NCBI RefSeq assembly: GCF_008040105.1
Contig: NZ_VRMG01000009.1
Coordinates: 186,001 to 250,000 of the forward strand
From: Lacisediminihabitans profunda
GTDB lineage: Bacteria > Actinomycetota > Actinomycetes > Actinomycetales > Microbacteriaceae
Length of the DNA: 64,000 nucleotides
Reading direction: 5' to 3'
The notes under the pieces are model-generated. The model was not told the DNA's origin, ran no database searches, and worked only from the letters and a program-made list of their open reading frames with translations. A program made the position numbers and the translations under genes. Within the stretch, counting starts at the first letter, position 1; each line of letters starts with the position of its first letter. Below, one piece after another: positions 1-64,000 of the stretch.

Positions 1-192
1 ACCGCGAGCCTCGACACCCCGTATGGTCCGGCTCGCGTGGCCTGGCGTCGTGAGGGCGACCGCGTGGTGGTGGAGGCCGAGGTGCCGGCCAACACCACGG
101 CAGAGGTCATTCTGCCGGGGCGCGAGCCGATCGCGGTGGGCTCGGGCGCCCATACCTGGACGGTGGACTCCGCGCCGCCGTCAGGGTCGTAG
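1..192 (+). CDS. alpha-L-rhamnosidase, C-terminal end only
   Basis: The first reading frame is open from base 1 to a TAG at 190-192 and gives 63 residues. It contains SLDTPYGPARVAW followed by NTTAEVILPG. This layout is characteristic of the C-terminal beta-sandwich domain of bacterial GH78 alpha-L-rhamnosidases, which remove terminal L-rhamnose from plant glycosides and polysaccharides. The catalytic (alpha/alpha)6 barrel and the start codon lie before the window, so activity cannot be judged. The assignment rests on recognising the C-terminal motif alone. Confidence 0.75.
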   Translation, partial: TASLDTPYGPARVAWRREGDRVVVEAEVPANTTAEVILPGREPIAVGSGAHTWTVDSAPPSGS

Positions 193-450
193 CTGCTCGG
201 ATGCGTACCGACTCGGGGGAATGTCGTGCACGGAGGTGAACACTCGAGGGGCACGACCGGAACCGAGAAGTCGTGCCACGGAATGAGGTGGATGGTGCCG
301 ATGTGAAACGGGACTGATCGTCGGGCCGATAGTCGACGTCGTGGTGGATGTGCTCGTCGGAGTAGACCTCACTCGCCCGCTGACCGGTCGGATCGCCGGG
401 CCGTCGGGACGGGCGTGTCCATCCATGCCCTGGCGGTCTAGGGTGACGGA

Positions 451-2040
451 ATGGCAAAGCTCGACGAGGCGACTGTTGACGTGCTGATCGTGGGCGCCGG
501 CCCCACGGGACTGGCGCTCGCCGGCGAGCTTCACGCCCGTGGCGTGAGCTTCCGGATCATCGACCGGGCGCCCACCGCGGTGCACGAGTCGCGCGCTCTC
601 GCGATCCAGGCCCGCACGCTCGAGGTACTCGCCCGTCACGGCGCGAGCGAAGAGCTCGTCGCCGCCGGCGACACCGCCGCCGTTCTCGTGATGCACTTCT
701 CGAACCGCACGACCGAGCTGAAGCTCTTCGGCGAGGGGGCGGGCGAGACCGCCTTCCCGTACCTGCTCTTTCTCTCGCAGGCCGAGACGGAGAGGATTCT
801 CGCCCGTCGCCTCACCGAGTCCGGGGTCGTGATCGAGCGTGGTGTGGAGCTGGTCGGGCTCGACCAGAGTGGGGGCGACGTCACCTGCACGCTTCGCGGT
901 GAGTCCGGCGAATGGCGAGTGCGAAGCCGCTACGTGGTGGGATGCGACGGCGCCCACAGCGTCGTGCGGCACGCGAGCGGGATCGGTTTTTCCGGCTCGG
1001 CCTTTCCGCAGACCTTTGTTCTCGCCGATGTCGAGGCGGACGGACTTCCGGTCGGACTCCTGCACGCGTTCCCGGCCCGGGAGGGGATGCTCTTCCTCTT
1101 TCCGCTGGGCTCGCCGGCCACCTGGCGGATCCTGGTCATGGTGCCGCCGGGCCTCAAGCTCGGAGAGCCGTCGCTGGCGTCCGTTCAGGCGATGGTCGAC
1201 CCGTACACCGGCGGTCGGGTGAGGCTCCACGATCCCGTCTGGCTGACGAACTTCTCCGTGCAGAGCCGTCGGGCCGACCGCTTTCGAGCGGGCCGGGTGT
1301 TCCTCGCGGGTGATGCCGCCCACATCCACAGCCCGGCCGGGGCGCAGGGGATGAACACCGGGATCCAGGATGCCGTGAACCTCGGCTGGAAACTCGCCCT
1401 CGTGACGTCGGGGCTCGCGCGCGACGACCTCCTCGACAGCTACGAGGCCGAACGGCTGCCGGTCGCCAGGTCGGTTCTTCGAACGACCAACCGCGCCTTC
1501 CGGGTGGCCACGTCGACGAACGGGCTCATGCGGTTCTTCCGACCGCGGGTGGCGGCCGTGGCTGTGCCCCTCGTCATTCGGATACCCGCCTTGCGCCGGC
1601 TCGGCTTTCGAGCGATCTCGCAGTTGGGCATTCGATACCCTGGGAGCCCGCTCTCCGTCGCGGGGCGTCCGCCGCTCAGAGGCGGACCGCGCCCCGGTGA
1701 TCGTCTGCCTGACTCGGGCATCGTCGTCAACGGCGTCCCCACGACGATTCAGCGGAGCCTGTCCTCGACGCACTTCCAGCTGGTGCTCTGCGGCCCGCTG
1801 ACGGGATGGGGCGATCGACGGGAATTCGATGCGCTCTGGGGGCGGGTGGTGCGCACCGCCCGGCTGAGTGCCGGAGCCGAGCGGGACGTGTGGGTGGATT
1901 CGACCAGGGGGGCGCTGCGCCGGCTGGGCCTCGGCGAGGGGGAGACTGCGCACTACCTCGTGCGGCCGGACGGGTACATCGGCTACGGCGCGCGGGGCAC
2001 GGACCTCCGCGGGCTCGAGGCATACCTCCGCGCCCTGTAG
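451..2040 (+). CDS. FAD-dependent aromatic-type monooxygenase
   Basis: This 529-residue protein belongs to the FAD_binding_3 (PheA/TfdB-like) flavin monooxygenases, which hydroxylate aromatic or polyketide substrates using NAD(P)H and O2. An N-terminal Rossmann motif GAGPTG lies at residues 15-20. The central GCDGAHSVVR (about 164-173) and the FAD-ribityl motif FLAGDAAHIHSP (about residue 284 onward) follow in the usual order. The C-terminal part corresponds to the thioredoxin-like domain of this family. The ATG is preceded by only a weak Shine-Dalgarno. The gene converges on the P-type ATPase with 4 bases between the two stop codons. It stands alone, and no aromatic ring-cleavage genes are next to it, so the substrate is unknown. 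Confidence 0.85.
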   Translation: MAKLDEATVDVLIVGAGPTGLALAGELHARGVSFRIIDRAPTAVHESRALAIQARTLEVLARHGASEELVAAGDTAAVLVMHFSNRTTELKLFGEGAGETAFPYLLFLSQAETERILARRLTESGVVIERGVELVGLDQSGGDVTCTLRGESGEWRVRSRYVVGCDGAHSVVRHASGIGFSGSAFPQTFVLADVEADGLPVGLLHAFPAREGMLFLFPLGSPATWRILVMVPPGLKLGEPSLASVQAMVDPYTGGRVRLHDPVWLTNFSVQSRRADRFRAGRVFLAGDAAHIHSPAGAQGMNTGIQDAVNLGWKLALVTSGLARDDLLDSYEAERLPVARSVLRTTNRAFRVATSTNGLMRFFRPRVAAVAVPLVIRIPALRRLGFRAISQLGIRYPGSPLSVAGRPPLRGGPRPGDRLPDSGIVVNGVPTTIQRSLSSTHFQLVLCGPLTGWGDRREFDALWGRVVRTARLSAGAERDVWVDSTRGALRRLGLGEGETAHYLVRPDGYIGYGARGTDLRGLEAYLRAL

Positions 2041-2044
2041 CTGG

Positions 2045-4606
2045 CTACGTCGCGCGCGAGCGGCCCGCAACGACCTTGTAGATCTCGAACCAGACGACCC
2101 CGGCGACGCCGGCGCCGATGGCGACGGCCCAGTCGCTCGGTCCGATCGGTCCGAGGTTGAAGGCCGCCCGAAACGGCGGGACGAGCAGCACTGTCAGGAG
2201 CAGGGCGCTCCCTCCCAGCAGAATCCACTTCAGGGTGCGATTGAGGCGCTCCCGGAACGTGCGCCAGACGGGGAGCGTCCATGACCGGTTCACCAGGATG
2301 AGCGCGAGGTTGCCGGTGACCAGCGTGGCGAAGGTCACCGAGCGCACGACATCATCCGGTCGGTTCCCCAGCACCGCCCACAGGTACACGGCCAGCACGG
2401 CGAGCAGGGCGAACACGCCCTGCAGCACGGCGATCGTGAGTACGCGACGGCCGAAGAGCGGTTCGCCGAGGCCCCGTGGTTTCTGCTCCATCACCATCGG
2501 GTCGATCTGCTCGGATTCGAACACGACGGAACACGCCGGGTCGATGATCAGTTCGAGGAAGGCGATGAGAACGGGAAGGAGCACGAGCGGCCAGTCCGCG
2601 ACGAACACCGGAATGAGCGACATTCCCACGATGGGCAGGTGCACCGCGATGGTGTACGACATCGCCTTGCGGAGGTTGTCGAAGATGCCGCGTCCCTGGC
2701 GGATGCCGCCCACGATCGAGGCGAAGTCGTCGTCGGTGATGACGAGCGCTGCCGACTCCCTGGCGACATCCGTACCGCGGGCACCCATGGCGATCCCGAT
2801 GTCCGCCGCACGCAGGGCCGGCGCGTCATTCACGCCGTCGCCGGTCATGCCGACGACCTCCCCGTTGGACTTGAGTGCCCGGATGAGTTGCAGCTTCTGT
2901 TGCGGAACCATGCGGGCGAAGACGCTGACGGTGCGAATGCGGTGAGCGAGTTCCGTGTCGCTCATCGTGCGCAGTTCGGGGCCGGTGATGCAGCCGCCTT
3001 CGGCGTCGAGACCGATCTCGCGCGCGATCGCCAACGCGGTGCCGGGAAAGTCGCCCGTGATCATCACCGTGCGCACCCCGGCCCGCGCGCACTCGGCGAC
3101 CGCCTGTGCGACTCCCGGCCGCACCGGATCGTGCAGTGCGGCGAGCCCGATGAACTCGAAGTCGAAATCGTGCTGATCGGAGGGAAGGCCGCCCTCGGCG
3201 CGGAGGGCCGCCCGGGCGACGGCGAGCACGCGTTGCCCCTGGGCCGTCGCGGCGTCGACGAGGGTGGTGAGCCTGGCCACCGCGGTCTCATCGAAGTGGC
3301 ACAGGTCGGCGATCGACTCCGGAGCGCCCTTCGCCGCGACGACGAAGTCGGAGCCGGACGGGGAACGCCAGACGTGGGAGAGAGCGAGCAGCTCCTCGGA
3401 GAGGGGGTACTCCCGCACCAGCTCCCAGCCCGCATGGGAGCGCTCGGTGGCGGGCAGGTAGGTGTCTGCCAGATCCTCGAAAGCCTGGTCCATGGGATCG
3501 AACGGATCGAGAGGAGAGGCGAGTCGTCCGAACTCGACGATCGGATGGAACTCCGCGGGCAGGGGCCGCCCATCGAGCGCGTGAGTGGAGCCGTCGACCA
3601 GGAGTTCCCGAACGGTCATGCTGTTCATGGTGAGCGTGCCGGTCTTGTCGACACAGACCACGGTCGCCGAACCGAGAGTCTCGATGACCGGCGTGCGCCG
3701 GGTGAGCACGTGCTTCTGGGACATCCGCCAGGCACCGAGCGCCAGGAAGATGGTGAGGACGACGGGGAATTCCTCGGGGAGAATCGCCATGGCGGTGGCG
3801 ATTCCCGCGAGGATGCCCTGAAGCCAGACCCCGCGAGTGAGGCCGTAGATCACGGCGACGGCAACCGCGACGACGAGACCCAGCACGGCGATCACCCGCA
3901 CGAGTCGATCGACCTCCCGCTGGAGGGGGGTGCGTTCCTGCGGGATCGTTCGCAGCGCCGAGCCGATTCGGCCCAGCTCGGTGTTCGCCGCCGTGCCCTT
4001 CACGAGCGCAATCGCCCGCCCCTTCACCACTAGCGTCCCCGAGAAGACCCATGGCGTAGCGTCCCCGCCCGGCTCCCCCATCGCTTCGTCGTCCGGGTCC
4101 CCGCTGCCGACCGTCTTGCGCACCGGAACGGATTCACCGGTAAGTGCGGACTCGTCGACGGACACGTTGACGCCGTCCACGAGCACGGCATCCGCGGGCA
4201 CCCGATCGCCCTCCACCAACAGCACGACATCGCCGCGCACGACGTCGCGGCCGGCGATGCGTACCTGCTGGCCGTCGCGGATGACGAGCGCCCGCGGAGA
4301 GGAGAGGTCACGCAGGGCCGCCAGCGCGTTCTCGGTCTTGTGCTCCTGATAGATCGAGATCCCGATGACCACCACCACGAAGGACATCAGGATCGCACCG
4401 TCGAGGGGCTCGGCCAGGACAAAGTTGAGCGTGCCCGCTCCGAGCAGCAGCAGCAGCATGGGCTGCCGCACGATTTCCCAGGCCTGCTGCAGGAGGTTTC
4501 GAGGCTTCGCGGTGGGAAGTTCGTTGGGGCCATCGGTGCGAAGGCGTTCAAGCGCCTCCGCCTGCGAGAGACCCGTCGGACGCACCTGCGGCACCGATTG
4601 CGACAC
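2045..4606 (-). CDS. cation-translocating P-type ATPase
   Basis: This 853-residue integral membrane pump couples ATP hydrolysis to cation transport. The N-terminal cation-ATPase domain occupies about residues 5-70. The actuator motif TGES is at 156-159, the phosphorylation motif DKTGTLT begins at D320, and a TGDGVND hinge lies further on near residue 590. Several C-terminal membrane segments follow, as in P2 (Ca/Mg-type) ATPases. The fourth membrane segment carries PEEFP (277-281) where classical P2 pumps have PEGLP. That change sits in the ion-binding loop, so the transported ion should not be assumed to be Ca2+ or Mg2+. The gene has its own upstream gap and no obvious partner gene. Confidence 0.9.
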   Translation of the reverse strand: MSQSVPQVRPTGLSQAEALERLRTDGPNELPTAKPRNLLQQAWEIVRQPMLLLLLGAGTLNFVLAEPLDGAILMSFVVVVIGISIYQEHKTENALAALRDLSSPRALVIRDGQQVRIAGRDVVRGDVVLLVEGDRVPADAVLVDGVNVSVDESALTGESVPVRKTVGSGDPDDEAMGEPGGDATPWVFSGTLVVKGRAIALVKGTAANTELGRIGSALRTIPQERTPLQREVDRLVRVIAVLGLVVAVAVAVIYGLTRGVWLQGILAGIATAMAILPEEFPVVLTIFLALGAWRMSQKHVLTRRTPVIETLGSATVVCVDKTGTLTMNSMTVRELLVDGSTHALDGRPLPAEFHPIVEFGRLASPLDPFDPMDQAFEDLADTYLPATERSHAGWELVREYPLSEELLALSHVWRSPSGSDFVVAAKGAPESIADLCHFDETAVARLTTLVDAATAQGQRVLAVARAALRAEGGLPSDQHDFDFEFIGLAALHDPVRPGVAQAVAECARAGVRTVMITGDFPGTALAIAREIGLDAEGGCITGPELRTMSDTELAHRIRTVSVFARMVPQQKLQLIRALKSNGEVVGMTGDGVNDAPALRAADIGIAMGARGTDVARESAALVITDDDFASIVGGIRQGRGIFDNLRKAMSYTIAVHLPIVGMSLIPVFVADWPLVLLPVLIAFLELIIDPACSVVFESEQIDPMVMEQKPRGLGEPLFGRRVLTIAVLQGVFALLAVLAVYLWAVLGNRPDDVVRSVTFATLVTGNLALILVNRSWTLPVWRTFRERLNRTLKWILLGGSALLLTVLLVPPFRAAFNLGPIGPSDWAVAIGAGVAGVVWFEIYKVVAGRSRAT

Positions 4607-4825
4607 GATGCCCTCCTCAGCGGTCTGCGCGTCACCGGCCGGAGGGCGGGCGCGCCTCGACTACAAGGCCAGTATCACCCATGAGGGAGCGGGGCGTCGG
4701 GTCACGGGACGGGAAGACATGCGCTCGACCGCTGGGACCCAGTCTGGCCGCCGCCCGAGTCGACCGCGTACTGTGGCAGCGTGTCCCGTTGGGCGCGTGC
4801 TTTCGTGCTTTCGAAGGAGAAGATC

Positions 4826-5221
4826 TTGGGTTACGGAATGAGCCTCACCCTCGCGGGGACGTTCGACGACGCCGTGGCGTCGGTGCGCGAGGCGCTCGCG
4901 CGGCAGGGCTTCGGCATTGTCAGCGAGATCGACATGCAGCAGACGCTGCGCAACAAGCTCGGCGTGGAGATCGGTCGCAACCTGATCCTCGGCGCCTGCA
5001 ACCCGAGCCTCGCCCACCTCGCACTCGAGGCGGAGCCATCGATCGGGCTGCTGCTGCCCTGCAACGTTGTCGTCCGCAGCGCCGAGGGGGGAATCGTGGT
5101 CGAGATGATCGACCCGCGGATCATGGCGGAACTCGCGGAGAACCCCGAGATGACGCGGGTGGCCGGTGATGTCCGGGAGAAGCTTTCGGCGGCACTCGAG
5201 TCCCTGCGCTCGAAGGCATAG
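4826..5221 (+). CDS. DUF302 domain protein
   Basis: This is a small soluble protein of 131 residues. The conserved DUF302 features are present: an N-terminal MGYGMSLTL strand, then a helix, EIDMQQTLRNKLGVE, LGACNPSLAH and IGLLLPCNVVV. DUF302 folds as a small alpha/beta domain of unknown biochemical role, often next to redox or metal genes. I place the start at TTG 4826 because AAGGAG (4814-4819) lies six bases upstream and the family usually begins MxYGxSxTL. The ATG at 4838 would be 18 bases from that site, and the longer GTG at 4781 has no ribosome binding site. Confidence 0.85.
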   Translation: MGYGMSLTLAGTFDDAVASVREALARQGFGIVSEIDMQQTLRNKLGVEIGRNLILGACNPSLAHLALEAEPSIGLLLPCNVVVRSAEGGIVVEMIDPRIMAELAENPEMTRVAGDVREKLSAALESLRSKA

Positions 5222-5225
5222 CGCC

Positions 5226-5468
5226 GTGAGTCCGGCGGTGTCCGTGTCCCGGGAGCAGCGTCGGATGGATCGAGGCGCGGGCGGTGCCGCGCCGGTCGAT
5301 CCGAGCGTCCAGCGCCTCGTCGGATTCACCAACGGTGTCGTGGCGATCGCGATAACCCTTGTCGCCCTGATCGTGACGGTGCTCTTCCCCGCCACCAGCC
5401 TCTACCCGCTGGTGCTGATCGTGCTCGCGCGCCCGATCAAGTGGCTCGCGCTGAGGGGGGCTCCGTGA
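5226..5468 (+). pseudogene. TMEM175/DUF1211-like remnant with internal deletion
   Basis: The frame encodes 80 residues. After a short polar start it shows VQRLVGFTNGVVAIAITL, which matches the first membrane segment of TMEM175-family K+ channel-like proteins (usual motif RxxxFSD, here FTN). It is followed immediately by LFPATSLYPLVLIVLARPIKWL, which matches the last membrane segment and C-terminus. Full proteins have about 200 residues and six membrane helices, so the middle about 120 residues are missing while the frame is kept. A functional channel is not expected. The stop overlaps the GTG of the next gene (GTGA, 5465-5468), so it may still be translated and coupled. Confidence 0.6.
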
Positions 5469-6007
5469 CGACGGCGCTACTCGTCATCGACATCCAGAAC
5501 GACTACTTTCCGGGCGGCGCATACCCGCTCGTGGGGAGCGAGGCGGCCGCCGAGGTCGGCCACCGCATCCTCGCCGACGCCCGGTCGGCCGGGATGCCCG
5601 TCGTGCACTTCCGGCACGTCTCGCGCGAAGCGGATGCGACGTTCTTTCTGCCGGGCACGAGCGGGGCGGAGATCCATCCCCTCCTGGCGCCCGCGCCGGG
5701 GGAACGCGTGCTCACCAAGTCGCTGCCCAACGCCTTCGTCGACACCGCCCTGGAGTCACTCCTGCGGGAGGGTGGCATCGACGGCCTGGTGGTCGTGGGG
5801 ATGATGAGCAGCATGTGCGTGGACGCCACGACGAGGGCGGCGCTCGACCTGGGCCTCGACGTCACGGTCGTGCACGACGCGTGCGCGGCACCCGACCTCG
5901 AATTCGAGGGAATCGGCCTGCCGGGCAGCGTGGTGCACGCGGCGTTCATGGCCGCGCTGCGGGACGCGGGGGCCGTGGTCGTCGCATCGACCGAACTCCG
6001 GGCGTAG
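5465..6007 (+). CDS. isochorismatase-family cysteine hydrolase
   Basis: This 180-residue protein has the isochorismatase/nicotinamidase-like fold. The catalytic triad is recognisable: Asp in VIDIQNDYF (residue 9), Lys in VLTKSLPNAF, and Cys in MMSSMCVDAT. This family hydrolyses amides or vinyl ethers through a Cys nucleophile. The substrate cannot be read from the sequence. I chose GTG 5465 because it overlaps the upstream stop by four bases, it is preceded by GAGGGGG, and the protein then begins right at the core strand. It converges on the MaoC-like gene. Confidence 0.88.
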   Translation: MTTALLVIDIQNDYFPGGAYPLVGSEAAAEVGHRILADARSAGMPVVHFRHVSREADATFFLPGTSGAEIHPLLAPAPGERVLTKSLPNAFVDTALESLLREGGIDGLVVVGMMSSMCVDATTRAALDLGLDVTVVHDACAAPDLEFEGIGLPGSVVHAAFMAALRDAGAVVVASTELRA

Positions 6008-6039
6008 TTTCTCCGGCGCGGTTTCTCGGGCGCGCGCCC

Positions 6040-6516
6040 TCAGCGCGGTGTCAGGGTTGCGTCGCGGCGGAACACGACCATGCAGGCCACAAGACGCTGC
6101 CTCTCCTCACCGTCGGCGGTCAGGGTGCGGCTCTCCACCGTGACGATGCCCCGATCGGGTCGCGACCGGCTCGGCGTGATCTGGGTGATCGCCGCCTCGG
6201 CATGGAGCACGTCCCCGGGGCGCGTCGCCGTCGGCCAGGAGAGCTCGGCACCGGCGCCGATCAGCCCGTCGGCGAACGGCAGGCCGCTCGTCACGAGCAG
6301 GTTCATCGTGATGGCGGCCGTGTGCCAGCCGCTCGCCGCCAACCCTCCGAAGAACGTGCCGGTGGCCGCCTCGGCGTCGAGGTGGAAGACCTGCGGGTCG
6401 AACTGCGCGCCGAAGGCCAGGATCGCCGGCTCACTGACGACGTAGTCGGCCGTGCGATACGAGTCCCCGACGTGGAGATCGTCGAGGTACAGGCCGCGCG
6501 CCTCGGTGTCAGCCAT
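6040..6516 (-). CDS. MaoC-like dehydratase
   Basis: This 158-residue single hot-dog domain begins MADTEARGLYLDDLHVGDSY. It carries the MaoC hydratase segment FDPQVFHLD followed by FFGGLAASGWHTAA. Members of this family hydrate or dehydrate enoyl-CoA or related thioesters, usually as dimers in the cytosol. I picked the ATG at 6516 because it starts the conserved domain. The longer reading to 6663 runs in a different frame through the M20 remnant. The start lies inside the last codons of that remnant (8-base overlap), so the two were probably once co-translated. Confidence 0.85.
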   Translation of the reverse strand: MADTEARGLYLDDLHVGDSYRTADYVVSEPAILAFGAQFDPQVFHLDAEAATGTFFGGLAASGWHTAAITMNLLVTSGLPFADGLIGAGAELSWPTATRPGDVLHAEAAITQITPSRSRPDRGIVTVESRTLTADGEERQRLVACMVVFRRDATLTPR

Positions 6517-6676
6517 GCGCCGCCGCCTCGTCCCGTCCCTCGGCCAACCACTCCAACGCGGCAACGGTGAGGTGGGAGACCCCGCGCTCGACGGTGCCGG
6601 CCGTTCGATGTTCGGCGAAGCCGAGTTCCGGGTGGGCGTGCAGGTCTCGATAGAGACTCTCAAGATCGGTAGTCAT
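6509..6676 (-). pseudogene. M20 amidohydrolase remnant with internal deletion
   Basis: A 55-codon frame begins with ATG at 6676 and ends TGA at 6509-6511. Residues 8-25 read LYRDLHAHPELGFAEHRT, the hallmark N-terminus of M20 amidohydrolases/carboxypeptidases. The remaining 30 residues (VERGVSHLTVAALEWLAEG and on) look like the C-terminal helix of the same family. The usual full length is about 400 residues, so nearly all of the catalytic and dimerisation domains, including the metal ligands, are gone, yet both ends are in one frame. It directly overlaps the MaoC-like start. I call it a remnant. A functional microprotein is possible but unsupported. Confidence 0.55.
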
Positions 6677-7033
6677 GGCCAGATGATAACGCCGGGGTGA
6701 CGCACGAACCTATGGGCGTGGACCGCCTCGGCGAGCGAGCGCCCACACCATCGCCGGTGCGGCGCCCGCCCGCCCGCCCGACTCGCGCTTCTCCGGAGGT
6801 TTCGGCCACGGCATCCGAAATTCGCCCCGACACGCCGCCCGGCCCGCATCACGGCGCGAAAGCTCCGGAGATACGCGGGGTGCTGGCGAGTGAGACGCCG
6901 GCAAATGCAGGGCCGACCGGCGGGCCGACCGGCAGGCCCGACCGGCAGGGCCGACCATCAGGGGCCGGGACCGCATGACACCGCTCCGGGCAAGGCCGAG
7001 TACCGTATACCTGTACCCGAGAAGGAGCGAAAA
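6677..7033. other. intergenic region before cysK, no gene seen
   Basis: This 357-base gap lies between the divergent M20 remnant/MaoC transcript and cysK. It holds four imperfect tandem copies of a 12-13 base unit at 6910-6960 (listed separately). The segment just before cysK has an ATGACA hexamer at 6975-6980 and a GTATAC at 7005-7010, but the spacing between them is too long for a standard sigma-70 promoter, so I do not call one. No short gene with a ribosome binding site was found. Confidence 0.5.
6910..6960. repeat. short GC-rich tandem repeat
   Basis: Four successive units of 12-13 bases with consensus GGGCCGACCGGCA lie at 6910-6921, 6922-6934, 6935-6947 and 6948-6960. The last copy is diverged (GACCATCA). 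It sits about 75 bases before the cysK start, on the promoter side. The unit contains no clear palindrome beyond GGCC/CCGG, and I cannot tell whether it is a binding array or a slippage repeat. Confidence 0.6.
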
Positions 7034-7972
7034 ATGGCGACCCGCATCTACAACGACATCACCGAGATCTTCGGCAACACGCCCCTCGTGCGACTCAACC
7101 GAGTGGCCGACGGCCTCGGCGCGACTGTGCTCGCCAAGCTCGAGTTCTACAACCCCTCCGCGAGTGTGAAGGACCGTCTCGGGGTGGCCATCGTCGACGC
7201 CGCCGAGGCCTCCGGTGCCCTCGCGCCCGGCGGAACGATAGTGGAGAGCACGAGCGGCAACACCGGCATCGCCCTCGCGATGATCGGGGCCGCCCGCGGC
7301 TACCGGGTCATCCTCACGATGCCCGAGACGATGAGCCGGGAGCGCCGGATGCTGCTGCGCGCGTACGGCGCGGAGCTCGTTCTCACCCCGGGGGCCGGTG
7401 GCATGAGCGCCGCGGTCGTCGCGGCGCGGGACATCGTCGCCAACACGCCGGGGGCCGTCTTCGCCGACCAGTTCGCCAATCCGGCCAACCCGGCCATCCA
7501 TCACGCCACCACGGGGCCCGAGATCTGGCGGGACACCGAGGGCGCGGTCGACATCTTCGTCGCCGGCATCGGAACGGGCGGAACCCTCACCGGCGCCGGC
7601 GAGTTCCTCAAGGAGCAGAAGGCCGACCTGCAGGTGATCGGCGTCGAACCGCGGGAATCGGCCATCCTCAACGGCGGGGCACCTGGGCCGCACAAGATCC
7701 AGGGCATCGGGGCCAACTTCGTGCCCGAGATTCTCGACCGCGACGTCTACGACGAGATCATCGACGTGAACATCGCCCAGTCGGTGGCGATGGCTCGTCG
7801 TCTCGCGGCGGAGGAGGGCATCCTGGCCGGCATTTCGTCCGGAGCGACCGTGCAGGCGGCGCTCGAGGTTGCCGCTCGCCCCGCGAACGCGGGCAAGACC
7901 ATCGTGGTGATCGTGGCGAGCTTCGGTGAGAGGTACCTCTCCACCGTGCTCTACGAAGACCTCGCGGACTGA
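7034..7972 (+). CDS. cysK: cysteine synthase A (O-acetylserine sulfhydrylase)
   Basis: This 312-residue PLP enzyme makes L-cysteine from O-acetyl-L-serine and sulfide. The PLP lysine is K46 in [11 protein letters not shown], the substrate loop TSGNTG is at 73-78, and the PLP-phosphate glycine loop [10 protein letters not shown] is near residue 178. These match CysK rather than cystathionine beta-synthase, and there is no C-terminal CBS pair. The ATG is preceded by GAAGGAG at 7021-7027. It is followed within a few bases by the serine acetyltransferase that makes its substrate, which is a standard actinobacterial arrangement. Confidence 0.95.
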
Positions 7973-7976
7973 CCGG

Positions 7977-8555
7977 GTGGCCTTCTCTCGACTGCGGGAG
8001 GACATCGCCGCGGCTCGAGCGCACGATCCGGCGGCGGATTCGAACGCCGAGGTGTTCCTCGCCTATTCCGGCCTGCACGCCATCTGGGGCCACCGCGTCG
8101 CGAACTGGCTCTGGCGACGGCGGCTCCGCCTGGCGGCGCGGGTCTACTCGCAGCTGGTGCGCTTCGCCACGGGGGTGGAGATCCACCCGGGCGCGACCCT
8201 GGGGCGCCGGCTGTTCATCGACCACGGAATGGGCGTGGTGATCGGCGAGACCGCGGTGGTCGGCGACGACGTGGTGATCTACCACGGCGTCACGCTCGGC
8301 GGCACGAGTTCCCGACGCGAGATCCGTCACCCCCGCATCGGCGACGGCGTCGTCATCGGTGCCGGTGCGAGCGTGCTCGGCGCGATCAGCATCGGCGATC
8401 GTTCGATCGTGGGGGCCAACGCCGTCGTCGTCCGGGATGCCCCCGCCGACTCGGTGATCACCGGCATTCCCGCCCGCGCGCGGCCCAGGGTCGCCACCTC
8501 GCCGGCCGGTCCGCTGCACCCGGACACCTATACCGACCCCGCGATCTACATCTAG
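7977..8555 (+). CDS. cysE: serine O-acetyltransferase
   Basis: This 192-residue enzyme acetylates L-serine with acetyl-CoA to give the CysK substrate. Residues from about 60 on form the left-handed beta-helix of hexapeptide repeats. The conserved [21 protein letters not shown] and YHGVTLGG segments hold the active-site histidines. It is the short form without the extended N-terminal helical domain of E. coli CysE (273 residues). The GTG at 7977 lies four bases after the cysK stop, which implies translational coupling. The C-terminal tail ends in Ile, the residue that commonly docks into CysK in the cysteine synthase complex. Confidence 0.93.
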
Positions 8556-8563
8556 AGCCGCGC

Positions 8564-9469
8564 CTAGAGCTCGTCGACCGGGTTCGGCAGGGTGTCGCCT
8601 CCCGGTGTGCGGGAGGCGGTGCGCACCGCCCCGATGCTCGCCGCGATCACCAGCGCGATCGCGACGACGCCGACCACCGTGAGCGTCTGCCCGAGAAGCA
8701 GGAGGCCGGCGATCGTCGCCATCGCCGGCGACAGGCTCATGAGGATGGCGAAGGTCGCCGACGGCAGCCGACGAAGTGCCACCAGCTCGAGGGCGTATGG
8801 GATGGTGGAGGAGAGCATGGCCACGGCCGCGCCGAGCAGCAGGATGTCCGGCCGGAACATGGCCGGACCCGCCGAGGCGATGCCGAGCGGCAGGGCCAGA
8901 ATCGCTCCGATGGTCATCGCGATCGCGAGCCCGTCGAGTCGCGGGAACCGCCCGCCGGTGCGCGCGGAGAGCAGGATGTAGCCGGCCCACACGGCGGCGG
9001 CGGTGAACGCGAAGACGAGCCCGAGCGGGTCGAGCGATCCGAAGCTGCCCTGCCCGAGCAGGGCCACCCCCGCGAAGGCCAGCACCGCCCAGAGCCAGCT
9101 CACCGCGCGGCGACTCATCACCACCGAGAGCACGAGCGGACCGAGCACCTCGATCGTGACCGTCGCGCCGAGCGGGATGCGGGCGATCGCCTCGTAGAAG
9201 AGGGCATTCATGCTGGCGAGGGCCACGCCGAAGGCGATCGCCGTGAGCCAGTCGTTGCGGCCGTGGCCGCGAAACCGCGGACGGGCGACGGCCAGCAGCA
9301 CGATCGCGGAGAAGCCGAGCCGCAGGGCCACCATGCCGAGCGCTCCGGTGGTGGGGAAGAGCAGCACGGCGAGGGAGGCGCCCACGTCCTGGCAGACGAG
9401 GCCGATCACCACGAGTCCGACGGCGCCGATCGGGCGCGCGGCCGGTCGACTCGTGGATGCGGGGGTCAC
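8564..9469 (-). CDS. RhtA-like EamA/DMT family exporter
   Basis: This 301-residue membrane protein has two EamA repeats and about ten hydrophobic helices. It resembles RhtA-type exporters of threonine, homoserine and other amino acids or metabolites. The first repeat contains the conserved region GVALASMNALFYEAIARIPLG and the second contains SSTIPYALELVALRRLP, both typical of this subgroup. It converges on cysE, and its start is divergent from the type III polyketide synthase gene. The cargo is not evident. A role in cysteine or O-acetylserine export is possible from the neighbourhood but is only an inference. Confidence 0.85.
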   Translation of the reverse strand: MTPASTSRPAARPIGAVGLVVIGLVCQDVGASLAVLLFPTTGALGMVALRLGFSAIVLLAVARPRFRGHGRNDWLTAIAFGVALASMNALFYEAIARIPLGATVTIEVLGPLVLSVVMSRRAVSWLWAVLAFAGVALLGQGSFGSLDPLGLVFAFTAAAVWAGYILLSARTGGRFPRLDGLAIAMTIGAILALPLGIASAGPAMFRPDILLLGAAVAMLSSTIPYALELVALRRLPSATFAILMSLSPAMATIAGLLLLGQTLTVVGVVAIALVIAASIGAVRTASRTPGGDTLPNPVDEL

Positions 9470-9542
9470 ACTGCAACGTTAGGGGCGAAATCGATTCGGG
9501 CCGACACTCGGGACGACGCTCGGAACGTGTTACCGTCGCGGG

Positions 9543-10613
9543 ATGGCCCGCATCGCTGCTGTAGCCCCGGCGCTCCCGGCTCACCTGTACACGCAGGCGG
9601 AGATCACCGACACGATCGTGCCGATGGTCACCTCCGACCCGGGCAAGCAGGCGGTGATGCGTCGGCTGCACGGCGCGAGCAGGGTCGACACCCGCCATCT
9701 CGTGATGCCGATCGAGCGCTACCTCGATCCGACCACCTTCACCCAGTCGAACGGTATGTTCATCGAGGTCGCCGCCGACCTGACCGAGCGCGCGCTTCGG
9801 GACGCCCTCGACCTCGCCGGGCTCGCGCCGGCCGACATCGACTACGTCATGTTCACCTCGGTCACCGGCATCTCGGCGCCGTCCATCGACGCGCTGCTCG
9901 TGGCCAGGCTGGGCCTGCGCACCGACGTGAAACGGGTGCCCATGTACGGCCTCGGATGCGTGGCCGGTGCCGCGGGAATCGCCCGCGTCAACGACTACCT
10001 GGTCGGGCATCCGAACGACGTCGGCGTCCTGCTCGCCGTCGAGCTCTGCTCGCTCACCTTCCAGCGCGACGACGACTCGATGGCCAACCTCGTGGCGACC
10101 GGGTTGTTCGGCGACGGCGCGGCTGCCGTGGTGATGGTGGGCGACGAACGGGCGAAGCGGATGCCCGTGACCGGCCCGGACGTGATCGACGCGAGGAGCC
10201 AGCTCTACCCGGACACCGAATCCGTGATCGGCTTCAACGCCAGCGAGACGGGCTTCCGCATCATCCTGACCGCGCAGGTGTCCGAGGTGATCGAGGCGAA
10301 CTTCGGCCGGGACGTCGCCGGGTTCCTCGGCGACAACGACCTGACGGTGGCCGACATCGACAGCTGGATCGCCCACCCGGGCGGGCCCCGGGTGCTCGAG
10401 CAGTTCCAGTCGTCGCTGGGGCTCGCGGATGGCGCGTTCGACAACAGCTGGAGCTCGCTCTCCCGGGTGGGCAACCTCTCGTCGGCGTCGGTGCTGCACA
10501 TCCTCTCGGAGGAGCTCGCCGCCGGGACGCAGATCGCGGGCGACGACACCGTCGTGTTCGCGCTCGGCCCAGGGGTGAGCGCCGAACTCGTGCTGCTGAG
10601 GTGGCCGTCATGA
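9543..10613 (+). CDS. type III polyketide synthase
   Basis: This 356-residue chalcone/stilbene-synthase-fold enzyme condenses an acyl-CoA starter with malonyl-CoA units. The catalytic triad is intact: Cys139 in MYGLGCVAGA, His278 in IAHPGG and Asn311 in VGNLSSASV. Its length matches the bacterial alkylresorcinol/alkylpyrone synthases. It heads an operon with a methyltransferase and a flavin hydroxylase, each overlapping the previous gene by ATGA. A possible -10 (TACCGT, 9531-9536) lies seven bases before the A of the ATG and there is no good Shine-Dalgarno, so the mRNA may be leaderless. Confidence 0.93.
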   Translation: MARIAAVAPALPAHLYTQAEITDTIVPMVTSDPGKQAVMRRLHGASRVDTRHLVMPIERYLDPTTFTQSNGMFIEVAADLTERALRDALDLAGLAPADIDYVMFTSVTGISAPSIDALLVARLGLRTDVKRVPMYGLGCVAGAAGIARVNDYLVGHPNDVGVLLAVELCSLTFQRDDDSMANLVATGLFGDGAAAVVMVGDERAKRMPVTGPDVIDARSQLYPDTESVIGFNASETGFRIILTAQVSEVIEANFGRDVAGFLGDNDLTVADIDSWIAHPGGPRVLEQFQSSLGLADGAFDNSWSSLSRVGNLSSASVLHILSEELAAGTQIAGDDTVVFALGPGVSAELVLLRWPS

Positions 10614-11146
10614 TCTGGTTCCTCGTGCTGATTCTCGCCACCGGCGCCGAGCGCATCGCCGAGGTGGTGATCTCGAACCGCAACGCTGCGTGGGCGTTCG
10701 CGCGCGGCGGCCGGGAGTACGGCCAGCGTCACTACCCGTACATGGTCGTGCTGCACACCGGCTTCCTGCTCGCCTGTCTTGCCGAGGTGTTCCTCGGCCA
10801 CCGGCCGTTCATTCTCTGGCTCGGCTGGCCGATGCTCGCGATCGCACTCGCCTGTCAGGGCCTGCGGTACTGGTGCATCGGCACGCTCGGCCGGCAGTGG
10901 AACTCGCGCATCGTGGTGGTTCCGGGCCTCGGCCGGGTCACCCGCGGCCCGTACCGGTTCCTCAGTCACCCCAACTACGTGGTCGTGATCGCGGAGGGCA
11001 TCGCGCTGCCGCTCGTGCACACGGCCTGGATCACGGCCGCCGCGTTCACGGTGCTCAACGCGATCCTGCTGTTCGGGTTCCGCATCCCGACCGAGGAGCG
11101 CGCACTCGCCGCCCTCGAGAAGATCAGCGTGACGCCTCCGTCATGA
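10610..11146 (+). CDS. isoprenylcysteine carboxyl methyltransferase-type membrane methyltransferase
   Basis: This 178-residue protein has about four to five membrane helices and the ICMT/PEMT cofactor motif GPYRFLSHPNYVVVIAE near residues 110-126. ICMT-like proteins next to bacterial type III polyketide synthases (for example BpsB in Bacillus) O-methylate the alkylpyrone or alkylresorcinol product with S-adenosylmethionine. The ATG overlaps the polyketide synthase stop (ATGA), so the two are almost certainly co-translated. Substrate assignment comes from context. The family itself is clear. Confidence 0.88.
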   Translation: MIWFLVLILATGAERIAEVVISNRNAAWAFARGGREYGQRHYPYMVVLHTGFLLACLAEVFLGHRPFILWLGWPMLAIALACQGLRYWCIGTLGRQWNSRIVVVPGLGRVTRGPYRFLSHPNYVVVIAEGIALPLVHTAWITAAAFTVLNAILLFGFRIPTEERALAALEKISVTPPS

Positions 11147-12171
11147 CCGAGGACTTCGACGTCACAGTGGTCGGTGCCGGTCCGGTCGGACTGGCGGCGG
11201 CGATCGAGGCGCGGATGCTGGGGCTCACGGTGGCGGTGATCGAACCGCGTGCCCCCGCGATCGACAAGGCCTGCGGCGAGGGACTCATGCCGGGGGCGCT
11301 GCCGGCGCTCGCGCGGCTCGGGGTCGACCCGGCCGGCCATCCGCTCAGCGGGGTGAGCTATCGCAGCGGCACGACCCGGGTCGACCATCTCTTCGGCGGC
11401 GCCGGGGGCAGGGGCGTGCGGCGGACGATTCTGCACTCCGCCCTGTCGGCGCGGGCGGCGGAGCTCGGCGTCCTCGTCGTGTCCGGCCGGGTGGATTCCC
11501 TCGAGCAGGACGACACCGGCGTCACGGCCGGCGGAATCCGGTCCCGCTATCTGCTCGGGGCGGATGGACTGCACTCCACGGTGCGGAGGCTCACCCGGCT
11601 GGAGCGGCCGGTCGCCCAGAAGACTCGCCGGTTCGGACTGCGGCGGCACTATTCGATGGCCCCGGAGGGCGACCTCATCGAGGTCTATTGGACCAAGACC
11701 GTGGAGGCGTACGTCACCCCGGTGGGCGACGACCTGGTCGGCATCGCGATGCTCGGCCCGCAGGGTACCAACTTCGAGCGGGCGCTCGCCGAGATCCCCG
11801 AACTCGCGGCGCGGGTGGCCGGTCGGCGCCCGGCGAGCGACCTGCGCGGCGCTGGCCCGTTCCGCCAGCGCACCACCGCGCGCTCCCTCGGCCGGGTGAT
11901 GCTGGTCGGCGACGCGTCCGGCTATGTCGACGCGATCACGGGGGAGGGCATCCGGGTGGGCCTGGCCCAGGCCCGGGCGGCGATCGACTGCGTGGATGCG
12001 GATGACCCGGGCCGGTATGAGAGGGAGTGGTCGAGGCGCACGCGTGACTTCCGGCTTCTCACCGCGGGGCTCGTCGCTGCGGCCAACTCCCCGCTGCGGG
12101 CCGGGATCGTTCCGACGGCCGCAGCCCTGCCCGGGCTCTTCGGGGCCGTGGTGGACCGGCTCGCCCGCTGA
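11143..12171 (+). CDS. FAD-dependent hydroxylase of the polyketide operon
   Basis: This 342-residue flavoprotein has GAGPVG at residues 11-16, the DKACGEGLMPGAL segment typical of geranylgeranyl-reductase/PHBH-like enzymes, and the FAD motif MLVGDASGYVDAITGEGI near residue 255. The start overlaps the methyltransferase stop (ATGA). In Streptomyces griseus a type III synthase, a methyltransferase and a flavin hydroxylase (SrsA, SrsB, SrsC) together make methylated and oxidised phenolic lipids. The same trio of activities here suggests that this enzyme hydroxylates the lipid ring. Whether it acts before or after methylation cannot be seen. Confidence 0.85.
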   Translation: MTEDFDVTVVGAGPVGLAAAIEARMLGLTVAVIEPRAPAIDKACGEGLMPGALPALARLGVDPAGHPLSGVSYRSGTTRVDHLFGGAGGRGVRRTILHSALSARAAELGVLVVSGRVDSLEQDDTGVTAGGIRSRYLLGADGLHSTVRRLTRLERPVAQKTRRFGLRRHYSMAPEGDLIEVYWTKTVEAYVTPVGDDLVGIAMLGPQGTNFERALAEIPELAARVAGRRPASDLRGAGPFRQRTTARSLGRVMLVGDASGYVDAITGEGIRVGLAQARAAIDCVDADDPGRYEREWSRRTRDFRLLTAGLVAAANSPLRAGIVPTAAALPGLFGAVVDRLAR

Positions 12172-12211
12172 CGGTTCGGTCGGCCATGGTCGGGACAAGC
12201 CCGAGAAGGGG

Positions 12212-13027
12212 TCAGTCCACCTCGACCACGTGGATCACGACCCCCGTCGCTGCGATGCGTTCCAGCTCCTCCGGGTCCGCGCTTGAATCGGTGATGAGCT
12301 CGTGGATCTGGTCGAGTCCGGCCACCTTCGCCAGCGTGATGCGTCCCACCTTCGACCCGTCGGCCACCACGAGCACGCGCTCGGCATGCGTGACCATGGC
12401 GAGGTTGGTCTTCGCCTCGGTCTCGTCGTGGGTGGTCGCGCCGACCAGGGCGCTGATGCCGTCGGTGCCGAGGATCGCCGTGCCGACATTGATTGCGTTG
12501 AAGGTGTTCTCGGCGAGCGAGCCCACAAGCTCGAAGGAGTTGGAGCGGATGAGCCCACCGGTCATGAGCACCTTGAGGTTGGGGCGCGAGGCGAACTCCA
12601 TGGCCGTGGTGAGCGAGTTGGTCACGATGGTGAGCTCGGACCGGTTGGCGAGAGCCTTGGCGACCTCCGCCGTGGTGGATCCCCCGCTCAGCGCGATCGC
12701 GTAGCGTCCGGTCGGGATGAGCTGGGCGGCCTTGAGGGCGATCAGTTGCTTGGCGCGCCGAAACTGGGAGTCCTTGAGCCGCACCGGCAGCTCGGACTGG
12801 CTGCCGATGGCCCGGGCGCCGCCATGGGTGCGGGCGAGCAGTCCCTGCGCTTCGAGGTCGGCGAGGTCGCGGCGGATGGTGGCGGCCGAGGCGCCGAGCG
12901 CCTCGGAGAGCGCGGAGAGCGACACCGTGTCGTCGCGGCCCAGCAGTTCGAGGATCGAGACCATGCGCTGCGACCGCTTGGACGAGGCGGCTCGCGGAAC
13001 GAGGAAACCCGGTGCTGCGAGACTCAT
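12212..13027 (-). CDS. DeoR/GlpR-family sugar regulator
   Basis: This 271-residue repressor has an N-terminal winged helix (about residues 20-78, with DTVSLSALSEALGASAATIRRDL). It is followed by the DeoR C-terminal sugar-phosphate sensor, whose conserved IALSGGSTTAEVAKAL and DGSKVGR segments are present. Such regulators are released by a phosphorylated sugar. It is divergent from the GH4 glycosidase. The intergenic region carries a 25-bp inverted repeat that recurs in front of the SIS isomerase/ABC operon 9 kb away, so it probably controls both. The ATG at 13027 leaves about 20 residues before the helix-turn-helix. An alternative ATG lies at about codon 22. Confidence 0.88.
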   Translation of the reverse strand: MSLAAPGFLVPRAASSKRSQRMVSILELLGRDDTVSLSALSEALGASAATIRRDLADLEAQGLLARTHGGARAIGSQSELPVRLKDSQFRRAKQLIALKAAQLIPTGRYAIALSGGSTTAEVAKALANRSELTIVTNSLTTAMEFASRPNLKVLMTGGLIRSNSFELVGSLAENTFNAINVGTAILGTDGISALVGATTHDETEAKTNLAMVTHAERVLVVADGSKVGRITLAKVAGLDQIHELITDSSADPEELERIAATGVVIHVVEVD

Positions 13028-13070
13028 CCGTTGTCCTTCATCGGCTGTTCTACATCGGCTGATTTGCGTC

Positions 13071-13095
13071 AATCGCTCAGGAATTCTGACCACTT
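13071..13095. promoter_or_regulatory. inverted-repeat operator, copy 1
   Basis: AATCGCTCAG, a five-base spacer, then CTGACCACTT form an imperfect palindrome between the divergent DeoR and GH4 genes. The left arm, its GTC extension at 13068-13070 and the CTGAYC of the right arm recur at 21908-21935 with the same spacing. The match, and its position next to the DeoR gene, make it the best candidate operator for that regulator. Binding has not been shown. Confidence 0.6.
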
Positions 13096-13153
13096 CGACG
13101 AAAAAGAGATCGAAAACTTGCGCGGTTTGATCATACAAGTCGATGATCGCTCT

Positions 13154-14470
13154 ATGACAACGGTTACCTTCATTGGCGCGGGAAGCGTCGTTTTCACCCG
13201 CCAACTGGTTGCCGATCTGCTCGGATTCGCCGAACTCGCCGACGCGACGCTCGTGCTGCACGACGTGGATGCTGCGCGGCTCGCGGTGGCGGAGGGCACC
13301 GCCCGCCAGGTCAATGAGAGGCTCGGTGCCCGCGCCACGATCTCCTCCACCCTCGACCGCCGGGCTGCCCTCGAGGGCGCGGACTTCGTGATCAACACCA
13401 TCCAGGTGGGCGGCATCGACGCCACCCGCAAGGACCTCGAGATCCCGGCTCGCTACGGCCTCAACCAGACCATCGGTGACACCACCGGAATCGGCGGCGT
13501 GTTCCGGGGCCTGCGCACCTTCCCCGTGCTGAGCGAGCTCACCGCGGACATCCGCCGCTACTGCCCGGACGCCTGGCTGCTCAACTACACCAACCCGATG
13601 GCGATGAACATCTGGTGGGCCTCCGTGGCGGCCCCCGAGGTGAAGGCCGTCGGTCTCTGCCACAGCGTCTACTGGACCGTGCACGACCTCGGCGAGTTGA
13701 TCGGGGTGCCGATCGAGGAGACCCGCTATCGCGCGGCCGGAGTGAACCACCAGGCCTGGCTCCTCGAGTGGACGCGCGACGGTGAGGACCTGTATCCGCT
13801 GCTGCGCGAGAAGATCCTGAGCGATGATGGCCTGTCGCGCCGCGTTCGGGTGGAGATCTTCCGTCGGCTGGGCTTCTACCCGACCGAGACGAGCGAGCAC
13901 TCGTCCGAGTACCTGCCCTGGTTCCTGCGTTCGGCCGAGCAGATTGAGCGCTATCGCCTGCGGCCGCTCGAGTACATCGGCATCAGCGAGGAGAACGTGG
14001 CCGAGTTCGAGCAGGCCAAGCGGTCCCTCGCCGACGGCACCCCCCTCGTGCTCGAGCAGAACGCGGTTGAATATGCCCCGCAGGTGATCCACTCGATGGT
14101 CACCGGCACGCCGAGGGTCATCCACGCGAACGTGGTCAATGACGGCCTGATCGACAACCTCCCACAGGGCGCCGTGGTGGAGGTGCCGACCACGGTGGAT
14201 GCCTCGGGCCTCGCGCCGCACGCGATCGGGGCGTTGCCCGTGCAGTGCGCCGCCCTCAACCGCCCGTACCTCTCGGTGGCGGAGCTCACGATCGAGGCCG
14301 CACGCACCGGCGATCCCCGGCTGATCCGGCAGGCCGTGCTCATGGACCCGAACGCCAACTCCAGCCTCACCCCCGAGCAGATCTGGGAACTCTGCAACGA
14401 CCTCGTCACGGCCCACGGCGCTCTGCTGCCCGAGCCCCTGCGGGAGCTCATCCCCGCGGACGCGCTGTGA
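13154..14470 (+). CDS. GH4 alpha-galactosidase (MelA type)
   Basis: This 438-residue NAD- and metal-dependent glycosidase of family GH4 acts through transient oxidation of the sugar C3. The NAD loop FIGAGSVVFT is at residues 6-15. The metal-binding specificity motif CHSV is at 169-172, which in GH4 points to alpha-galactosidases rather than phospho-glucosidases, and the second metal site NH is at 198-199. It is divergent from the DeoR regulator and overlaps the downstream aldolase by GTGA. The ATG was chosen because it opens the NAD-binding strand. No good Shine-Dalgarno is visible. The enzyme should act in the cytosol on sugars brought in by the ABC importer at 22.9-26.1 kb. Confidence 0.88.
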   Translation: MTTVTFIGAGSVVFTRQLVADLLGFAELADATLVLHDVDAARLAVAEGTARQVNERLGARATISSTLDRRAALEGADFVINTIQVGGIDATRKDLEIPARYGLNQTIGDTTGIGGVFRGLRTFPVLSELTADIRRYCPDAWLLNYTNPMAMNIWWASVAAPEVKAVGLCHSVYWTVHDLGELIGVPIEETRYRAAGVNHQAWLLEWTRDGEDLYPLLREKILSDDGLSRRVRVEIFRRLGFYPTETSEHSSEYLPWFLRSAEQIERYRLRPLEYIGISEENVAEFEQAKRSLADGTPLVLEQNAVEYAPQVIHSMVTGTPRVIHANVVNDGLIDNLPQGAVVEVPTTVDASGLAPHAIGALPVQCAALNRPYLSVAELTIEAARTGDPRLIRQAVLMDPNANSSLTPEQIWELCNDLVTAHGALLPEPLRELIPADAL

Positions 14471-15327
14471 CGCTCGCACCCACCGCCACTCTCATGGCCG
14501 CTGCGGTCGCGCGCCGCGGTGCGGTGCCGAGCTTCAACGTGATCTCGCTCGAGCACGCGGAGGCCATCGTCGCCGGAGCCGACCTGGCCGGCGTGGGGGT
14601 GTTGCTGCAGCTGAGCGAGAACGCGGTGCGCTACCACGGCGGGCTGCGACCGATGGTGGCGGCCTGCCGGGAGCTCGCGGCCTGTGCGCGGTCACCCATC
14701 GGCATCCACCTCGACCACTTCGAGTCGGCGGCACTCATCGACGAGGCGATCTCGCTCGGGCCACGGTCCGGCTCGGGCTTCGGCCTCGGATCCCTCATGG
14801 TGGACGCGTCGACCGAGCCGTATGAGCAGAATGTCGCCCTCACGGCATCCGCGGTCGCTCGCGGTCACGCCGCCGGTTACTGGATCGAGGCCGAGCTGGG
14901 CGAGGTGGGAGGCAAGGACGGCGCACACGCGCCGGGGGCGCGCACCGACCCGCTCGAGGCGAGCCGGTTCGTCTCGGCCACGGGCGTCGATGGTCTCGCC
15001 GTGGCGGTCGGGAGTTCGCACGCGATGACGGAGCAGACCGCATCGCTCGATCTCGACCTCATCGCGAGGCTCGCCGACGCCGTATCGGTGCCGCTCGTGC
15101 TGCACGGCTCGTCCGGTGTGCCGGATGCGGTGCTGCGGGGGGCGATCGCCGCTGGCATCCGCAAGGTGAATGTGGGCACCGGACTCAATGTCGCGTTCAC
15201 CGCCGAGGTGCGCGCCGTGCTCGCCGCCCAGCCGAACCTGACCGACCCGCGACGCTACCTCGCCCCGGCCCGTGATCGGGTGAGCGAGCTGGTTGCCCAC
15301 CTGTGCGAGGTCATCGCCGGCCAGTGA
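14467..15327 (+). CDS. class II fructose/tagatose-bisphosphate aldolase
   Basis: This 286-residue zinc aldolase of the FbaA/KbaY/AgaY group has the catalytic and metal segment GIHLDHF (D83, H84). A later EAELGEVGGKDG, the ligand histidine in LHGSSGV, and the phosphate-binding NVGTGLNVAFT complete the active site. It cleaves a ketose-1,6-bisphosphate to dihydroxyacetone phosphate and glyceraldehyde 3-phosphate. Its operon with a GH4 alpha-galactosidase and the shared operator with a SIS isomerase and PfkB kinases favour tagatose-1,6-bisphosphate as substrate, but this is inference. The GTG start overlaps the GH4 stop by four bases. Confidence 0.88.
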   Translation: MTLAPTATLMAAAVARRGAVPSFNVISLEHAEAIVAGADLAGVGVLLQLSENAVRYHGGLRPMVAACRELAACARSPIGIHLDHFESAALIDEAISLGPRSGSGFGLGSLMVDASTEPYEQNVALTASAVARGHAAGYWIEAELGEVGGKDGAHAPGARTDPLEASRFVSATGVDGLAVAVGSSHAMTEQTASLDLDLIARLADAVSVPLVLHGSSGVPDAVLRGAIAAGIRKVNVGTGLNVAFTAEVRAVLAAQPNLTDPRRYLAPARDRVSELVAHLCEVIAGQ

Positions 15328-15430
15328 TGGCGGCGCCGCGCCGGAGGGCTGCGAGCTCGATGATTGCGTGCCCGGCGCCCACCGGAGGCTGGCGAGGGTG
15401 CTCCGAGGGGGGAATGCACGCGCGCTGCCG

Positions 15431-16864
15431 CTACGCGAGCCGGGAGGCATAGAGGTCTCGAAGGGCGGCGCTCTTGGAGGGCATCGGCCGTGGCGTCTGC
15501 TCGGGGTCGACGCTCGCGGGCGGGATGAGCCAGTAGCCGGCTTCGTCGTGCGCGATCTCCCACCCGTTGTTGTGCACGAGCATGTGGTGATGTCGGCACA
15601 GCAGCACCCCGCGTTCGAGATCGGTCTGGCCGTGGTCGCGATGCCAGTGGTCGATGTGGTGCGCTTCGCACCAGCTTGGTGGTCGGTCGCAGCCGTGGAA
15701 GCGGCATCCGCCATCGCGAGCGGCAAGCGCGACTCGTTGTCGGGCGGTGTAGAGCCGCTGTTCGCGGCCGACGTCGAGGGCGTTGCCGGCGGAGTCGAAG
15801 GAGATGGCTACCGCGCCGTGCGCGCACGCGAGTCGTTCGACCGTGGCGAGGGAGACCGGGGAGGCGATGCCTTCGAGGTGACCTGCTCCGACGCCGGTTT
15901 CGAGCGCCCGGGCGGTGACGAGCACTCGCACCGAGGGCGAACGGGATCCGACGATTCGGCGGCCGGCGGGGGTGTCGCCGTCACAGGCGAGGCGCAACAG
16001 GTCGGTGAAGGTGTCGTGCACGTACTGGTCGACCGTCCGGCCGTCGCCCCGGGCGCCACCGGAGGCGGCATCCGCCCAGGCGCGGTCCTCGGCGCCGAGG
16101 AAGCTGACGTTGCCTCGGCGGGGAGCGGTGACGCGGTCGTAGAGGTCGTCCCAGAAGGCGGCGGCCTCGAGGTCGGGATCGACGATGTATCGGCTGAGCC
16201 CGTTTGCTCGCCGAACCCGGCGGATCGAGCGCTCGTCGCGCAGTTGTTGTTCGCGTCGGGCCACTCCATCGCCATCGAGGTCGTCGCGCAGTCGGCGCGC
16301 GCGCGTGAGCAGCTCGTCGGCATGCAGCGCGGGCGCCTCGGCGAGGAGCGCCTGCACCGCGACGGTCAGCAACTCGCTGGTGACCAGCGCAGATGGGACC
16401 CCGAGACCGGTGCGGATGGCGCCTGCGGCATCCACCGAGAGGGAACCGGATACCACCGCACTCCCGACAGCCAGGAGCCAGGGATCGGGCAGGTCATCGA
16501 TCTGCACATCGGAACAGAGCACGGAATTGGCCTCGTGCACCAGGGTGCCGACCGCGACGAGTGTCGAGGCGTCCCGAGTGGTTGAGCCGGCGGTGTGTTG
16601 CAGGAGACTCTCGGCGGTGCGGAAGCCCAGGCGCTGCGCGAGTCCGTCGTACCCGAGTTCCCGGCGCGAGCGATGTGCGATCTCGCCGGCGATGACGGAC
16701 GCCGAGGCGTCGAGCGCACGGCGCGCCTCGGCGAGGATGCGCTGAGCGTCAAGCAGGCGATCGTCGTCTACAGCGCGGACCGCGGTTGCAGCTGTCGGAA
16801 GCGCACACGCGGCCGACCGAATCGCGGTGAGCGATTCGGTGAACGTGTCTTCGAGAACTGCCAT
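15431..16864 (-). CDS. DUF222-HNH endonuclease-like protein
   Basis: This 477-residue protein has a long helical DUF222 region (about residues 20-330) and a C-terminal HNH module. The module shows C-x4-C (CRFHGCDRP), then CEAHHIDHW, GQTDLERGVLLCRHHH and a final LVHNN. Such genes occur in many diverged copies in actinobacterial genomes, sometimes associated with inteins or mobile elements, and their cellular role is unknown. The ATG at 16864 was chosen over upstream starts because the conserved DUF222 region begins shortly after it. It converges on the aldolase. Confidence 0.85.
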   Translation of the reverse strand: MAVLEDTFTESLTAIRSAACALPTAATAVRAVDDDRLLDAQRILAEARRALDASASVIAGEIAHRSRRELGYDGLAQRLGFRTAESLLQHTAGSTTRDASTLVAVGTLVHEANSVLCSDVQIDDLPDPWLLAVGSAVVSGSLSVDAAGAIRTGLGVPSALVTSELLTVAVQALLAEAPALHADELLTRARRLRDDLDGDGVARREQQLRDERSIRRVRRANGLSRYIVDPDLEAAAFWDDLYDRVTAPRRGNVSFLGAEDRAWADAASGGARGDGRTVDQYVHDTFTDLLRLACDGDTPAGRRIVGSRSPSVRVLVTARALETGVGAGHLEGIASPVSLATVERLACAHGAVAISFDSAGNALDVGREQRLYTARQRVALAARDGGCRFHGCDRPPSWCEAHHIDHWHRDHGQTDLERGVLLCRHHHMLVHNNGWEIAHDEAGYWLIPPASVDPEQTPRPMPSKSAALRDLYASRLA

Positions 16865-17009
16865 ACAGACAGTTTCCCAGTGTCGAACATAAATGTGAAT
16901 AGATCTCGAAAACTGGTGGACAACCGGCGAATCCGGGGGTCTGTGGAGGAGAGGACAGCGCCTGTGCAGAGGAAGAGGAAGGTGGAGAAGGTGCCGAGCC
17001 GATCCCGAA

Positions 17010-17483
17010 TCAGCGACCGCCCGGCACGCCCGGGTCGATCGCGAACTGCCCGGGCAGCAGCGAGTAGGTGCGCGCATGGGCCAGCCGCGCCTGCGAGGTC
17101 ATGTAGCCGACCACCAGCCGCGGCGCGGTCACCGTGGTGGTCTCGGTCAGCACGGTCTGCCCATCCACGAGACCGGCCACTGTGGTCGTGAGGAGGGAGC
17201 ATCCCGGCGCTGCGCGCACGGTGCCGACCATCGAGGTCTCCGAGCTGCGGAGCATTCGGGCCGGGAAGCGGATCGAGTAGCGGAACGGGCCGAGCCGAGG
17301 GCGCTCGACGACGCGCCAGTCCGACCAGGCACCGTCGTCGTCCGATCCTGTCGCGACCACCTCGGCGGACACCACGTAGGGATGCAGGCCGCGGTGCCGC
17401 GTGAGATCCATCAGGAAGTCGATAACGGCCGGCGGGTCGGCCGAAATGGTCGTTGTTGTCAACTCGAATGTCTGCGCTGCCAC
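17010..17483 (-). CDS. SRPBCC (START-like) family protein
   Basis: This 157-residue protein has the polyketide-cyclase/START-like fold: an initial strand FELTTTTISADPPAVIDFLMDLTRH, a series of beta strands, and a long C-terminal helix (TSQARLAHARTYSLL). These proteins bind hydrophobic ligands in a central cavity. The ligand and role here are unknown. It begins a run of minus-strand genes and is followed 145 bases later by the HNH gene. Confidence 0.75.
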   Translation of the reverse strand: MAAQTFELTTTTISADPPAVIDFLMDLTRHRGLHPYVVSAEVVATGSDDDGAWSDWRVVERPRLGPFRYSIRFPARMLRSSETSMVGTVRAAPGCSLLTTTVAGLVDGQTVLTETTTVTAPRLVVGYMTSQARLAHARTYSLLPGQFAIDPGVPGGR

Positions 17484-17510
17484 GAGCTCATTATGGAGCT
17501 GATCCCGGGC

Positions 17511-17912
17511 TCATCCCGCCAGAAGCGCCTCGAAGGGCGCGAGCGCGACGATGCCCTCGACCTGCCGCGCGAGGTTCGCGTCCAGGGTGACGAACGCATC
17601 CGCCTGAAGCTGGGCCACCGCAAGGTATTCGGCGTCGCCGATGTCGTCCCAGTCGAGCTGGCCGGCGACGCGCCACGCGACCCCGCGCGAGACCCGATCG
17701 CCGAGCAGGCGGATGCCCATGGTCGTGATGCCGTCGAGGATCGCCTTCGCCTCCCCCTCGGTCAGCTCGCCCCGGCGCACGGCGCGGTAGAGCAGGGAGA
17801 GCGCCTGGCTCTGCAGTGACTTCGGCGCCACAAGGTGATGCTCGGCGGGCACGGCTAATCGTTCGCGGGCGAGGCGGATCGCGGTGAGGGCGTCGATCGC
17901 GTAGCGCGTCAT
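17511..17912 (-). CDS. PIN-domain protein (VapC-like), no visible antitoxin
   Basis: This 133-residue protein starts MTRYAIDALTAIRLA with the first acidic PIN residue at D7. The second half, WDDIGDAEYLAVAQLQADAFVTLD, holds the later acidic residues of a Mg-dependent RNase site. VapC toxins are normally paired with a short upstream antitoxin. Here the 92 bases upstream contain no such gene, and the next gene is a sigma factor. It may be a solitary PIN nuclease or an orphaned toxin. The start was placed at the ATG that opens the first PIN strand. Confidence 0.75.
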   Translation of the reverse strand: MTRYAIDALTAIRLARERLAVPAEHHLVAPKSLQSQALSLLYRAVRRGELTEGEAKAILDGITTMGIRLLGDRVSRGVAWRVAGQLDWDDIGDAEYLAVAQLQADAFVTLDANLARQVEGIVALAPFEALLAG

Positions 17913-18004
17913 GACGCCAGTGTGCCCGGCACCGCCGACAGTGTGCCCGGAGGGGCCCACAGTCGCCCGGCACCGCCGACTGCCGATCGCAGCGCCAACC
18001 GCCG

Positions 18005-19183
18005 TCATCGTGGCGCGCCGGCCCGCGCGACCAGGTACGCCCGCACCTCCGGCTCGGTCGTCAGGCTGATCGCCTTCGCATACGCCTCGGCAGCCTCATC
18101 CGCTCGCCCCAGCTCCGCCAGCAGGTGCGCCCGCACGGCCCAGAACGGCTGAAAGACCGGCGAACCGAGCGCATCGAGCGACGCGAGCCCGGCGAGGGGA
18201 CCGTCGATCCGGGCGGTGACCGCGGCGAGTGAGACCGTCGCGCCCAGTGTCGGCGCGACCCGCAGAAGCGCCGCGTGCAGGCTCCGCAGCGTCGGCCAGT
18301 CCGTGGCGCCGGTCGCTGCCCGGGCACAGTGCGCGGACTGGATGGCGGCCTCGAGCTGGAAGCGTCCGATGCGGCCGTAGGCATGCGCCCGGTTGAGCAG
18401 CGCCTCGCCGCGGGCGATGAGGGCGTGGTCCCACAGGGTGGTGTCCTGCTCGTCGAGCGGCACCAGCATCCCGCGGCTGAGGCGCGCCGGGGCGCGGGCG
18501 ATCGAGAGCGAGAGCAGCGCGGCGAGCCCGAGGGTTTCCGGGTCGGGCAGGAGGGTTGCCAGAAGCGAGGCGAGCGAGAGTGCCTCGAGCGCGAGGGAGT
18601 CGCGCACCGTCGTGTCGGAGACCAGTTGCCACTCGATCGCATACGCGCCGTAGACCGCCTCCAGCACCGCGGGCAGTCTGGTCGGCATGTCGTCTCGCGC
18701 GGGGACCACGAAGGGGATTCTCGCATCCCGGATCCGCCGCTTCGCCCGCACCAGCCGCTGCGCCATCGTGGCTGTCGGCATCGCGTAGGCGGCGGCGATC
18801 GCGGAGGCTTCGAACCCCAGCACCACCTGCAGCATGAGCGGGCTGCGCACCGCGGCGTCGATGGCCGGATGCGCGCAGACGAACATCAGCTCGAGACGCT
18901 TGTCCGGGATGCGGTCCGGGTCGTCGACCACGGTCTCGACCGGCTCCGGCACGGGTCGACGTCGCTTCAGCTCATCGAGCCAGCGGTTCTTCGCCACCGT
19001 CACGAGCCAGCCCTCCGGGTTGTCGGGGATGCCGGCCGCTGGCCAGGTGCGCAGGGCACGCTCGAAGGCGTCGGCGAGGGCATCCTCGGCGGCAGGGATG
19101 TCGCCGGTGCGGGCGGCGAGTACGGCGAGCAGTCGTCCGTAGGACGACCGTGCCACCTCCTCCGCCCGCGCCGCGGCGGTCAC
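18005..19183 (-). CDS. ECF42-type RNA polymerase sigma factor
   Basis: This 392-residue sigma factor has region 2 (about residues 10-75, with AEDALADAFERALRTWP and NPEGWLVTVAKNRWLDELKR) and region 4 (helix-turn-helix ASAIAAAYAMPTATMAQRLVRAKRRI). A long C-terminal helical extension of about 200 residues replaces an anti-sigma factor. That architecture and the upstream YCII/DGPF gene define the ECF42 group, in which the extension is needed for activity and the DGPF gene is the usual target. The GTG start overlaps the YCII stop by four bases. Confidence 0.88.
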   Translation of the reverse strand: MTAAARAEEVARSSYGRLLAVLAARTGDIPAAEDALADAFERALRTWPAAGIPDNPEGWLVTVAKNRWLDELKRRRPVPEPVETVVDDPDRIPDKRLELMFVCAHPAIDAAVRSPLMLQVVLGFEASAIAAAYAMPTATMAQRLVRAKRRIRDARIPFVVPARDDMPTRLPAVLEAVYGAYAIEWQLVSDTTVRDSLALEALSLASLLATLLPDPETLGLAALLSLSIARAPARLSRGMLVPLDEQDTTLWDHALIARGEALLNRAHAYGRIGRFQLEAAIQSAHCARAATGATDWPTLRSLHAALLRVAPTLGATVSLAAVTARIDGPLAGLASLDALGSPVFQPFWAVRAHLLAELGRADEAAEAYAKAISLTTEPEVRAYLVARAGAPR

Positions 19184-19557
19184 GCCGCCTGGTTCCACTG
19201 TCCCCCCGCGAAGTAGACGGCCGTCGGGCGCACCTCGATGGTTCCCCACTGCGCGGCCGGGCACTTCTCGGCCCAGGCGAGGGCGGCATCCAGGTCGGGC
19301 ACATCGATCAGGAACACTCCGCCAAGCTGTTCCTTCGTGTCGGCGAACGGACCGTCCTGCACCTCCAGGCTGCCGTTGCGCAGCGTCACCGTGGTGGATG
19401 CCGCGACCGGTTGCAGCACGTCGGCGCCGAGCAGTACGCCCGCCGCGTCGAGCGACTTGGCGTAGCGGTCGAAGGCGGCCCGGGCCTCGGCGATCGCCTC
19501 GGCGGGCGCCTCGGCCCCGCCGGCCTCGGAGTAGTTGAGGAGGAGTGAGTAGCGCAT
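19180..19557 (-). CDS. YCII-related DGPF-motif protein, partner of ECF42 sigma factor
   Basis: This small YCII-fold protein of 125 residues contains the name-giving motif VQDGPFADTKEQLGG. DGPF proteins accompany ECF42 sigma factors in many actinobacteria, and their biochemical role is unresolved. The ribosome binding site AAAGGA lies three bases before one ATG (19560) and six before the next (19557). I prefer 19557 for spacing and because the family begins MRYxLL. It is translationally coupled to the sigma factor. Confidence 0.88.
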   Translation of the reverse strand: MRYSLLLNYSEAGGAEAPAEAIAEARAAFDRYAKSLDAAGVLLGADVLQPVAASTTVTLRNGSLEVQDGPFADTKEQLGGVFLIDVPDLDAALAWAEKCPAAQWGTIEVRPTAVYFAGGQWNQAA

Positions 19558-19612
19558 CATGGATCCTTTCTCGTGAGTGTTGCTGTCATAGAGGTGACGA
19601 CGCGGGGAGGCG

Positions 19613-20701
19613 TCAATCGACAGCGCCCCGCACTACTCGCAGCCGCAGCCAGGAGGCGAGGGCCTCGATCTCGGCGTCGACCGCCGCCCGGGTCGCGCGA
19701 TCGAACGGCTCGTCCTCGTGCACCCGGTGCACGACGAACGTGCCGGAGTCGCGGTCGGACCGCGCATCCACCTTGCCGATCAACCGGTCGCCGTGCAGGA
19801 TCGGAAGCGCGAACTGGCCCCAGATGCGGCTCTCGGCCGGCTTGTACATCTCGAGCGCGTAGTCGAAATCGAACAGCCTGACCACGCGCTGCTGATCGGT
19901 CATCAGCCGATCGAAGGGGGAGAGCAGGGCGGTGCGTCCCTCGAACCGCCGGTCGAGCTGGGCCGGATCCACCCGCCACTTGCCTGGCACACCCTCGATG
20001 ATGGCGGGCTCGCCGACCGAGGCGACACCGTGCAGCTCGGTCGGGGAGACGGCGATGCTGTCGCGCATGATGCCGCAGGCGGCGAGCAGCCGTTCGCTGC
20101 GGATGCGCCGAGCCTCGTCGGCCGGCACCTCCGGCGCCTCGGGGAACACCCGCTCGGCGAGGTCCCAGATGCGCAAGCGTCCGACGCGGCCCACGACCGC
20201 GAGCCTGCCGGTCATGTGCAGGCACTCGAGCATCTGGGTGACGTTGCGATTGTTGGTCCAGCCGGTCGACGGCCAGGGGGCCACGGCCTCGTCCGGGAGG
20301 TCTCGCGACGTCTTCGGTCCCTCGTCGGCGATGCGGTCGAGGATGCTCCGGGCGAAGTCCTCGTTCGCCTCGATCCAGCCGCGGGTGCCGCTGCGATCCG
20401 CCCAGGTGCGCATGCCGGCGAGGAAGAGTCCGAGGTCGGACATCGGCCGCAGCATCCAGCCGCGCTCGAAGAGCAGCCCCTGGCTGAGCGCGCGCTCGGT
20501 GTCGACCGCTCGGTAGGACGACCCGAGGCGGGACCAGCAGACGTGGTCGGCGGCGGGCGCGACGGTGGTGGTGAGCTCCACCCGCAGCATGGCGAGATCG
20601 TGCACCATCCCCAGCAGGTCGTCGGGCCGCTCGGCGGAGAGCAAGGCGGCCCGCACCGCGATCTGCCTGGCCTGCTGCCGAGTCACCCTGTGCGCCGTCA
20701 C
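19613..20701 (-). CDS. winged-helix DNA glycosylase-like protein (YcaQ/AlkZ family)
   Basis: This 362-residue protein of the HTH_42 superfamily includes the interstrand-crosslink glycosylases YcaQ and AlkZ. It begins TAHRVTRQQARQIAVRAALL, has winged-helix repeats in the middle (NVTQMLECLHMTGRLAVVGRVG) and a C-terminal beta barrel with LLSPFDRLMTDQQRVVRLFDF followed by an LHGDRLIGKVDAR segment. I could not confirm the catalytic glutamine motif by eye. The GTG at 20701 was chosen because the conserved N-terminal helix starts there. It lies downstream of the amidohydrolase on the same strand, separated by 94 bases with nothing obvious in them. Confidence 0.8.
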   Translation of the reverse strand: MTAHRVTRQQARQIAVRAALLSAERPDDLLGMVHDLAMLRVELTTTVAPAADHVCWSRLGSSYRAVDTERALSQGLLFERGWMLRPMSDLGLFLAGMRTWADRSGTRGWIEANEDFARSILDRIADEGPKTSRDLPDEAVAPWPSTGWTNNRNVTQMLECLHMTGRLAVVGRVGRLRIWDLAERVFPEAPEVPADEARRIRSERLLAACGIMRDSIAVSPTELHGVASVGEPAIIEGVPGKWRVDPAQLDRRFEGRTALLSPFDRLMTDQQRVVRLFDFDYALEMYKPAESRIWGQFALPILHGDRLIGKVDARSDRDSGTFVVHRVHEDEPFDRATRAAVDAEIEALASWLRLRVVRGAVD

Positions 20702-20795
20702 GCCACCACCGTATTCCCTGCGTCGCCGGAGCCGAAGGAAAAGCACGTCGCCGCGTGCGGAGTGGGCGGGGCAGGGCCCGGAGCGTTCGCCGCTC

Positions 20796-21863
20796 TCAGA
20801 ACCCAAGCACGCGCAGGGCGTTGCCGCGGTAGATCGCCTCGAGCTGCGCATCCGAGAGGTGCAGCGCCGAGACCGTCCAGCGGCCCTGCGGCGGGATCGG
20901 CGACTCCGGCGCGTATTCGAAGGCCTCGTCTCGGGACTCGAGAAAACGGAAGTGCAGCTCGTACTGCTCGCTCGTGATGGGGTAGATGTCGGTGCCGAAG
21001 AGCACGCGGTCGGGGAAGCGCTCGATCAGCTCGCGGAACCGCCGGGGCTGGCGGCCGAGCTCGGCCATCCGCCCGGCGATGTCGATGCTGAAGTGAGGCG
21101 CCGCGGCCAGCAGTCGTTCGACCCGGTCGAGATCCTCGGCGGCGCAGCCGGCATGGGCACCGATGTAGCGCGTGCCCGGAGTGGCGACGACGAGGGTCGC
21201 GAGGGCGTCGAGAAGGCGCTCGAACGTCGGATGCCGGTCGGTGTCGCCGAACCACCAGTCCTGCTGCTGCAGCAGCTCGTCGAGTCTTTCGTTGTTCTCG
21301 TCCGCCGGCTCGAAGAACGCCCTCGGGTCGGCCACGTGGATGAGCACCGGCAGCCCGAGCTCCCCCGCGTGGGCCAGCACGCGCACCACGCGGTCGTCAT
21401 CCGGCAGCACGAGGGCACCGGAGGCGTCGCGCACGGTGAGACCCAGGTTCTTCCACACCTTGAGGCCCTTCGCGCCGCGTGCCGCGCTGTCGTCGAGGGA
21501 GTCGCGGAGCATCCGCTCGCCGTCCGGTTGGACGAGCAGCGCCCAGTCGAGCTGGCAGAAGGTGAGGAAGCGGCCGGGATGTGCGCGGTCGTAGCGGTCG
21601 AGGTTGGCCTCGAGCTCGTCGCCCCACATTCCGTCGAGGCTCACGATCGTCTCCACGTTGCGCGCGTCCATGAGCGCGAGCAGAGCGGCGACGTCTCCGC
21701 TCATCCATTCGCCGTCGCTGAGCCAGCGACCGAGGTGATTGTGGATGTCGATGGCGGGGAACCGCGCGCGGGGCACCTCCGTCACCCGCCTGGTCAGCTG
21801 CGACCGCGGCGTCCACTCGGTGAGACGGAGGTCGGCGAGGGCTGCCCAGTCGGGAGAATCCAT
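20796..21863 (-). CDS. amidohydrolase 2 (metal-dependent TIM-barrel) family protein
   Basis: This 355-residue protein has the HxH metal motif in AIDIHNHLGRW (about residues 38-46), a mid-barrel GLPVLIHVADP, YIGAHAGC, and the catalytic Asp in VLFGTDIYP. Amidohydrolase-2 proteins are decarboxylases or lactone/amide hydrolases of small carboxylates. It is divergent from the SIS isomerase/ABC sugar operon and shares the promoter region that carries operator copy 2, so it may belong to the same regulon. Its substrate is not apparent. Confidence 0.85.
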   Translation of the reverse strand: MDSPDWAALADLRLTEWTPRSQLTRRVTEVPRARFPAIDIHNHLGRWLSDGEWMSGDVAALLALMDARNVETIVSLDGMWGDELEANLDRYDRAHPGRFLTFCQLDWALLVQPDGERMLRDSLDDSAARGAKGLKVWKNLGLTVRDASGALVLPDDDRVVRVLAHAGELGLPVLIHVADPRAFFEPADENNERLDELLQQQDWWFGDTDRHPTFERLLDALATLVVATPGTRYIGAHAGCAAEDLDRVERLLAAAPHFSIDIAGRMAELGRQPRRFRELIERFPDRVLFGTDIYPITSEQYELHFRFLESRDEAFEYAPESPIPPQGRWTVSALHLSDAQLEAIYRGNALRVLGF

Positions 21864-21910
21864 TTTCCGACCCTGTCATAGCCCGATCGTGCCCGCACCT
21901 TCACGCCGTC

Positions 21911-21935
21911 AAACGCTCAGAGAAACTGATCGGTT
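21911..21935. promoter_or_regulatory. inverted-repeat operator, copy 2
   Basis: AAACGCTCAG, five bases, then CTGATCGGTT form a palindrome in which eight of ten arm positions pair. With its GTC extension (21908-21910) it matches the copy at 13068-13095 in 12 of 13 left-side bases and in CTGAYC on the right. It sits between the amidohydrolase and the SIS isomerase and is the likely DeoR operator for this divergent pair. Confidence 0.6.
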
Positions 21936-22030
21936 CAGCCCGTTTTCTTGTCATATGAACAGTCCGGCACCCACGATGGGGGAACCGAGGCGCGCGGCGC
22001 CACAGCGTAGGCAGAGGACCAGTGCACCAG

Positions 22031-22903
22031 ATGAGCATCACGTCGGCAGAGATCGCCAGCCAACCCACCGTGTGGGCGCAGGCGCTTCTCGAACAGGACC
22101 GCTCGGCCTTCGGGCTGGCCGGAGAGCGAGTGCTCTTCCTGGGCTGCGGAACCTCGGCCTTCGTCGCCGAGTCGCTCGCGGTGCTTCGGGAGCGGGCCGG
22201 GCTCGGCGAGACGGATGCCGCCTACGCCTCGGAGTGGACCCCCGGCCGCCGCTACGACCGGGTGGTCGCCATCACCCGCTCCGGCAGCACGAGCGAGGTG
22301 CTCGCCGCGCTCGCCCTCGTCGACGCCGGCACCCCGACCGCGGCCATCACCGCGGTCACCCACGAGGCGGTGCACGCGCTCGTGGACAGCACCCTCGTGC
22401 TCGGCTTCGCCGACGAGGAATCCGTCGTCCAGACGCGATTCCCCTCTGCACTGCTCATTCTCGCGCGTCAGGCCTACGGCTACGACGTGACCGGGGTGTC
22501 GGAGGCCGCGGCCGCCGCGATCGCCGAGCCGCTCGGCATCGAGGTGGCCGACTTCGACCACTTCGTCTACCTCGGATCAGGCTGGACCTACGGGCTCGCC
22601 CAGGAGGCCGCGCTCAAGGTACGCGAGGCCGCGCAGGCCTGGTCGGAGTCCTACCCCCTTCTCGACTACCGTCACGGACCGATCGCGGTTGCCCACCCCG
22701 GATCGCTGGTCTGGATCTTCGGGGCCGTCGAACCCGACCTCATCGCGGACATCGAGGCGACCGGCGCCACGGTGCGGTCGGATGCCTCCGACCCGCTCGT
22801 GCAGCTTGTGCAGGCCCAGCGGCTCGCGGTGGCGCTCGCCGAGAGCCGCGGCCTCGACCCGGACAAGCCGCGCCACCTCACCAGGTCGGTCATCCTGCCC
22901 TGA
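22031..22903 (+). CDS. SIS-domain sugar-phosphate isomerase/deaminase (AgaS-like)
   Basis: This 290-residue protein has two SIS domains. The first holds LFLGCGTSAFVAE and the Ser-rich phosphate loop AITRSGSTSEVLAAL, and the second holds FVYLGSGWTYGLAQEAALKVREAA. A C-terminal PRHLTRSV resembles GlmS. Such proteins isomerise and deaminate hexosamine phosphates. It leads an operon with a sugar ABC importer and two PfkB kinases. The ATG at 22031 is preferred. A GTG at 22022 is also possible because GCAGAGGA lies only three bases before it. Confidence 0.8.
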   Translation: MSITSAEIASQPTVWAQALLEQDRSAFGLAGERVLFLGCGTSAFVAESLAVLRERAGLGETDAAYASEWTPGRRYDRVVAITRSGSTSEVLAALALVDAGTPTAAITAVTHEAVHALVDSTLVLGFADEESVVQTRFPSALLILARQAYGYDVTGVSEAAAAAIAEPLGIEVADFDHFVYLGSGWTYGLAQEAALKVREAAQAWSESYPLLDYRHGPIAVAHPGSLVWIFGAVEPDLIADIEATGATVRSDASDPLVQLVQAQRLAVALAESRGLDPDKPRHLTRSVILP

Positions 22904-22947
22904 TCCTTTTCCCCCGTTCGGCACCACCACTCCAGAGGAGCACGTCG

Positions 22948-24282
22948 ATGGTCAGCAGAATCTTCAGTTCGAACAGCGGGGTTCGCCGCTGGATTGCCGG
23001 CTCCGCGGCGCTGCTCGTGGGCGTCGCTCTCCTGTCGGGATGCTCCGGCCAGTCCGGGGGGTCGGCCACGCTCGACAAGAAGGCCAAGGTCAGCCTCACG
23101 GTGTGGACCGGCCAGGAAGAGGGCGCGGAGAAGCTCCTCGAGAAGCTCGCCGCCAAGTTCGAGAAGCTGCACCCGAACGTCTCGCTGAACCTGTCACCCG
23201 GCGCCTCCTCCACCGAGGATCTGTTGCAGAAGCTCTCCGCGAGCTTCGCGGGGGGCAACTACCCGGACATGTCGTACTCCTTCGGTTCGTGGACGAGCCA
23301 GCTCGAGTCATCCGACCGCACCCTCGACATCACCAAGCAGGTCGCCGATCCGAGCGTGAAGTGGTCGGAATTCTCGAAGGCGGCGCAGGAGACGGCCCGG
23401 CCCACCGGCAAGAAGACGATCGGGTTCCCGGCGATCGTTGACAACCTCGCCCTGCTCTACAACAAGACGGTCTTCGACAACGCGGGGGTCGCCTACCCCA
23501 CCAACGACTGGACCTGGGATGACTTCCGGGCCGCCGCGAAGAAGCTCACCGACAAGTCCAAGCACATCTACGGCTACGCGTATTCGGTCTCCGGAAGCGA
23601 GGAGACCACCTGGCAGCTCTGGCCGCACCTCTGGCAGAACGGCGGCGCCATCCTCTCCAAGGACGGCACGAAGTCCGCCTTCAACAGCGAGGCCGGCGTC
23701 AAGTCGGTGAACTTCCTGCGGGACATGGCGATCACCGACAAGAGCGTCTACCTCGACCAGACCGACACCAAGTTCGGCCAGCTGTTCGCGAGCGACGACA
23801 TCGGCATGATCACCTCGGGTCCGTGGCAGCTCTACGACCTCGGCGTCGCGAAGACGAGGTACGGGGTCACCTACCTGCCGGGCACGAACGGCAACCACGC
23901 CACCGTGTCCGGGCCGGATGTCTGGGCCCTCTTCGACCACAAGGACGCGAACCGGGCCTACTGGACGTACGAGTGGGCCAAGTACCTCACCGACCCCGCG
24001 CAGGACCTGCAGTGGAACGTGGCGATCGGCAACCTCCCGCTGCGGTCGAGCGAGGCGGACAGCCCCGAGTTCGCGGCGCAGGTGAAGGCCAACCCCGGGC
24101 TCGACGTGATGGCGGCCAACTCGGCGAACGCCACGACGGCCCGCCCGACCGTGGCCGGGTACGTCGGACTCTCCGCCGCGATCGGCGACGCGGTGAGCCA
24201 GGTGCTGCAGGGCCAGGGCACCGCAGACGCGGCGCTCACGACCGCCGCCGCCAAGGCAGACAAAGCCCTGAAGGCCAAGTAG
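22948..24282 (+). CDS. sugar ABC transporter substrate-binding lipoprotein
   Basis: This 444-residue extracellular binding protein of the CUT1 (MalE/UgpB) family is exported by a lipoprotein signal with lipobox LLSGC (Cys32). The mature part starts with the KVSLTVWTGQEEG strand and includes the ASFAGGNYPDMSY and PAIVDNLALLYNK segments typical of oligosaccharide or amino-sugar binders. GAGGAG lies just before the ATG. The downstream permease start overlaps its stop by one base. It delivers the sugar handled by the kinases and isomerase of this operon. Confidence 0.92.
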   Translation: MVSRIFSSNSGVRRWIAGSAALLVGVALLSGCSGQSGGSATLDKKAKVSLTVWTGQEEGAEKLLEKLAAKFEKLHPNVSLNLSPGASSTEDLLQKLSASFAGGNYPDMSYSFGSWTSQLESSDRTLDITKQVADPSVKWSEFSKAAQETARPTGKKTIGFPAIVDNLALLYNKTVFDNAGVAYPTNDWTWDDFRAAAKKLTDKSKHIYGYAYSVSGSEETTWQLWPHLWQNGGAILSKDGTKSAFNSEAGVKSVNFLRDMAITDKSVYLDQTDTKFGQLFASDDIGMITSGPWQLYDLGVAKTRYGVTYLPGTNGNHATVSGPDVWALFDHKDANRAYWTYEWAKYLTDPAQDLQWNVAIGNLPLRSSEADSPEFAAQVKANPGLDVMAANSANATTARPTVAGYVGLSAAIGDAVSQVLQGQGTADAALTTAAAKADKALKAK

Positions 24283-25235
24283 TGACCGCCGTCGTCGATC
24301 GGGTCTCGACCGGGCCCGGCCCGACCGTGCCCCGGCCGGAGGCGCGTGACTCGAAGAAGCGACGGCGCCTGCTCGAGAGCCTGGAGGGCTGGGGCTTCGT
24401 GGCTCCCGCGCTGGTCATCGTGCTCGGGCTCTCGATCTTTCCGGCGATCTGGGCCTTCTTCCTCTCCCTGGAGAAGTGGAACGGGTTCAGCGAACCGGTC
24501 AACGTCGGGTTCGCGAACTACCAACAGATGGTGGGAGACACCGAGCTGCAGGATGCCCTCGGGCACACCATCCTCTACGTGGTGCTCTTCGTGCCCACCT
24601 CGGTGGGACTCGGCCTGTTCCTCGCCGTGGCGCTCAACCGCAACATCCGGTTCATCGGGATCTACCGCACGGCGATCTTCATCCCCTTCGTCGCCTCGGC
24701 GGCGGTCACCGGCATCCTCACCACCTACCTGTTCAATCCCCAGTTCGGACTCTTCAACAACATCCTGCGTGTGCTCGGCCTGCCCCAGCAGGGCTGGCTC
24801 GAAGACCCGGCCCAGGCGATGGTCGTGATCACGATCATGTCGCTCTGGGGGCAGGCCGCCTTCACCACCGTGATCTACCTCGCCGCCCTGCAGGACATGC
24901 CGGGCGAGCTCATGGAGGCCGCCCGCATCGACGGCGCCAACAAGTGGCAGGTGTTCTGGCAGGTGGTGTGGCCGCAACTCACGCCGGTGACGGTCTTCGC
25001 CACCATCTGGCAGGTGATCGGCGCCATCCAGCTGTTCGACCTCGTCTACACGACCACGAGGGGCGGACCGCTCAATGCGACGCAGACGATCGTCTACTAC
25101 CTCTGGCAGACGGCCTTCCAGAAGCTCGACTTCGGCTTCGGATCGGCGATCGCCTACGGACTCTTCGCGCTGACCCTCCTGATCACGATCGGCGTGGTCA
25201 TCTACTCGCGACGCACCAAGATCGAGGCCTTCTGA
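24282..25235 (+). CDS. sugar ABC transporter permease (MalF type)
   Basis: This 317-residue CUT1 permease has six predicted membrane helices and an EAA loop (GELMEAARIDGANKWQVFWQV) that contacts the ATPase. A basic, disordered N-terminal stretch of about 35 residues precedes the first helix. The GTG start shares one base with the binding-protein stop, and the end overlaps the next permease by one base. No ATPase gene is present in the operon, so a shared MsiK-type ATPase encoded elsewhere is likely, as is common in actinobacteria. Confidence 0.92.
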   Translation: MTAVVDRVSTGPGPTVPRPEARDSKKRRRLLESLEGWGFVAPALVIVLGLSIFPAIWAFFLSLEKWNGFSEPVNVGFANYQQMVGDTELQDALGHTILYVVLFVPTSVGLGLFLAVALNRNIRFIGIYRTAIFIPFVASAAVTGILTTYLFNPQFGLFNNILRVLGLPQQGWLEDPAQAMVVITIMSLWGQAAFTTVIYLAALQDMPGELMEAARIDGANKWQVFWQVVWPQLTPVTVFATIWQVIGAIQLFDLVYTTTRGGPLNATQTIVYYLWQTAFQKLDFGFGSAIAYGLFALTLLITIGVVIYSRRTKIEAF

Positions 25236-26098
25236 TGACCGCCATCGCCGAAGCACCAGCCCGGCTGCCCGTCCGCAAGCGTCGCCCGCTGCCCTTCAGC
25301 GGCTGGCACTTCTTCCTGCTGCCGGTGGGCGTGCTCTTCGCGATCCCGTTCGTGCAGATGTTCCTCACCTCGGTGACCCCCGCGTCGGAGATCAACAAGT
25401 TCCCGCCCCGCTTCATCCCCTCGGCCATCAGTCTCGACGGCTACGCGTCGCTGTTCGGCACGTCGGACATCCTGCTCTGGCTCGGCAACACGCTCATCGT
25501 CTCGAGCTCGGCGATCGCCTCCCACCTCGTGCTGTGCTCTCTGGCCGGCTACGGATTCGCCCGGCTGAAGTTCCGCGGGCGGCACTTCGGCTTCTTCGCG
25601 GTGCTGGCCACGATCATGATCCCCACCCAGCTGCTCATGATCCCCACCTACATCCTGTTCTCTCGGGTGGGCCTCATCGACAGCCTCGGGGCGGCGATCG
25701 TGCCCTGGCTCGCCTCGGCGTTCGGCATCTTCCTGATGCGGCAGTTCTTCCTCTCGCTGCCCGCCGAGCTCGAGGAGGCCGCGATGATCGACGGCTGCAC
25801 GCGGCTGCAGGTGTTCTTCCGCGTGATCCTTCCGCTCGCGAAGCCGGCGCTCGCCACGCTCGCCATCTTCACCCTGCTCGGCTCATGGAACGACCTGGTC
25901 TGGCCGCTCATCGCGATCAACAACGACCACGCCTTCACGCTGCAGCTCGGCCTCGCCAACTTCCAGGGCACGCGGCGAACGCAGTGGTCGCTGCTCATGG
26001 CGGGTAACGTCGTTGCCACGCTTCCGCTCATCCTGTTCTTCGTGTTCGCCCAGAAGCAATTCATCGCCACGATGACCTTCTCCGGACTCAAGGGATGA
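25235..26098 (+). CDS. sugar ABC transporter permease (MalG type)
   Basis: This 287-residue second CUT1 permease has six predicted helices, with EAA loop ELEEAAMIDGCTRLQVFFRV near residue 180. It pairs with the upstream MalF-type permease. The C-terminal end, FIATMTFSGLKG, is typical of the MalG group. The ATG overlaps the preceding stop by one base and the stop overlaps the kinase start by ATGA, so the operon is very tightly packed. Confidence 0.92.
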   Translation: MTAIAEAPARLPVRKRRPLPFSGWHFFLLPVGVLFAIPFVQMFLTSVTPASEINKFPPRFIPSAISLDGYASLFGTSDILLWLGNTLIVSSSAIASHLVLCSLAGYGFARLKFRGRHFGFFAVLATIMIPTQLLMIPTYILFSRVGLIDSLGAAIVPWLASAFGIFLMRQFFLSLPAELEEAAMIDGCTRLQVFFRVILPLAKPALATLAIFTLLGSWNDLVWPLIAINNDHAFTLQLGLANFQGTRRTQWSLLMAGNVVATLPLILFFVFAQKQFIATMTFSGLKG

Positions 26099-27054
26099 GC
26101 GCGATCGAAGAGAACGGTAACCCCATGCGAGTGCTCGTCGCCGGCGACGCCAACGTCGACCTCGTGCTGCGCGGCGACGTCGTGCCGCGATTCGGCCAGG
26201 CCGAGCAGTTGCTCGACTCGGTGGACCTCACCCTCGGCAGCTCGGCCGGGATCGTCGCTCACGGTCTCGCGAGGCTCGGCGTCCCCACCCGACTCGCCGC
26301 CCGAGTCGGCGACGACGAGTTCGGCCGGCTCACCCTCGGCTGGCTCGCGGGCGCCGGGGTCGACACCTCGACGGTCGCCGTCGATCCGATCCTGCCGACG
26401 GGACTCTCGGTGATCCTCTCGGCTCCGGCCGACCGCTCGATCCTCACCCTGCTCGGCTCGATCCCCACGCTCACCGGCGACGACGTGCTCGTCGCGAGCG
26501 CCGGCTGCTCGCACGTGCACTTCGCGTCCTACTTTCTGCTCGCCGGGCTCGCGGCCGAACTGCCGGAGGTGCTCGCGGAGCTTCGGGCGCGCGGCATCAC
26601 GACGAGCCTCGACACCAACTGGGACCCCGCCGAGCAGTGGGCGGGCCTCGGCTCGGTGCTCCCACTCGTCGACTTCCTCCTGCCGAACCTCGAGGAGCTG
26701 CGCGCAATCGCGCTCTCCCTCGGTGGGCGGGCCGGCGATTCCGATGAGGAGTGCGCCCGCTTCCTCGCCGCGCTGGGCCCGATAGTCGTGGTGAAGGCAG
26801 GACGAAACGGCGGATGGTCGGTGGGCCACGGCGGCGCCGTCGTGTCCGCCGCCGGGCTGGTGCTCGATGCGGTGGACACCACGGGAGCCGGCGACAGCTT
26901 CGACGCGGGCTATCTCGCGGCCGTGGCATCCGGCGTGCCGCACGAGGCAGACCGGCTGCGCTGGGCGACGGTCGCCGGGTCGCTCTCGACCAGGGCGGCA
27001 GGCGGTTCCACCGCACAGCCCGACCGCTCCGAACTGCTGTCCCACCTGGCGTGA
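26095..27054 (+). CDS. PfkB-family carbohydrate kinase
   Basis: This 319-residue ribokinase-fold enzyme has the N-terminal GDANVDLVLRG strand, the di-glycine sugar site near GSSAGIVAHGLARLG, and the C-terminal signature DTTGAGDSFDAGY with the catalytic Asp. It phosphorylates a sugar or sugar phosphate with ATP. In context it may phosphorylate the imported sugar or act on the isomerised product. It has ATGA and GTGA overlaps on both sides, within the ABC operon. Confidence 0.88.
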   Translation: MSAIEENGNPMRVLVAGDANVDLVLRGDVVPRFGQAEQLLDSVDLTLGSSAGIVAHGLARLGVPTRLAARVGDDEFGRLTLGWLAGAGVDTSTVAVDPILPTGLSVILSAPADRSILTLLGSIPTLTGDDVLVASAGCSHVHFASYFLLAGLAAELPEVLAELRARGITTSLDTNWDPAEQWAGLGSVLPLVDFLLPNLEELRAIALSLGGRAGDSDEECARFLAALGPIVVVKAGRNGGWSVGHGGAVVSAAGLVLDAVDTTGAGDSFDAGYLAAVASGVPHEADRLRWATVAGSLSTRAAGGSTAQPDRSELLSHLA

Positions 27055-27983
27055 TCACCCTTCTCGCGCTCGGCCCGTCGGTGGACGTCACCTACCTCGT
27101 CGACGAGTTCTTCGAGGGTGGCACCTTCCGCCCGACCGGCGTCTATCGGGCCGCGGGCGGCAAGGCCGTCAACGCCGCCCGGGCCGCCGTCACCATGGGG
27201 GCCGATGTCGCGGTGGTGGCTCCACTCGGCGGTGCCTCCGGCCAATTCGCGCTCGACGACGCCGTCGCGGCGGGCATCCCGCTGATGCCGGTGTGGGCGA
27301 CCGCCGACACTCGAACCTGCATCTCCATCTCCTCGGCCGCGAGTGGGCTGCTCACCGAGCTCTACGAGCAGCCGTCCGCGATCACCGGGGACGAGCTGGC
27401 GCGACTGCACGAGGTCACGGACACTTTGCTCGTCGAGCGCCCGGGGTGGTTCGCGATCTCGGGCGGGGTCCCGGCATCCGTCCCCGTCGGCGGTCTCGCC
27501 GCCCTCATCGACCTCGCCCACTCGCGGGGCATCCGCGTGGCCGTCGACAGTCACGGCCCGGCGCTCGCGGCCGCCCTGTCGACCAGGCCGGAGTTGCTCA
27601 AGATCAACCGGGCCGAGGCGGCCGAGGCCCTGGGAATCGAGCCGCAAGCCGACCTGTTCGACAGCGCCTTCGGAATGGCGGAGCGCCTTCGTGGAATCAC
27701 CGGCGGCACCGTCGTGATCACGGATGGCGTGGCCGGGTCGTACGCGGTCGACGAGCGGGGACGCCACCGAGCCGAGTGGTCGGGCGACTTCGGGCGGTAT
27801 CCGGTGGGCAGCGGCGACAGCTACCTCGGCGGGTTGCTCGCGTCCCTGGACGCGGGCGGAACCCTCGCGGACGCGCTCAGACTCGCGGCGGGCTGTGCCA
27901 CCGCGAACGCCCTCGTGCCGGGCGCCGGGCGATTCGCCAAGGTCGACGCCCTGGCGATCGCCGACGAGGTCGTCGTCTCCTAG
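27051..27983 (+). CDS. PfkB-family kinase, 1-phosphofructokinase/tagatose-6-phosphate kinase group
   Basis: This 310-residue kinase has an N-terminus of the FruK/LacC type (LLALGPSVDVTYLVDEFFEGG, then GGKAVNAARA). The C-terminal anion-hole signature reads PVGSGDSYLGG with the catalytic Asp retained, where GAGD is usual. This group makes ketose-1,6-bisphosphates. With the class II aldolase of the co-regulated operon it would complete a tagatose-type route. The start overlaps the previous stop by GTGA. The stop shares the four bases CTAG with the stop of the convergent epimerase. Confidence 0.85.
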   Translation: MITLLALGPSVDVTYLVDEFFEGGTFRPTGVYRAAGGKAVNAARAAVTMGADVAVVAPLGGASGQFALDDAVAAGIPLMPVWATADTRTCISISSAASGLLTELYEQPSAITGDELARLHEVTDTLLVERPGWFAISGGVPASVPVGGLAALIDLAHSRGIRVAVDSHGPALAAALSTRPELLKINRAEAAEALGIEPQADLFDSAFGMAERLRGITGGTVVITDGVAGSYAVDERGRHRAEWSGDFGRYPVGSGDSYLGGLLASLDAGGTLADALRLAAGCATANALVPGAGRFAKVDALAIADEVVVS

Positions 27984-28966
27984 CCTGCCGCCGAGACCAG
28001 CCGGTCGTACAGCTCGTTGAGGCGCGGGTCGACCACCTGGTGCAGCGGATGCTCGTCGTGCCAGTCGATGATCTCTCGCGCACCGAGCGCGAACGGGGTC
28101 GTCGCGACGTAGCCGGGAACGAGCGACTTGAGCTTGCTGTTGTCGAAGATCACGGAGTGGCTCCGATCGCCGAGGTGGCCCCCGGACTGGTCGGGATCCG
28201 CTGCCGCGAGCGCGTCCGATGTCACGTGCACGATCTTCGCTTCGACTCCGGCCGCGGTGGCCATGGCCTCGGCGATCTGCGTCCAGGTGAGCACCTCGTC
28301 CGAGGTGATGTGCACGCTCTCGCCGATCGCCTGCTGGTTGCCGAGCAGGCCGACGAAGCCCTTGGCGAAGTCGCGGCTGTGGGTGAGCACCCAGAGCGAG
28401 GTGCCGTCCCCGTGCAGCACGATGGGCACGCCGCGGCGCAGCCGGTCGATCGCGGTCCAGCCGCCGGCGAGAGGGATGCTCGCCGCATCGTAGGTATGCG
28501 ACGGTCGCACGATCGTGGTGGGGAATCCGGTGTCGCGATAGGCCGCGACGAGCAGGTCCTCGCAGGCGATCTTGTCGCGGGAGTACTGCCAGAACGGATT
28601 ACGCAGGGGCGTCGACTCGGTGATCGGCAGGCGGGCCGGGGGCTTCTGGTACGCCGAGGCCGAGGAGATGAAGACATACTGGCCGATCCGGCCGGAGAAG
28701 AGGTCGATGTCCTGCTGTACGTGAGCGGTGCCGAAGGCGACGAAATCGACGACGATGTCGAACTCGAGGCGGCCCAGCGCGTCCCGAACCGAGTCGGCAT
28801 CCCGCACATCGGCCTGCAGGGCCCGCGCGCCGGCCGGCACGGTGTGCAGCGAACTCAGACCGCGATTGAGGAGAGTGACGTCGAGGCCCTGGCGCACCGC
28901 GAGTTCGCTGGCCTCCGAGCTGATGGTTCCGGTACCGCCGATGAACAGGACTCTGGGAGCAGACAT
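27980..28966 (-). CDS. NAD-dependent epimerase/dehydratase (extended SDR)
   Basis: This 328-residue extended short-chain dehydrogenase has the Rossmann motif FIGGTGTISSEAS near residue 9. The active site lies in FISSASAYQKPP and FWQYSRDK, giving Ser and Tyr-x3-Lys. Sequences such as VRPSHTYD and LWVLTHSRDFAKGFVGLLGN are typical of nucleotide-sugar or RNA-binding-like SDRs. The substrate is unknown. It follows the OhrR-type regulator with almost no gap, so the two are probably co-transcribed and redox controlled. Confidence 0.82.
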   Translation of the reverse strand: MSAPRVLFIGGTGTISSEASELAVRQGLDVTLLNRGLSSLHTVPAGARALQADVRDADSVRDALGRLEFDIVVDFVAFGTAHVQQDIDLFSGRIGQYVFISSASAYQKPPARLPITESTPLRNPFWQYSRDKIACEDLLVAAYRDTGFPTTIVRPSHTYDAASIPLAGGWTAIDRLRRGVPIVLHGDGTSLWVLTHSRDFAKGFVGLLGNQQAIGESVHITSDEVLTWTQIAEAMATAAGVEAKIVHVTSDALAAADPDQSGGHLGDRSHSVIFDNSKLKSLVPGYVATTPFALGAREIIDWHDEHPLHQVVDPRLNELYDRLVSAAG

Positions 28967-28968
28967 CC

Positions 28969-29403
28969 TTACACCGTTGCCGCTGCGATGAGTTTCGTCA
29001 AGTCGTCGCGGATGCGTTCGAGGTCTGCCACCGGCATCCCGAGCCGTTCCACGATCTGGCCGGGCACCTTTTCCGCCTCGCTGCGCAGCGCCGCCCCGGC
29101 CGGGGTCAGCTGCACGGCGAGGGCGCGCTCATCGCTCGTGCTGCGGGCGCGGGTGACGAGCCCGGCTGCCTCGAGCCGCTTGAGCAGGGGCGAGAGGGTT
29201 GCCGGCTCGAGAAGCAGCGTCGCGCCGATGTCGGTGACCGTGCGCGGGCTCCGTTCCCAGAGCGCGAGCATCACGAGGTACTGCGGATGCGTGAGGCCGA
29301 GGGGCTGCAGCACCGGGCGGTAGAGGGCGATCACACTCCGGGACGCGGCGGCGAGGGCGAAACAGACCTGGCGGTCGAGGGCGAGGACATCGGGGCTGGC
29401 CAT
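28969..29403 (-). CDS. MarR-family regulator, OhrR type
   Basis: This 144-residue winged-helix regulator opens LALDRQVCFALAAASRSV. The reactive Cys14 sits in the QxCFAL context that defines OhrR organic-peroxide sensors, and LGLTHPQYLVMLALWE follows as in OhrR. OhrR normally represses ohr, but no ohr gene is nearby. Its partners are the downstream epimerase and the divergent small gene. The intergenic region carries a strong palindrome (29430-29452). The start was set at the ATG 29403, which lies right before the conserved helix. Confidence 0.85.
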   Translation of the reverse strand: MASPDVLALDRQVCFALAAASRSVIALYRPVLQPLGLTHPQYLVMLALWERSPRTVTDIGATLLLEPATLSPLLKRLEAAGLVTRARSTSDERALAVQLTPAGAALRSEAEKVPGQIVERLGMPVADLERIRDDLTKLIAAATV

Positions 29404-29429
29404 GCATTGAGCATAGTTGAGTAATGCAG

Positions 29430-29452
29430 AGTACACTTATGATTAGTGTACT
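29430..29452. promoter_or_regulatory. palindromic operator in the OhrR/small-protein promoter
   Basis: AGTACAC and GTGTACT are perfect inverted arms separated by nine bases, and the match extends inward by several more. The element ends one base before the AAGGAG of the divergent small gene and 27 bases from the regulator start. It is therefore placed to control both directions and is the probable OhrR-type binding site. The arms differ from the classical OhrR box rich in TACAATT. Confidence 0.6.
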
Positions 29453-29466
29453 AAGGAGTTCGGACA

Positions 29467-29673
29467 ATGGCGAAAAGGCTTCCCTGGTGGGACCGGTTGA
29501 ATGGCGCGCTCGTGCCCTACATCGGGCCGCCGCCGCTCGGACCGTACAACGAGGCCCCGTTGCCGGCAACCGGCCCCAAGCCGTGCCCGATGTGCGGCCG
29601 CCCGATGGCCGAGCACGACATCGAACGGCGCGAGGGTCGGCCCACCCAGATCCACTGCCCGACCGCGGCCTGA
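29467..29673 (+). CDS. small CPMCG-motif protein (possible zinc-binding)
   Basis: This 68-residue protein has an N-terminal basic/aromatic stretch (MAKRLPWWDRLNGALVPYIG), a Pro-rich middle and CPMCGRPM near residue 40. One Cys-x2-Cys knuckle and a later His and Cys (IHCP) could bind a metal. AAGGAG lies eight bases upstream. I recall similar small proteins as conserved in Microbacteriaceae, with no known function. Its placement on a divergent promoter with an OhrR-type regulator suggests redox-linked expression. Confidence 0.75.
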   Translation: MAKRLPWWDRLNGALVPYIGPPPLGPYNEAPLPATGPKPCPMCGRPMAEHDIERREGRPTQIHCPTAA

Positions 29674-29703
29674 GTCCACGCCGGACCTTGCGGGCTGCCG
29701 GTG

Positions 29704-30360
29704 CTATCCGAGCAGCAGCGCGCTGAGCTGTTCGGCCGTCTTCGCCACGGCAAAGGTTCCGACCTCTTCCACCTTCGAGCCGTAACCCCATTTCACGAGG
29801 ATCGTCGGCACCCCGTGCTCGGCGGCGCCCTCCACGTCGTGTTTGCGGTCGCCCACCATGATGGGGTTCGTGATGTCCGCGCCGAGGTGGCGCAGGCGCA
29901 GGAGCGCCTCCTCCACGACATCCGCCTTCCGGCTGCGCACCTCATCCGCCGAGGCGCCGGTGATCACATCGAAGTACTTCGTCAGGTCGAAGTGGTTCAG
30001 CATGGTGATGGCCGGCAGCTCGGGCTTCGAGGTCGCCAGGGAGAGCTTGAGCGGGCTCTCGGCGATTCGCTTGAGCACCGCGGGGATTCCCGGGTAGACC
30101 TTGCTGTCGAACACGCCGTTCTGCAGGTAGCGGCTGCGGTACACCTCGAGCGCGCGCGCCGACTCCTCGGGGGTCATGAAGGCGAGATCGCGGAACGAGT
30201 CGAGGATGGGCGGCCCCACGTAGGCGAGAAGTTCGGCGGGGGTGGGGATGGGGCGACCCAGCTGGGCGAAGGTCCAGGAGAGCGTCTCGGTGATGCCCGG
30301 AGCCGAATCGAGGATCGTCCCGTCGAGGTCGAACAGGATGCAGGTCCATTTCGTGGTCAC
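29704..30360 (-). CDS. HAD-family phosphatase (phosphoglycolate phosphatase-like)
   Basis: This 218-residue HAD hydrolase has motif I ILFDLDGTILDS (nucleophile Asp11, acid Asp13), motif II LSLATSK, and motif IV VGDRKHDVEGA. The helical C1 cap between them resembles PGP/PpaX enzymes, which dephosphorylate small phosphoesters such as phosphoglycolate. GTG 30360 opens the core. Longer frames run into the repeat array and are rejected. Its promoter must lie inside or beyond that array. Confidence 0.88.
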   Translation of the reverse strand: MTTKWTCILFDLDGTILDSAPGITETLSWTFAQLGRPIPTPAELLAYVGPPILDSFRDLAFMTPEESARALEVYRSRYLQNGVFDSKVYPGIPAVLKRIAESPLKLSLATSKPELPAITMLNHFDLTKYFDVITGASADEVRSRKADVVEEALLRLRHLGADITNPIMVGDRKHDVEGAAEHGVPTILVKWGYGSKVEEVGTFAVAKTAEQLSALLLG

Positions 30361-30395
30361 TGTCCCAAGCCTAGGCGGCTCGGTCGGCTGCTTCC

Positions 30396-30788
30396 GTTGT
30401 GCAGGACGCGGCTGGGTGCGGTGTCGTGTTGGCGGACTCTGGTTGTGCAGGACGCGGTTTGGGGTGCGGTGTCCCGCGGGCGGACGCTGGTTGTGCAGGA
30501 CGCGGTTTGGGGTGCGGTGTCCCGCGGGCGGACTCTGGTTGTGCAGGACGCCCAGATGCCACCACGGTGTCCTGCACAACTGGAGTGTGTGGGGTGGGCG
30601 CAGGGAGGCGCGTGTCCTGCACAACCGCCCCCCCGAAACCGAGGTGTCCTGCACAACTGGAGTGTGTGGGGTGGGCGCAGGGGAGGCGCGTGTCCTGCGC
30701 AACCCGCGTGTCCTGCGCAACCCGCGTGTCCTGCACAACCGTGTGCCCCCGCGAAACCGCGGTGTGACAGGTCAGTGTCCTGCACAAC
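30396..30788. repeat. array of inverted and direct copies of a 12-bp motif
   Basis: GTTGTGCAGGAC occurs on the plus strand at 30396, 30442, 30490 and 30538. Its reverse complement GTCCTGCACAAC occurs at 30569, 30614, 30646, 30728 and 30777, with one-base variants (GTCCTGCGCAAC) at 30692 and 30710. The left copies head tandem units of 46-48 bases that share GGTGCGGTGTCCCGCGGGCG. The right copies are often followed by TGGAGTGTGTGGGGTG, or are spaced by 18 bases. The whole 393-bp block therefore has two-fold inverted symmetry around about 30560 and lies between nucS and the HAD gene. It contains no gene. Confidence 0.85.
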
Positions 30789-30822
30789 TGGAGTGTGTGG
30801 GGTGTGGGGGCGGGCGACCGGC

Positions 30823-31518
30823 TCAGAAGAGGCGCGAGTCGCTGTCGTCCAGACCGCGCATCGCGTCGTAGTCGAGTACGAGGCAACGGATGCCTCGGTC
30901 CTCGGCGAGGGTGCGCGCCTGAGGCTTGATCTCCTGGGCGGCGAAGACGCCGGCGACCGGGGCGAGGTGGGGGTCGCGGTTCATCAGCTCGAGGTAGCGG
31001 GTGAGCTGCTCTACTCCGTCGATGTCGCCGCGCCGCTTGATCTCGATCGCCACCGAGCGGCCGTCCGCGTCCCGCGCGAGGATGTCGACCGGGCCGATCG
31101 CAGTCATGTACTCGCGGCGCACCAGCCGGTGGCCGTCCCCGACGAGCTCGATCTGCTCGGCGAGGAGCTTCTGGAGGTGGGCCTCCACGCCATCCTTCTG
31201 CAGCCCGGGGTCGATTCCGAGCTCGTGCGCGCTGTCGTGCAGGATCTCATGGATCGAGATCACGAGGAGGTCCGCCGTCTTCGCCTGGCTGATCTTCCAG
31301 ATCTCGGCGACCCCGGCATCCGCCTGGTCGGCATCGGGCTCGATGGTCGACACCGTGCACGGCGGGCTCATCCAGTTGAGCGGCTTGTAGCTCAGGGAGT
31401 CGGAGTGCACGAGCACGCTGCCGTCCGCCTTCAGCAGCAGCAGGCGGGTGGCGAGCGGGAGGTGCGCGCTGAGCCGACCGGCGTAATCGACGGAGCAACG
31501 GGCTATGACAAGACGCAC
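30823..31518 (-). CDS. nucS: endonuclease NucS (EndoMS), mismatch-specific
   Basis: This 231-residue endonuclease performs non-canonical mismatch repair in actinobacteria by cutting both strands at mispaired bases. The N-terminal dimerisation/DNA-binding domain begins [20 protein letters not shown]. The RecB-like nuclease core has D145 in GPVDILARD and E159-x-K161 in IEIKRRG. The protein ends in SRLF, the short tail that binds the beta sliding clamp. The GTG start is standard for the family. The 393-bp repeat array starts right after its stop codon. Confidence 0.93.
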
Positions 31519-31527
31519 CCGACGAGC

Positions 31528-32784
31528 CTAACCGGCGCTGCGCGCCCCGTGCGACTCGCGCGCGGCCCCGGACGCGAACCCCGCCACTGCCACGAGCACG
31601 AGCACGACGAGCAGGGCGTGCAGCAAGCCGAAGTGCTCGCCGAGGAACCCGATGAGCGGGGGGCCGACGAGGAAGGCGAAGTACCCGATGGTCGCCACCG
31701 CGCTCACCCGGGCGGCTGCCGTCTTGGGATCGTCGGCCGCGGCGGACATCCCCACGGGGAAGCCCAACGCGGATCCGAGACCCCAGAGCACGACGCCGGC
31801 GATCGCGACCCACTCGTTGGGCACGAAGATGAAGATCACGAGGCCGAGGCCCGTCAGGGCGGACGACCAGCGGAGCACCGGCACCCGGCCGAAGCGGTCG
31901 AGCAGTTTCACGCCCGCGAGCCGACCGATCGTCATGGCGCTCACGAAGACGCCGAACACGATGGCGCCGGTCGTGTTGTTCACGCCGTGCCCGTCGACCA
32001 TGGCGAGCGCGAGCCAGTCGTTGGCCGAGCCCTCGGTGAATGCCATCCCCAGCACGATGAGCCCGATGATGAGGGTGCGCGGGTCGCCCCAGATGCTCAG
32101 TCGTCCGCGCCAGCTCTTGGAGTGGTCGTCATCCGGTACAGGCTCGGCGTCGTCCTCCACGATGTGCTCGGACTGCATGAACCGCACCGCCGTGATCGCC
32201 GCCGTCGCGATGATGAGCGCGACGATTCCGGTGTGCACCGCGATCGGAAGGTGAACGAGCTCCGCGAGGGCGCCGAGTCCGGCCCCCACCATCGTGCCGA
32301 AACTGAAGAAGGCGTGGAAGATCGGCATGATGGCCCGCCCGAGAACCCGCTCGTTGGCGGCGCCGATCACGTTCATCGACACGTCGGTGATGCCGAAACA
32401 CGCCCCGAAGACGGCGAGGCCGATGAAGGTCAGCACGTAGTTGGGGCCGACAGTCGCGCCCAGCCCGGCGACGGCGAAGCCGATCGAGGCGATCGTGAGG
32501 CAGGAGGCGATGGTGAGCCGAGCGCCGAATCGGGCGATGATGTGGCTGGAGCCGAGGAGCCCGATGATCGACCCGGCGGCGATGCCGAAGATGAGCACGG
32601 CCATCTGGAGCGTCGACGCGTGCAGCGAGTCGCGAACGGCCGGAACGCGGGACACCCAACTGGCAATCGCGAGACCGCAGAGCCCGAAGACGACGAAGAT
32701 CGCGTTGCGCCAGGCCACCACCTGGCCACGGCTGAGACCCCCGGCGTACGTGATGCGCTGGGCTGGCCGAGTGGGTTGAGGCAT
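31528..32784 (-). CDS. MFS transporter
   Basis: This 418-residue membrane protein has about 12 predicted helices and a charged central loop (EDDAEPVPDDDHSKSW) that splits it into two six-helix halves. VSRVPAVRDSL in the first loop and DVSMNVIGAANERVLGR fit the FucP/YbjJ-like MFS group, which moves sugars or drugs. It is divergent from a LacI-family regulator with a palindrome in the shared promoter, so a carbohydrate cargo is plausible. Confidence 0.85.
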   Translation of the reverse strand: MPQPTRPAQRITYAGGLSRGQVVAWRNAIFVVFGLCGLAIASWVSRVPAVRDSLHASTLQMAVLIFGIAAGSIIGLLGSSHIIARFGARLTIASCLTIASIGFAVAGLGATVGPNYVLTFIGLAVFGACFGITDVSMNVIGAANERVLGRAIMPIFHAFFSFGTMVGAGLGALAELVHLPIAVHTGIVALIIATAAITAVRFMQSEHIVEDDAEPVPDDDHSKSWRGRLSIWGDPRTLIIGLIVLGMAFTEGSANDWLALAMVDGHGVNNTTGAIVFGVFVSAMTIGRLAGVKLLDRFGRVPVLRWSSALTGLGLVIFIFVPNEWVAIAGVVLWGLGSALGFPVGMSAAADDPKTAAARVSAVATIGYFAFLVGPPLIGFLGEHFGLLHALLVVLVLVAVAGFASGAARESHGARSAG

Positions 32785-32844
32785 GAGGTTCCAGTGTCAG
32801 GTCGGTGCGGGCGGAGCCGGGAGAATCGGTGTGAATCGACTCAA

Positions 32845-32858
32845 TCGAATCGATTCGA
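32845..32858. promoter_or_regulatory. LacI-type operator between MFS and LacI genes
   Basis: TCGAATCGATTCGA is a perfect 14-base palindrome with a central CG, the form preferred by LacI-family regulators. It lies 16 bases before the regulator start and 61 bases from the MFS start, with further GAATCG half-sites just upstream. Autoregulation and control of the transporter are inferred. Confidence 0.65.
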
Positions 32859-32873
32859 CTAAGCTACCAAGGC

Positions 32874-33944
32874 ATGAGCGGCAAAGCAACCACCGGGCCG
32901 GCGAGCGGGCGCCCCAATCTGGCCGCGGTGGCACGACTCGCCGGGGTCTCGGCCTCCACCGCCTCCCTCGCGTTCAGCGGGGCCGGACCGGTGTCCGCCG
33001 CGACCCGGGCCAGGGTGCTCGCCGCCGCCGAACGCCTCGACTACGCGGGCCCCGACCCGCGCGCCCAATCGCTGCGGCGAGGCCGATCCGGAATCATCGG
33101 GGTGGTCATCGAGGACCGGTTGAGGGACGCGTTCCGGGATCCGATCAACATCGCAATGCTCGACGGCCTCGCCGACGAGACCGGCCCGCTCGGCAATGGC
33201 CTGCTCCTGCTCACGGACACGGGCGATGGGTCCGCGACGATCGCGACCGCGCCCGTGGACGGCGTCGTGCTGATCGGATGCAGCACCCGCCTCGCGGAGA
33301 AGGTGGCGGTGTTCCGGCAGCGCGGCGTCGCCCTCGTCGCGATCGAGGCCGAACCCATGGCGGGGGTTCTCGCGATCGACCTCGACAATCGGGAGGCGTC
33401 GCACCGGCTCGCGCGGCACCTCGAGCAACTCGGGCACGACCGCGTCGGGATGGTCACCCTGCCCCTGGACGACGTGAGGAGTCGCGGCGAGCTCACCGTC
33501 GCCCGCGAGCGCGAGAGCACGGGATTCGTCGCCTCTGAACGGATGCGCGGCGTGCGCGAGGTGTTCCCGAACGCGGTGGGCTGGGTCGCCGCCGGCAGCT
33601 TCATCGAGGAGGGGGTGCTCGCCGGACTCGCCCTGCTGGCGGATCCAGAGACCCGTCCCACCGCGATCATCGCTCAGAGCGACCTGCTCGCCGTCGGCGT
33701 GATCCGGGCGGCGGAGCAGCTCGGAATCGCCATCCCCCGGGAGTTGAGTGTCGTCGGCTTCGATGGCGTGCGCGTCGACGGGATCGCGCCGCTCGACCTC
33801 ACGACGATGCGCCAACCGGCGGTCGAGAAGGGGCGGGCCGCCGGCCGAGGGCTGATCGAGATGCTCGCCGGTCGGCCGGGCGAGCCGGTCTCGTTCAGGA
33901 GCGAGTTCCACCCCGGAAACACCACGGCGCCGCCCCGGGTCTAG
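32874..33944 (+). CDS. LacI-family transcriptional regulator
   Basis: This 356-residue repressor has an N-terminal LacI helix-turn-helix (PNLAAVARLAGVSASTASLAFSG, about residues 14-36) with a hinge helix. A periplasmic-binding-protein-like sensor domain follows, with GIIGVVIED, HRLARHLEQLGHDRVGMV and ELSVVGFDGV. The family usually binds a sugar that releases it from DNA. It is divergent from the MFS gene, whose expression it most likely controls through the palindrome at 32845-32858. Confidence 0.9.
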   Translation: MSGKATTGPASGRPNLAAVARLAGVSASTASLAFSGAGPVSAATRARVLAAAERLDYAGPDPRAQSLRRGRSGIIGVVIEDRLRDAFRDPINIAMLDGLADETGPLGNGLLLLTDTGDGSATIATAPVDGVVLIGCSTRLAEKVAVFRQRGVALVAIEAEPMAGVLAIDLDNREASHRLARHLEQLGHDRVGMVTLPLDDVRSRGELTVARERESTGFVASERMRGVREVFPNAVGWVAAGSFIEEGVLAGLALLADPETRPTAIIAQSDLLAVGVIRAAEQLGIAIPRELSVVGFDGVRVDGIAPLDLTTMRQPAVEKGRAAGRGLIEMLAGRPGEPVSFRSEFHPGNTTAPPRV

Positions 33945-33959
33945 ACCGACATTCTGATG

Positions 33960-33989
33960 ATTCACAAAGTTGTGAATTAAGCGTAGTGT
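33960..33989 (+). promoter_or_regulatory. promoter with embedded MarR-type operator
   Basis: TTCACA (33961-33966), a 17-base spacer and TAGTGT (33984-33989) form a plausible sigma-70 promoter for the ABC exporter operon. A perfect palindrome ATTCACAA-AG-TTGTGAAT spans 33960-33977 and covers the -35 box and half the spacer. A protein bound there would block RNA polymerase. The MarR/GbsR-like gene at the end of the operon is the obvious candidate, which would give negative autoregulation. Confidence 0.65.
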
Positions 33990-33996
33990 CCCGGTC

Positions 33997-34902
33997 ATGA
34001 AGGCAACAATCGAGGCCTCTGGCCTCGCGAAGAACTTCGGGCGGGTTCGCGCCCTGGACGGGCTCGAACTCTCGGTGGCGGAGGGCGAGGTGCACGGCTT
34101 CCTCGGCCCGAACGGGGCGGGCAAGTCCACGACCCTGCGCATCCTGCTCGGCCTGATCAAGGCGACGAGCGGCGGCGTGACCGTGTTCGGACTCGACCCC
34201 TGGGCGGATGCCGTGCGCGCGCACCGGGACATCGCCTACGTGCCGGGGGACGTCAACCTCTGGCCCAGCCTCACCGGTGGCGAGGCGATCGACCTGCTCA
34301 CCTCGCTGCGCGGGGGTGCCGACCCTGCCCTGCGCGCCCGCCTCATCCGGGACTTCGACTTCGATCCCCGCAAGAAGGGGCGCAGCTACTCCAAGGGCAA
34401 CCGGCAGAAGGTGGCGCTCATCGCGGCCTTCGCCCGACCGGCGAGGCTCTACGTGCTCGACGAGCCGACGAGCGGACTCGACCCCGTGATGGAGGCCGCG
34501 TTCCGGGGCGAGATCGACCGGGTGAAGGCGCAGGGCGCCACCGTGCTGCTGTCGAGCCACATCCTGAGTGAGGTGGAGGAGCTCTGCGACCGGGTCACCA
34601 TCATCCGCGCGGGCAAGACCGTGGAGACGGGCACCCTCACCGAGCTCCGCCACCTCACCCGCACGAGTTTCCGCGTGACCACCCTCACCGATGCGGCGGC
34701 GATGACCGCGATCGCGGGCGTGCACGACGTGCGGCGCGAGGCCGACCACCTCGTCTTCGATGCGGACACGGATGCCCTGCGCCCGGTGCTGCAGGAGCTC
34801 GCGGCCATCGGCGTGGCCGGCCTCACCGTGTCGCCGCCGTCGCTCGAGGAGCTTTTCCTGCGGCACTACGGCGACGAGCGCGCGAGAGAGGTCGCGAACT
34901 GA
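33997..34902 (+). CDS. ABC exporter ATP-binding protein
   Basis: This 301-residue ATPase has Walker [10 protein letters not shown] (37-45), an unusual signature YSKGNRQKV where LSGGQ is common, and Walker B LYVLDEP followed by the H-loop SSH. A C-terminal domain of about 90 residues resembles that of drug-export ATPases such as the tetronasin or daunorubicin group. It overlaps the permease start by one base and belongs to a three-gene operon ending in a regulator. Confidence 0.9.
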
Positions 34903-36509
34903 TGGTCCGGCTGCTTCGCGCCCAGGCGCGGCGGGATCGGTGGCAGCTCGCCAGCTGGATCCTCGGGATCGGCGTGCTCGCCATCGGAAGCGCGGCGGCC
35001 GTCGTGCAGGAGTTCGGCGACACAACGCAGCGCGCGGCACTGCTCATGCTGGCCTCCGGCAATCCGGCCCTGCTCGCGGTGCGCGGAACCCCGGACGGAC
35101 TCTCCACCGGCTCCGTCATCTTCTTCGAGATCTTCACCTTCCTGGCCGTGCTCGCGGCGCTCATGAGCACCTTCCTCACGGTTCGGCACAGCCGGGGTGA
35201 CGAGGAGCAGGGCCGCACGGAACTCGTCGGCGGAACGCCGGTGAGCCGGTCGACCGCCCTCGGAGCCACGCTCGGCCTGGGGGCGCTCGCCAACCTCGCC
35301 GTCGCGATCGTCGTGACCGCCGGCTTCGCCGCGACCGGCCTGCCGCTCGGCGGATCCGTTCTCACCGGGCTCGCGACCGGCGGCACCGGTCTCGCGTTCT
35401 GCGGTATCGCGGCCGTCGCGGCCCAGGTCTGCCGCACCTCGCGCGCCGCCAATTCGCTGGCCGGGGCGCTCGTGGGCCTCGCCTTCGTGCTGCGGGCCTT
35501 CGGCGACGCGACCGGCACCGTCTCGGAGGGCGGGCTGCGGGTGACGAGCGCGTGGCCATCCTGGCTGTCCCCCGTCGGCTGGGGCCAGCAGGTGCACGCC
35601 TTCGGCCACGAGTCCGCCGCTCCACTGCTTCTCCAACTCGCCCTCTTCGTGGTCGCCGGCGCGGTGGCGCTCGCCTCGGTGCGCCGCCGCGACCTCGGTG
35701 CCGGCCTCGTCGGTGACCGGTCGGGCCGCGCCACGGCCGGCCCCGCGCTCACCGGCACGCTCGGGCTGGCCTGGCGCCTCCAGTTCAGTGCCGTCATCGG
35801 CTGGGCGGCGGGGGGCGCCCTCCTGGGTCTCTTCGCCGGAGGCCTCGCGGATGCCGCGGTGAAGGCAGTGCAGGAGGACCAGGCCCTCGCCGCCACGGTG
35901 CGCGGCCTCCTCAGCGGCAGCACGTCCAGCCTGCTCGACACCTTCGTCGCGGCGATCATGGCCTTTCTGGGCGTGCTCGCGGCCGGCGCGGCACTCCAGG
36001 CGGTGCTGCGCGTGCGCATCGAGGAGGCAGAGGGACGTGCCGAACTCCTGCTCTCCGGTGCGGTCTCGAAGGCCAGGCTCCTCGTCGACTGCCTGGCCGT
36101 GGCGGTCGTCTCGATCATCGTGGTGCTGCTCGCCGGCGGCGTGGTCGCCGGGCTCGCGTTCGTCGGTGCCGGGCATCCTGACCGCTTCGGCTCCTCGGTC
36201 GTCGCCGCGTTCGTGCAGCTGCCGGCTGCTCTCGTCTTCGTCTCGGTGGCCGCCCTCGTCTTCGCACTCCTGCCGCGGCTGACCATCGGCCTCGGCTGGG
36301 GCCTGCTCGCCGTCGGCTTCGTGCTCGGCCAGTTCGGTGGGGTCTTCAAGCTCCCGGAGTGGCTGCGCAACCTGAGCCCGTTCAGCCACACGCCGATCGT
36401 GCCCGGCGACTCCGTGGACCTCGCACCACTCGCGGCGATGGTGGTCTTGTCGATCGTGCTCGCCGCGGCAAGCGTGCTGCTCGCGCGGCGCAGGGACCTG
36501 GTCGCCTGA
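34902..36509 (+). CDS. ABC exporter permease (large, two-repeat)
   Basis: This 535-residue membrane protein has about 12 hydrophobic helices arranged in two related halves, the form seen in actinobacterial antibiotic exporters (TnrB-like). It follows its ATPase with a one-base overlap and overlaps the regulator start by one base. Two-repeat permeases of this kind need no second permease subunit. The substrate is likely a hydrophobic or toxic compound, but nothing in the sequence names it. Confidence 0.85.
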   Translation: MVRLLRAQARRDRWQLASWILGIGVLAIGSAAAVVQEFGDTTQRAALLMLASGNPALLAVRGTPDGLSTGSVIFFEIFTFLAVLAALMSTFLTVRHSRGDEEQGRTELVGGTPVSRSTALGATLGLGALANLAVAIVVTAGFAATGLPLGGSVLTGLATGGTGLAFCGIAAVAAQVCRTSRAANSLAGALVGLAFVLRAFGDATGTVSEGGLRVTSAWPSWLSPVGWGQQVHAFGHESAAPLLLQLALFVVAGAVALASVRRRDLGAGLVGDRSGRATAGPALTGTLGLAWRLQFSAVIGWAAGGALLGLFAGGLADAAVKAVQEDQALAATVRGLLSGSTSSLLDTFVAAIMAFLGVLAAGAALQAVLRVRIEEAEGRAELLLSGAVSKARLLVDCLAVAVVSIIVVLLAGGVVAGLAFVGAGHPDRFGSSVVAAFVQLPAALVFVSVAALVFALLPRLTIGLGWGLLAVGFVLGQFGGVFKLPEWLRNLSPFSHTPIVPGDSVDLAPLAAMVVLSIVLAAASVLLARRRDLVA

Positions 36510-36964
36510 TGCCGACGGACGAGGTCGAGGAGTTCGCCGAGCAGATGGCGGCGACGCTCGCCGCCGCCGGCTTCCCCCGGATGGCGGCCCGCGTGATGAT
36601 GGCCCTCATGACGGCGGAGTCCGGGCGTGCCACCGCGGAGGAACTCTCTCGGCAACTGGGGGCGAGCGCCGCGGCAATCTCGGGCGCGACCCGCTACCTG
36701 CAGTCGATGGCGATCATCCGCCGTCTCTCCATCCCGGGAACCCGCCGGCATCGCTACGAGTTGCCCGATCACGCCTGGTACGACGCGACGAGCTCGCAGG
36801 GGCAGCTCTACACCCACCTGATCGACCTCGCCGAGCGCGGCCTCTCCGCCATGCGGCCCGACTCGAAGACGGCGCAGCGCACCGCGGAGATGGCGGACTA
36901 CTTCCGCTTCATGCGCGAGCGCCTCCCACTGCTGCTCGAGGAGTGGAAGGCGACCCGCGGCTGA
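36509..36964 (+). CDS. GbsR/MarR-like transcriptional regulator
   Basis: This 151-residue winged-helix protein has a first helix EFAEQMAATLAAAGFPRMAARVMMALM and the recognition region ATAEELSRQLGASAAAISGATRYLQ. The wing RRLSIPGTRRHRYEL and a C-terminal dimerisation helix follow. It is typical of GbsR/MarR regulators that control adjacent exporters. The ATG shares one base with the permease stop. Its likely target is the palindrome in front of the operon. Confidence 0.85.
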   Translation: MPTDEVEEFAEQMAATLAAAGFPRMAARVMMALMTAESGRATAEELSRQLGASAAAISGATRYLQSMAIIRRLSIPGTRRHRYELPDHAWYDATSSQGQLYTHLIDLAERGLSAMRPDSKTAQRTAEMADYFRFMRERLPLLLEEWKATRG

Positions 36965-36973
36965 CGCCTCGGA

Positions 36974-37681
36974 TCAGGTGACGCGCACTCCGCGGTCGAC
37001 GTAGATGCTGGTGCCGGAGATGCCGCGGTTGCGCAGCAGGAACTGGGTGGCATCCACGACATCGACCATGGTGGCGAGCTGGTGTCCGGGAGTGCGCGAG
37101 CGGTGTCCGTCGAGGACTGCCGCGGGCTTGCCTGCCCAAAACGGGCTGTCGCCGATGATCCCGGGGTGCAGGGCGTTGACCCGGATCGGGGCGAGTTCGA
37201 GGGCGAGAGTGGTCGTCATGCCCTCGACGCCGCCGTTGATCGTCGAGACGGTGGTGGACCCCGGGTACGGGATGTCCTTGGCGCGGCCGCCGAAGAGAAC
37301 GATTCCCGTCTCGCCGCTCGGCTCGAGCCTGTCGATGAGGGTGTGGATCACCTCGGTGTAGCCCACGAGCTTGAGCACCACGAGCTGGGTTGCCCGCGCG
37401 ATGTCGTAGTCACGCACCGTGTTGGCGTCGCGTTCGATCGCGACGAGCACCAGCCCGTTCACCGTCCCCACCGTGGCGAGGCCCGCGCGGATGCCCTCTG
37501 GCCGGGAGAGATCGATCGCGACGCCCGTCGCGCGCTCACCGAGGGAGGATGCGACCTCCTGCGCCCGGGCCAGGTCGCGCCCCGAGAGCACCACCCGGTC
37601 GCCACGCGCGACCACGTCCCTGGCGATCTCGAGGCCGATGCCGGAGGTGCCCCCGATGACGACGATCGTCCTGTCGCTCAC
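36974..37681 (-). CDS. SDR-fold protein lacking the catalytic Tyr and Lys
   Basis: This 235-residue classical short-chain dehydrogenase fold has cofactor motif GGTSGIG near residue 10. Where active enzymes read YxxxK before GGVEGxT, this protein reads VSTINGGVEGMT, so Tyr is replaced by Val and Lys by Asn. It may be a non-catalytic SDR, or use other residues. The stop codon faces the end of the GbsR-like gene, and the start overlaps the ketopantoate-reductase-like gene by ATGA, which places it in that operon. Confidence 0.82.
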   Translation of the reverse strand: MSDRTIVVIGGTSGIGLEIARDVVARGDRVVLSGRDLARAQEVASSLGERATGVAIDLSRPEGIRAGLATVGTVNGLVLVAIERDANTVRDYDIARATQLVVLKLVGYTEVIHTLIDRLEPSGETGIVLFGGRAKDIPYPGSTTVSTINGGVEGMTTTLALELAPIRVNALHPGIIGDSPFWAGKPAAVLDGHRSRTPGHQLATMVDVVDATQFLLRNRGISGTSIYVDRGVRVT

Positions 37682-38709
37682 AGGGCACGCGTCCCGAGAA
37701 GCAGATCGACGTTGGAGGGGTCGGCCGCGAGCGTGCCGGCCTCGATACGACGGGCGAGCATCACCGTGCGCTCGTTGGCCGGCGCCGATCCACCCTGTTT
37801 CTTCTGCAGTTCGACCACGAGTCCGTTGACTTCATCCACTTCGGCGCGCCTTCCTTTCATCCAGTCTTGTAGCACGGTCGTTCGGGTGTCCGGCAAGGAG
37901 AAATGGTTCCTCACCATGCCGAGCAGATCCTCGGCGTATTGGTCGGGCCCAGTGACGTCGTCCTGGGTCATCCCGAAGATGGGGACGAGGGTGATCCCGT
38001 TGGCGACGGCCACCCTGGCCGCCTCGCGGCCACACTCGATCATGAAGTCGAGAACCCCCGGCAGGTTCATCGCGTCCTCGAGCGGAAGGTTCAGGATGGC
38101 GGACGGCACGAGTTCGCCGGCATTGGCGATCAGCTTCATCCATTTGGCCGAACGGATGTCGTCCGAGACCTCGACGGTGCCCGCATGGCTGAGCACGCGC
38201 TGCACCTCCACGGCCCGACCCGCGTTGCTCGGATCGAAAGACCCGACGGCGAACCACGCCTTCGAGGGCGGAGTCTGGCGGTTGACGATCCCGGGCTCGA
38301 ACATGTTGGAGGCCATCTCGATCACGCCGCCGATGGTGCGCTCCGGTCCGATGATCGAGGCCATGTCGTCGATGCTCATGCCGTTCTGCAGCCCGACGAC
38401 GAGCCCGTCCGGCTTGACGAGAGGCTTGATGAGTTCACAGGCCCAACGCGTGTCGTATGCCTTCGTGAGGAGAAACACGATGTCGAACTGGTCGCGCAGG
38501 GTGGCGACCTCGCACAGGTGGTACACGGTGACGGGCGTGATCACCGTCTCGTCCGGCATCCGCACCTCGATGCCGCGTTCCCGCATCGCCTTGACGTGGG
38601 CCGGCCACTGCTCGATGAACGTGACGTCGAGTCCGGCCCGGATGAGATCTGCGCCGATGCCCGCGCCCTGCGCTCCGGTTCCGACGACCGCGATCTTCTG
38701 TGTCGGCAT
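37678..38709 (-). CDS. ketopantoate reductase (PanE/ApbA)-family dehydrogenase 1
   Basis: This 343-residue dehydrogenase has the Rossmann motif GTGAQG at 10-15 and the C-terminal helical domain of PanE enzymes. The conserved catalytic Lys region is present as SAKWMKLIANAG. PanE reduces 2-oxo acids with NADPH, and many family members act on other substrates. A second copy lies directly upstream (38771-39814) with long shared stretches such as IEQWPAHV and CEVATL, so the pair arose by duplication. Both sit beside a catabolic locus rather than pantothenate genes. Confidence 0.85.
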   Translation of the reverse strand: MPTQKIAVVGTGAQGAGIGADLIRAGLDVTFIEQWPAHVKAMRERGIEVRMPDETVITPVTVYHLCEVATLRDQFDIVFLLTKAYDTRWACELIKPLVKPDGLVVGLQNGMSIDDMASIIGPERTIGGVIEMASNMFEPGIVNRQTPPSKAWFAVGSFDPSNAGRAVEVQRVLSHAGTVEVSDDIRSAKWMKLIANAGELVPSAILNLPLEDAMNLPGVLDFMIECGREAARVAVANGITLVPIFGMTQDDVTGPDQYAEDLLGMVRNHFSLPDTRTTVLQDWMKGRRAEVDEVNGLVVELQKKQGGSAPANERTVMLARRIEAGTLAADPSNVDLLLGTRAL

Positions 38710-38770
38710 GAGGCCTCCTCGCCCATATGTGCAGTTATCCTACACGTTTCGTACAGTGACACAACACAAG

Positions 38771-39814
38771 CTAGGCCCTGTCCCGCTCGGAAATCAACTC
38801 CAGCAGAACGACGAGGTTGTCGAGTCCCGGCGCGAGTTCGCCTCGCTCGATCCGGTGGGCCACCTCTACCACGGAGCTGTTGACGGGGGTGGGTACACCC
38901 GTTCTGGACCCGGCGGCGACGATGTGGCCGTTCAGGTCGTCGACCTCGCTGTGCCGCCCCTTCGTCCAGTCCTGCAGAACGGTGGTGGTCGCCCCGGGAA
39001 GCACGAACCCCGCGTAGAGCCTGTCGAGTAGTGTCTCGACGACCGTCTCCGGTCGGCTGATCTCGGATGGCTGGAGACCGAAGATGGGCAGGATGGGGTG
39101 GCCGAGCGCCAGGCCGGTGGCGAGGGCCTCCTGGCCGGCGCGGATCATCAGTTCGCGCATGCCATCGACCGCGAGGGCATCGAGCATCGGCGCCCCCAGA
39201 ATCGCCGTCGTGACCAGCACGGTCGAGTTACTCACGAGCTTCATCCATTTGGTGGCGAGGATGTCGTCGACGCGGGCGACGGTGCCGGAGTGGCCGAGGA
39301 TGTCGGCGACACGCTCCTCGTGATGCGCGGCCTCGTCGGTGAGGGCGCCGACCGCGAACCACGACCTCGCCGGACCCGAGTGGCGGTGCACGAGGCCGGG
39401 CTCGTACATGGTGGAGGAGATCTCGATGACCGTTCCCATCGTGCGGTGCGCCCCGACCACCTCCGCGATGGTGTCGGTGGTCATGCCGTTCTGGACCCCG
39501 GCCACCACTCCGTCCGCGGCCAGGTACGGCTCGATCAGCTGGGTCGCCCACCGCGTGTCGTAGGCCTTCATCAGAAGCAGCACAACATCGAATGGGCGTT
39601 TGAGGGTGGCCACCTCGCACAGGTGCATGGTGCGCGGCTTCACGTGCAGCGTGGTCTCGGGCATCTCGATCGTGAGGCCGCCGGCACGCATCGCCTCGAC
39701 GTGTGCCGGCCACTGCTCGATGAGGGTGACGTCGAGTCCGTCGCGGATCAGGTCCGCCCCGATGGAGGCCCCATTGGCCCCCGATCCGAGTATGGCGATC
39801 TTCGGTTCGGACAC
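38771..39814 (-). CDS. ketopantoate reductase (PanE/ApbA)-family dehydrogenase 2
   Basis: This 347-residue paralogue of the downstream gene has ILGSGANGASIGADL at the N-terminus, KAYDTRW in the middle, and ATKWMKLVSNS around the catalytic Lys. The GTG at 39814 was chosen because it opens the Rossmann strand. Longer frames to 40060 have no conserved sequence. It is divergent from the first amidohydrolase gene, with a 299-base shared promoter region. Sixty bases separate it from the first copy, so that copy may have its own promoter. Confidence 0.85.
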   Translation of the reverse strand: MSEPKIAILGSGANGASIGADLIRDGLDVTLIEQWPAHVEAMRAGGLTIEMPETTLHVKPRTMHLCEVATLKRPFDVVLLLMKAYDTRWATQLIEPYLAADGVVAGVQNGMTTDTIAEVVGAHRTMGTVIEISSTMYEPGLVHRHSGPARSWFAVGALTDEAAHHEERVADILGHSGTVARVDDILATKWMKLVSNSTVLVTTAILGAPMLDALAVDGMRELMIRAGQEALATGLALGHPILPIFGLQPSEISRPETVVETLLDRLYAGFVLPGATTTVLQDWTKGRHSEVDDLNGHIVAAGSRTGVPTPVNSSVVEVAHRIERGELAPGLDNLVVLLELISERDRA

Positions 39815-40053
39815 TGTCGTACCTCGTCTTCGTGGTCGGGAGCTGTGTGTCCACGCTAGAACTTGAACGGCGAGAAATACAGCTCGGATGAACGATTGGT
39901 GTCGCAATCCCGAACATCGACGGCTCCGCTGGCGAAGTCGGCGTCTATTCAGATCCCGGGTCGCGGTCGAAGAAATGCTGGACAGAGCCGCATTGACCGG
40001 CAGAACGATTCGCGTCGACTGAAAAGATCTGCGGGGGTGAACAGTTTTCGGAC

Positions 40054-40082
40054 TGGACAAACCTCCCGGTGGACAATGTAAA
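40054..40082 (+). promoter_or_regulatory. putative promoter of the amidohydrolase operon
   Basis: TGGACA (40054-40059), a 17-base spacer and TGTAAA (40077-40082) precede the first amidohydrolase by 31 bases. GAGGAGGA forms a good ribosome binding site just before its ATG. The rest of the 299-base gap to the divergent dehydrogenase shows no palindrome I would call, although TGAACAG occurs at 40038-40044. Confidence 0.5.
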
Positions 40083-40113
40083 GTGAGGCTGAAATTCTCA
40101 ACGAGGAGGATCC

Positions 40114-41553
40114 ATGGTCACCAGCCCCAACACAGTCCGTCCGGACGACTTCACCCCCGGTCGGCCCGTCGTGTTCCGAAACGCGACGGTCATCACGGTC
40201 GACGCGCAGGGAATCATCCCCGGCGGCGATGTCCTGATCGCCGACGACACGATCGTCGCCGTCGGCAAGTCCCTCCCGGTGCCCGAAGGCACGGTCGAGA
40301 TCGATGCCTCCGGCGGAATCCTCATGCCGGGCATGGTCGACACGCACCGCCACATGTGGCAGACCGCCCTGCGCGGCTACGGCGGCGACTGGGCGCTCAG
40401 CCAGTACTTCGTCTTCTACTACCTTCAGCACGGACAGGTCTTCCGGCCGGAGGACATCTATGCCGGCAACCTGCTCTCCGCCCTCGAGTCCGTCGACACG
40501 GGAGTCACGACCACGCTCGACTGGTCGCACGCGCTGCGCACCCCCGAGTATGCGGATGCCGCCCTGCAGGCCTTCGAGGAGATCCCCGGTCGATTCGTGC
40601 TCGGCTACGGTAACTACCTCGGCGCCCCCTGGGAGTGGACTGCTGACCCGATCTTCCGCTCCTGGGTGAAGAAGTTCTCGGGCAGCGACATGCTCGGGCT
40701 CCAGATCGCGTTCGACGTGCCGGACTCCGAGGACTTCCCGGAGAAGGCCGCGTTCGACTTCGCCCGGGACAACGGCCTGCGCGCCACGACCCATGCCGGG
40801 GTGTGGGGGGCGACCACCGACGTCGGCCTCGACCACATGTACAAGGCCGGAGTCATGACCGACCAGATCACCTATGTGCACGCCGCGACACTCTCCTCCG
40901 ACAGCTATCACAAGATCGCGGCGACCGGCGGGACCGTCTCCGTCTCCACCGAGAGCGAGCAGAGCGCCGGACAGGGCTACCCGTCGACGTGGGAACTGCG
41001 CAAGTACGGCATCCCCGCCTCGCTCTCCATGGACACGAGCGTGTGGTGGAGCGCTGACTACTTCTCGGCGATGCGCGCCACGCTCAGCGCCGACCGCTCA
41101 CGCGACCACCTCGAGGCCCACGCCAAGGGGGAGACCGTCAACGTCAATCAGCTTCGCGCGGAGGATGTGATCTGGATGGCCACCATGGGGGGCGCCAAGT
41201 CGCTCGGCATGGAGGACAAGATCGGCTCGATCACCCCGGGCAAGAAGGCCGACCTGCTGCTGATCAAGAACGACCAGTCGCCGGCCATGACCCCCATCCT
41301 CAACCCCACGGTGCACGTCGTCTACCAGGCGGGCACCGCCGACATCCACACCGTGGTCGTCAACGGTCGAGTGCTCAAGTTCGACGGCAAGCGCATCGGA
41401 CTCGACATCGCTCCGGCCCGCGACGCCGTGGCGAAGTCGGTGGAGTACGTGCGCTCCCAGCTTGGCGAGCAGGCGTGGGAAGAGGGCATGCATCCAGAGC
41501 TCACCCCCACCGAGCGCATCCCGAACCCCTACGGATACCAGGACGCCGAGTGA
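40114..41553 (+). CDS. COG0402 amidohydrolase/deaminase 1 (TrzA-like)
   Basis: This 479-residue metal-dependent hydrolase of the cytosine/guanine deaminase and s-triazine hydrolase group has the HxH metal pair H78/H80 in VDTHRHMWQ. Further ligand His residues lie in ATTHAGVWG and YVHAATL, and the catalytic Asp in SLSMDTSVW. A C-terminal composite strand ends GKKADLLLI, then VNGRVLK. Such enzymes hydrolyse C-N bonds of N-heterocycles. It heads the operon with two further amidohydrolases. All three share the opening DTHRHxWQ but are strongly diverged elsewhere, which suggests different substrates or steps. Confidence 0.88.
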   Translation: MVTSPNTVRPDDFTPGRPVVFRNATVITVDAQGIIPGGDVLIADDTIVAVGKSLPVPEGTVEIDASGGILMPGMVDTHRHMWQTALRGYGGDWALSQYFVFYYLQHGQVFRPEDIYAGNLLSALESVDTGVTTTLDWSHALRTPEYADAALQAFEEIPGRFVLGYGNYLGAPWEWTADPIFRSWVKKFSGSDMLGLQIAFDVPDSEDFPEKAAFDFARDNGLRATTHAGVWGATTDVGLDHMYKAGVMTDQITYVHAATLSSDSYHKIAATGGTVSVSTESEQSAGQGYPSTWELRKYGIPASLSMDTSVWWSADYFSAMRATLSADRSRDHLEAHAKGETVNVNQLRAEDVIWMATMGGAKSLGMEDKIGSITPGKKADLLLIKNDQSPAMTPILNPTVHVVYQAGTADIHTVVVNGRVLKFDGKRIGLDIAPARDAVAKSVEYVRSQLGEQAWEEGMHPELTPTERIPNPYGYQDAE

Positions 41554-41584
41554 CGGCGTCGCAATCGAGCACGGGGAGCGCACG

Positions 41585-41917
41585 ATGATCGCCCATGTGG
41601 CAGTCTTCACCTTCGATTCGGAGATGACCGAGGAGCGAGCGGGCGCGCTCGCCGAGGAGTTGCGCGCCATGGCCGCGAGCCTTCCGTCGATCAAGCGCTA
41701 CGCTGCCGGGCCGAACCTGCGGATGCGGCCGGGCGGCGCGGACTTCGCGGTGATCGCGCTCGTCGAGGACCAGGCGGGCATCGATGCCTACCTCGACTCG
41801 CCTGATCACGTCGATCTCGTGGCGAAGAGCATCGCACCGTTTCTGGTGCAACGTCAGGCCGTCCAGCTCGAGGTGCCGGAAGACTGGGCACCGCTCTGGG
41901 CCGAGGGTCAGCCATGA
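41585..41917 (+). CDS. Dabb (stress-responsive A/B barrel) domain protein
   Basis: This 110-residue dimeric alpha-beta barrel protein starts MIAHVAVFTFDSEMTEERAG and continues with a strand FAVIALVEDQAGIDAYLDSPDH and a C-terminal strand VQLEVPEDW. Dabb proteins act as small lyases or cyclases in some catabolic pathways. Its role here is unknown, but it lies inside the amidohydrolase operon and overlaps the alcohol dehydrogenase start by ATGA. The ATG at 41585 opens the first strand. Confidence 0.82.
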   Translation: MIAHVAVFTFDSEMTEERAGALAEELRAMAASLPSIKRYAAGPNLRMRPGGADFAVIALVEDQAGIDAYLDSPDHVDLVAKSIAPFLVQRQAVQLEVPEDWAPLWAEGQP

Positions 41918-42987
41918 AGGCGGCGGTCTACCGCGGCATGCGCGACGTGCAGATCCAGGACTGGCCGGCGCCGGCCCCCGCGCCGGGAGAGGTGCTCATC
42001 CGCATCGGTGCCGCCGGCATCTGCGGATCCGACGCCGCCGAGTTCTCCCTGGGGCCGCAGCTCATCACGCAGGACGAATCGGGTCACGTCGACCCCGTCG
42101 TCCTGGGGCATGAGTTCGCGGGCACCATCGAGGCCATCGGCGAGGGAGTCACCGGCTTCGAGATCGGCGCCCGGGTCGTCTGCGGTGCCGGAATCTCGTG
42201 CGGCGAGTGCCTCATGTGCCGTCGTGGGCGCACCAACCTCTGCAGCAAGTACCACACCGTCGGTCTGCACAGGGATGGCGGCCTCGCGGGCTTCGTGGCG
42301 GTACCCGCCTCGATCGTGTACGACGCGACGGCCTCCGGGCTGCCGCTCGACACGCTTGCCCTCGCCCAGCCCATGGCCGTCGCCGTGCACGCCGTGGGCC
42401 GCAGCGGGCTGACCGCCGGACGGGATGCCGTGGTGGTCGGAGTGGGGGGCATCGGGGCCTTCATCACCTATGCCGCCGTCGCGACAGGCGCGCGGGTGCT
42501 CGTCGTCGACCTCGATCCGGCGCGACTGGAACTGGCCACGACCCTCGGCGCCTTCGCAACGCTCACGGCGGGGGAGGCGACGCTCTCGGATCGACTCGCC
42601 GAACTCGGCATGCACGCGGAGGTCTTCTTCGAGGTGAGCGGTTCGGCGCCCGGGCTCGACTCCGTGCTCGCCGCGGCCCAGCCCGGGGCGGTGATCGTGC
42701 CGGTGGGTATCCAGAAGCGGCCGCCCACCGAGCCGCTCGGCAAGTGGACCCTCCGGGAGTACACGATCGTGGGCACCGTGGCCCTCACCTTCGCGACCGA
42801 CCTGCCGGAGGCCGTGCGCCTGCTCGGCCTGCGACCGGACTGGACGGATTTCACGCGCGAGGTCATCCCGCTGGAGTCCCTCGTCGACGACGGTCTAGAG
42901 CCGCTGGTCGCCGGGCACTCCCGGCAGATCAAGACGCTCGTCGATCCCTGGATCTCGGCCCCACGGCCGCCGGTACACCACAGCTAG
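41914..42987 (+). CDS. zinc-dependent alcohol dehydrogenase (sorbitol/butanediol DH-like)
   Basis: This 357-residue medium-chain dehydrogenase/reductase has the catalytic zinc ligands Cys in GICGSDAAEF and His-Glu in GHEFAG. The structural zinc lobe has four Cys from CGAGISCGECLMCRRG to NLC, and the NAD motif is GVGGIG. It oxidises a secondary alcohol to a ketone, as in the L-threonine, sorbitol and 2,3-butanediol dehydrogenases. Its position between two amidohydrolases suggests it processes an alcohol released by hydrolysis. Its stop lies 22 bases before the next amidohydrolase. Confidence 0.88.
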   Translation: MKAAVYRGMRDVQIQDWPAPAPAPGEVLIRIGAAGICGSDAAEFSLGPQLITQDESGHVDPVVLGHEFAGTIEAIGEGVTGFEIGARVVCGAGISCGECLMCRRGRTNLCSKYHTVGLHRDGGLAGFVAVPASIVYDATASGLPLDTLALAQPMAVAVHAVGRSGLTAGRDAVVVGVGGIGAFITYAAVATGARVLVVDLDPARLELATTLGAFATLTAGEATLSDRLAELGMHAEVFFEVSGSAPGLDSVLAAAQPGAVIVPVGIQKRPPTEPLGKWTLREYTIVGTVALTFATDLPEAVRLLGLRPDWTDFTREVIPLESLVDDGLEPLVAGHSRQIKTLVDPWISAPRPPVHHS

Positions 42988-43009
42988 GCAGAGGCGAAGG
43001 AGCGACGAC

Positions 43010-44437
43010 ATGCGCACCCTGATCAAGAACGCGGCCGTCGTCACGATGGACAAGACGCTCGGCGACTTCGAGCGGGCGGACATCCTGATCGACGAGGGCA
43101 CCATCGTGAGGGTGGCGCCGGGCATCGAGGCGGACGCGGAGATCATCGACGCGTCCACGATGATCGCCATGCCCGGAATGGTCGACACGCACCGCCACAC
43201 CTGGCAGACCGCCCTGCGCGGGATCCTCGCCGACGGCAACATCCCGGACTACCTCCGCGGCATCCGGCTGCAGATGGCGCCCCGCTACCGCCCGCAGGAC
43301 ATGTATGTGGGCAACTACCTGGGTGCCCTGGACGCCCTCAACAGCGGCGTGACGACCCTCGTGGACTACTGCCACAACATCCTCGACCCTGACTGCGCCC
43401 ACGCGGCGGTGACCGGGCTCAAGGATGCGGGAATCCGCGGTCTCTACGGGCACGGTCTGACCCCGGTGACCGAGAACACCTGGTCCCAGGCCAGGGGCGG
43501 AATCGCCGGCTCGGCCGATCCGGCGAACTTCTCGACTCGCGAGAAGCTCGCCCGCGAGATTCGCGACCAGCACTTCTCGGACAACTCGATCCTGCGGTTC
43601 GGCATCGCGCCGCAGGAGCTGACGATCACCCCCGTCGCCGACGTCGCGATGGAGTTCCGCTTCGCCCGCGAACTCGGCGCCAGGATCACCACGCACGCCA
43701 ACCAGGTGATGGTGCGCCAGCTCTTCCAGGATGTCGAGGTGTTCGCGGCGAACGACCTGCTCGGCGACGACCTCCTGCTCGTGCACTGCACGTTCAACAC
43801 CGAGCACGAGTGGGAGCTGCTCCGAGACTCCGGCGTCATGGTCTCGGTGTGTGCCGAGACCGAGATGCAGATGGGCATGGGCTTCCCGGTGATCCGCGAG
43901 GTCACAGACAACACGCCGGGACCGAGCCTCGGGATCGACTGCGTGAGCGGATGCAGCGGAGACATGATCTCGCACAGCCGCTTCGTGCTGCAGGCGAGCC
44001 GCTGGCGCGCGGATGAACCGGGCTACCAGCGCATGGTCGCGCCGCAGGAGATGGCGTGGACGACTCACGACGCCCTCAGCTGGCTCACGGTCAACGGAGC
44101 GCGGGCGGCCGGCGTCTCGGACGTGGTCGGTTCCCTCACCCCGGGGAAGCGCGCCGACATCGTGCTTCTCGAGATGGGCGGAGTGAGCCAGGCGGGCTGG
44201 AACCGGCGCGAGCCGGGCGGAGCGATCATCGCGCAGGCGAACGCGGGAAACGTCGACACCGTGCTCGTCGACGGCCGCGTCGTCAAGCGTGGAGGCGCCC
44301 TCGTGCACGTGGATGTGCGGGCGGCGCTCGCCCAGCTTGAGGAGTCTCACAACTTCCTCTACGAGCAGATGGATGTTAACGGTGGCTTCATCCCCCAGCC
44401 TCCGATCGACATCCCGCTCTATCGAGAACGTGCTTAG
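43010..44437 (+). CDS. COG0402 amidohydrolase/deaminase 2
   Basis: This 475-residue amidohydrolase has H61/H63 in VDTHRHTWQ, ITTHANQVM and LLVHCTFN as further His ligands, and Asp in SLGIDCVSG. Distinctive Cys-rich segments (DYCHN, CVSGCSGD) separate it from copies 1 and 3. GAAGGAG precedes the ATG. The end of the gene is followed by a fresh promoter (44471-44499), so copy 3 can be transcribed separately. Confidence 0.87.
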   Translation: MRTLIKNAAVVTMDKTLGDFERADILIDEGTIVRVAPGIEADAEIIDASTMIAMPGMVDTHRHTWQTALRGILADGNIPDYLRGIRLQMAPRYRPQDMYVGNYLGALDALNSGVTTLVDYCHNILDPDCAHAAVTGLKDAGIRGLYGHGLTPVTENTWSQARGGIAGSADPANFSTREKLAREIRDQHFSDNSILRFGIAPQELTITPVADVAMEFRFARELGARITTHANQVMVRQLFQDVEVFAANDLLGDDLLLVHCTFNTEHEWELLRDSGVMVSVCAETEMQMGMGFPVIREVTDNTPGPSLGIDCVSGCSGDMISHSRFVLQASRWRADEPGYQRMVAPQEMAWTTHDALSWLTVNGARAAGVSDVVGSLTPGKRADIVLLEMGGVSQAGWNRREPGGAIIAQANAGNVDTVLVDGRVVKRGGALVHVDVRAALAQLEESHNFLYEQMDVNGGFIPQPPIDIPLYRERA

Positions 44438-44444
44438 TTCACTG

Positions 44445-44458
44445 TTACTAAACAGTAA
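44445..44458. promoter_or_regulatory. inverted repeat upstream of amidohydrolase 3 promoter
   Basis: TTACT-AAAC-AGTAA forms a perfect five-base-arm palindrome, nested in a second one (ACTGTT-ACTA-AACAGT, 44441-44456). It ends 12 bases before the -35 box. A related sequence (ATGCTAAACACTAA, 11 of 14 identical) lies between the -35 and -10 of the M24 gene, so one regulator may bind both. The XRE-cupin protein is the nearest candidate. Confidence 0.45.
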
Positions 44459-44470
44459 TGTAATCTGTAC

Positions 44471-44499
44471 TTGACACTGTGCAGTGCCACTTCTAGCAT
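44471..44499 (+). promoter_or_regulatory. sigma-70 promoter of amidohydrolase 3 and importer
   Basis: TTGACA (44471-44476), exactly 17 bases, then TAGCAT (44494-44499) make the best consensus promoter in the window. It lies 72 bases before the amidohydrolase 3 start, so the transcript would have a leader of about 65 bases. It can drive the amidohydrolase and the ABC importer genes that follow. Confidence 0.7.
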
Positions 44500-44571
44500 G
44501 GCAAGAGCACGCCACCCACTGCAACGAGGCACTCTCGGGGCTGCTGATTCACTGAGGAGTCGACGACGACC

Positions 44572-45945
44572 ATGACCGCGAAAACCCTGCTGCGTAACGG
44601 AACGGTCATCACCGCGGCGACCGCTGGTGAGTGTCTGGTCGGGGTCGACATCCTCATCGCCGATGGCAAGATCGCGGCGATCGGACACTCACTGGAGGCC
44701 GGCGACGCCGAGGTCATCGACGTCACGGGTCGCATCGTGCTCCCCGGATTCGTGGACACCCACCGCCACACCTGGCAGTCGGTCATCCGGGAGATCGCCT
44801 CGGACTGGTCGCTCACCGAGTACCTCGCCGGACTGCACACCGGGCTGAGCAAGCACTTCCGTCCAGAGGACACCTACGCGGGCAACTACCTCGGCGCCCT
44901 GGAGGCGCTGGACAGCGGAATCACGACCCTCGTCGACTGGTCCCACAATCTGGCCACGCCGGCCCATGCCGATGCCGCCATCCAGGCGCTCACCGACACC
45001 GGCATGCGCGCGGTCTTCGCGCACGGAGGCGGCTCAAAGCAGTGGGGGGCCCCATTGCCCTCCCCCAACAACCACCCGGAAGACGCGCGTCGCATTCGCG
45101 AGCAGTACTTCTCGGACAACACCGGCCTCGTCACGATGGCGATGGCCCTGCGCGGACCGCAGTTCACCACCCCCGAGGTCAACGTGCACGACTTCGCGCT
45201 GGCCAGGGACCTCGACCTGCGAGTGACGGTCCACGTCGGCGACGGGTACTGGGGCAAGTCGGGTCCGATCCTCAAACTCCAGCGGGACGGACTTCTCTTC
45301 GACACGACGACCTACGTGCACTGCAACACCCTCTCGGACGAGGAACTCACCCTCATCGCCGAGTCCGGGGGATCCGCTTCGGTGGCTCCGGACGTGGAGA
45401 TGCAGATGGGCCACGGGTTCCCGGCCACCGGCCGCCTGCTCAAGGCGGGCATCCGTCCCAGCTTCTCGATCGATGTCTGCAGTTCGAACGGCGGCGACAT
45501 GTTCGGCACCATGCGCACCGCGGTCGGCATGCAGCGAGCGCTCGACAACGCGCCGGCGGTCGAGACCGGAGAGGTGATCGAGCGCATCGGGCTGAGTTGC
45601 GCCGAGGTGATCCGCTTCGCCACGATAGACGGCGCCAACGCCGCGGGCCTCGGCCACGTCACGGGCTCCATCGAGATCGGCAAGGCGGCGGACATCGTCG
45701 TGCTCGACGACCGTTCGCTCGCCATCACTCCGATGAACAACCCGTTCGGGGCCGTTGTCTACGGCGCCCATCCCGGGCTCGTGCGGGATGTCTTCGTCGC
45801 TGGGCGAAGGGTCAAACGAGACGGCCGACTCGTCGGCGTCGACTACGACAAGGTGAAGGCGATGGCCATCGACGCCCGCGACCATCTCCTGAGCGAGATG
45901 CCCGAGGCACAGCTCGGTGGCACCTGGCACCCGGAACTGGGTTGA
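44572..45945 (+). CDS. COG0402 amidohydrolase/deaminase 3
   Basis: This 457-residue amidohydrolase has H64/H66 in VDTHRHTWQ, VTVHVGDGYW and YVHCNTLS as later His ligands, and Asp in SFSIDVCSS. The C-terminal strand ends GKAADIVVLDD and VAGRRVKRDG. It has its own consensus promoter and is followed two bases later by the importer permease, which links its activity to the imported compound most directly of the three. Confidence 0.88.
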   Translation: MTAKTLLRNGTVITAATAGECLVGVDILIADGKIAAIGHSLEAGDAEVIDVTGRIVLPGFVDTHRHTWQSVIREIASDWSLTEYLAGLHTGLSKHFRPEDTYAGNYLGALEALDSGITTLVDWSHNLATPAHADAAIQALTDTGMRAVFAHGGGSKQWGAPLPSPNNHPEDARRIREQYFSDNTGLVTMAMALRGPQFTTPEVNVHDFALARDLDLRVTVHVGDGYWGKSGPILKLQRDGLLFDTTTYVHCNTLSDEELTLIAESGGSASVAPDVEMQMGHGFPATGRLLKAGIRPSFSIDVCSSNGGDMFGTMRTAVGMQRALDNAPAVETGEVIERIGLSCAEVIRFATIDGANAAGLGHVTGSIEIGKAADIVVLDDRSLAITPMNNPFGAVVYGAHPGLVRDVFVAGRRVKRDGRLVGVDYDKVKAMAIDARDHLLSEMPEAQLGGTWHPELG

Positions 45946-45947
45946 CC

Positions 45948-47021
45948 ATGACCACGACTCCCGCCGCGAAGCCCGAAGCGGCCGGGCGAGTTGCGCCGGC
46001 CAACCGGGGACCGCTGCCCTCGATGGTGCTCTCCTGGCCGGGCACGCGTGCCCTGATCGCCGTCGTTCTGCTCTTCGCCGTGAGCCCGCTGATCGCCCCG
46101 GCGAGCGTGGGCGGAACGGCCATCATCTCGATGCTGCCGTTCGCGGCACTCATCGCGATCGTGGCGATCGGCCAGACCTTCGTCATCCAGCAGGGCGGTC
46201 TCGACCTGTCGCTTCCGGGCGCGGTCACGCTCGGTGCGCTTCTGGTCTCGACCCTCGGATCCGACCCCCGGGTCGGGCTGACGATGGCCATCATCATCGC
46301 CATCGTCGCCACCTCCCTCTTCGGACTGCTCAGTGGCGTCGTCATCGCGTTCTTCGGACTTCCCCCGCTCGTCGTGACCATCGCCACCAATGCCCTCATG
46401 GTCGGGGCGGTGCAGTCCATCTCCGGCGGGTTCAGCGGGCAGAGCGATCCCGAACTGAGCGCCTTCGCCATCAGCAAGTTCCTCGGCATCCCGGTGCTCG
46501 CCGTCTTCGCCATAGTGATCGTGGTCGTGGTGCAGGCCGTGCTCAAGTTCACGCGGTTGGGCCGCCGATTCGAGCTCGTCGGCGAGAATCAGCGGAGCGC
46601 CGAAATCATCGGCATCCCCGTGCGGCGCTACGTGATCTCCGCCTACTGGCTCGCCGGCGCGCTCGCCGCCGGTGCCGGCGTGCTTCTGGCCGGTCTGCTT
46701 CGCACCCCCACGCTCACCGCCGGCAATGCCTACCTGCTGCCCTCCATCGCGGCCGTCGTGCTCGGCGGCACCGCCCTCACCGGCGGAAGGGGAAGCCTCG
46801 CCGGCACCGCGTTCGGTGCACTCTTCCTGGCCCAGCTGACCCAGCTGGTCCAGACCTTCACGACCCTCACGGCCGTGCAGAACATCGTCCAGGCGCTCAT
46901 CATCGGCGTCGGGATTGTCGCCCAGCTCCAGCTGGGCGGGTCTTCGGCCAGGCTCAAACGTCTCGCTCGGAGAAGTACATCCACCCAACCCACCAAGAAG
47001 ACTCAAAAAAGAGGAGTGTGA
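45948..47021 (+). CDS. ribose-type ABC transporter permease (RbsC-like)
   Basis: This 357-residue permease of the CUT2/BPD_transp_2 family has about eight to ten helices. It shows AIGQTFVIQQGGLDLSLPG and GENQRSAEIIGI, the conserved loops of RbsC/XylH proteins, and ALTGGRGSLAGT near the end. This family imports pentoses, nucleosides, autoinducer-2 and similar polar compounds. It begins two bases after the amidohydrolase stop. It partners with a second permease that is part of a fusion protein two genes downstream. Confidence 0.9.
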   Translation: MTTTPAAKPEAAGRVAPANRGPLPSMVLSWPGTRALIAVVLLFAVSPLIAPASVGGTAIISMLPFAALIAIVAIGQTFVIQQGGLDLSLPGAVTLGALLVSTLGSDPRVGLTMAIIIAIVATSLFGLLSGVVIAFFGLPPLVVTIATNALMVGAVQSISGGFSGQSDPELSAFAISKFLGIPVLAVFAIVIVVVVQAVLKFTRLGRRFELVGENQRSAEIIGIPVRRYVISAYWLAGALAAGAGVLLAGLLRTPTLTAGNAYLLPSIAAVVLGGTALTGGRGSLAGTAFGALFLAQLTQLVQTFTTLTAVQNIVQALIIGVGIVAQLQLGGSSARLKRLARRSTSTQPTKKTQKRGV

Positions 47022-47022
47022 A

Positions 47023-48201
47023 ATGAATCGCATCCCATCTGCGCGCGGTACGCGCGCAGCATTCGCGGTCCTGGCAATCGCCGGACTCGCTCTCACCGGC
47101 TGTTCATCGACGAACAGCACAGGCGTGAAGAGCAGTGGCAGCGCCACCGCGGATATCGCAGTAGGAAGCGTCGGTGACATCAGCAAGTTCAGCAACATCG
47201 CCGACATCTGCAATTCGAAGGGCAAGCCGGTGAGCGTCGGCTTCGTCGACGGCTACGGCACAAACACCTGGTCGAAGACGGTCAAGGCGGAGGCGCAGAG
47301 CGAGGCCGCCAAGTGCAAGCAGATCAAGAGCTTCGAGTACGCCGCCGGACGCGGTGACCTCGCCGCGACGACCTCGGCCATCACCAGCATGGCGGCCAAG
47401 GGCACGAACATCATCCTGGTCATCCCGGATGCCGGCCCGGGCGAGGCGCACCTTCCCGCGATGAAGACGGCGACCGATGCCGGATCGCTCGTCGTGGCGG
47501 TGGCATCCGATCCGGGTGCCAAGGCCGGGAGCGGATTCCTCGACTACACGGACCAGTCCCCCCAGTTCTCGGGTTCGTCCTGGGCGCAGTGGGTGGTCGA
47601 CCGGCTCGGCAAGGGGGGCGGAAACGTCGTCTTCCTCGGCGGCCCGGCCGGCGCGGCCGTGTCCACCGGTGAGTTCGAGGGCGTGCAGTCGGTCATCAGC
47701 AAGAACCCGCAGATCAAGCTGCTGACCCCGCAGCCGGTCGCCACCAACTGGGACCCCGCCCAGGCGCAGACCGCGATGGCCGGACTGCTCGCGCAGTTCC
47801 CGAAGATCGACGCCGTGGTCACCGACTACGGTGCAACGGCCGCTGGCGCCATCCGTGCCTACCAGGCCGCGGGAATCTCGCTGCCGATCATGACGTCCAC
47901 CGACGACAACTCGCTGAGCTGTGGCTACGCGGCGCTCAAGGCCGCCAACCCGGGCTATGAACTGGCAACCCACTCCTCGCGCACCTGGATCGGTCGCGTC
48001 GCGCTGCGCAAGGCCCTCGCGGCCTTCAACGGAAAGTCGGACACCGAGCCGTCGATCTACAACCTCGCGATCTACGAGGACTCGACGGGCTCGGCCAAGG
48101 GCTCCATCCTTCCGCAGGACGCGTGCCTCAAGGACGCCCCGGCAGACGCGACTCCGTCCACCCTGCTGACCACCGCCGAGATCAAGAAACTGTTCAGCTA
48201 A
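47023..48201 (+). CDS. ribose-type ABC substrate-binding lipoprotein
   Basis: This 392-residue periplasmic-binding-protein-1 type solute receptor is anchored by a lipoprotein signal (lipobox LALTGC, Cys27). The mature protein shows VSVGFVDGYGTNTWSKTV, GTNIILVIPDAGPGE and DAVVTDYGATAAGAIRAYQ in the order of RbsB/XylF proteins. AAGAGGAG lies just upstream. Four Cys in the mature part may form disulfides. Its ligand defines the substrate of the whole catabolic locus and is not identifiable by sequence. Confidence 0.9.
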   Translation: MNRIPSARGTRAAFAVLAIAGLALTGCSSTNSTGVKSSGSATADIAVGSVGDISKFSNIADICNSKGKPVSVGFVDGYGTNTWSKTVKAEAQSEAAKCKQIKSFEYAAGRGDLAATTSAITSMAAKGTNIILVIPDAGPGEAHLPAMKTATDAGSLVVAVASDPGAKAGSGFLDYTDQSPQFSGSSWAQWVVDRLGKGGGNVVFLGGPAGAAVSTGEFEGVQSVISKNPQIKLLTPQPVATNWDPAQAQTAMAGLLAQFPKIDAVVTDYGATAAGAIRAYQAAGISLPIMTSTDDNSLSCGYAALKAANPGYELATHSSRTWIGRVALRKALAAFNGKSDTEPSIYNLAIYEDSTGSAKGSILPQDACLKDAPADATPSTLLTTAEIKKLFS

Positions 48202-48203
48202 CC

Positions 48204-50699
48204 ATGAATGAATCGACCACTGTCGAGCCCGTGCTCGTCCTCTCCGACATCTCGAAGACCTACCCGGGCGTGCGCGCGCTCAGCAGTGTGAGCGTCAGCG
48301 CCGCCCCGGGAAAGGTTCACGCGATCCTCGGGGAGAACGGGGCGGGGAAGTCGACGCTGGTCGGAATCGCCGCGGGGTCGGTCGTGCCTGATTCGGGCAC
48401 GATCGGCCTCGCCGGCGAGAGCGTGACCAGGATGCAGCCCCGGATGGCCCGCGAGCGCGGGCTGGCGATCGTCTACCAGGTGCCGGCCCTCGCCCCGTCC
48501 CTGACCGTGCTGGACGCCGTGCTGCTCCTGCTGCCCGACTCGAAGCGACCACCTCGCTCCGGTGCGGCCGCCTGGCTGACGGCGCACTTCGCCTCCCTGG
48601 GACTCACGATCGATCCCACCGCCACGATCTCCGCCCTCTCCCTGCGCGAGGCCCACCTCATCGAGATCGCGGCGGCCCTCGCCTCGGATCCCCGGGTGCT
48701 CGTGCTCGACGAACCCACCGAGGCGCTCGGCCCGGAGGAGACGACCTGGCTCTTCGCTCGGATCGCCGAGCTCCTCGCCAAGAACGTGGCCATCGTCTAC
48801 ATCACCCACCGCATCCCCGAGGTCGTTGAGATCGCCCACGACCTCACGGTGCTCCGCGACGGTCAGGTCGTCGGCCGCGGCAAGGTCGCCGACTTCTCGG
48901 CCGACCAGATCGTCGAGCTCATCGTCGGGCGATCTCTCGAGACCACCTTCCCCGACAAGCAGCAGGCGCCGGGGACCGCCCTCGAACCCGTGCTCCTCGT
49001 TTCCGACGCCTCGGGGGCGAGATTCTCCGACTGCTCGATGAGCGTGCTTCCCGGACAGATCGTCGGCCTCGCCGGAGTCGAGGGCAACGGGCAACGGGAG
49101 TTCCTGCGCGCGCTCTCCGGCAAGGGACTGGTGTCTGGCACTGTCTCCGTCGCGGGCACGGTCGTTCGCATGCGCTCGCACGGCTCTGCCACCCGCGCCG
49201 GGATCGCCTTCCTGCCCGGCGACCGGCTGGGCGAGGCGATGTTCGGCAAGATGTCGGTGCGCGAGAACGTCGTCGCCCCCTCGCTCGACAGCGCCATGCC
49301 CCGGGGGCTGGCCAACCGCTCGCTGGAGTATTCGCTCAGCCAGCAGGCGATCGCCGGACTCGCGGTCAAGACCCCGACCCTCGAGACTCCGGTCAGTTCG
49401 CTCTCCGGGGGAAGCCAGCAGAAGGTGCTTCTCGCCCGCGCCCGGTTGGGCGACCCCAGGGTGCTGCTGGTGGAGGACCCGACCCAGGGGGTGGATGCCG
49501 GCGCCCGCGTCGAGATCTACGCCTTCCTGCGGGCGATGGCCGACTCCGGAATCGCCGTCGTGGTGCTCTCGACGGATGCGGTCGAGCTCGAGGGGCTCTG
49601 CGACCAGGTTCTCGTCTTCTCCCGCGGCCGGGTGCAGGCCGTGCTGGACGGTTCGGATGTCACCGAGCGTTCCATCACGGGCGCCGCTGTAATGTCGACT
49701 GGGCACTCGGCGACCACCGTCTCGGCCCTGCCGACCCGGCGTCGGCGCGCATTCAGCCTCGGCAGGGAGGGGCAGGCCGGCGTCCTGGCGGCGCTCACCG
49801 TGCTCCTGGGCCTCGCGACGACGATCGTCTCTTCCGCCTTCGTCAGCTCGCTGAACATGAGTCAGCTGCTCGCCGCATCGGCCACCCTCATCCTCGTGGG
49901 ACTGGCGCAGCTCATGGTGGTGATGACCGGGGGAATCGACCTGAGCATCGGGTCGGTCGTCGCCCTGTCCGGAGTCGTGATCTCCTACTTCGGCACCTCG
50001 GGACCGGCCTTCGCGCTCGGCGTCGTGCTCGCTCTCGGCGCCGGCCTGCTGGTCGGCCTGGTGAACGGCCTCCTCGTGACCCGACTGTCCATACCGCCCG
50101 TCATCGCCACCCTCGTGACGTCTATCGCCGTGGTGGGTGTGGCGCAGGTACTCCGGCCGAACCCCGGGGGGTCAGCGACCCCCGAGATCATGACGGCCCT
50201 CGGCACCACCGTCGGCGGGATTCCACTCGTGCTGGTGCTTGCGATCGTCATCACGATCGCGCTGTGGTTCCTCATCACTCGAACGGGCCTGGGGCGCGGC
50301 CTGCGGGCGGCGGGCTCCGATCCGGTGAAGGCCAATCGCATGGGCGTGAACGTGCCTTCGATGCGGCTGTTCGCCACCGTCTCCGCCGGCTTCCTGGCGG
50401 CGGTCGCGGGCTTCGTGCTCTACTCCAAGACGGGGATCGGGGACGCGAACACCGGCCAGTCCCTCACCCTGACGTCGGTCACCGCGATCGTGATCGCGGG
50501 GGCGAGCATCTTCGGAGGGTCCGGTTCCGCCATCGCGGTGGCCGTGGCGGGCATCCTGCTGCAGACGATCACCAACTCGCTGACGTTCCTGTCGCTCTCG
50601 CTGTCCTGGCAGTACTGGCTTCAGGGCGTGTTCGTGCTCTTCGCGGCCGTGTTGCCGATGATCGTGCGCCTGCGGCGGTCGCGTGCGGATCGGCGCTGA
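48204..50699 (+). CDS. fusion of double ABC ATPase (RbsA-like) and permease (RbsC-like)
   Basis: This single 831-residue polypeptide has two nucleotide-binding domains and a permease. NBD1 (about 8-250) has Walker A GENGAGKST at 43-51 but a degenerate signature (LSLREAHLIEI). NBD2 (about 270-500) lacks Walker A (GVEGNGQRE) but keeps LSGGSQQKV, as in RbsA. From about residue 520 a permease with eight or more helices follows (TGGIDLSIGSVVALSG and SGSAIAVAVAGILLQT). In most systems these are separate genes. With the upstream permease and receptor this gives a complete importer. The ATG is two bases after the receptor stop. Confidence 0.9.
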   Translation: MNESTTVEPVLVLSDISKTYPGVRALSSVSVSAAPGKVHAILGENGAGKSTLVGIAAGSVVPDSGTIGLAGESVTRMQPRMARERGLAIVYQVPALAPSLTVLDAVLLLLPDSKRPPRSGAAAWLTAHFASLGLTIDPTATISALSLREAHLIEIAAALASDPRVLVLDEPTEALGPEETTWLFARIAELLAKNVAIVYITHRIPEVVEIAHDLTVLRDGQVVGRGKVADFSADQIVELIVGRSLETTFPDKQQAPGTALEPVLLVSDASGARFSDCSMSVLPGQIVGLAGVEGNGQREFLRALSGKGLVSGTVSVAGTVVRMRSHGSATRAGIAFLPGDRLGEAMFGKMSVRENVVAPSLDSAMPRGLANRSLEYSLSQQAIAGLAVKTPTLETPVSSLSGGSQQKVLLARARLGDPRVLLVEDPTQGVDAGARVEIYAFLRAMADSGIAVVVLSTDAVELEGLCDQVLVFSRGRVQAVLDGSDVTERSITGAAVMSTGHSATTVSALPTRRRRAFSLGREGQAGVLAALTVLLGLATTIVSSAFVSSLNMSQLLAASATLILVGLAQLMVVMTGGIDLSIGSVVALSGVVISYFGTSGPAFALGVVLALGAGLLVGLVNGLLVTRLSIPPVIATLVTSIAVVGVAQVLRPNPGGSATPEIMTALGTTVGGIPLVLVLAIVITIALWFLITRTGLGRGLRAAGSDPVKANRMGVNVPSMRLFATVSAGFLAAVAGFVLYSKTGIGDANTGQSLTLTSVTAIVIAGASIFGGSGSAIAVAVAGILLQTITNSLTFLSLSLSWQYWLQGVFVLFAAVLPMIVRLRRSRADRR

Positions 50700-50726
50700 T
50701 CGCCCATGCGCACCGGGGTGGAGCGA

Positions 50727-51443
50727 TCAGGGACGGAGGTTGTCCATCGCCTGCAACACGTCCACGGCCGAGGTCAGGGGCGAGTCGCCGCCTCGAGAGA
50801 GCGACGGATCGGCGCCCATGGCGCTCGGCATGGCCTGGTTCTGCTGGCGGCGACCGACCACGAACCAGATGCCTCGGGCCACGACGTCGCCGTTGTTCGA
50901 GTACAGGTGCGGCCGAACGGAGTCGAACTGGAGCGAGTCTCCCTTGCGCAGCAGGTGCGTGTCGAACTCGAGCTGCAGCGTGATCTCGCCCTCGAGGATG
51001 TAGGCGTACTCCACGCCGGAGTGACGCATGAGGCGACCCTCGATGGAGCTGGAGGCCCCGGGGTCGTAGCTGACCAGGAGGGCATCGGCCGGGCCGCCCT
51101 CCCCGACGGCCAGGCGCTCCCAGTGCACGCCGTTCTCCATCTCGAGCACCGGATTCTCGGAGCCGCGCTGGACCGCGGGCTCGACGGCCCCGGAGCGGCC
51201 GAACGGGGCGGAGACCGGCGCGTCGGCGGCCGCGTGCGGGGTCGACACCCCCATCAGATCGTCCATCGAGACACCGAGGTGATTCACGAGGGCGTAGAGC
51301 GTGGATACCGACGGCTGCGTCTTGCCGGTCTCGACCTGGGAGATCAGGCTCGCCGACACCCCGACGGACTGGGCGACGCTGCGAAGGCTCATGCCGCGCT
51401 GCAGTCTGGCCTCTCGCAGGCGAACTCCGATTTCGGCGGTCAT
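50727..51443 (-). CDS. XRE-cupin transcriptional regulator
   Basis: This 238-residue regulator has an N-terminal helix-turn-helix (about 3-60, with RSVAQSVGVSASLISQVETGKTQPS) and a C-terminal cupin (EYAYILEGEITLQLEFDTHLLRKGDSLQFDSVRPH). These one-component regulators sense a small catabolic substrate, as PuuR and SutR do. AAGGAG is correctly spaced to ATG 51443. It lies between the importer operon and the divergent M24 gene, and its 279-base upstream region has direct repeats and a palindrome. Confidence 0.88.
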   Translation of the reverse strand: MTAEIGVRLREARLQRGMSLRSVAQSVGVSASLISQVETGKTQPSVSTLYALVNHLGVSMDDLMGVSTPHAAADAPVSAPFGRSGAVEPAVQRGSENPVLEMENGVHWERLAVGEGGPADALLVSYDPGASSSIEGRLMRHSGVEYAYILEGEITLQLEFDTHLLRKGDSLQFDSVRPHLYSNNGDVVARGIWFVVGRRQQNQAMPSAMGADPSLSRGGDSPLTSAVDVLQAMDNLRP

Positions 51444-51494
51444 GCGGCGCTCCTTCACGGTGTGAGGCGAATGGCCTCTGGCGACAGCCTATCA

Positions 51495-51551
51495 AGCCAG
51501 AGCGCACACTGCGGGTCTTCGAAGCAAAACTTTCGTAGAGCCAGAGTGTAC
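51495..51551. promoter_or_regulatory. direct repeats before the XRE-cupin gene
   Basis: AGCCAGAGCGCAC (51495-51507) and AGCCAGAGTGTAC (51539-51551) match at 11 of 13 positions and are 44 bases apart, which is four helical turns. They lie 52-108 bases upstream of the regulator start. They could be autoregulatory boxes. Binding is inferred only from placement. Confidence 0.4.
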
Positions 51552-51573
51552 GGGGAGCGGGGCTCAGAGCCCC

Positions 51574-51591
51574 CAAATTCCGCTGAATTTG
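51574..51591. promoter_or_regulatory. palindrome in the XRE-cupin/M24 intergenic region
   Basis: CAAATTC-CGCT-GAATTTG is a perfect palindrome with seven-base arms in otherwise GC-rich DNA. It lies near the middle of the divergent promoter region, 67 bases before the M24 -35 box. It is a candidate operator for the XRE-cupin regulator or another local regulator. Confidence 0.5.
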
Positions 51592-51657
51592 ACGAGTTCT
51601 GGGGCCTCGAGGTCCTCGGGATGGCGCCCCGGGTCGCTCGGGGGCTGGACGACGATG

Positions 51658-51687
51658 TTAACCTATGCTAAACACTAATTCTATAAA
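51658..51687 (+). promoter_or_regulatory. promoter of the M24 gene with internal operator-like site
   Basis: TTAACC (51658-51663), 18 bases and TATAAA (51682-51687) precede the M24 gene by 35 bases, and GGGAGGA at 51712-51718 is its ribosome binding site. The spacer holds ATGCTAAACACTAA (51665-51678), which is similar to the inverted repeat before amidohydrolase 3. A repressor bound here would block the promoter. Confidence 0.55.
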
Positions 51688-51722
51688 ACTGAACGCCAAC
51701 GAAGTCGTTTTGGGAGGACTCC

Positions 51723-53123
51723 ATGCGTAACACAGACACTACTGGCATCACGGCTGTCGACTGGGAGCAGCGGATCAACTTTGATCGCCTGCGCTCCGAG
51801 AGACTCGCCAAGCTGAAGGCCGAGCTGAACCGGTCAGAGCTCGGCGCTGTACTCGCCTTCGACTTCGCCAACATCCGCTACATGACCGCGACCCACATCG
51901 GCACCTGGGCCATGGACAAGCTGATCCGCTTCAGCCTGCTGACTCGGGAAACCGACCCCATCTCCTGGGACTTCGGCTCGGCCGCCAAGCACCACGCCCT
52001 GTACAACCCATGGTTGGACGTCACGACCGCCGAGGCCGACGCCGACCCGCACGCCCCGCACCACGGTGCCACCCGACCGCGACTCGAGTCTGGTGCCCGA
52101 GCCGGGATCTCCACCCTCCGCGGCGCCTTCACCCCGGACGCGGAGATCGCCCAGAAGCTCGCCGCAAAGATCAAGCGCGAGCTCGACAAGTTCGGCGTCG
52201 CCGACCAGCCGCTCGGGGTAGACGTGATCGAGCTGCCCGTCCTGTTCGCACTGCAGCAGCTGGGCATCCAGGTCGTGGACGGCCAGCAATTGTTCATGGA
52301 GGCCCGCCGAATCAAGACGGCCGACGAGATCGGACTGCTCACCCAGGCGGCGTCGATGGTGGATGCCGCCTACGACGAGCTCTATCGCTTCCTGCGCCCG
52401 GGAGTGCGGGAGAACGAGGCCGTGGGCCTCGTCGCCAAGACGCTCTACGACCTCGGCTCCGAGTACGTGGAGGGGGTCAACGCCATCTCGGGCGAGCGTT
52501 GCTCGCCGCATCCGCACGTGTTCTCCGACCGACTCATCCGACCGGGCGACCCGGCCTTCTTCGACATCCTGCACAGCTTCAACGGATACCGCACCTGCTA
52601 CTACCGCACCTTCGCCGTGGGTTCGGCGAGTTCCGCCCAGAGGGATGCCTACAAGCGAGCACGCGAATACATGGACTGGGCGATCGCGCTCGTGAAGCCG
52701 GGCGCCACCACCGCAGACATCGTGAGCGTCTGGCCGACCGCGCAGGAGTTCGGCTTCGAGGACGAGGAGGCCGCGTTCGCCCTGCAATACGGTCACGGGG
52801 TCGGTCTTTCCATCTGGGAGAAGCCGATCTTCTCGCGCCTCGTCTCGCTCGACCACCCGGAGGTCCTCGAGGAGGGAATGGTCTTCGCCCTGGAGACGTA
52901 CTGGCCCTCCGCCGACGGCTGGGGCGCCGCGCGCATCGAGGAGGAGGTGGTGGTGACGGCCGACGGATGCCAGGTCATCACCAAGTTCCCGGCGGAGGAG
53001 CTGCTCGTGGCCGGACAGCGCTACTTCACCGTGGGCGGAACGCTCAACTCGATCCGCGACTCGCAGTCGCACCTCAACACCACCGAGGGGCGTGGCGAGA
53101 ACACGGCACCCGCGGCGCACTGA
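51723..53123 (+). CDS. M24-family (creatinase/Xaa-Pro peptidase/DddP-like) protein with altered metal site
   Basis: This 466-residue pita-bread-fold protein has an N-terminal creatinase-type domain and a C-terminal M24 domain. Four of the five metal-site positions are kept: D281 (FFDILHSF), H358 (YGHGVGLS), E391 (FALETYW) and a Glu at about 406-408 (ARIEEEV). The position 11 residues after D281, an Asp in methionine aminopeptidase, is C292. The family includes prolidases, metal-free creatinase, ectoine hydrolase DoeA and the DMSP lyase DddP, so a C-N hydrolase or lyase in this catabolic locus is as likely as a peptidase. It has its own promoter and is divergent from the XRE-cupin gene. Confidence 0.85.
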   Translation: MRNTDTTGITAVDWEQRINFDRLRSERLAKLKAELNRSELGAVLAFDFANIRYMTATHIGTWAMDKLIRFSLLTRETDPISWDFGSAAKHHALYNPWLDVTTAEADADPHAPHHGATRPRLESGARAGISTLRGAFTPDAEIAQKLAAKIKRELDKFGVADQPLGVDVIELPVLFALQQLGIQVVDGQQLFMEARRIKTADEIGLLTQAASMVDAAYDELYRFLRPGVRENEAVGLVAKTLYDLGSEYVEGVNAISGERCSPHPHVFSDRLIRPGDPAFFDILHSFNGYRTCYYRTFAVGSASSAQRDAYKRAREYMDWAIALVKPGATTADIVSVWPTAQEFGFEDEEAAFALQYGHGVGLSIWEKPIFSRLVSLDHPEVLEEGMVFALETYWPSADGWGAARIEEEVVVTADGCQVITKFPAEELLVAGQRYFTVGGTLNSIRDSQSHLNTTEGRGENTAPAAH

Positions 53124-53138
53124 GCTTCGTGCTCAGTG
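53118..53138. terminator. hairpin between convergent genes, holding both stop codons
   Basis: CACTGAGC-TTCGT-GCTCAGTG is a perfect eight-base-pair stem with a five-base loop. The left arm contains the TGA of the M24 gene and the right arm overlaps the stop of the convergent dehydrogenase. There is no T-tract on either side, so it may act as a weak bidirectional terminator or an RNA end stabiliser. Confidence 0.5.
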
Positions 53139-53996
53139 GCCTCGGGTGACTTCGGCCATGGCTGACCAGTCGAGTCCGGCGAGGGACTCGGTGGCCAGGG
53201 CGGTCTCGAATCGGTCACGCAGGAGCGGGGCGCTCGGCAGCGTCACCCCGCCTTCTGCCGCGACCTCCTCGGCCAGTCCGAGATCCTTCAGGCCGAGGGC
53301 CATGGTGAAGCCGGGCGGGCTGTAGCGGCGCTCGGCGATGATCGAGCCATAGCCGGTGAACACCACGCCTCCGAAGAGGGTGCCGCCCAGCAGCTCGACG
53401 AAATCACTGGCGTCGATCTCGTGGGCCTCGACGAGGCTGATCGCCTCGCCCAGGGCCTGCATGGCGTGGATGATGGTGAAGTTCACGGCGATCTTGACGA
53501 CGTTGGCGCGGCGGGGCCGGTCGCCGAAGCGCCAGATCCGCGTGCTGAGCACCTCCAGGAACGGCTCGACGGCCCCGATCGCCTCCTCCGGCCCGGCAAC
53601 CAGGATGTTGAGCGCGCCGGCGGCCGCGACGGTGGGCCGACCGAGCACGGGCGACGCCACATAACGCAGGCCGGCGTCGAGGTGGATTCGCTCCAGCCGA
53701 TCGGCGGCCGCGGCGCTGATCGACGCCATGTTGACATGGATCCGATTCTCCGTCCCGCGAAGATTGTCGGCCGTGAGCAGGGCCTCGGCGGCCTCGTCAT
53801 TGGCGAGCATGGAGAAGGACACCGGAGCGGCCAGCGCCTCGGCCGGCGACGACGCCCGCGTGGCTCCGGCGGCGACGAGGGCCTCGATCGCCTCCTCTGA
53901 CCTGTTCCAGACCGTGACGGTGTGTCCGGCATCCACGAGTCGCCTCGCTATCGCCGATCCCATTGTTCCCAGGCCGATGAATCCCAGTCGTGCCAT
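53133..53996 (-). CDS. 3-hydroxyisobutyrate dehydrogenase-like NAD(P) oxidoreductase
   Basis: This 287-residue beta-hydroxyacid dehydrogenase has GLGTMG at 8-13, VASPVLGRPTVAAAG for the substrate loop, and the catalytic Lys in NVVKIAVNF near residue 167. The family oxidises 3-hydroxy acids to semialdehydes or reduces aldehydes such as succinic semialdehyde. It is followed upstream, one base away, by an aldehyde dehydrogenase. The two would oxidise a hydroxy acid to a semialdehyde and then to an acid. Confidence 0.88.
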   Translation of the reverse strand: MARLGFIGLGTMGSAIARRLVDAGHTVTVWNRSEEAIEALVAAGATRASSPAEALAAPVSFSMLANDEAAEALLTADNLRGTENRIHVNMASISAAAADRLERIHLDAGLRYVASPVLGRPTVAAAGALNILVAGPEEAIGAVEPFLEVLSTRIWRFGDRPRRANVVKIAVNFTIIHAMQALGEAISLVEAHEIDASDFVELLGGTLFGGVVFTGYGSIIAERRYSPPGFTMALGLKDLGLAEEVAAEGGVTLPSAPLLRDRFETALATESLAGLDWSAMAEVTRGH

Positions 53997-53997
53997 C

Positions 53998-55374
53998 TCA
54001 CGCCTCCCAGACGGTCTTGAGGTTGCAGAATTCGCGGATGCCCTCCGCGGCGAGTTCGCGCCCGAAGCCCGAGTTCTTGATGCCGCCGAACGGGAGCTCC
54101 GGGTAAGAGATCGTCATCCCGTTGAGGAAGACCGCCCCGGCCTCGATCTCCGACACGAACCGGGCCTTCTCCCGCTGGTCGGTGGTCCAGACGCTCGAAC
54201 TGAGACCGAAGTCGGTGACGTTCGCCAGGGCGATCGCGGAGTCGACGTCGTCGACGCGGTAGAGCGTCGCGACGGGGCCGAATGCCTCCTCGCGGTGAAG
54301 CCGCATCGACGCGGTGACTCCCGAGATCACGGTCGGTGGGTAGTACCAACCCACGCCCTCCGGCACGGCTCCGCCGGTGAGCGCGGTGGCGCCCCCGGTC
54401 AGCGCATCGTCGACCAGTTGGGCGAGCTCGTCCCGGCCGGCCGCCGTGGCGAGGGGCCCCACCTGGGTCTCCTCCCGCAGCGGATCGCCGACCCGGAGCG
54501 CACCCATGGCGGCGGTGAACAGCTCGGCGAACCGGTCATAGACGTCCGTGTGCACGATGAAACGCTTGGCGCTGATGCAGGACTGGCCGTTGTTGATTGT
54601 TCGGGCGGTCACCGCGGTGGCGACAGCGGCGGAGAGGTCAGCGCTCGGCATCACGATGAACGGATCGGACCCGCCCAACTCGAGCACGGACTTCTTCACC
54701 TGGGCGCCCGCGATGGAGGCCACCGACCGCCCTGCCGGCTCCGAGCCGGTGAGGGTCACGGCCTTGACCCGCGGGTCCTCGAGCACCGCCCGCACCTCGC
54801 CCGAGCCGATGAGCAGCGTGGAAAACGATCCGGCGGGGAAGCCTCCGCGGGCGAAGAGCGTGTCGAGGTAGAGCGCCGACTGCGGCACGTTCGAGGCGTG
54901 CTTGAGCACCCCGACGTTGCCGGCCATGAGAGCCGGGGCGGCGAACCGGATCACCTGCCAGAGCGGATAGTTCCACGGCATGACGGCGAGCACGATGCCG
55001 AGCGGCTCGTAACGGGAGAATGCGCGACTCGCGCCGAGGCTGCCCGGGTCGCCGAACACCTCGTCGCGCAGGAATTCCTCGGCGTGGTCGGCGTAGAAGC
55101 GCATGCCCTTGGCGCACTTGGCCGCCTCCGCGCGCGCGGCGCCGATCGGCTTGCCCATCTCGCGGGTCATGATGGTCGCGATCCGCTCGTTGTCATCGTC
55201 CAGCAGGTCCGCGGCGGCTCGCATCCAGCCGGCGCGATCGGCGAACGAGGTCCCGCGCAGCGCGAAGACGGCGGACTGGGCTCGAGCGAGTCGATTCTCG
55301 ATCTCCTGGGGTCCGTGGGGCTCGAAGGTCATTTCGACCTCACCGGTGGCGGGGTTGAGGGTGGCGATGGCCAT
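53998..55374 (-). CDS. NAD(P)-dependent aldehyde dehydrogenase (succinic semialdehyde DH-like)
   Basis: This 458-residue enzyme has oxyanion Asn in VMPWNYPLWQ (N134), general base E232 in LELGGSDPF, nucleophile C266 in NNGQSCISAKR, and a C-terminal LPFGGIKNSGFGRE. This signature set is typical of GabD/Sad enzymes that oxidise short-chain semialdehydes. The start was placed at ATG 55374, which opens MAIATLNPATGEV. It lies between the hydroxyacid dehydrogenase and a GntR regulator on the same strand. Confidence 0.9.
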   Translation of the reverse strand: MAIATLNPATGEVEMTFEPHGPQEIENRLARAQSAVFALRGTSFADRAGWMRAAADLLDDDNERIATIMTREMGKPIGAARAEAAKCAKGMRFYADHAEEFLRDEVFGDPGSLGASRAFSRYEPLGIVLAVMPWNYPLWQVIRFAAPALMAGNVGVLKHASNVPQSALYLDTLFARGGFPAGSFSTLLIGSGEVRAVLEDPRVKAVTLTGSEPAGRSVASIAGAQVKKSVLELGGSDPFIVMPSADLSAAVATAVTARTINNGQSCISAKRFIVHTDVYDRFAELFTAAMGALRVGDPLREETQVGPLATAAGRDELAQLVDDALTGGATALTGGAVPEGVGWYYPPTVISGVTASMRLHREEAFGPVATLYRVDDVDSAIALANVTDFGLSSSVWTTDQREKARFVSEIEAGAVFLNGMTISYPELPFGGIKNSGFGRELAAEGIREFCNLKTVWEA

Positions 55375-55409
55375 GGGTCGTCCTTCTCGGTGCGTCGGGG
55401 ATGTCGGGG

Positions 55410-56096
55410 TCAGTTGGTCACGGGATCGAGGAACACGTCGGGATGCCGGGCAAGCTCCAGTCGCGTTCGACGGATGTGGCCGTACAGCACTCGTTCGGCC
55501 TCGTCCAGGTCGGAGCGGCGAATCGCGTGCACGAGCAGTTGGTGATCGTGGTGCACGCTGCGGTCGCCCTCCGAGCGGAACACCCGGGTGAAGGCCCGAC
55601 GGTAGTGCTGGGTGCGATTCCAGAGCTGTTCGACCATGTCGCCCAGCACGCTCGTGCGCGCCGCGGCGTAGCTGCCGAGGTGGAATTCCCGGTCCAGCGT
55701 GAGGAACTCCTCGATGTCGTCCGACCGCTCCATGGCATCCGCGAGGTACTGCAGGTGATCGATCTCCGGCTGCCCGAGGTCCGGAATCGAGTAGCGCAGA
55801 AGGAGGGGCTCGATTCTCTCCCGAATCTGATACATCTCCTCGCACTCCTCGAGGCCCAGCCGCGACACCCACGCTCCCGTGTTCGCCACGAGGGTGACGA
55901 GTCCCTCCGCCTCGAGGATGCGGAGCGCCTCGCGCACGGGGACGCGGCTCGCCCCGTGGCGGTCGGCGGCATCCTCTTGCCGGATGCGGGCGCCCGGCGC
56001 GTATTGGCCGGAGAGGATCGCCGTGCGCAGCTCGTTGGCGACCCGTTCACCGGCGCTGCCGGTGCGGGGGATGATGTCGGTCACGGTCCCCATCAT
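55410..56096 (-). CDS. GntR-family regulator (FCD domain)
   Basis: This 228-residue regulator has an N-terminal winged helix (VANELRTAILSGQYAPGARIRQEDAADRHGASRVPVREALRILEAEG) and an all-helical FCD ligand-binding domain whose metal-site positions include Asp and His (DREFHLGSYAAARTS, HHDHQLLVHAIRR). FCD regulators respond to carboxylic acids. ATG 56096 overlaps the VOC stop by ATGA, so I prefer it to the ATG three bases later. It likely binds the palindromes in front of the VOC and E1 genes. Confidence 0.87.
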   Translation of the reverse strand: MMGTVTDIIPRTGSAGERVANELRTAILSGQYAPGARIRQEDAADRHGASRVPVREALRILEAEGLVTLVANTGAWVSRLGLEECEEMYQIRERIEPLLLRYSIPDLGQPEIDHLQYLADAMERSDDIEEFLTLDREFHLGSYAAARTSVLGDMVEQLWNRTQHYRRAFTRVFRSEGDRSVHHDHQLLVHAIRRSDLDEAERVLYGHIRRTRLELARHPDVFLDPVTN

Positions 56097-56620
56097 TCCG
56101 CAGGACGCGCGGGGTGCCAGAGCTTCACGGGCGCGGTCGCCTCGTAGGCCTTGCCCTGCGGGTAGCTCACGAGTTCGAACTGCATTCCCCACGGGCTGCG
56201 AAAGTAGATCCAGCGTTGGCCGGTGCTGTGACTCGAACTGGCCGTGGGCTCCCCCATGACCTCCACGCCGCGACTCAGCAGGTAGGCCAGTGCCTCGTCG
56301 AAGTCGTCAACGTAGAAGGCGAGGTGGTGGCCGCCGATGTCGCTGTTGCGCGGCTCCGGCCGCTGGCCATCCGCCGCCTCGTACTGGAAGATCTCGAAGT
56401 TGGGTCCGAACCCGCAGCGGAAGAAGCGCAGTTCGCGCATCACGGTGCGGGGATGCACGCCCAGGTTGGTCTGCATCCAGTCGTCTGCGCGCTCGAACGG
56501 GCCGAGGGAGTAGACCAGTTCGCAGCCGATGACATCGACGAAGAAGCGCTCGGCCTCGTCGAGGTCGGGAACGGTGAACCCGATGTGCTCGGTTCCGCGC
56601 AGTCCTGGCAGACCCACCAT
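56093..56620 (-). CDS. VOC-superfamily (glyoxalase/dioxygenase fold) protein
   Basis: This 175-residue protein has two beta-alpha-beta-beta-beta modules, beginning RGTEHIGFTVPDLDEAERFF and then SDIGGHHLAFYVDDFDEALAYL, and ending SPWGMQFELVSYP. The His and Glu of these strands (HIGF, HHLAF, FELV) are the usual VOC metal ligands. Members are lactoylglutathione lyases, methylmalonyl-CoA epimerases or extradiol dioxygenases. GAGGAGGT precedes ATG 56620. It is co-translated with the GntR gene and divergent from the E1 gene. Confidence 0.85.
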   Translation of the reverse strand: MVGLPGLRGTEHIGFTVPDLDEAERFFVDVIGCELVYSLGPFERADDWMQTNLGVHPRTVMRELRFFRCGFGPNFEIFQYEAADGQRPEPRNSDIGGHHLAFYVDDFDEALAYLLSRGVEVMGEPTASSSHSTGQRWIYFRSPWGMQFELVSYPQGKAYEATAPVKLWHPARPAE

Positions 56621-56646
56621 CTCGACCTCCTCGCCGTTGATTGGAT

Positions 56647-56666
56647 CCAGTATTGCCGAATACTGG
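56647..56666. promoter_or_regulatory. palindrome in the VOC/E1 divergent promoter
   Basis: CCAGTATT-GCCG-AATACTGG is a perfect palindrome with eight-base arms, 27 bases upstream of the VOC start. A third CCAGTA half-site lies at 56687-56692. It is the strongest candidate operator for the GntR regulator encoded in the VOC operon. Confidence 0.55.
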
Positions 56667-56696
56667 CCAAAAAGCCACCCTTTCGACCAGTAATGC

Positions 56697-56725
56697 TTGT
56701 GATTGGATTCAATCGGCGCTAACGT
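56697..56725 (+). promoter_or_regulatory. leaderless promoter of the E1-E2 operon with internal palindrome
   Basis: TTGTGA (56697-56702), 17 bases and TAACGT (56720-56725) end six bases before the A of the E1 ATG at 56732, and there is no Shine-Dalgarno, so the transcript probably starts at the start codon. A palindrome GATTG-GATT-CAATC (56701-56714) covers the spacer, and TGATTGGATYCA recurs at 56638 and 56700. A regulator bound there would shut the operon. Confidence 0.55.
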
Positions 56726-56731
56726 ACCCCC

Positions 56732-58921
56732 ATGCCGAAACAACGACGTTTAGAGACCGGTGCGCCATGGGTTGAGTTGGCCACCACCGCGCAGGACTGG
56801 AAAGAGGCCGATCCCGCGCTGCTGGCGACCATGCTCGGCCAGCTCCACCTGATCCGCGCGTTCGAAGAGACGGTTCTCGACCTCGCCGCGGAATCCCTCG
56901 TCCACGGACCCGCCCATTCGAGCATCGGCCAGGAGGGCGGCGCGGTCGGATCCATCGTCGGGCTGAGTTCATCGGATGCCGTGAACGGTTCGCACCGTGG
57001 CCACCACCAGTTCCTCGCCAAGGCGATCAACCACGTCAGCGGCGGTTCCCTCGAGCTCGGCACTCTCGTCACCCCGGCCATCCAGACGGTGTTGCAGCGC
57101 ACGCTGGCCGAGATTCTCGGCCTCGCGCAGGGCTACTGCCGGGGCCGAGGCGGCTCGATGCACCTGCAGTGGTTCGAGGCCGGCGCCCTGGGGACCAACG
57201 CGATCGTCGGCGGCGGCGCCCCGATGGCGGCCGGCAACGCCTGGGCCCAGAAGCACTCGGACACGCGTGATATCACCATCAACTACTTCGGCGATGGCGC
57301 GAGCCAGATCGGGTCGGTGCTCGAGTCGATGAACCTCGCGGCGGCCTGGAAGCTCCCGGTCTGTTTCTTCATCGAGAACAACATGTACGCCGTGGCCACC
57401 GAGATCAGCGAGAGCGTTGCCGACACCCGGCTGTCGGTGCGCGGGCAGGGCTTCGGGATTCCGAGTTGGCGGGTCGACGGCATGGACCCGCTCGCCGTGC
57501 ACCTGGCCATGACCCAGGCCGGGGAGATCATGCGCAATGGTGGCGGTCCCGCCATCGTCGAGGCCGAGGTCTATCGCTTCTTCCACCAGAACGGCCCATA
57601 CCCGGGAAGCGCCTTCGGCTATCGCAGCAAGGAGGAGGAGGCGCAGTGGCGTGCACGTGACCCGCTGCTGAAGATGGCCACCGAGATGACGAGACTCGGT
57701 CTGGCCGACGAGGCGCTCATCACCACCGTGCGCGAGCAGTCGCAGGCCGCCATGGCCGCCGCGGTCGCTCAGCTCATCGAGGCCGACCCGGAGAACACCG
57801 GAAAGCGTCGCATCCGTCCCGAGCTCTGGCCGGACACCTCCTTCGTGAACGTGGGTGTGCGTGGCGACGCCAGCGAGCTCGCCGCACTCGCCGTGCTCGA
57901 GCCGACCGGCTACGAGGGCGAATGGCGCGACGTGAAGTTCGTGGATGCCGTTGCCGCCGTCATGGATCGCCGCATGGAACAGGACCAGCGCATCGTCGTG
58001 CTCGGCGAAGACGTGCACCGGCTCAACGGCGGAACGAATGGCGCGACCAAGGGCCTCGCCAAGAAATACGGTCCCGACCGGGTGCTCGGCACTCCGATCA
58101 GCGAGAACGCCTTCACGGGCCTCGGCGGCGGACTCGCTCTCGACGGGCGATTCCGGCCGGTCATCGAGTTCATGTATCCGGACTTCATGTGGGTCGCCGC
58201 CGATCAGGTCTTCAACCAGATCGGCAAGGCCCGTCACATGTTCGGCGGCGACAACCCCGTTCCCCTCGTCTTGCGCACCAAGGTCGCGATGGGGTCCGGC
58301 TACGGTTCGCAGCACCTCATGGACCCAGCGGGCATCTTCGCGACGAGCCCCGGCTGGCGCATCGTCGCCCCGTCGACGGCCGCCGACTACGTCGGCCTGA
58401 TGAATGCCGCCCTCGCGCTGCAGGACCCCGTTCTCGTGATCGAGCACGTCGATCTGTACGGCATGGCCGACCGGGTTCCGGTCGGCGATCTCGACTATCA
58501 GCTGCCGTTCGGCAAGGCCGCCCTGCGCCGGGTGGGCGCCGAGGCAACGATCATCAGCTACCTCTCGATGGTGGCTCACTGCCTCGAGGCCGTCGAACAG
58601 ACCGGAATCGACGCGGATGTCATCGACCTGCGCTGGCTCGATCGCGCATCGATCGACTGGGACACGATCGGTGAGAGCGTCAAGAAGACCAACATCGTGC
58701 TCATCGTGGAGCAGGGCGCGCGCGGCACGTCCTACGGCGGCTGGCTCGCCGACGAGATCCAGCGCCGCTTCTTCGACTGGCTCGACCAGCCCGTCGAGAG
58801 AGTCACCGGCGGTGAGGCGAGCCCCAGCATCTCGAGGGTGCTCGAGCGAGCCGCGATCGCCGGCACCGAAGAGGTCGTCGCCGGCATCCAGACCATTCGC
58901 CGCGGAATGGGCGGTCGCTGA
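56732..58921 (+). CDS. 2-oxo acid dehydrogenase E1, alpha and beta subunits fused
   Basis: This 729-residue thiamine-diphosphate enzyme has an alpha-like half (about 1-360) with the TPP motif FGDGASQIGSV and FIENNMYAV, and a beta-like half (about 400-729) with VVLGEDVHRLNGG, the FTGLGGGLALDG region and VIDLRWL near the end. Pyruvate, acetoin and branched-chain dehydrogenases usually encode these as two genes. The fusion occurs in some actinobacteria. It decarboxylates a 2-oxo acid and passes the acyl group to the E2 encoded next, whose start shares one base with its stop. No E3 gene is present. Confidence 0.9.
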   Translation: MPKQRRLETGAPWVELATTAQDWKEADPALLATMLGQLHLIRAFEETVLDLAAESLVHGPAHSSIGQEGGAVGSIVGLSSSDAVNGSHRGHHQFLAKAINHVSGGSLELGTLVTPAIQTVLQRTLAEILGLAQGYCRGRGGSMHLQWFEAGALGTNAIVGGGAPMAAGNAWAQKHSDTRDITINYFGDGASQIGSVLESMNLAAAWKLPVCFFIENNMYAVATEISESVADTRLSVRGQGFGIPSWRVDGMDPLAVHLAMTQAGEIMRNGGGPAIVEAEVYRFFHQNGPYPGSAFGYRSKEEEAQWRARDPLLKMATEMTRLGLADEALITTVREQSQAAMAAAVAQLIEADPENTGKRRIRPELWPDTSFVNVGVRGDASELAALAVLEPTGYEGEWRDVKFVDAVAAVMDRRMEQDQRIVVLGEDVHRLNGGTNGATKGLAKKYGPDRVLGTPISENAFTGLGGGLALDGRFRPVIEFMYPDFMWVAADQVFNQIGKARHMFGGDNPVPLVLRTKVAMGSGYGSQHLMDPAGIFATSPGWRIVAPSTAADYVGLMNAALALQDPVLVIEHVDLYGMADRVPVGDLDYQLPFGKAALRRVGAEATIISYLSMVAHCLEAVEQTGIDADVIDLRWLDRASIDWDTIGESVKKTNIVLIVEQGARGTSYGGWLADEIQRRFFDWLDQPVERVTGGEASPSISRVLERAAIAGTEEVVAGIQTIRRGMGGR

Positions 58922-60153
58922 TGGCCACCGTCGTGCGGATGCCGGAGGTGCTCGCGGGCAGCGCCGAGGCGGCCATCCAGACCTGGCTGATCGCCGTCGG
59001 CCAGGAGGTCGCCGTCGGAATGCCTCTCGCGGAGGTGGAGACCGAGAAGGCGATCGTGGAATACGCCGCGGAGATGGCCGGAACGGTGCTCCAACTTCTG
59101 GTACCAGAGGGCGTGTCGGTCAAGGTTGGAGACCCGATCGCCGTTCTGGGGGAGAAGGGGGAGATCGTCGAGGTGCCCGGTCCCGAGTCCGTCGCGGGCG
59201 GTGCCGCCCCCGCTCCAGCCCCGACGACCACTGCACCGACAGCCGCCGAACCCGTGCCGTCGGCCGCCCGAGCGTTCATCAGCCCGCTCGTGCGCCGGCT
59301 CGCGAAGGAGCGTTCCCTCGACCTCTCGGCCGTCACGGGAACCGGCCCCGGTGGCCGGATCGTGCGTCGCGACATCGAGGGCATGACGGCCTCCGCGGCC
59401 CCCGCGGCAGAGCAGGTGTCCGCCGTTTCCGCGCCGCGGACGACGGAAGCCACCCTGGAATCGCCCACCGTGGTACCGCCCGTCGCGGTGCCGCACACCG
59501 CGATGCGGCGGGCGATCGCGCGTCGTCTCACCGAGAGCAAGTCGACGGTGCCGCACTTCTATCTCGTCGCGGATTGCCGGGTCGACCGGCTGGTGGCACT
59601 GCGCCGGGAGGTCAACGAGACCGCCACCACGAAGGTGTCCATCAACGACTTCGTGATCAAGGCGGCGGCCGCCGCCTTCATCGATGTGCCAGAGGCCAAT
59701 GCCACCTGGGACGAGAGCGCCATCATGCGCTATTCGACAGTTGACATGTCGGTCGCGGTGGCGATCGATGGCGGACTGGTGACCCCCGTGCTTCGCTCGG
59801 TCGAACGGATGACGCTCAGCACCGTTGCCCGCACCGTCGTCGACCTTGCCGAGCGTGCGCGGTCGGGTCGGCTCAGGCAGCACGAGCTCGAGGGCGGCAG
59901 CTTCGCCGTCTCGAACCTCGGCATGTACGGCGTGACGGAGTTCTCCGCCATCATCAACCCTCCCCAATCGGCGATCCTCGCGGTGGGTCTGGCCCGCCAG
60001 GAGGCGGTGGTCGTCGATGGGCAGATCGAGGTCGGCACCATCATGACCGTCACGCTCTCGGCGGACCACAGGGTGCTCGATGGGGCGCTCGCCGCGCGTT
60101 GGCTGGCCGCGTTCGTGCGACACGTCGAAAACCCGCTCGGCATGCTCGTGTAG
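58921..60153 (+). CDS. 2-oxo acid dehydrogenase E2 (dihydrolipoamide acyltransferase)
   Basis: This 410-residue acyltransferase has one lipoyl domain (lipoyl Lys43 in EVETEKAIVE) and an Ala/Pro-rich linker. A peripheral subunit-binding domain (ISPLVRRLAKERSLDLSAV, GTGPGGRIVRRDI) and the catalytic core with H383 and D387 in SADHRVLDG follow. It transfers the acyl group from E1 to CoA. Together with the fused E1 it forms a two-gene complex that would use a shared E3 (dihydrolipoamide dehydrogenase) made elsewhere. The substrate oxo acid is unknown. It is probably the product of the upstream catabolic genes. Confidence 0.92.
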   Translation: MATVVRMPEVLAGSAEAAIQTWLIAVGQEVAVGMPLAEVETEKAIVEYAAEMAGTVLQLLVPEGVSVKVGDPIAVLGEKGEIVEVPGPESVAGGAAPAPAPTTTAPTAAEPVPSAARAFISPLVRRLAKERSLDLSAVTGTGPGGRIVRRDIEGMTASAAPAAEQVSAVSAPRTTEATLESPTVVPPVAVPHTAMRRAIARRLTESKSTVPHFYLVADCRVDRLVALRREVNETATTKVSINDFVIKAAAAAFIDVPEANATWDESAIMRYSTVDMSVAVAIDGGLVTPVLRSVERMTLSTVARTVVDLAERARSGRLRQHELEGGSFAVSNLGMYGVTEFSAIINPPQSAILAVGLARQEAVVVDGQIEVGTIMTVTLSADHRVLDGALAARWLAAFVRHVENPLGMLV

Positions 60154-60227
60154 TCCCGCCTCCCGCCCGGCTCGTCCACGGCGCCACCCTCAACCGGAGG
60201 TCATCTGCACGGCTTAAGCTGGTGCGC

Positions 60228-62207
60228 ATGACCGTCGACTCCTCGTTCCCCTCCGGCATCCATCTCGACGAGCTGGACCCGACCGTGCGTCCCCAGGACG
60301 ACCTCTTCCGGCACGTCAACGGCAAGTGGATCGAGCGCACGGAGATCCCCTCGGACAAGGCGCGCTTCGGCTCGTTCTACCTCCTCGCCGAGGAGGCCGA
60401 GAAGGCAGTGCGCGACATCATCGAGGAGGCCCAGTCGGCCGAGCCCGGTACCGAGGAGCGCAAGTTCGGCGACCTCTATGCGAGCTACATGGACGAGGCG
60501 CGCATCCAGGAGCTCGGCGCGACTCCCCTGCACGCGGCGCTGGCCGATGTCGACGCGATCGTGGACATCCCGTCGTTCCTCGTCGCCCTCGGTGTGCTCG
60601 AACGTCAGGGCGTGAGCGGATTCTTCCAGCTGTACGTCGACAACGACCCGGGCAACCCCGAGCGGTACATCGCCCTCTTCGAGCAGGGAGGCCTCGGCCT
60701 GCCGGACGAGAGCTACTACCGCGAGGAGAAGTTCGCGGACATCCGCACGGCCTACCGCGCCTACCTGGAGAAGATGTTCGGCCTGGCCGGGGTGCCGGAT
60801 GCCGCGGCGCGCGCCGCCCGCGTCTTCGAGCTCGAGACGACCATCGCCGCCGCGCACTGGGACAACGTCGCCACGCGCGACAGCGAGAAGACCTACAACC
60901 TCACCACCTGGCACGACGTCGTGACCAGGGCCTCCTCCGTGGCCAACGGCCCGGACCTGGGCCGCTGGCTCGACGCCCTGGACGCGCCGACCGGTGTGTT
61001 CGACGAGCTCGTTCTGCGCCAGCCGTCGTTCCTCGACGGCATCGCGGCGGCGCTGACGGCCAGCAACCTCGAGCGCTGGACGGACTGGCTGCGCTGGCAG
61101 GTGATCCGCTCATCCGCGGCCTACCTCTCCGACGAGTTCGTCGAGGCGAACTTCGACTTCTACGGCCGTACCCTCACCGGCACTCCGGAGCTGCGCGCCC
61201 GCTGGAAGCGCGGCGTCTCGCTCGTCGAGGGCGCGATGGGTGAGGCGGTCGGCCGCATCTACGTCGACCGTCACTTCCCGGAGGCCGCGAAGACGAGCAT
61301 GGACGTGCTCGTGGCGAACCTGGTCGAGGCCTACCGGCAGTCCATCGCGGCGCTCGGCTGGATGACGGACGACACCCGCGCGCGAGCCCTCGACAAGCTC
61401 GAGAAGTTCACGCCCAAGATCGGCTACCCGGTGAAGTGGCGCGACTACTCGACGCTCGAGATCAGGGCGGACGACCTCATCGCCAATGTGCGGGCGACGA
61501 GCGAGTTCGAATTCCAGCGCGAACTCGGCAAGATCGGCAAGCCGCTCGACCGCGACGAGTGGTTCATGACCCCGCAGACCATCAATGCCTACTACAACCC
61601 GGGTTTCAACGAGATCGTCTTTCCCGCGGCCATCCTGCAATTCCCGTTCTTCGACGAGGGTCGGGATGCCGCGGCCAACTACGGCGCGATCGGTGCCGTG
61701 ATCGGGCACGAGATCGGCCACGGGTTCGACGACCAGGGCTCCAAGTACGACGGCGACGGTCGGCTCACCGACTGGTGGACCGCGGGCGACCGCGCGGCGT
61801 TCGAGAAGCTCACCGCGTCGCTCATCGAGCAATACAACGCCCTCGCCCCGCGCCAGGTGCCCGATCACCGCGTGAACGGCGCCCTCACGATCGGCGAGAA
61901 CATCGGCGACCTCGGCGGGCTCTCCATCGCCTGGAAGGCCTACCTGATCAGCCTCGACGGCGCGGAGCCGCCCGTGGTCGACGGGCTGAGTGGCGCCGAG
62001 CGCTTCTTCCTGTCCTGGGCGCAGGCCTGGCAGCTCAAGTCGCGGGACGAGGAGGCGGTGCGGCTCATCGCGATCGACCCGCATTCACCCAATGAGTTCC
62101 GATGCAACCAGATAGTGCGCAACATCGACGCGTTCTATGAGACCTTTGGAGTGACAGAAGCCGATCGACTGTGGCTCGATCCAGAAGAGCGCGTGACTAT
62201 TTGGTAG
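60228..62207 (+). CDS. M13-family metallopeptidase (PepO/neprilysin-like)
   Basis: This 659-residue zinc peptidase without a signal peptide acts in the cytosol, like bacterial PepO. The zinc motif HEIGH is at 494-498, the third ligand Glu lies in ENIGDLGG about 65 residues later, and the substrate-binding NAYYNPGFNEIVFPA and C-terminal FRCNQIVRNIDAFYETFGV are conserved. It cleaves short oligopeptides. TAAGCT (60215-60220) lies seven bases before the ATG with no Shine-Dalgarno, which suggests a leaderless message. Confidence 0.92.
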   Translation: MTVDSSFPSGIHLDELDPTVRPQDDLFRHVNGKWIERTEIPSDKARFGSFYLLAEEAEKAVRDIIEEAQSAEPGTEERKFGDLYASYMDEARIQELGATPLHAALADVDAIVDIPSFLVALGVLERQGVSGFFQLYVDNDPGNPERYIALFEQGGLGLPDESYYREEKFADIRTAYRAYLEKMFGLAGVPDAAARAARVFELETTIAAAHWDNVATRDSEKTYNLTTWHDVVTRASSVANGPDLGRWLDALDAPTGVFDELVLRQPSFLDGIAAALTASNLERWTDWLRWQVIRSSAAYLSDEFVEANFDFYGRTLTGTPELRARWKRGVSLVEGAMGEAVGRIYVDRHFPEAAKTSMDVLVANLVEAYRQSIAALGWMTDDTRARALDKLEKFTPKIGYPVKWRDYSTLEIRADDLIANVRATSEFEFQRELGKIGKPLDRDEWFMTPQTINAYYNPGFNEIVFPAAILQFPFFDEGRDAAANYGAIGAVIGHEIGHGFDDQGSKYDGDGRLTDWWTAGDRAAFEKLTASLIEQYNALAPRQVPDHRVNGALTIGENIGDLGGLSIAWKAYLISLDGAEPPVVDGLSGAERFFLSWAQAWQLKSRDEEAVRLIAIDPHSPNEFRCNQIVRNIDAFYETFGVTEADRLWLDPEERVTIW

Positions 62208-63109
62208 TTGGGACGAGCGACAACGTACGTCGAGAGCGAATCCGCACCCCCCGTGTCGGTCGCCATCGCGGAGCCGCGGGAGCCGAAAGCTTCTCCGGCA
62301 GCTTCACCGCGCTCGGACAGCTCGCCTACGCGGGCGCCCGCGTCTCCGCGCACGTCGTCGACCTGCGCAGCGGCGCCACTCTCGTGTCGATCGACGACCG
62401 GATCGTGCTGCCGGCGGCGGGCATCGGCCAGGTCCTGCTGCTGATCGAGGTCTCGGCGCGCATCACCTCCCGTGAGCTGGGCGGCTACGGGATCCTCGAC
62501 AAGACGCCGGCGGATGCGATCGGTGCCCCCGGCATCTGGCACCGGCTTCAGGCGCCGGTCCTGCCCGTCGCCGACCTCGCCGCGCTGGTCGGTGCCACGA
62601 GCGACAGCCTCGCCACCAACGTGCTGTTGCGGCACATCGGGCTGGAGGCGGTGCGCACGCGCACCGAGTCGCTCGGGCTCGCCCGCACCGCGCTGCTCGA
62701 CCTGGCCCGCACGACCCGGGGACCGGATGACGCCCCGCAACTGTCCGTGGCGTCCACCGCCGAACTCGCCTGGCTCTTCGGCGCCCTCTCCCGCGGAGAG
62801 ATCGTCGACCATGTCACGAGCGACCGCGTGCTCGGCTGGCTCGCCCTCAACGCCGACCTCTCGCTCGTGGCGAGCGCGTTCGGCCTCGCTCCGCTCGCCC
62901 ACCTCTCGACCGATCACGGCATCCGCGTGGTCAACAAGACCGGCGTCGACTTCGGCGTGCGCGCGGAGGCCGGGCTGCTGAGCGGATCGAGGACCGGGGT
63001 GGCGTACGCCGTCACCGTGCAGTTCGCAGATGCGGATCTCGCGACGAGGCTGCGCGTGATCGAGGCCATCCGCACTGTCGGTTACGACCTGCTCGAGTAC
63101 GTGTACTGA
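62171..63109 (+). CDS. class A beta-lactamase-fold protein lacking the SxxK dyad
   Basis: The frame gives 312 residues from GTG 62171. TTG 62201 is another possible start, and neither has a strong ribosome binding site. The fold is that of serine hydrolases: VSAHVVDLRSGATLVSIDDRIVLPAAGIGQVLLL, then SDSLATN and NKTGVDFG. Where active enzymes have SxxK, this reads GIGQ (84-87 in the long form). The SDN motif is SDS (144-146) and KTG is kept at 256-258. It therefore should not act as a beta-lactamase and may bind peptidoglycan or a peptide. It follows the M13 peptidase with overlap and is followed by two hairpins. Confidence 0.8.
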   Translation: MARSRRARDYLVVGTSDNVRRERIRTPRVGRHRGAAGAESFSGSFTALGQLAYAGARVSAHVVDLRSGATLVSIDDRIVLPAAGIGQVLLLIEVSARITSRELGGYGILDKTPADAIGAPGIWHRLQAPVLPVADLAALVGATSDSLATNVLLRHIGLEAVRTRTESLGLARTALLDLARTTRGPDDAPQLSVASTAELAWLFGALSRGEIVDHVTSDRVLGWLALNADLSLVASAFGLAPLAHLSTDHGIRVVNKTGVDFGVRAEAGLLSGSRTGVAYAVTVQFADADLATRLRVIEAIRTVGYDLLEYVY

Positions 63110-63128
63110 CCCCCACTTCGGGGTACAC
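63101..63128. terminator. hairpin at the end of the serine-hydrolase-like gene
   Basis: GTGTAC (63101-63106) pairs with GTACAC (63123-63128), with a short CCC/GGG stem inside. The stop codon TGA lies in the left side of the structure. It has no T-tract, and a second hairpin follows two bases later. Confidence 0.5.
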
Positions 63129-63129
63129 C

Positions 63130-63147
63130 GCCCCGCCCAGTCGGGGC
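63130..63147. terminator. second hairpin after the serine-hydrolase-like gene
   Basis: GCCCCG (63130-63135) pairs with CGGGGC (63142-63147) around a six-base loop. With the previous hairpin it forms a double structure that probably ends the M13/serine-hydrolase-like transcript. Neither is followed by a run of T. Confidence 0.5.
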
Positions 63148-63250
63148 AGATAGCCGGTTATTCCCATGACTGGCGGCGATTTTCGTCGCTTCGACGCCGT
63201 GAACCGACGGATTCCGTCGAGATTCGTTCGGCGAAGGTGGACAGAAACCA

Positions 63251-63280
63251 TTGTCCGCCAAAGGGGGGACCCACTAGGCT
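63251..63280 (+). promoter_or_regulatory. putative promoter of the secreted-protein gene
   Basis: TTGTCC (63251-63256), an 18-base spacer and TAGGCT (63275-63280) lie 83 bases before the ATG of the secreted protein, which leaves a leader of about 75 bases that contains paired segments (63286-63338). Confidence 0.5.
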
Positions 63281-63285
63281 CGCCC

Positions 63286-63338
63286 CAGGCACTTGAGCCA
63301 GTGGTAACCCGAGCCACCGACCGACCCGACTGTGCCTG
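63286..63338 (+). promoter_or_regulatory. structured 5-prime leader, function unknown
   Basis: CAGGCAC (63286-63292) and GTGCCTG (63332-63338) are perfect seven-base complements that would close a 39-base loop. Inside, GTGG (63301-63304) can pair with CCAC (63314-63317). The structure lies between the predicted transcription start and the ATG. It does not match a riboswitch class that I recognise. It might be a small cis-regulatory RNA or an mRNA stabiliser. Confidence 0.4.
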
Positions 63339-63362
63339 CCAATTAAATAGGACGACCCATCC

Positions 63363-64000
63363 ATGTCGCTTACCCGGCGGCCACGGCGATCCCCCGACGC
63401 CAGGCCTCATTCTGTTCTGCTCTTTTCCCCGAACACGAGCCCCCTTCGTCAGCGTCTGAGACGCGCGCTCGCCGCCTTCACCACGGCTGTGCTCGCCGTT
63501 GGATTGGTCGCCGTGGGCGTCGCCGCGCCGGCGTCGGCACAGCTGAACCAGCCATCCGACTGGGTTACCCTGCCGGGTGAGGCGTGCGTCAACGTGGGCT
63601 ACTCGACGAATGATTCGGCGAGCAACCCCTACGTTCTCCCGGCAGCCATGCCGGTCGGCCTGCCCGCCGGTGGCACCTACTCCAAGGTCATCGTGAAGGC
63701 GGGGAATACCGGCACGAGCGTGGTGCACGAGAACACGGTCTACGCGCCCATCGAGGTCACCGGAACGACCGTGAAGTGGATCTACCGGGCCGCGCTGGCC
63801 GCCGGCGACACCTTCGTGCACGACGAGAAGCCGAGCATCAGCCATGTGATCGTCTGCGCGGTCCCCGCTCCGGTCCCGGTCGCGAAGTGCATCCCCGATT
63901 CCGCCATCAGCTACACCTACAACCCCGCCGACAACTCGGGCGTCGTGACGGTGGCCAACCCCAAGGGCTCGACGGGCGTGCTGTGCGCGCCGCTCTACAT
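63363..64000 (+). CDS. secreted protein, N-terminal part (cut by window end)
   Basis: An open frame starts at ATG 63363 and runs to the window end without a stop, giving at least 212 residues. The N-terminus has a long basic n-region (RRPRRS, RQRLRRAL), a hydrophobic core (TTAVLAVGLVAVGVAAP) and a likely signal-peptidase site after Ala59 (APASA-QLNQ). The mature part is beta-strand-like, with Cys residues about every 60 to 80 positions and repeats of the form TVKWIYRAALAAGDTFVH. This looks like a cell-surface or exported protein. Its function is unknown, and any C-terminal sorting signal is beyond the window. Confidence 0.8.
   Translation, partial: MSLTRRPRRSPDARPHSVLLFSPNTSPLRQRLRRALAAFTTAVLAVGLVAVGVAAPASAQLNQPSDWVTLPGEACVNVGYSTNDSASNPYVLPAAMPVGLPAGGTYSKVIVKAGNTGTSVVHENTVYAPIEVTGTTVKWIYRAALAAGDTFVHDEKPSISHVIVCAVPAPVPVAKCIPDSAISYTYNPADNSGVVTVANPKGSTGVLCAPLY

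Follow-up and report, generated by a model that had tools for sequence, protein, structure and literature searches.

A conserved, modular uptake and breakdown locus in Lacisediminihabitans profunda, with comparative indications of ring catabolism

Gene content of the locus

The window analysed here is a stretch of 64,000 nt from Lacisediminihabitans profunda (GTDB lineage Bacteria; Actinomycetota; Actinomycetes; Actinomycetales; Microbacteriaceae), corresponding to positions 186,001-250,000 of the forward strand of contig NZ_VRMG01000009.1 in assembly GCF_008040105.1. Our analysis revealed that the locus at window positions 36974-60153 is a genuine, conserved set of uptake and breakdown genes, which are apparently co-regulated. 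It is one functional unit, yet modular, and a comparison with loci of other bacteria points to ring-shaped compounds, probably hydroxylated ones, as what it breaks down. The synteny of the locus is retained in other genera, and this conservation together with co-occurrence across 299 genomes shows that the arrangement goes beyond chance. Every gene type named in the initial annotation is present with Pfam support, and its view of a single large unit for catabolism that has its own importer, here of the CUT2 type, is upheld. It had also stated that no single known pathway uses this set, and no known pathway matching the gene set was found here either. The genes are as follows (Pfam domains in brackets unless stated otherwise).

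36974-37681, (-): SDR-family oxidoreductase (adh_short, adh_short_C2)
37678-38709, (-): PanE1, PanE/ApbA-like dehydrogenase (ApbA, ApbA_C)
38771-39814, (-): PanE2, PanE/ApbA-like dehydrogenase (ApbA, ApbA_C)
40114-41553, (+): AH1, COG0402-type amidohydrolase (Amidohydro_1)
41585-41917, (+): Dabb-domain protein (Dabb)
41914-42987, (+): zinc alcohol dehydrogenase, threonine/inosose dehydrogenase-like (ADH_N, ADH_zinc_N)
43010-44437, (+): AH2, COG0402-type amidohydrolase (Amidohydro_1)
44572-45945, (+): AH3, COG0402-type amidohydrolase (model PRK08204)
46023-47021, (+): CUT2 importer permease (BPD_transp_2)
47023-48201, (+): CUT2 substrate-binding lipoprotein, the receptor (Peripla_BP_4)
48204-50699, (+): fused CUT2 double ATPase and second permease (ABC_tran in two stretches, BPD_transp_2)
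50727-51443, (-): XRE-cupin transcriptional regulator (HTH_3, Cupin_2)
51723-53123, (+): M24-fold protein, DddP/creatinase-like, with Cys292 for a metal-ligand Asp (Peptidase_M24)
53133-53996, (-): 3-hydroxyacid dehydrogenase, HIBADH family (NAD_binding_2, NAD_binding_11)
53998-55374, (-): aldehyde dehydrogenase (ALDH), succinic-semialdehyde-dehydrogenase (SSADH) type (NCBIfam PRK09406)
55410-56096, (-): GntR/FCD transcriptional regulator (GntR, FCD)
56093-56620, (-): VOC-family protein (Glyoxalase_4)
56732-58921, (+): fused E1 alpha/beta, thiamine-diphosphate dehydrogenase (E1_dh, Transket_pyr, Transketolase_C)
58921-60153, (+): E2 lipoyl acyltransferase (Biotin_lipoyl, E3_binding, 2-oxoacid_dh)

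The importer has the composition of the CUT2 family, with a Peripla_BP_4 receptor, a BPD_transp_2 permease and a double ABC_tran ATPase. Alignment with 15 homologues puts the start of the receptor at 47023 and gives it a lipoprotein signal that closes with LTGC; the initial gene caller gave 47125. The receptor is weakly similar to solved receptors, and the usual cargo of CUT2 importers is sugars and polyols.

The dehydrogenases for alcohols and aldehydes and the final step resembling a lipoyl-type 2-oxoacid dehydrogenase, both anticipated by the initial annotation, are supported. For the SDR, the closest counterparts in related loci reach 63-77%. PanE2 exceeds the cut-off of 141.35 bits of TIGR00745 (ketopantoate reductase PanE), a subfamily and not an equivalog model, with 148.2 bits, while PanE1 lies just below it (140.7 bits). 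HIBADH reached no NCBIfam cut-off, nor did the zinc alcohol dehydrogenase among the hits listed; one of the latter is scyllo-inosose dehydrogenase IolM (147 bits, cut-off 450). The ALDH passes the succinic semialdehyde dehydrogenase equivalog PRK09406 (762.9 bits, cut-off 730). Comparison with homologues indicates that E1 most likely starts at 56732, versus 56777 from the initial gene caller. E1 alpha/beta domains and a lipoyl E2 with an E3-binding domain are the features of a 2-oxoacid dehydrogenase complex; PDH-type NCBIfam equivalogs stay below their cut-offs (E1 235/394 bits, E2 406/445 bits) and name no substrate class. The "fused E1 plus E2" described previously holds for E1, whose alpha and beta parts share one gene, and not for E2, which is a separate gene.

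The CUT2 importer, the many dehydrogenases and the IolM hit would also suit a pathway for polyols or cyclitols that has no aromatic stage. Here the importer would bring in a cyclic or branched polyol, the dehydrogenases would convert it to a cyclic 1,3- or 1,2-dione, the M24 protein or an amidohydrolase would hydrolyse this, and HIBADH, ALDH and E1/E2 would finish the breakdown. Other loci, discussed below, bear on this reading, which we regard as a serious though doubtful option.

Active sites of the hydrolases

The three COG0402 amidohydrolases do have intact metal sites, as claimed previously: both HxH histidines, the His of strand 6 and the Asp of strand 8 are present in 27/27 aligned rows, and the strand-5 His in 26/27, the remaining row (L106) being gapped there and possibly misaligned. 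AH1-AH3 share this site and the fold with COG0402 deaminases and triazine hydrolases (AtzA, TrzN, SAH/MTA deaminase), and the structural model of AH3 is nearest to the deaminase homologue 4f0s and to AtzA. Unlike those enzymes, they lack the Glu of the HxxE motif, which is typical of COG0402 deaminases and chlorohydrolases and was seen in the reference alignments of AtzA and 4f0r. This residue is the catalytic glutamate of COG0402 deaminases, and it was found in none of the 27 rows: AH1 carries Val in its place, AH2 reads HANQ (Q for Glu) and AH3 HVGD (D for Glu). Among the best 25 NCBIfam hits per protein, AH1-AH3 passed no named deaminase or hydrolase equivalog. The sole cut-off passed among these hits is that of the unnamed subfamily PRK08204 (391 bits), by AH2 (431.6) and AH3 (537.6), AH1 lying below it with 378.7 bits.

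M24 metallopeptidases bind metal through five ligands (D, D, H, E, E). Four of these are kept in the M24 protein (D281, H358, E391, E407), at positions which we take to be the ligands from an alignment with a prolidase and from general knowledge of the fold. The fifth, an Asp, is Cys292 in 28/28 family rows, leaving the five-ligand set of the metallopeptidases incomplete. The M24 protein shares the pita-bread fold with the non-peptidase enzymes creatinase, DoeA and DddP. All three are among its fold matches, the DMSP lyase DddP (4b28) being the best, by a structural model of modest quality. DddP is also its best NCBIfam hit, with 108.2 bits versus a cut-off of 600, and the DoeA model scores 57.7 bits versus 613. 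No creatinase model occurs among its 12 NCBIfam hits, and a PDB search returned one creatinase chain at 28.5 bits. The M24 protein differs from DoeA and DddP both in falling far under their family cut-offs and in the Cys for Asp replacement.

These residues bear on the reading of the initial annotation, in which an N-heterocycle or guanidino compound would be taken up and undergo stepwise deamination or ring opening, with the M24 protein as a creatinase-like C-N hydrolase. The proximity of the AH3 fold to deaminase homologues and triazine hydrolases agrees with it, as do the creatinase and DoeA fold matches and the RidA, amidase, hydantoinase A/B or NCS1-type genes lying near M24 genes in some loci; none of these nitrogen-type genes occurs in 36974-60153. 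In view of such neighbours elsewhere, a nitrogen-containing substrate is conceivable. The deamination reading is weakened by the loss of the HxxE Glu from all amidohydrolase rows and by the Cys at the M24 metal site, and given also the M24 scores we consider it unlikely. Alternatively, the M24 protein could be a DddP-like lyase acting on a beta-substituted carboxylate, with HIBADH and ALDH processing a 3-hydroxypropionate-type product. The fold and family matches to DddP point that way, but with a score so far from the cut-off, a Cys at a conserved metal Asp, and the amidohydrolases and E1/E2 left unexplained, this is very unlikely.

Shared operators and modular organization

The promoters of the locus carry two kinds of operator-like sites.

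38727-38747 and 38749-38769: two palindromic sites upstream of PanE1 (13.7 and 13.3 bits)
40076-40096: palindrome, AH1 promoter (17.9 bits)
44435-44455: palindrome, AH3 promoter (18.8 bits)
51655-51675: palindrome, M24 promoter (28.9 bits)
56637-56654 and 56699-56716: two TTGGATCCAA-type sites (23.3 and 22.1 bits)

The palindrome matrix was trained solely on M24 promoters of other loci. Applied to the window, it gave the five palindromic sites above 10 bits, all intergenic and within the locus, while 0/1000 column-permuted matrices reached five such hits (maximum 3). The M24 site matches the core without mismatch. The core pattern with at most one mismatch occurs at just two places in the 4.0-Mb genome, the AH3 site among them, and the reversed control also gave two. 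In related loci the same motif lies upstream of several different importers and of AH, Dabb and M24 genes. AH1, AH3, PanE1 and M24 are tied by a common operator motif; the regulators that would bind it are inferred. The E1/E2 promoter carries a different operator, scored with a matrix of 142 sites from the VOC-E1 regions of 69 related loci (the window left out), in which the VOC and E1 genes are likewise divergent.

Co-occurrence was counted in 299 family genomes, ignoring relatedness. The receptor occurs in eight of them, and AH3 (at least 70%), M24 and E1 are present in all eight, so that none of the genomes with the receptor and AH3 lacks M24 or E1 (0/8). E1 accompanies M24 in 52/55 genomes, against 12.1 expected. 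For the AH3 family (E<=1e-100), E1 is present in 13/13 genomes and M24 in 12/13; when the locus of the thirteenth (G066) was read, M24 was directly adjacent. In 3/8 genomes (G054, G163, G273) the receptor and AH3 lie on another contig or far from M24/E1, and the M24/E1-E2 block is often accompanied by other importers, so that we are dealing with separable modules and not one fixed pathway. The part with importer and amidohydrolases and the part with M24 and E1-E2, whose independent occurrence would have spoken against a single locus, are hence never apart by genome in these eight, yet physically separate in three of them. Several importers, which can replace one another, serve a central block of M24, HIBADH and E1/E2. 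In five proteobacterial E1 loci no M24 was seen within the annotated stretch, and a Rhodococcus opacus 1CP plasmid carries M24 without E1 in the 25 kb read. The physical separation and the different operator at the E1/E2 promoter would fit two unrelated pathways lying side by side by accident; in view of the joint presence in 8/8 and 52/55 genomes and of the common operator motif, this is highly improbable.

Genomic context in other bacteria

The hydroxyquinol (1,2,4-trihydroxybenzene) pathway consists of an intradiol dioxygenase and maleylacetate reductase. Among 12 plasmid loci around AH3-type homologues, chosen by us from 83 records, five carry both genes beside the homologue, in four genera (Bosea, Skermanella, Cupriavidus necator N-1 and Paraburkholderia D15). 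Four more have other ring-type contexts as judged by annotation (9/12 in total, a further point against deamination), and three have none. Loci of the hydroxyquinol type also contain a CUT2 importer (Bosea, Skermanella), a HIBADH-like gene (Bosea vaviloviae, Skermanella, Cupriavidus) and Dabb or YciI genes (Bosea, Cupriavidus). Strand 5 was compared in four of the five homologues linked to a dioxygenase: HVGD is retained in Cupriavidus N-1 and missing from the other three. Unlike these loci, 36974-60153 has neither dioxygenase nor maleylacetate reductase among its genes, with M24 and E1/E2 in their place. The PF00775 matches of the L. profunda genome are on contig C65, not C161. An intradiol dioxygenase is present elsewhere in the genome in 16/28 M24 genomes tested, while 12/28 have no PF00775 match, including two (G342, G348) that carry receptor, AH3, M24 and E1. 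Judging from such genomes, the dioxygenase appears not to be required.

An exchange of back ends is seen between Phaeobacter and Skermanella. Their blocks have reciprocal-best importer, SDR and ThuA genes (receptor 64%, SDR 68%, ThuA 72%), one block having M24/E1/E2/E3/SSADH and the other AH/intradiol dioxygenase/maleylacetate reductase; their HIBADH proteins are only 28% alike. The window receptor is only 25-26% identical to those two receptors and its HIBADH 27-28% to theirs, so what is shown is a swap behind a related front end and not behind the window's own.

In Paenarthrobacter R1, the SulR/SadC flavin reductase has M24, HIBADH and RidA as neighbours within ~5 kb, and Microbacterium SDZm4 and BR1 have the same gene order. 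SadB is described as producing 1,2,4-trihydroxybenzene, and that Paenarthrobacter R1 record is given as the location of the sad cluster (PMC10873849). This sulfonamide-degradation cluster has the same M24, HIBADH, XRE-type and SDR genes near monooxygenase and flavin reductase genes, whereas our locus has no sad-type monooxygenase and differs in its importer and front end. The M24 gene beside the sad genes could be native there and have nothing to do with them. MhpA-like hydroxylases above the subfamily cut-off occur in two further M24 loci (L089, L141), and another (L087) has a DesA/LigM-like O-demethylase that scores below cut-off.

Type-B front ends, with three Zn-ADHs, an SDR and a PRISE-like protein, look more like polyol oxidation. 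Some type-B loci encode a protein without Pfam match that is, by eye, a putative TIM-barrel isomerase. Shikimate-dehydrogenase annotations are found in 4/6 annotated proteobacterial E1 loci read, one of the other two having an E1 only 48% alike. These features favour the polyol or cyclitol pathway, which nevertheless gives no account of the neighbouring genes for intradiol dioxygenase and maleylacetate reductase or of the sad, MhpA-like and DesA-like ones.

As a parallel to E1/E2, a 2-oxoacid-dehydrogenase-like Bqd complex acts in the hydroxyhydroquinone route of Azoarcus. In the anaerobic route of the proteobacterium Azoarcus anaerobius, as far as the accessible text describes it, hydroxyhydroquinone undergoes oxidative dearomatisation and then hydrolytic cleavage in place of a dioxygenase (PMC10470551), as proposed below for our locus; the likeness is one of description and not of compared sequences. 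The bxd benzoxazinoid cluster of Microbacterium LMB2, in the portion of the report available, shares with the locus an ALDH, a VOC protein, an NAD(P)-dependent oxidoreductase and two regulators and begins, unlike the locus, with the lactonase BxdA (PMC11297187); both would be ring-catabolic.

A possible route and its implications

We tentatively propose, at somewhat less than even confidence, that the locus is a peripheral-plus-central catabolic island under common operators, providing a dioxygenase-free route for a hydroxyquinol-type ring. The CUT2 importer would take up a small polar ring compound, whose hydroxyls the Zn-ADH, SDR and PanE-type dehydrogenases would oxidise, and AH1-AH3 would bring it, by hydrolysis or dehydration, closer to a six-membered ring with several hydroxyls. 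The branch-point ring would most likely be 1,2,4-trihydroxybenzene or a close keto or quinone form. M24 may open this ring, or its first oxidation product, by hydrolysis, so that no ring-cleaving dioxygenase would take part. A fragment that is a hydroxy acid or a semialdehyde would go to HIBADH and the SSADH-type ALDH, and E1/E2, together with the E3 of the cell, would turn a 2-oxo or diketo fragment into an acyl-CoA.

A bolder and more doubtful extension is that M24-HIBADH-E1/E2 may be a widespread oxygen-independent route for 1,2,4-trihydroxybenzene/hydroxybenzoquinone in aerobes, evolutionarily exchangeable with hydroxyquinol dioxygenase and maleylacetate reductase. A Cys-modified enzyme of peptidase fold would open the ring and a pyruvate-dehydrogenase-like complex would cleave the diketo acid to acyl-CoA, while several importer/enzyme cassettes, including one with three glutamate-less amidohydrolases, would feed different natural ring compounds in under one operator.

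If this is true, the annotation of its key enzyme as an Xaa-Pro peptidase has kept a whole central catabolic pathway, present in many actinobacteria and in some alphaproteobacteria, from being recognised. The M24 and amidohydrolase variants would represent new chemistry in two folds that have been studied well. A direct way to the substrates is offered by the operators and the exchangeable cassettes: ligand screens can be run on each importer receptor, and a chemical entry point is predicted by each cassette.

Gene Content and Boundaries of the Locus

All of the gene types listed in the initial annotation were found between 36974 and 60153 by gene calls and by Pfam and NCBIfam scans, the latter covering the locus and the adjoining M13 gene within the 64-kb window (G000:C161:186001-250000) of this 4.0-Mb genome. 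Most of the closest named loci come from Microbacteriaceae, in keeping with a placement of the genome in that family. A fused E1 plus E2 had also been described; both 2-oxoacid-dehydrogenase-like components are present, but E2 is a separate gene. The main features are:

47023..48201, receptor, the substrate-binding lipoprotein of the CUT2 importer, starting at 47023 with a lipobox
51723..53123, M24, encoding an M24-fold (DddP/creatinase-like) protein
56732..60153, E1 and E2, with the E1 start probably at 56732
60228-62207, M13 (PepO-like) endopeptidase gene, directly behind E2; no sign of membership in the locus was seen

PanE2, one of two PanE/ApbA-like dehydrogenases, and the receptor gave weak matches to PDB entries 8WL1-8WL9. 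Among the matches listed, a full-text literature search of open-licence papers for the gene set and for PRK08204 found no description of the locus.

Alignment bore out the intact metal sites attributed to the three COG0402-type amidohydrolases (AH1, AH2, and AH3), all of which retain the metal residues; the Glu of HxxE occurs in 0 of 27 amidohydrolase rows. M24 keeps four metal ligands; all 28 of the 28 rows, from both subfamilies, have Cys292 in place of the fifth. The homologues from Phaeobacter and Paenarthrobacter have a Cys here too, whereas Asp is found in an unrelated M24 protein of the compared locus L111. The structures nearest to the AH3 model (pLDDT 85.8) are deaminase homologues and AtzA, and those nearest to the M24 model, of modest quality (mean pLDDT 68.6), are DddP, followed by prolidases and creatinase.

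Conservation and Modular Organization

Co-occurrence was analyzed in a sample of 299 family genomes out of a larger group, with thresholds of E<=1e-90 for the receptor, 70% or more identity for AH3, E<=1e-120 for M24 (two subfamilies) and E<=1e-200 for E1. The receptor was found in 8 of the 299 genomes and AH3 in exactly the same 8, and all 8 also carry M24 and E1. In three other genera, loci marked by a receptor of 67-72% identity have most of these genes in a different order. M24 is present in 55 genomes and E1 in 66, and they occur together in 52 versus 12.1 expected, relatedness being ignored here and in the p-values. At the M24 threshold 14 genomes have E1 without M24, including four (G066, G231, G247, and G319) in which similarity annotation places M24 beside E1. 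M24 without E1 was seen in three genomes (G050, G182, and G343), and in G182 the end of a contig near M24 carries an incomplete E1.

In five of the eight receptor genomes AH3 and M24 are at most about 6 kb apart; in G054, G163, and G273 both modules were seen separately, on other contigs or far apart. We consider it very probable that the locus is one functional unit.

The named loci compared were the best 80 of at least 475 confirmed around close M24 relatives, together with further family loci. A recurrent core comprises M24, a 3-hydroxyacid dehydrogenase (HIBADH), VOC, GntR, E1, and E2, often with PanE and XRE-cupin, and some core genes are absent from some loci in the similarity annotation. 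In the annotated loci this core stands beside at least six importers.

Importers found beside the core and their associated genes
CUT2 type A, the window's own: AH2/AH3
Type B: three Zn-ADHs, SDR, VOC, PRISE-like
Type C: AH1, SDR, bicupin, MFS
Type D, in Herbiconiux: hydantoinase A/B
Type F: second M24 subfamily
Branched-chain-amino-acid-type importers: beside the core in some loci

By similarity to a reference set, and with many loci cut by contig ends, the best 80 named loci include 17 AH1, 10 AH2, and 15 AH3, of which two are at 36% and 50% and one is partial. They also include 59 HIBADH and 43 E1, and their receptors number 14 of type A and 16 of type B. The gene caller used for this annotation misses M24 in locus L126.

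Related genes also occur elsewhere in the own genome. A second M24 protein, about 56-60% identical (G000:C139:139193-141377; L149:8194-10378), lies outside the window with its own HIBADH-like gene, a LacI-type regulator, and a branched-chain-amino-acid-type importer. Another CUT2 importer (G000:C85:40000-53604; L039), whose receptor shares about 40% identity with that of the window, neighbors an FMO-like monooxygenase, an alpha/beta hydrolase, SDRs, and ALDH; similar sets were seen in L040 and L041, from family genomes of 1.8 and 1.4 Mb.

Operator-Like Sites

From the M24 promoters in loci L031-L170, near relatives included and the window left out, a matrix was derived that comprises 38 sites from 50 regions; its consensus is TGTTnAGyTATnCTnnACA. 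Five distinct sites above 10 bits were found in the 64 kb, all intergenic, all in the locus and none elsewhere in the window.

Operator-like sites matching the M24-promoter motif
M24 promoter: one site, 28.9 bits
AH3 promoter: one site, 18.8 bits
AH1 promoter: one site, 17.9 bits
Before PanE1: two sites, 13.7 and 13.3 bits

Matches below the threshold scored 9.9 bits at 301 and 8.8 bits at 39875, near PanE2. The 1000 column-permuted matrices never reached five matches in the locus (maximum 3). Of five shuffled versions of the window, four had no match above 10 bits and one had a single match, which exceeded 12 bits. In the own-genome pattern search the operator and its reversed control were equal, with two forward and two reverse matches each, and thus placement alone counts there. 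In related loci, where one palindrome may count on both strands, the motif precedes M24, type-B and type-C importers or their neighbors, AH2/AH3, Dabb, and AH1/bicupin. We infer that XRE-cupin, a candidate because it is adjacent, binds this motif.

The VOC-E1 region carries a pair of TTGGATCCAA-type sites, seen in 69 related loci with 142 sites altogether; GntR is its likely binder. Control of the whole locus through this operator was considered and rejected, since strong sites in the window are confined to the VOC-E1 region; the next-best sites, outside that region, scored 10.3 and 10.2 bits. In a few relatives the GntR-type operator is found upstream of ALDH (G054 and G319) or of the genes just before M24 (ECH/CMD-M24; G238 and G182), which suggests that those genes are under the same control. 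Elsewhere in the own genome (G000:C139:187800-210700; L171 and L172) TTGGATCCAA-type palindromes cluster around a GntR gene, Rieske-like and glutamine-synthetase-like proteins, and an oligopeptide-type importer, the protein types being judged by eye; the region may represent a further aromatic-amine pathway whose regulator is related.

Homologous Neighborhoods and the Possible Substrate

Polyols are the usual cargo of CUT2 importers. Among plasmid records there were 49 matches to M24, 83 to AH3, and 25 to E1 (E-value limits 1e-40, 1e-60, and 1e-150), and hand-picked neighborhoods among the matches listed were examined for M24 (6), E1 (7, of which one lacked annotation and another had an E1 just 48% alike), and the amidohydrolases (12), in incomplete gene tables. 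Phaeobacter, Pacificitalea, and Tritonibacter share one block consisting of a CUT2 importer, SDRs, M24, E1, E2, and a succinic-semialdehyde-dehydrogenase-type gene. Skermanella has the orthologous importer with SDR and ThuA, and behind it a dioxygenase/maleylacetate reductase back end replaces M24/E1/E2: an AH3-type protein, a HIBADH-like protein, an intradiol dioxygenase, catechol-type by Pfam, malonic semialdehyde reductase, and maleylacetate reductase. An amidohydrolase with dioxygenase and maleylacetate reductase also occurs in Bosea (two strains), Cupriavidus necator N-1, and Paraburkholderia D15; other ring-type contexts were seen in 4 of the 12 amidohydrolase neighborhoods, and none was found in 3 of the 12. 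A Rhodococcus opacus 1CP plasmid carries M24 with XRE and VOC genes and, in the examined stretch, no E1 nearby. On Pseudomonas oryzihabitans and Caballeronia plasmids (L177 and L178) a fused E1 sharing 70-71% identity with that of the window adjoins VOC, E2, and lipoamide dehydrogenase, with no M24 in the annotated stretch.

A second line of evidence comes from the neighbors of sulfonamide-degradation (sad) genes. Paenarthrobacter R1 has an acyl-CoA-dehydrogenase-like monooxygenase and the SulR flavin reductase, and after them come ECH, HTH, RidA, M24, HIBADH, SDR, and lipoamide dehydrogenase, and the gene order is identical in Microbacterium SDZm4 and BR1. PMC10873849 places the sad cluster on CP127116.1, the record that holds these R1 genes, and gives 1,2,4-trihydroxybenzene as the product of SadB. 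M24, HIBADH, XRE-type, and RidA genes stand close behind the sulfonamide-degradation monooxygenase and SulR genes in L109, L110, and L180 (Microbacterium and Paenarthrobacter). A small plasmid of Paenarthrobacter SD-1 combines E1, E2, VOC, amidase, RidA, HIBADH, and M24.

Other catabolic systems were compared as well. In Streptomyces sp. MH60 (L087:2043-21392) M24, E1, E2, ALDH, and XRE-cupin share one stretch with two further genes that score under the NCBIfam cut-offs, one for an AidB-like metallo-hydrolase and one for a DesA/LigM-like aromatic O-demethylase; an MBL-fold protein of this locus had its sole match among the 299 family genomes (E<=1e-30) in the own genome, at 32%. Riboflavin or lumichrome catabolism was rejected, as P450, Rieske dioxygenase, and xanthine oxidase, the enzymes named in the available part of PMC12746152, are absent from the locus. 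Some gene types are common to the locus and the benzoxazinoid bxd cluster as far as the latter is covered by the accessible text of PMC11297187; no bxd gene list was found in the accessible portion of PMC12483121.

An intradiol dioxygenase (PF00775) was matched in 16 of 28 hand-picked genomes among the 55 with M24, the family not being hydroxyquinol-specific. It was not found in the other 12 tested, including G342 and G348, in which receptor, AH3, M24, and E1 are all present.

Based on the sad neighbors and the swapped back end behind an orthologous importer, M24-HIBADH-E1/E2 is tentatively taken as an alternative route for a trihydroxybenzene-type ring or its immediate precursor, a reading that we regard as possible though somewhat doubtful, while a specific action of M24 on trihydroxybenzene seems unlikely. 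Confidence in both was lowered slightly on account of the distant relationship between the swapped front end and that of the window, whose receptor shares 25-26% identity with those of Phaeobacter and Skermanella. In such a pathway the amidohydrolases would act as entry enzymes feeding the M24-HIBADH-E1/E2 route.
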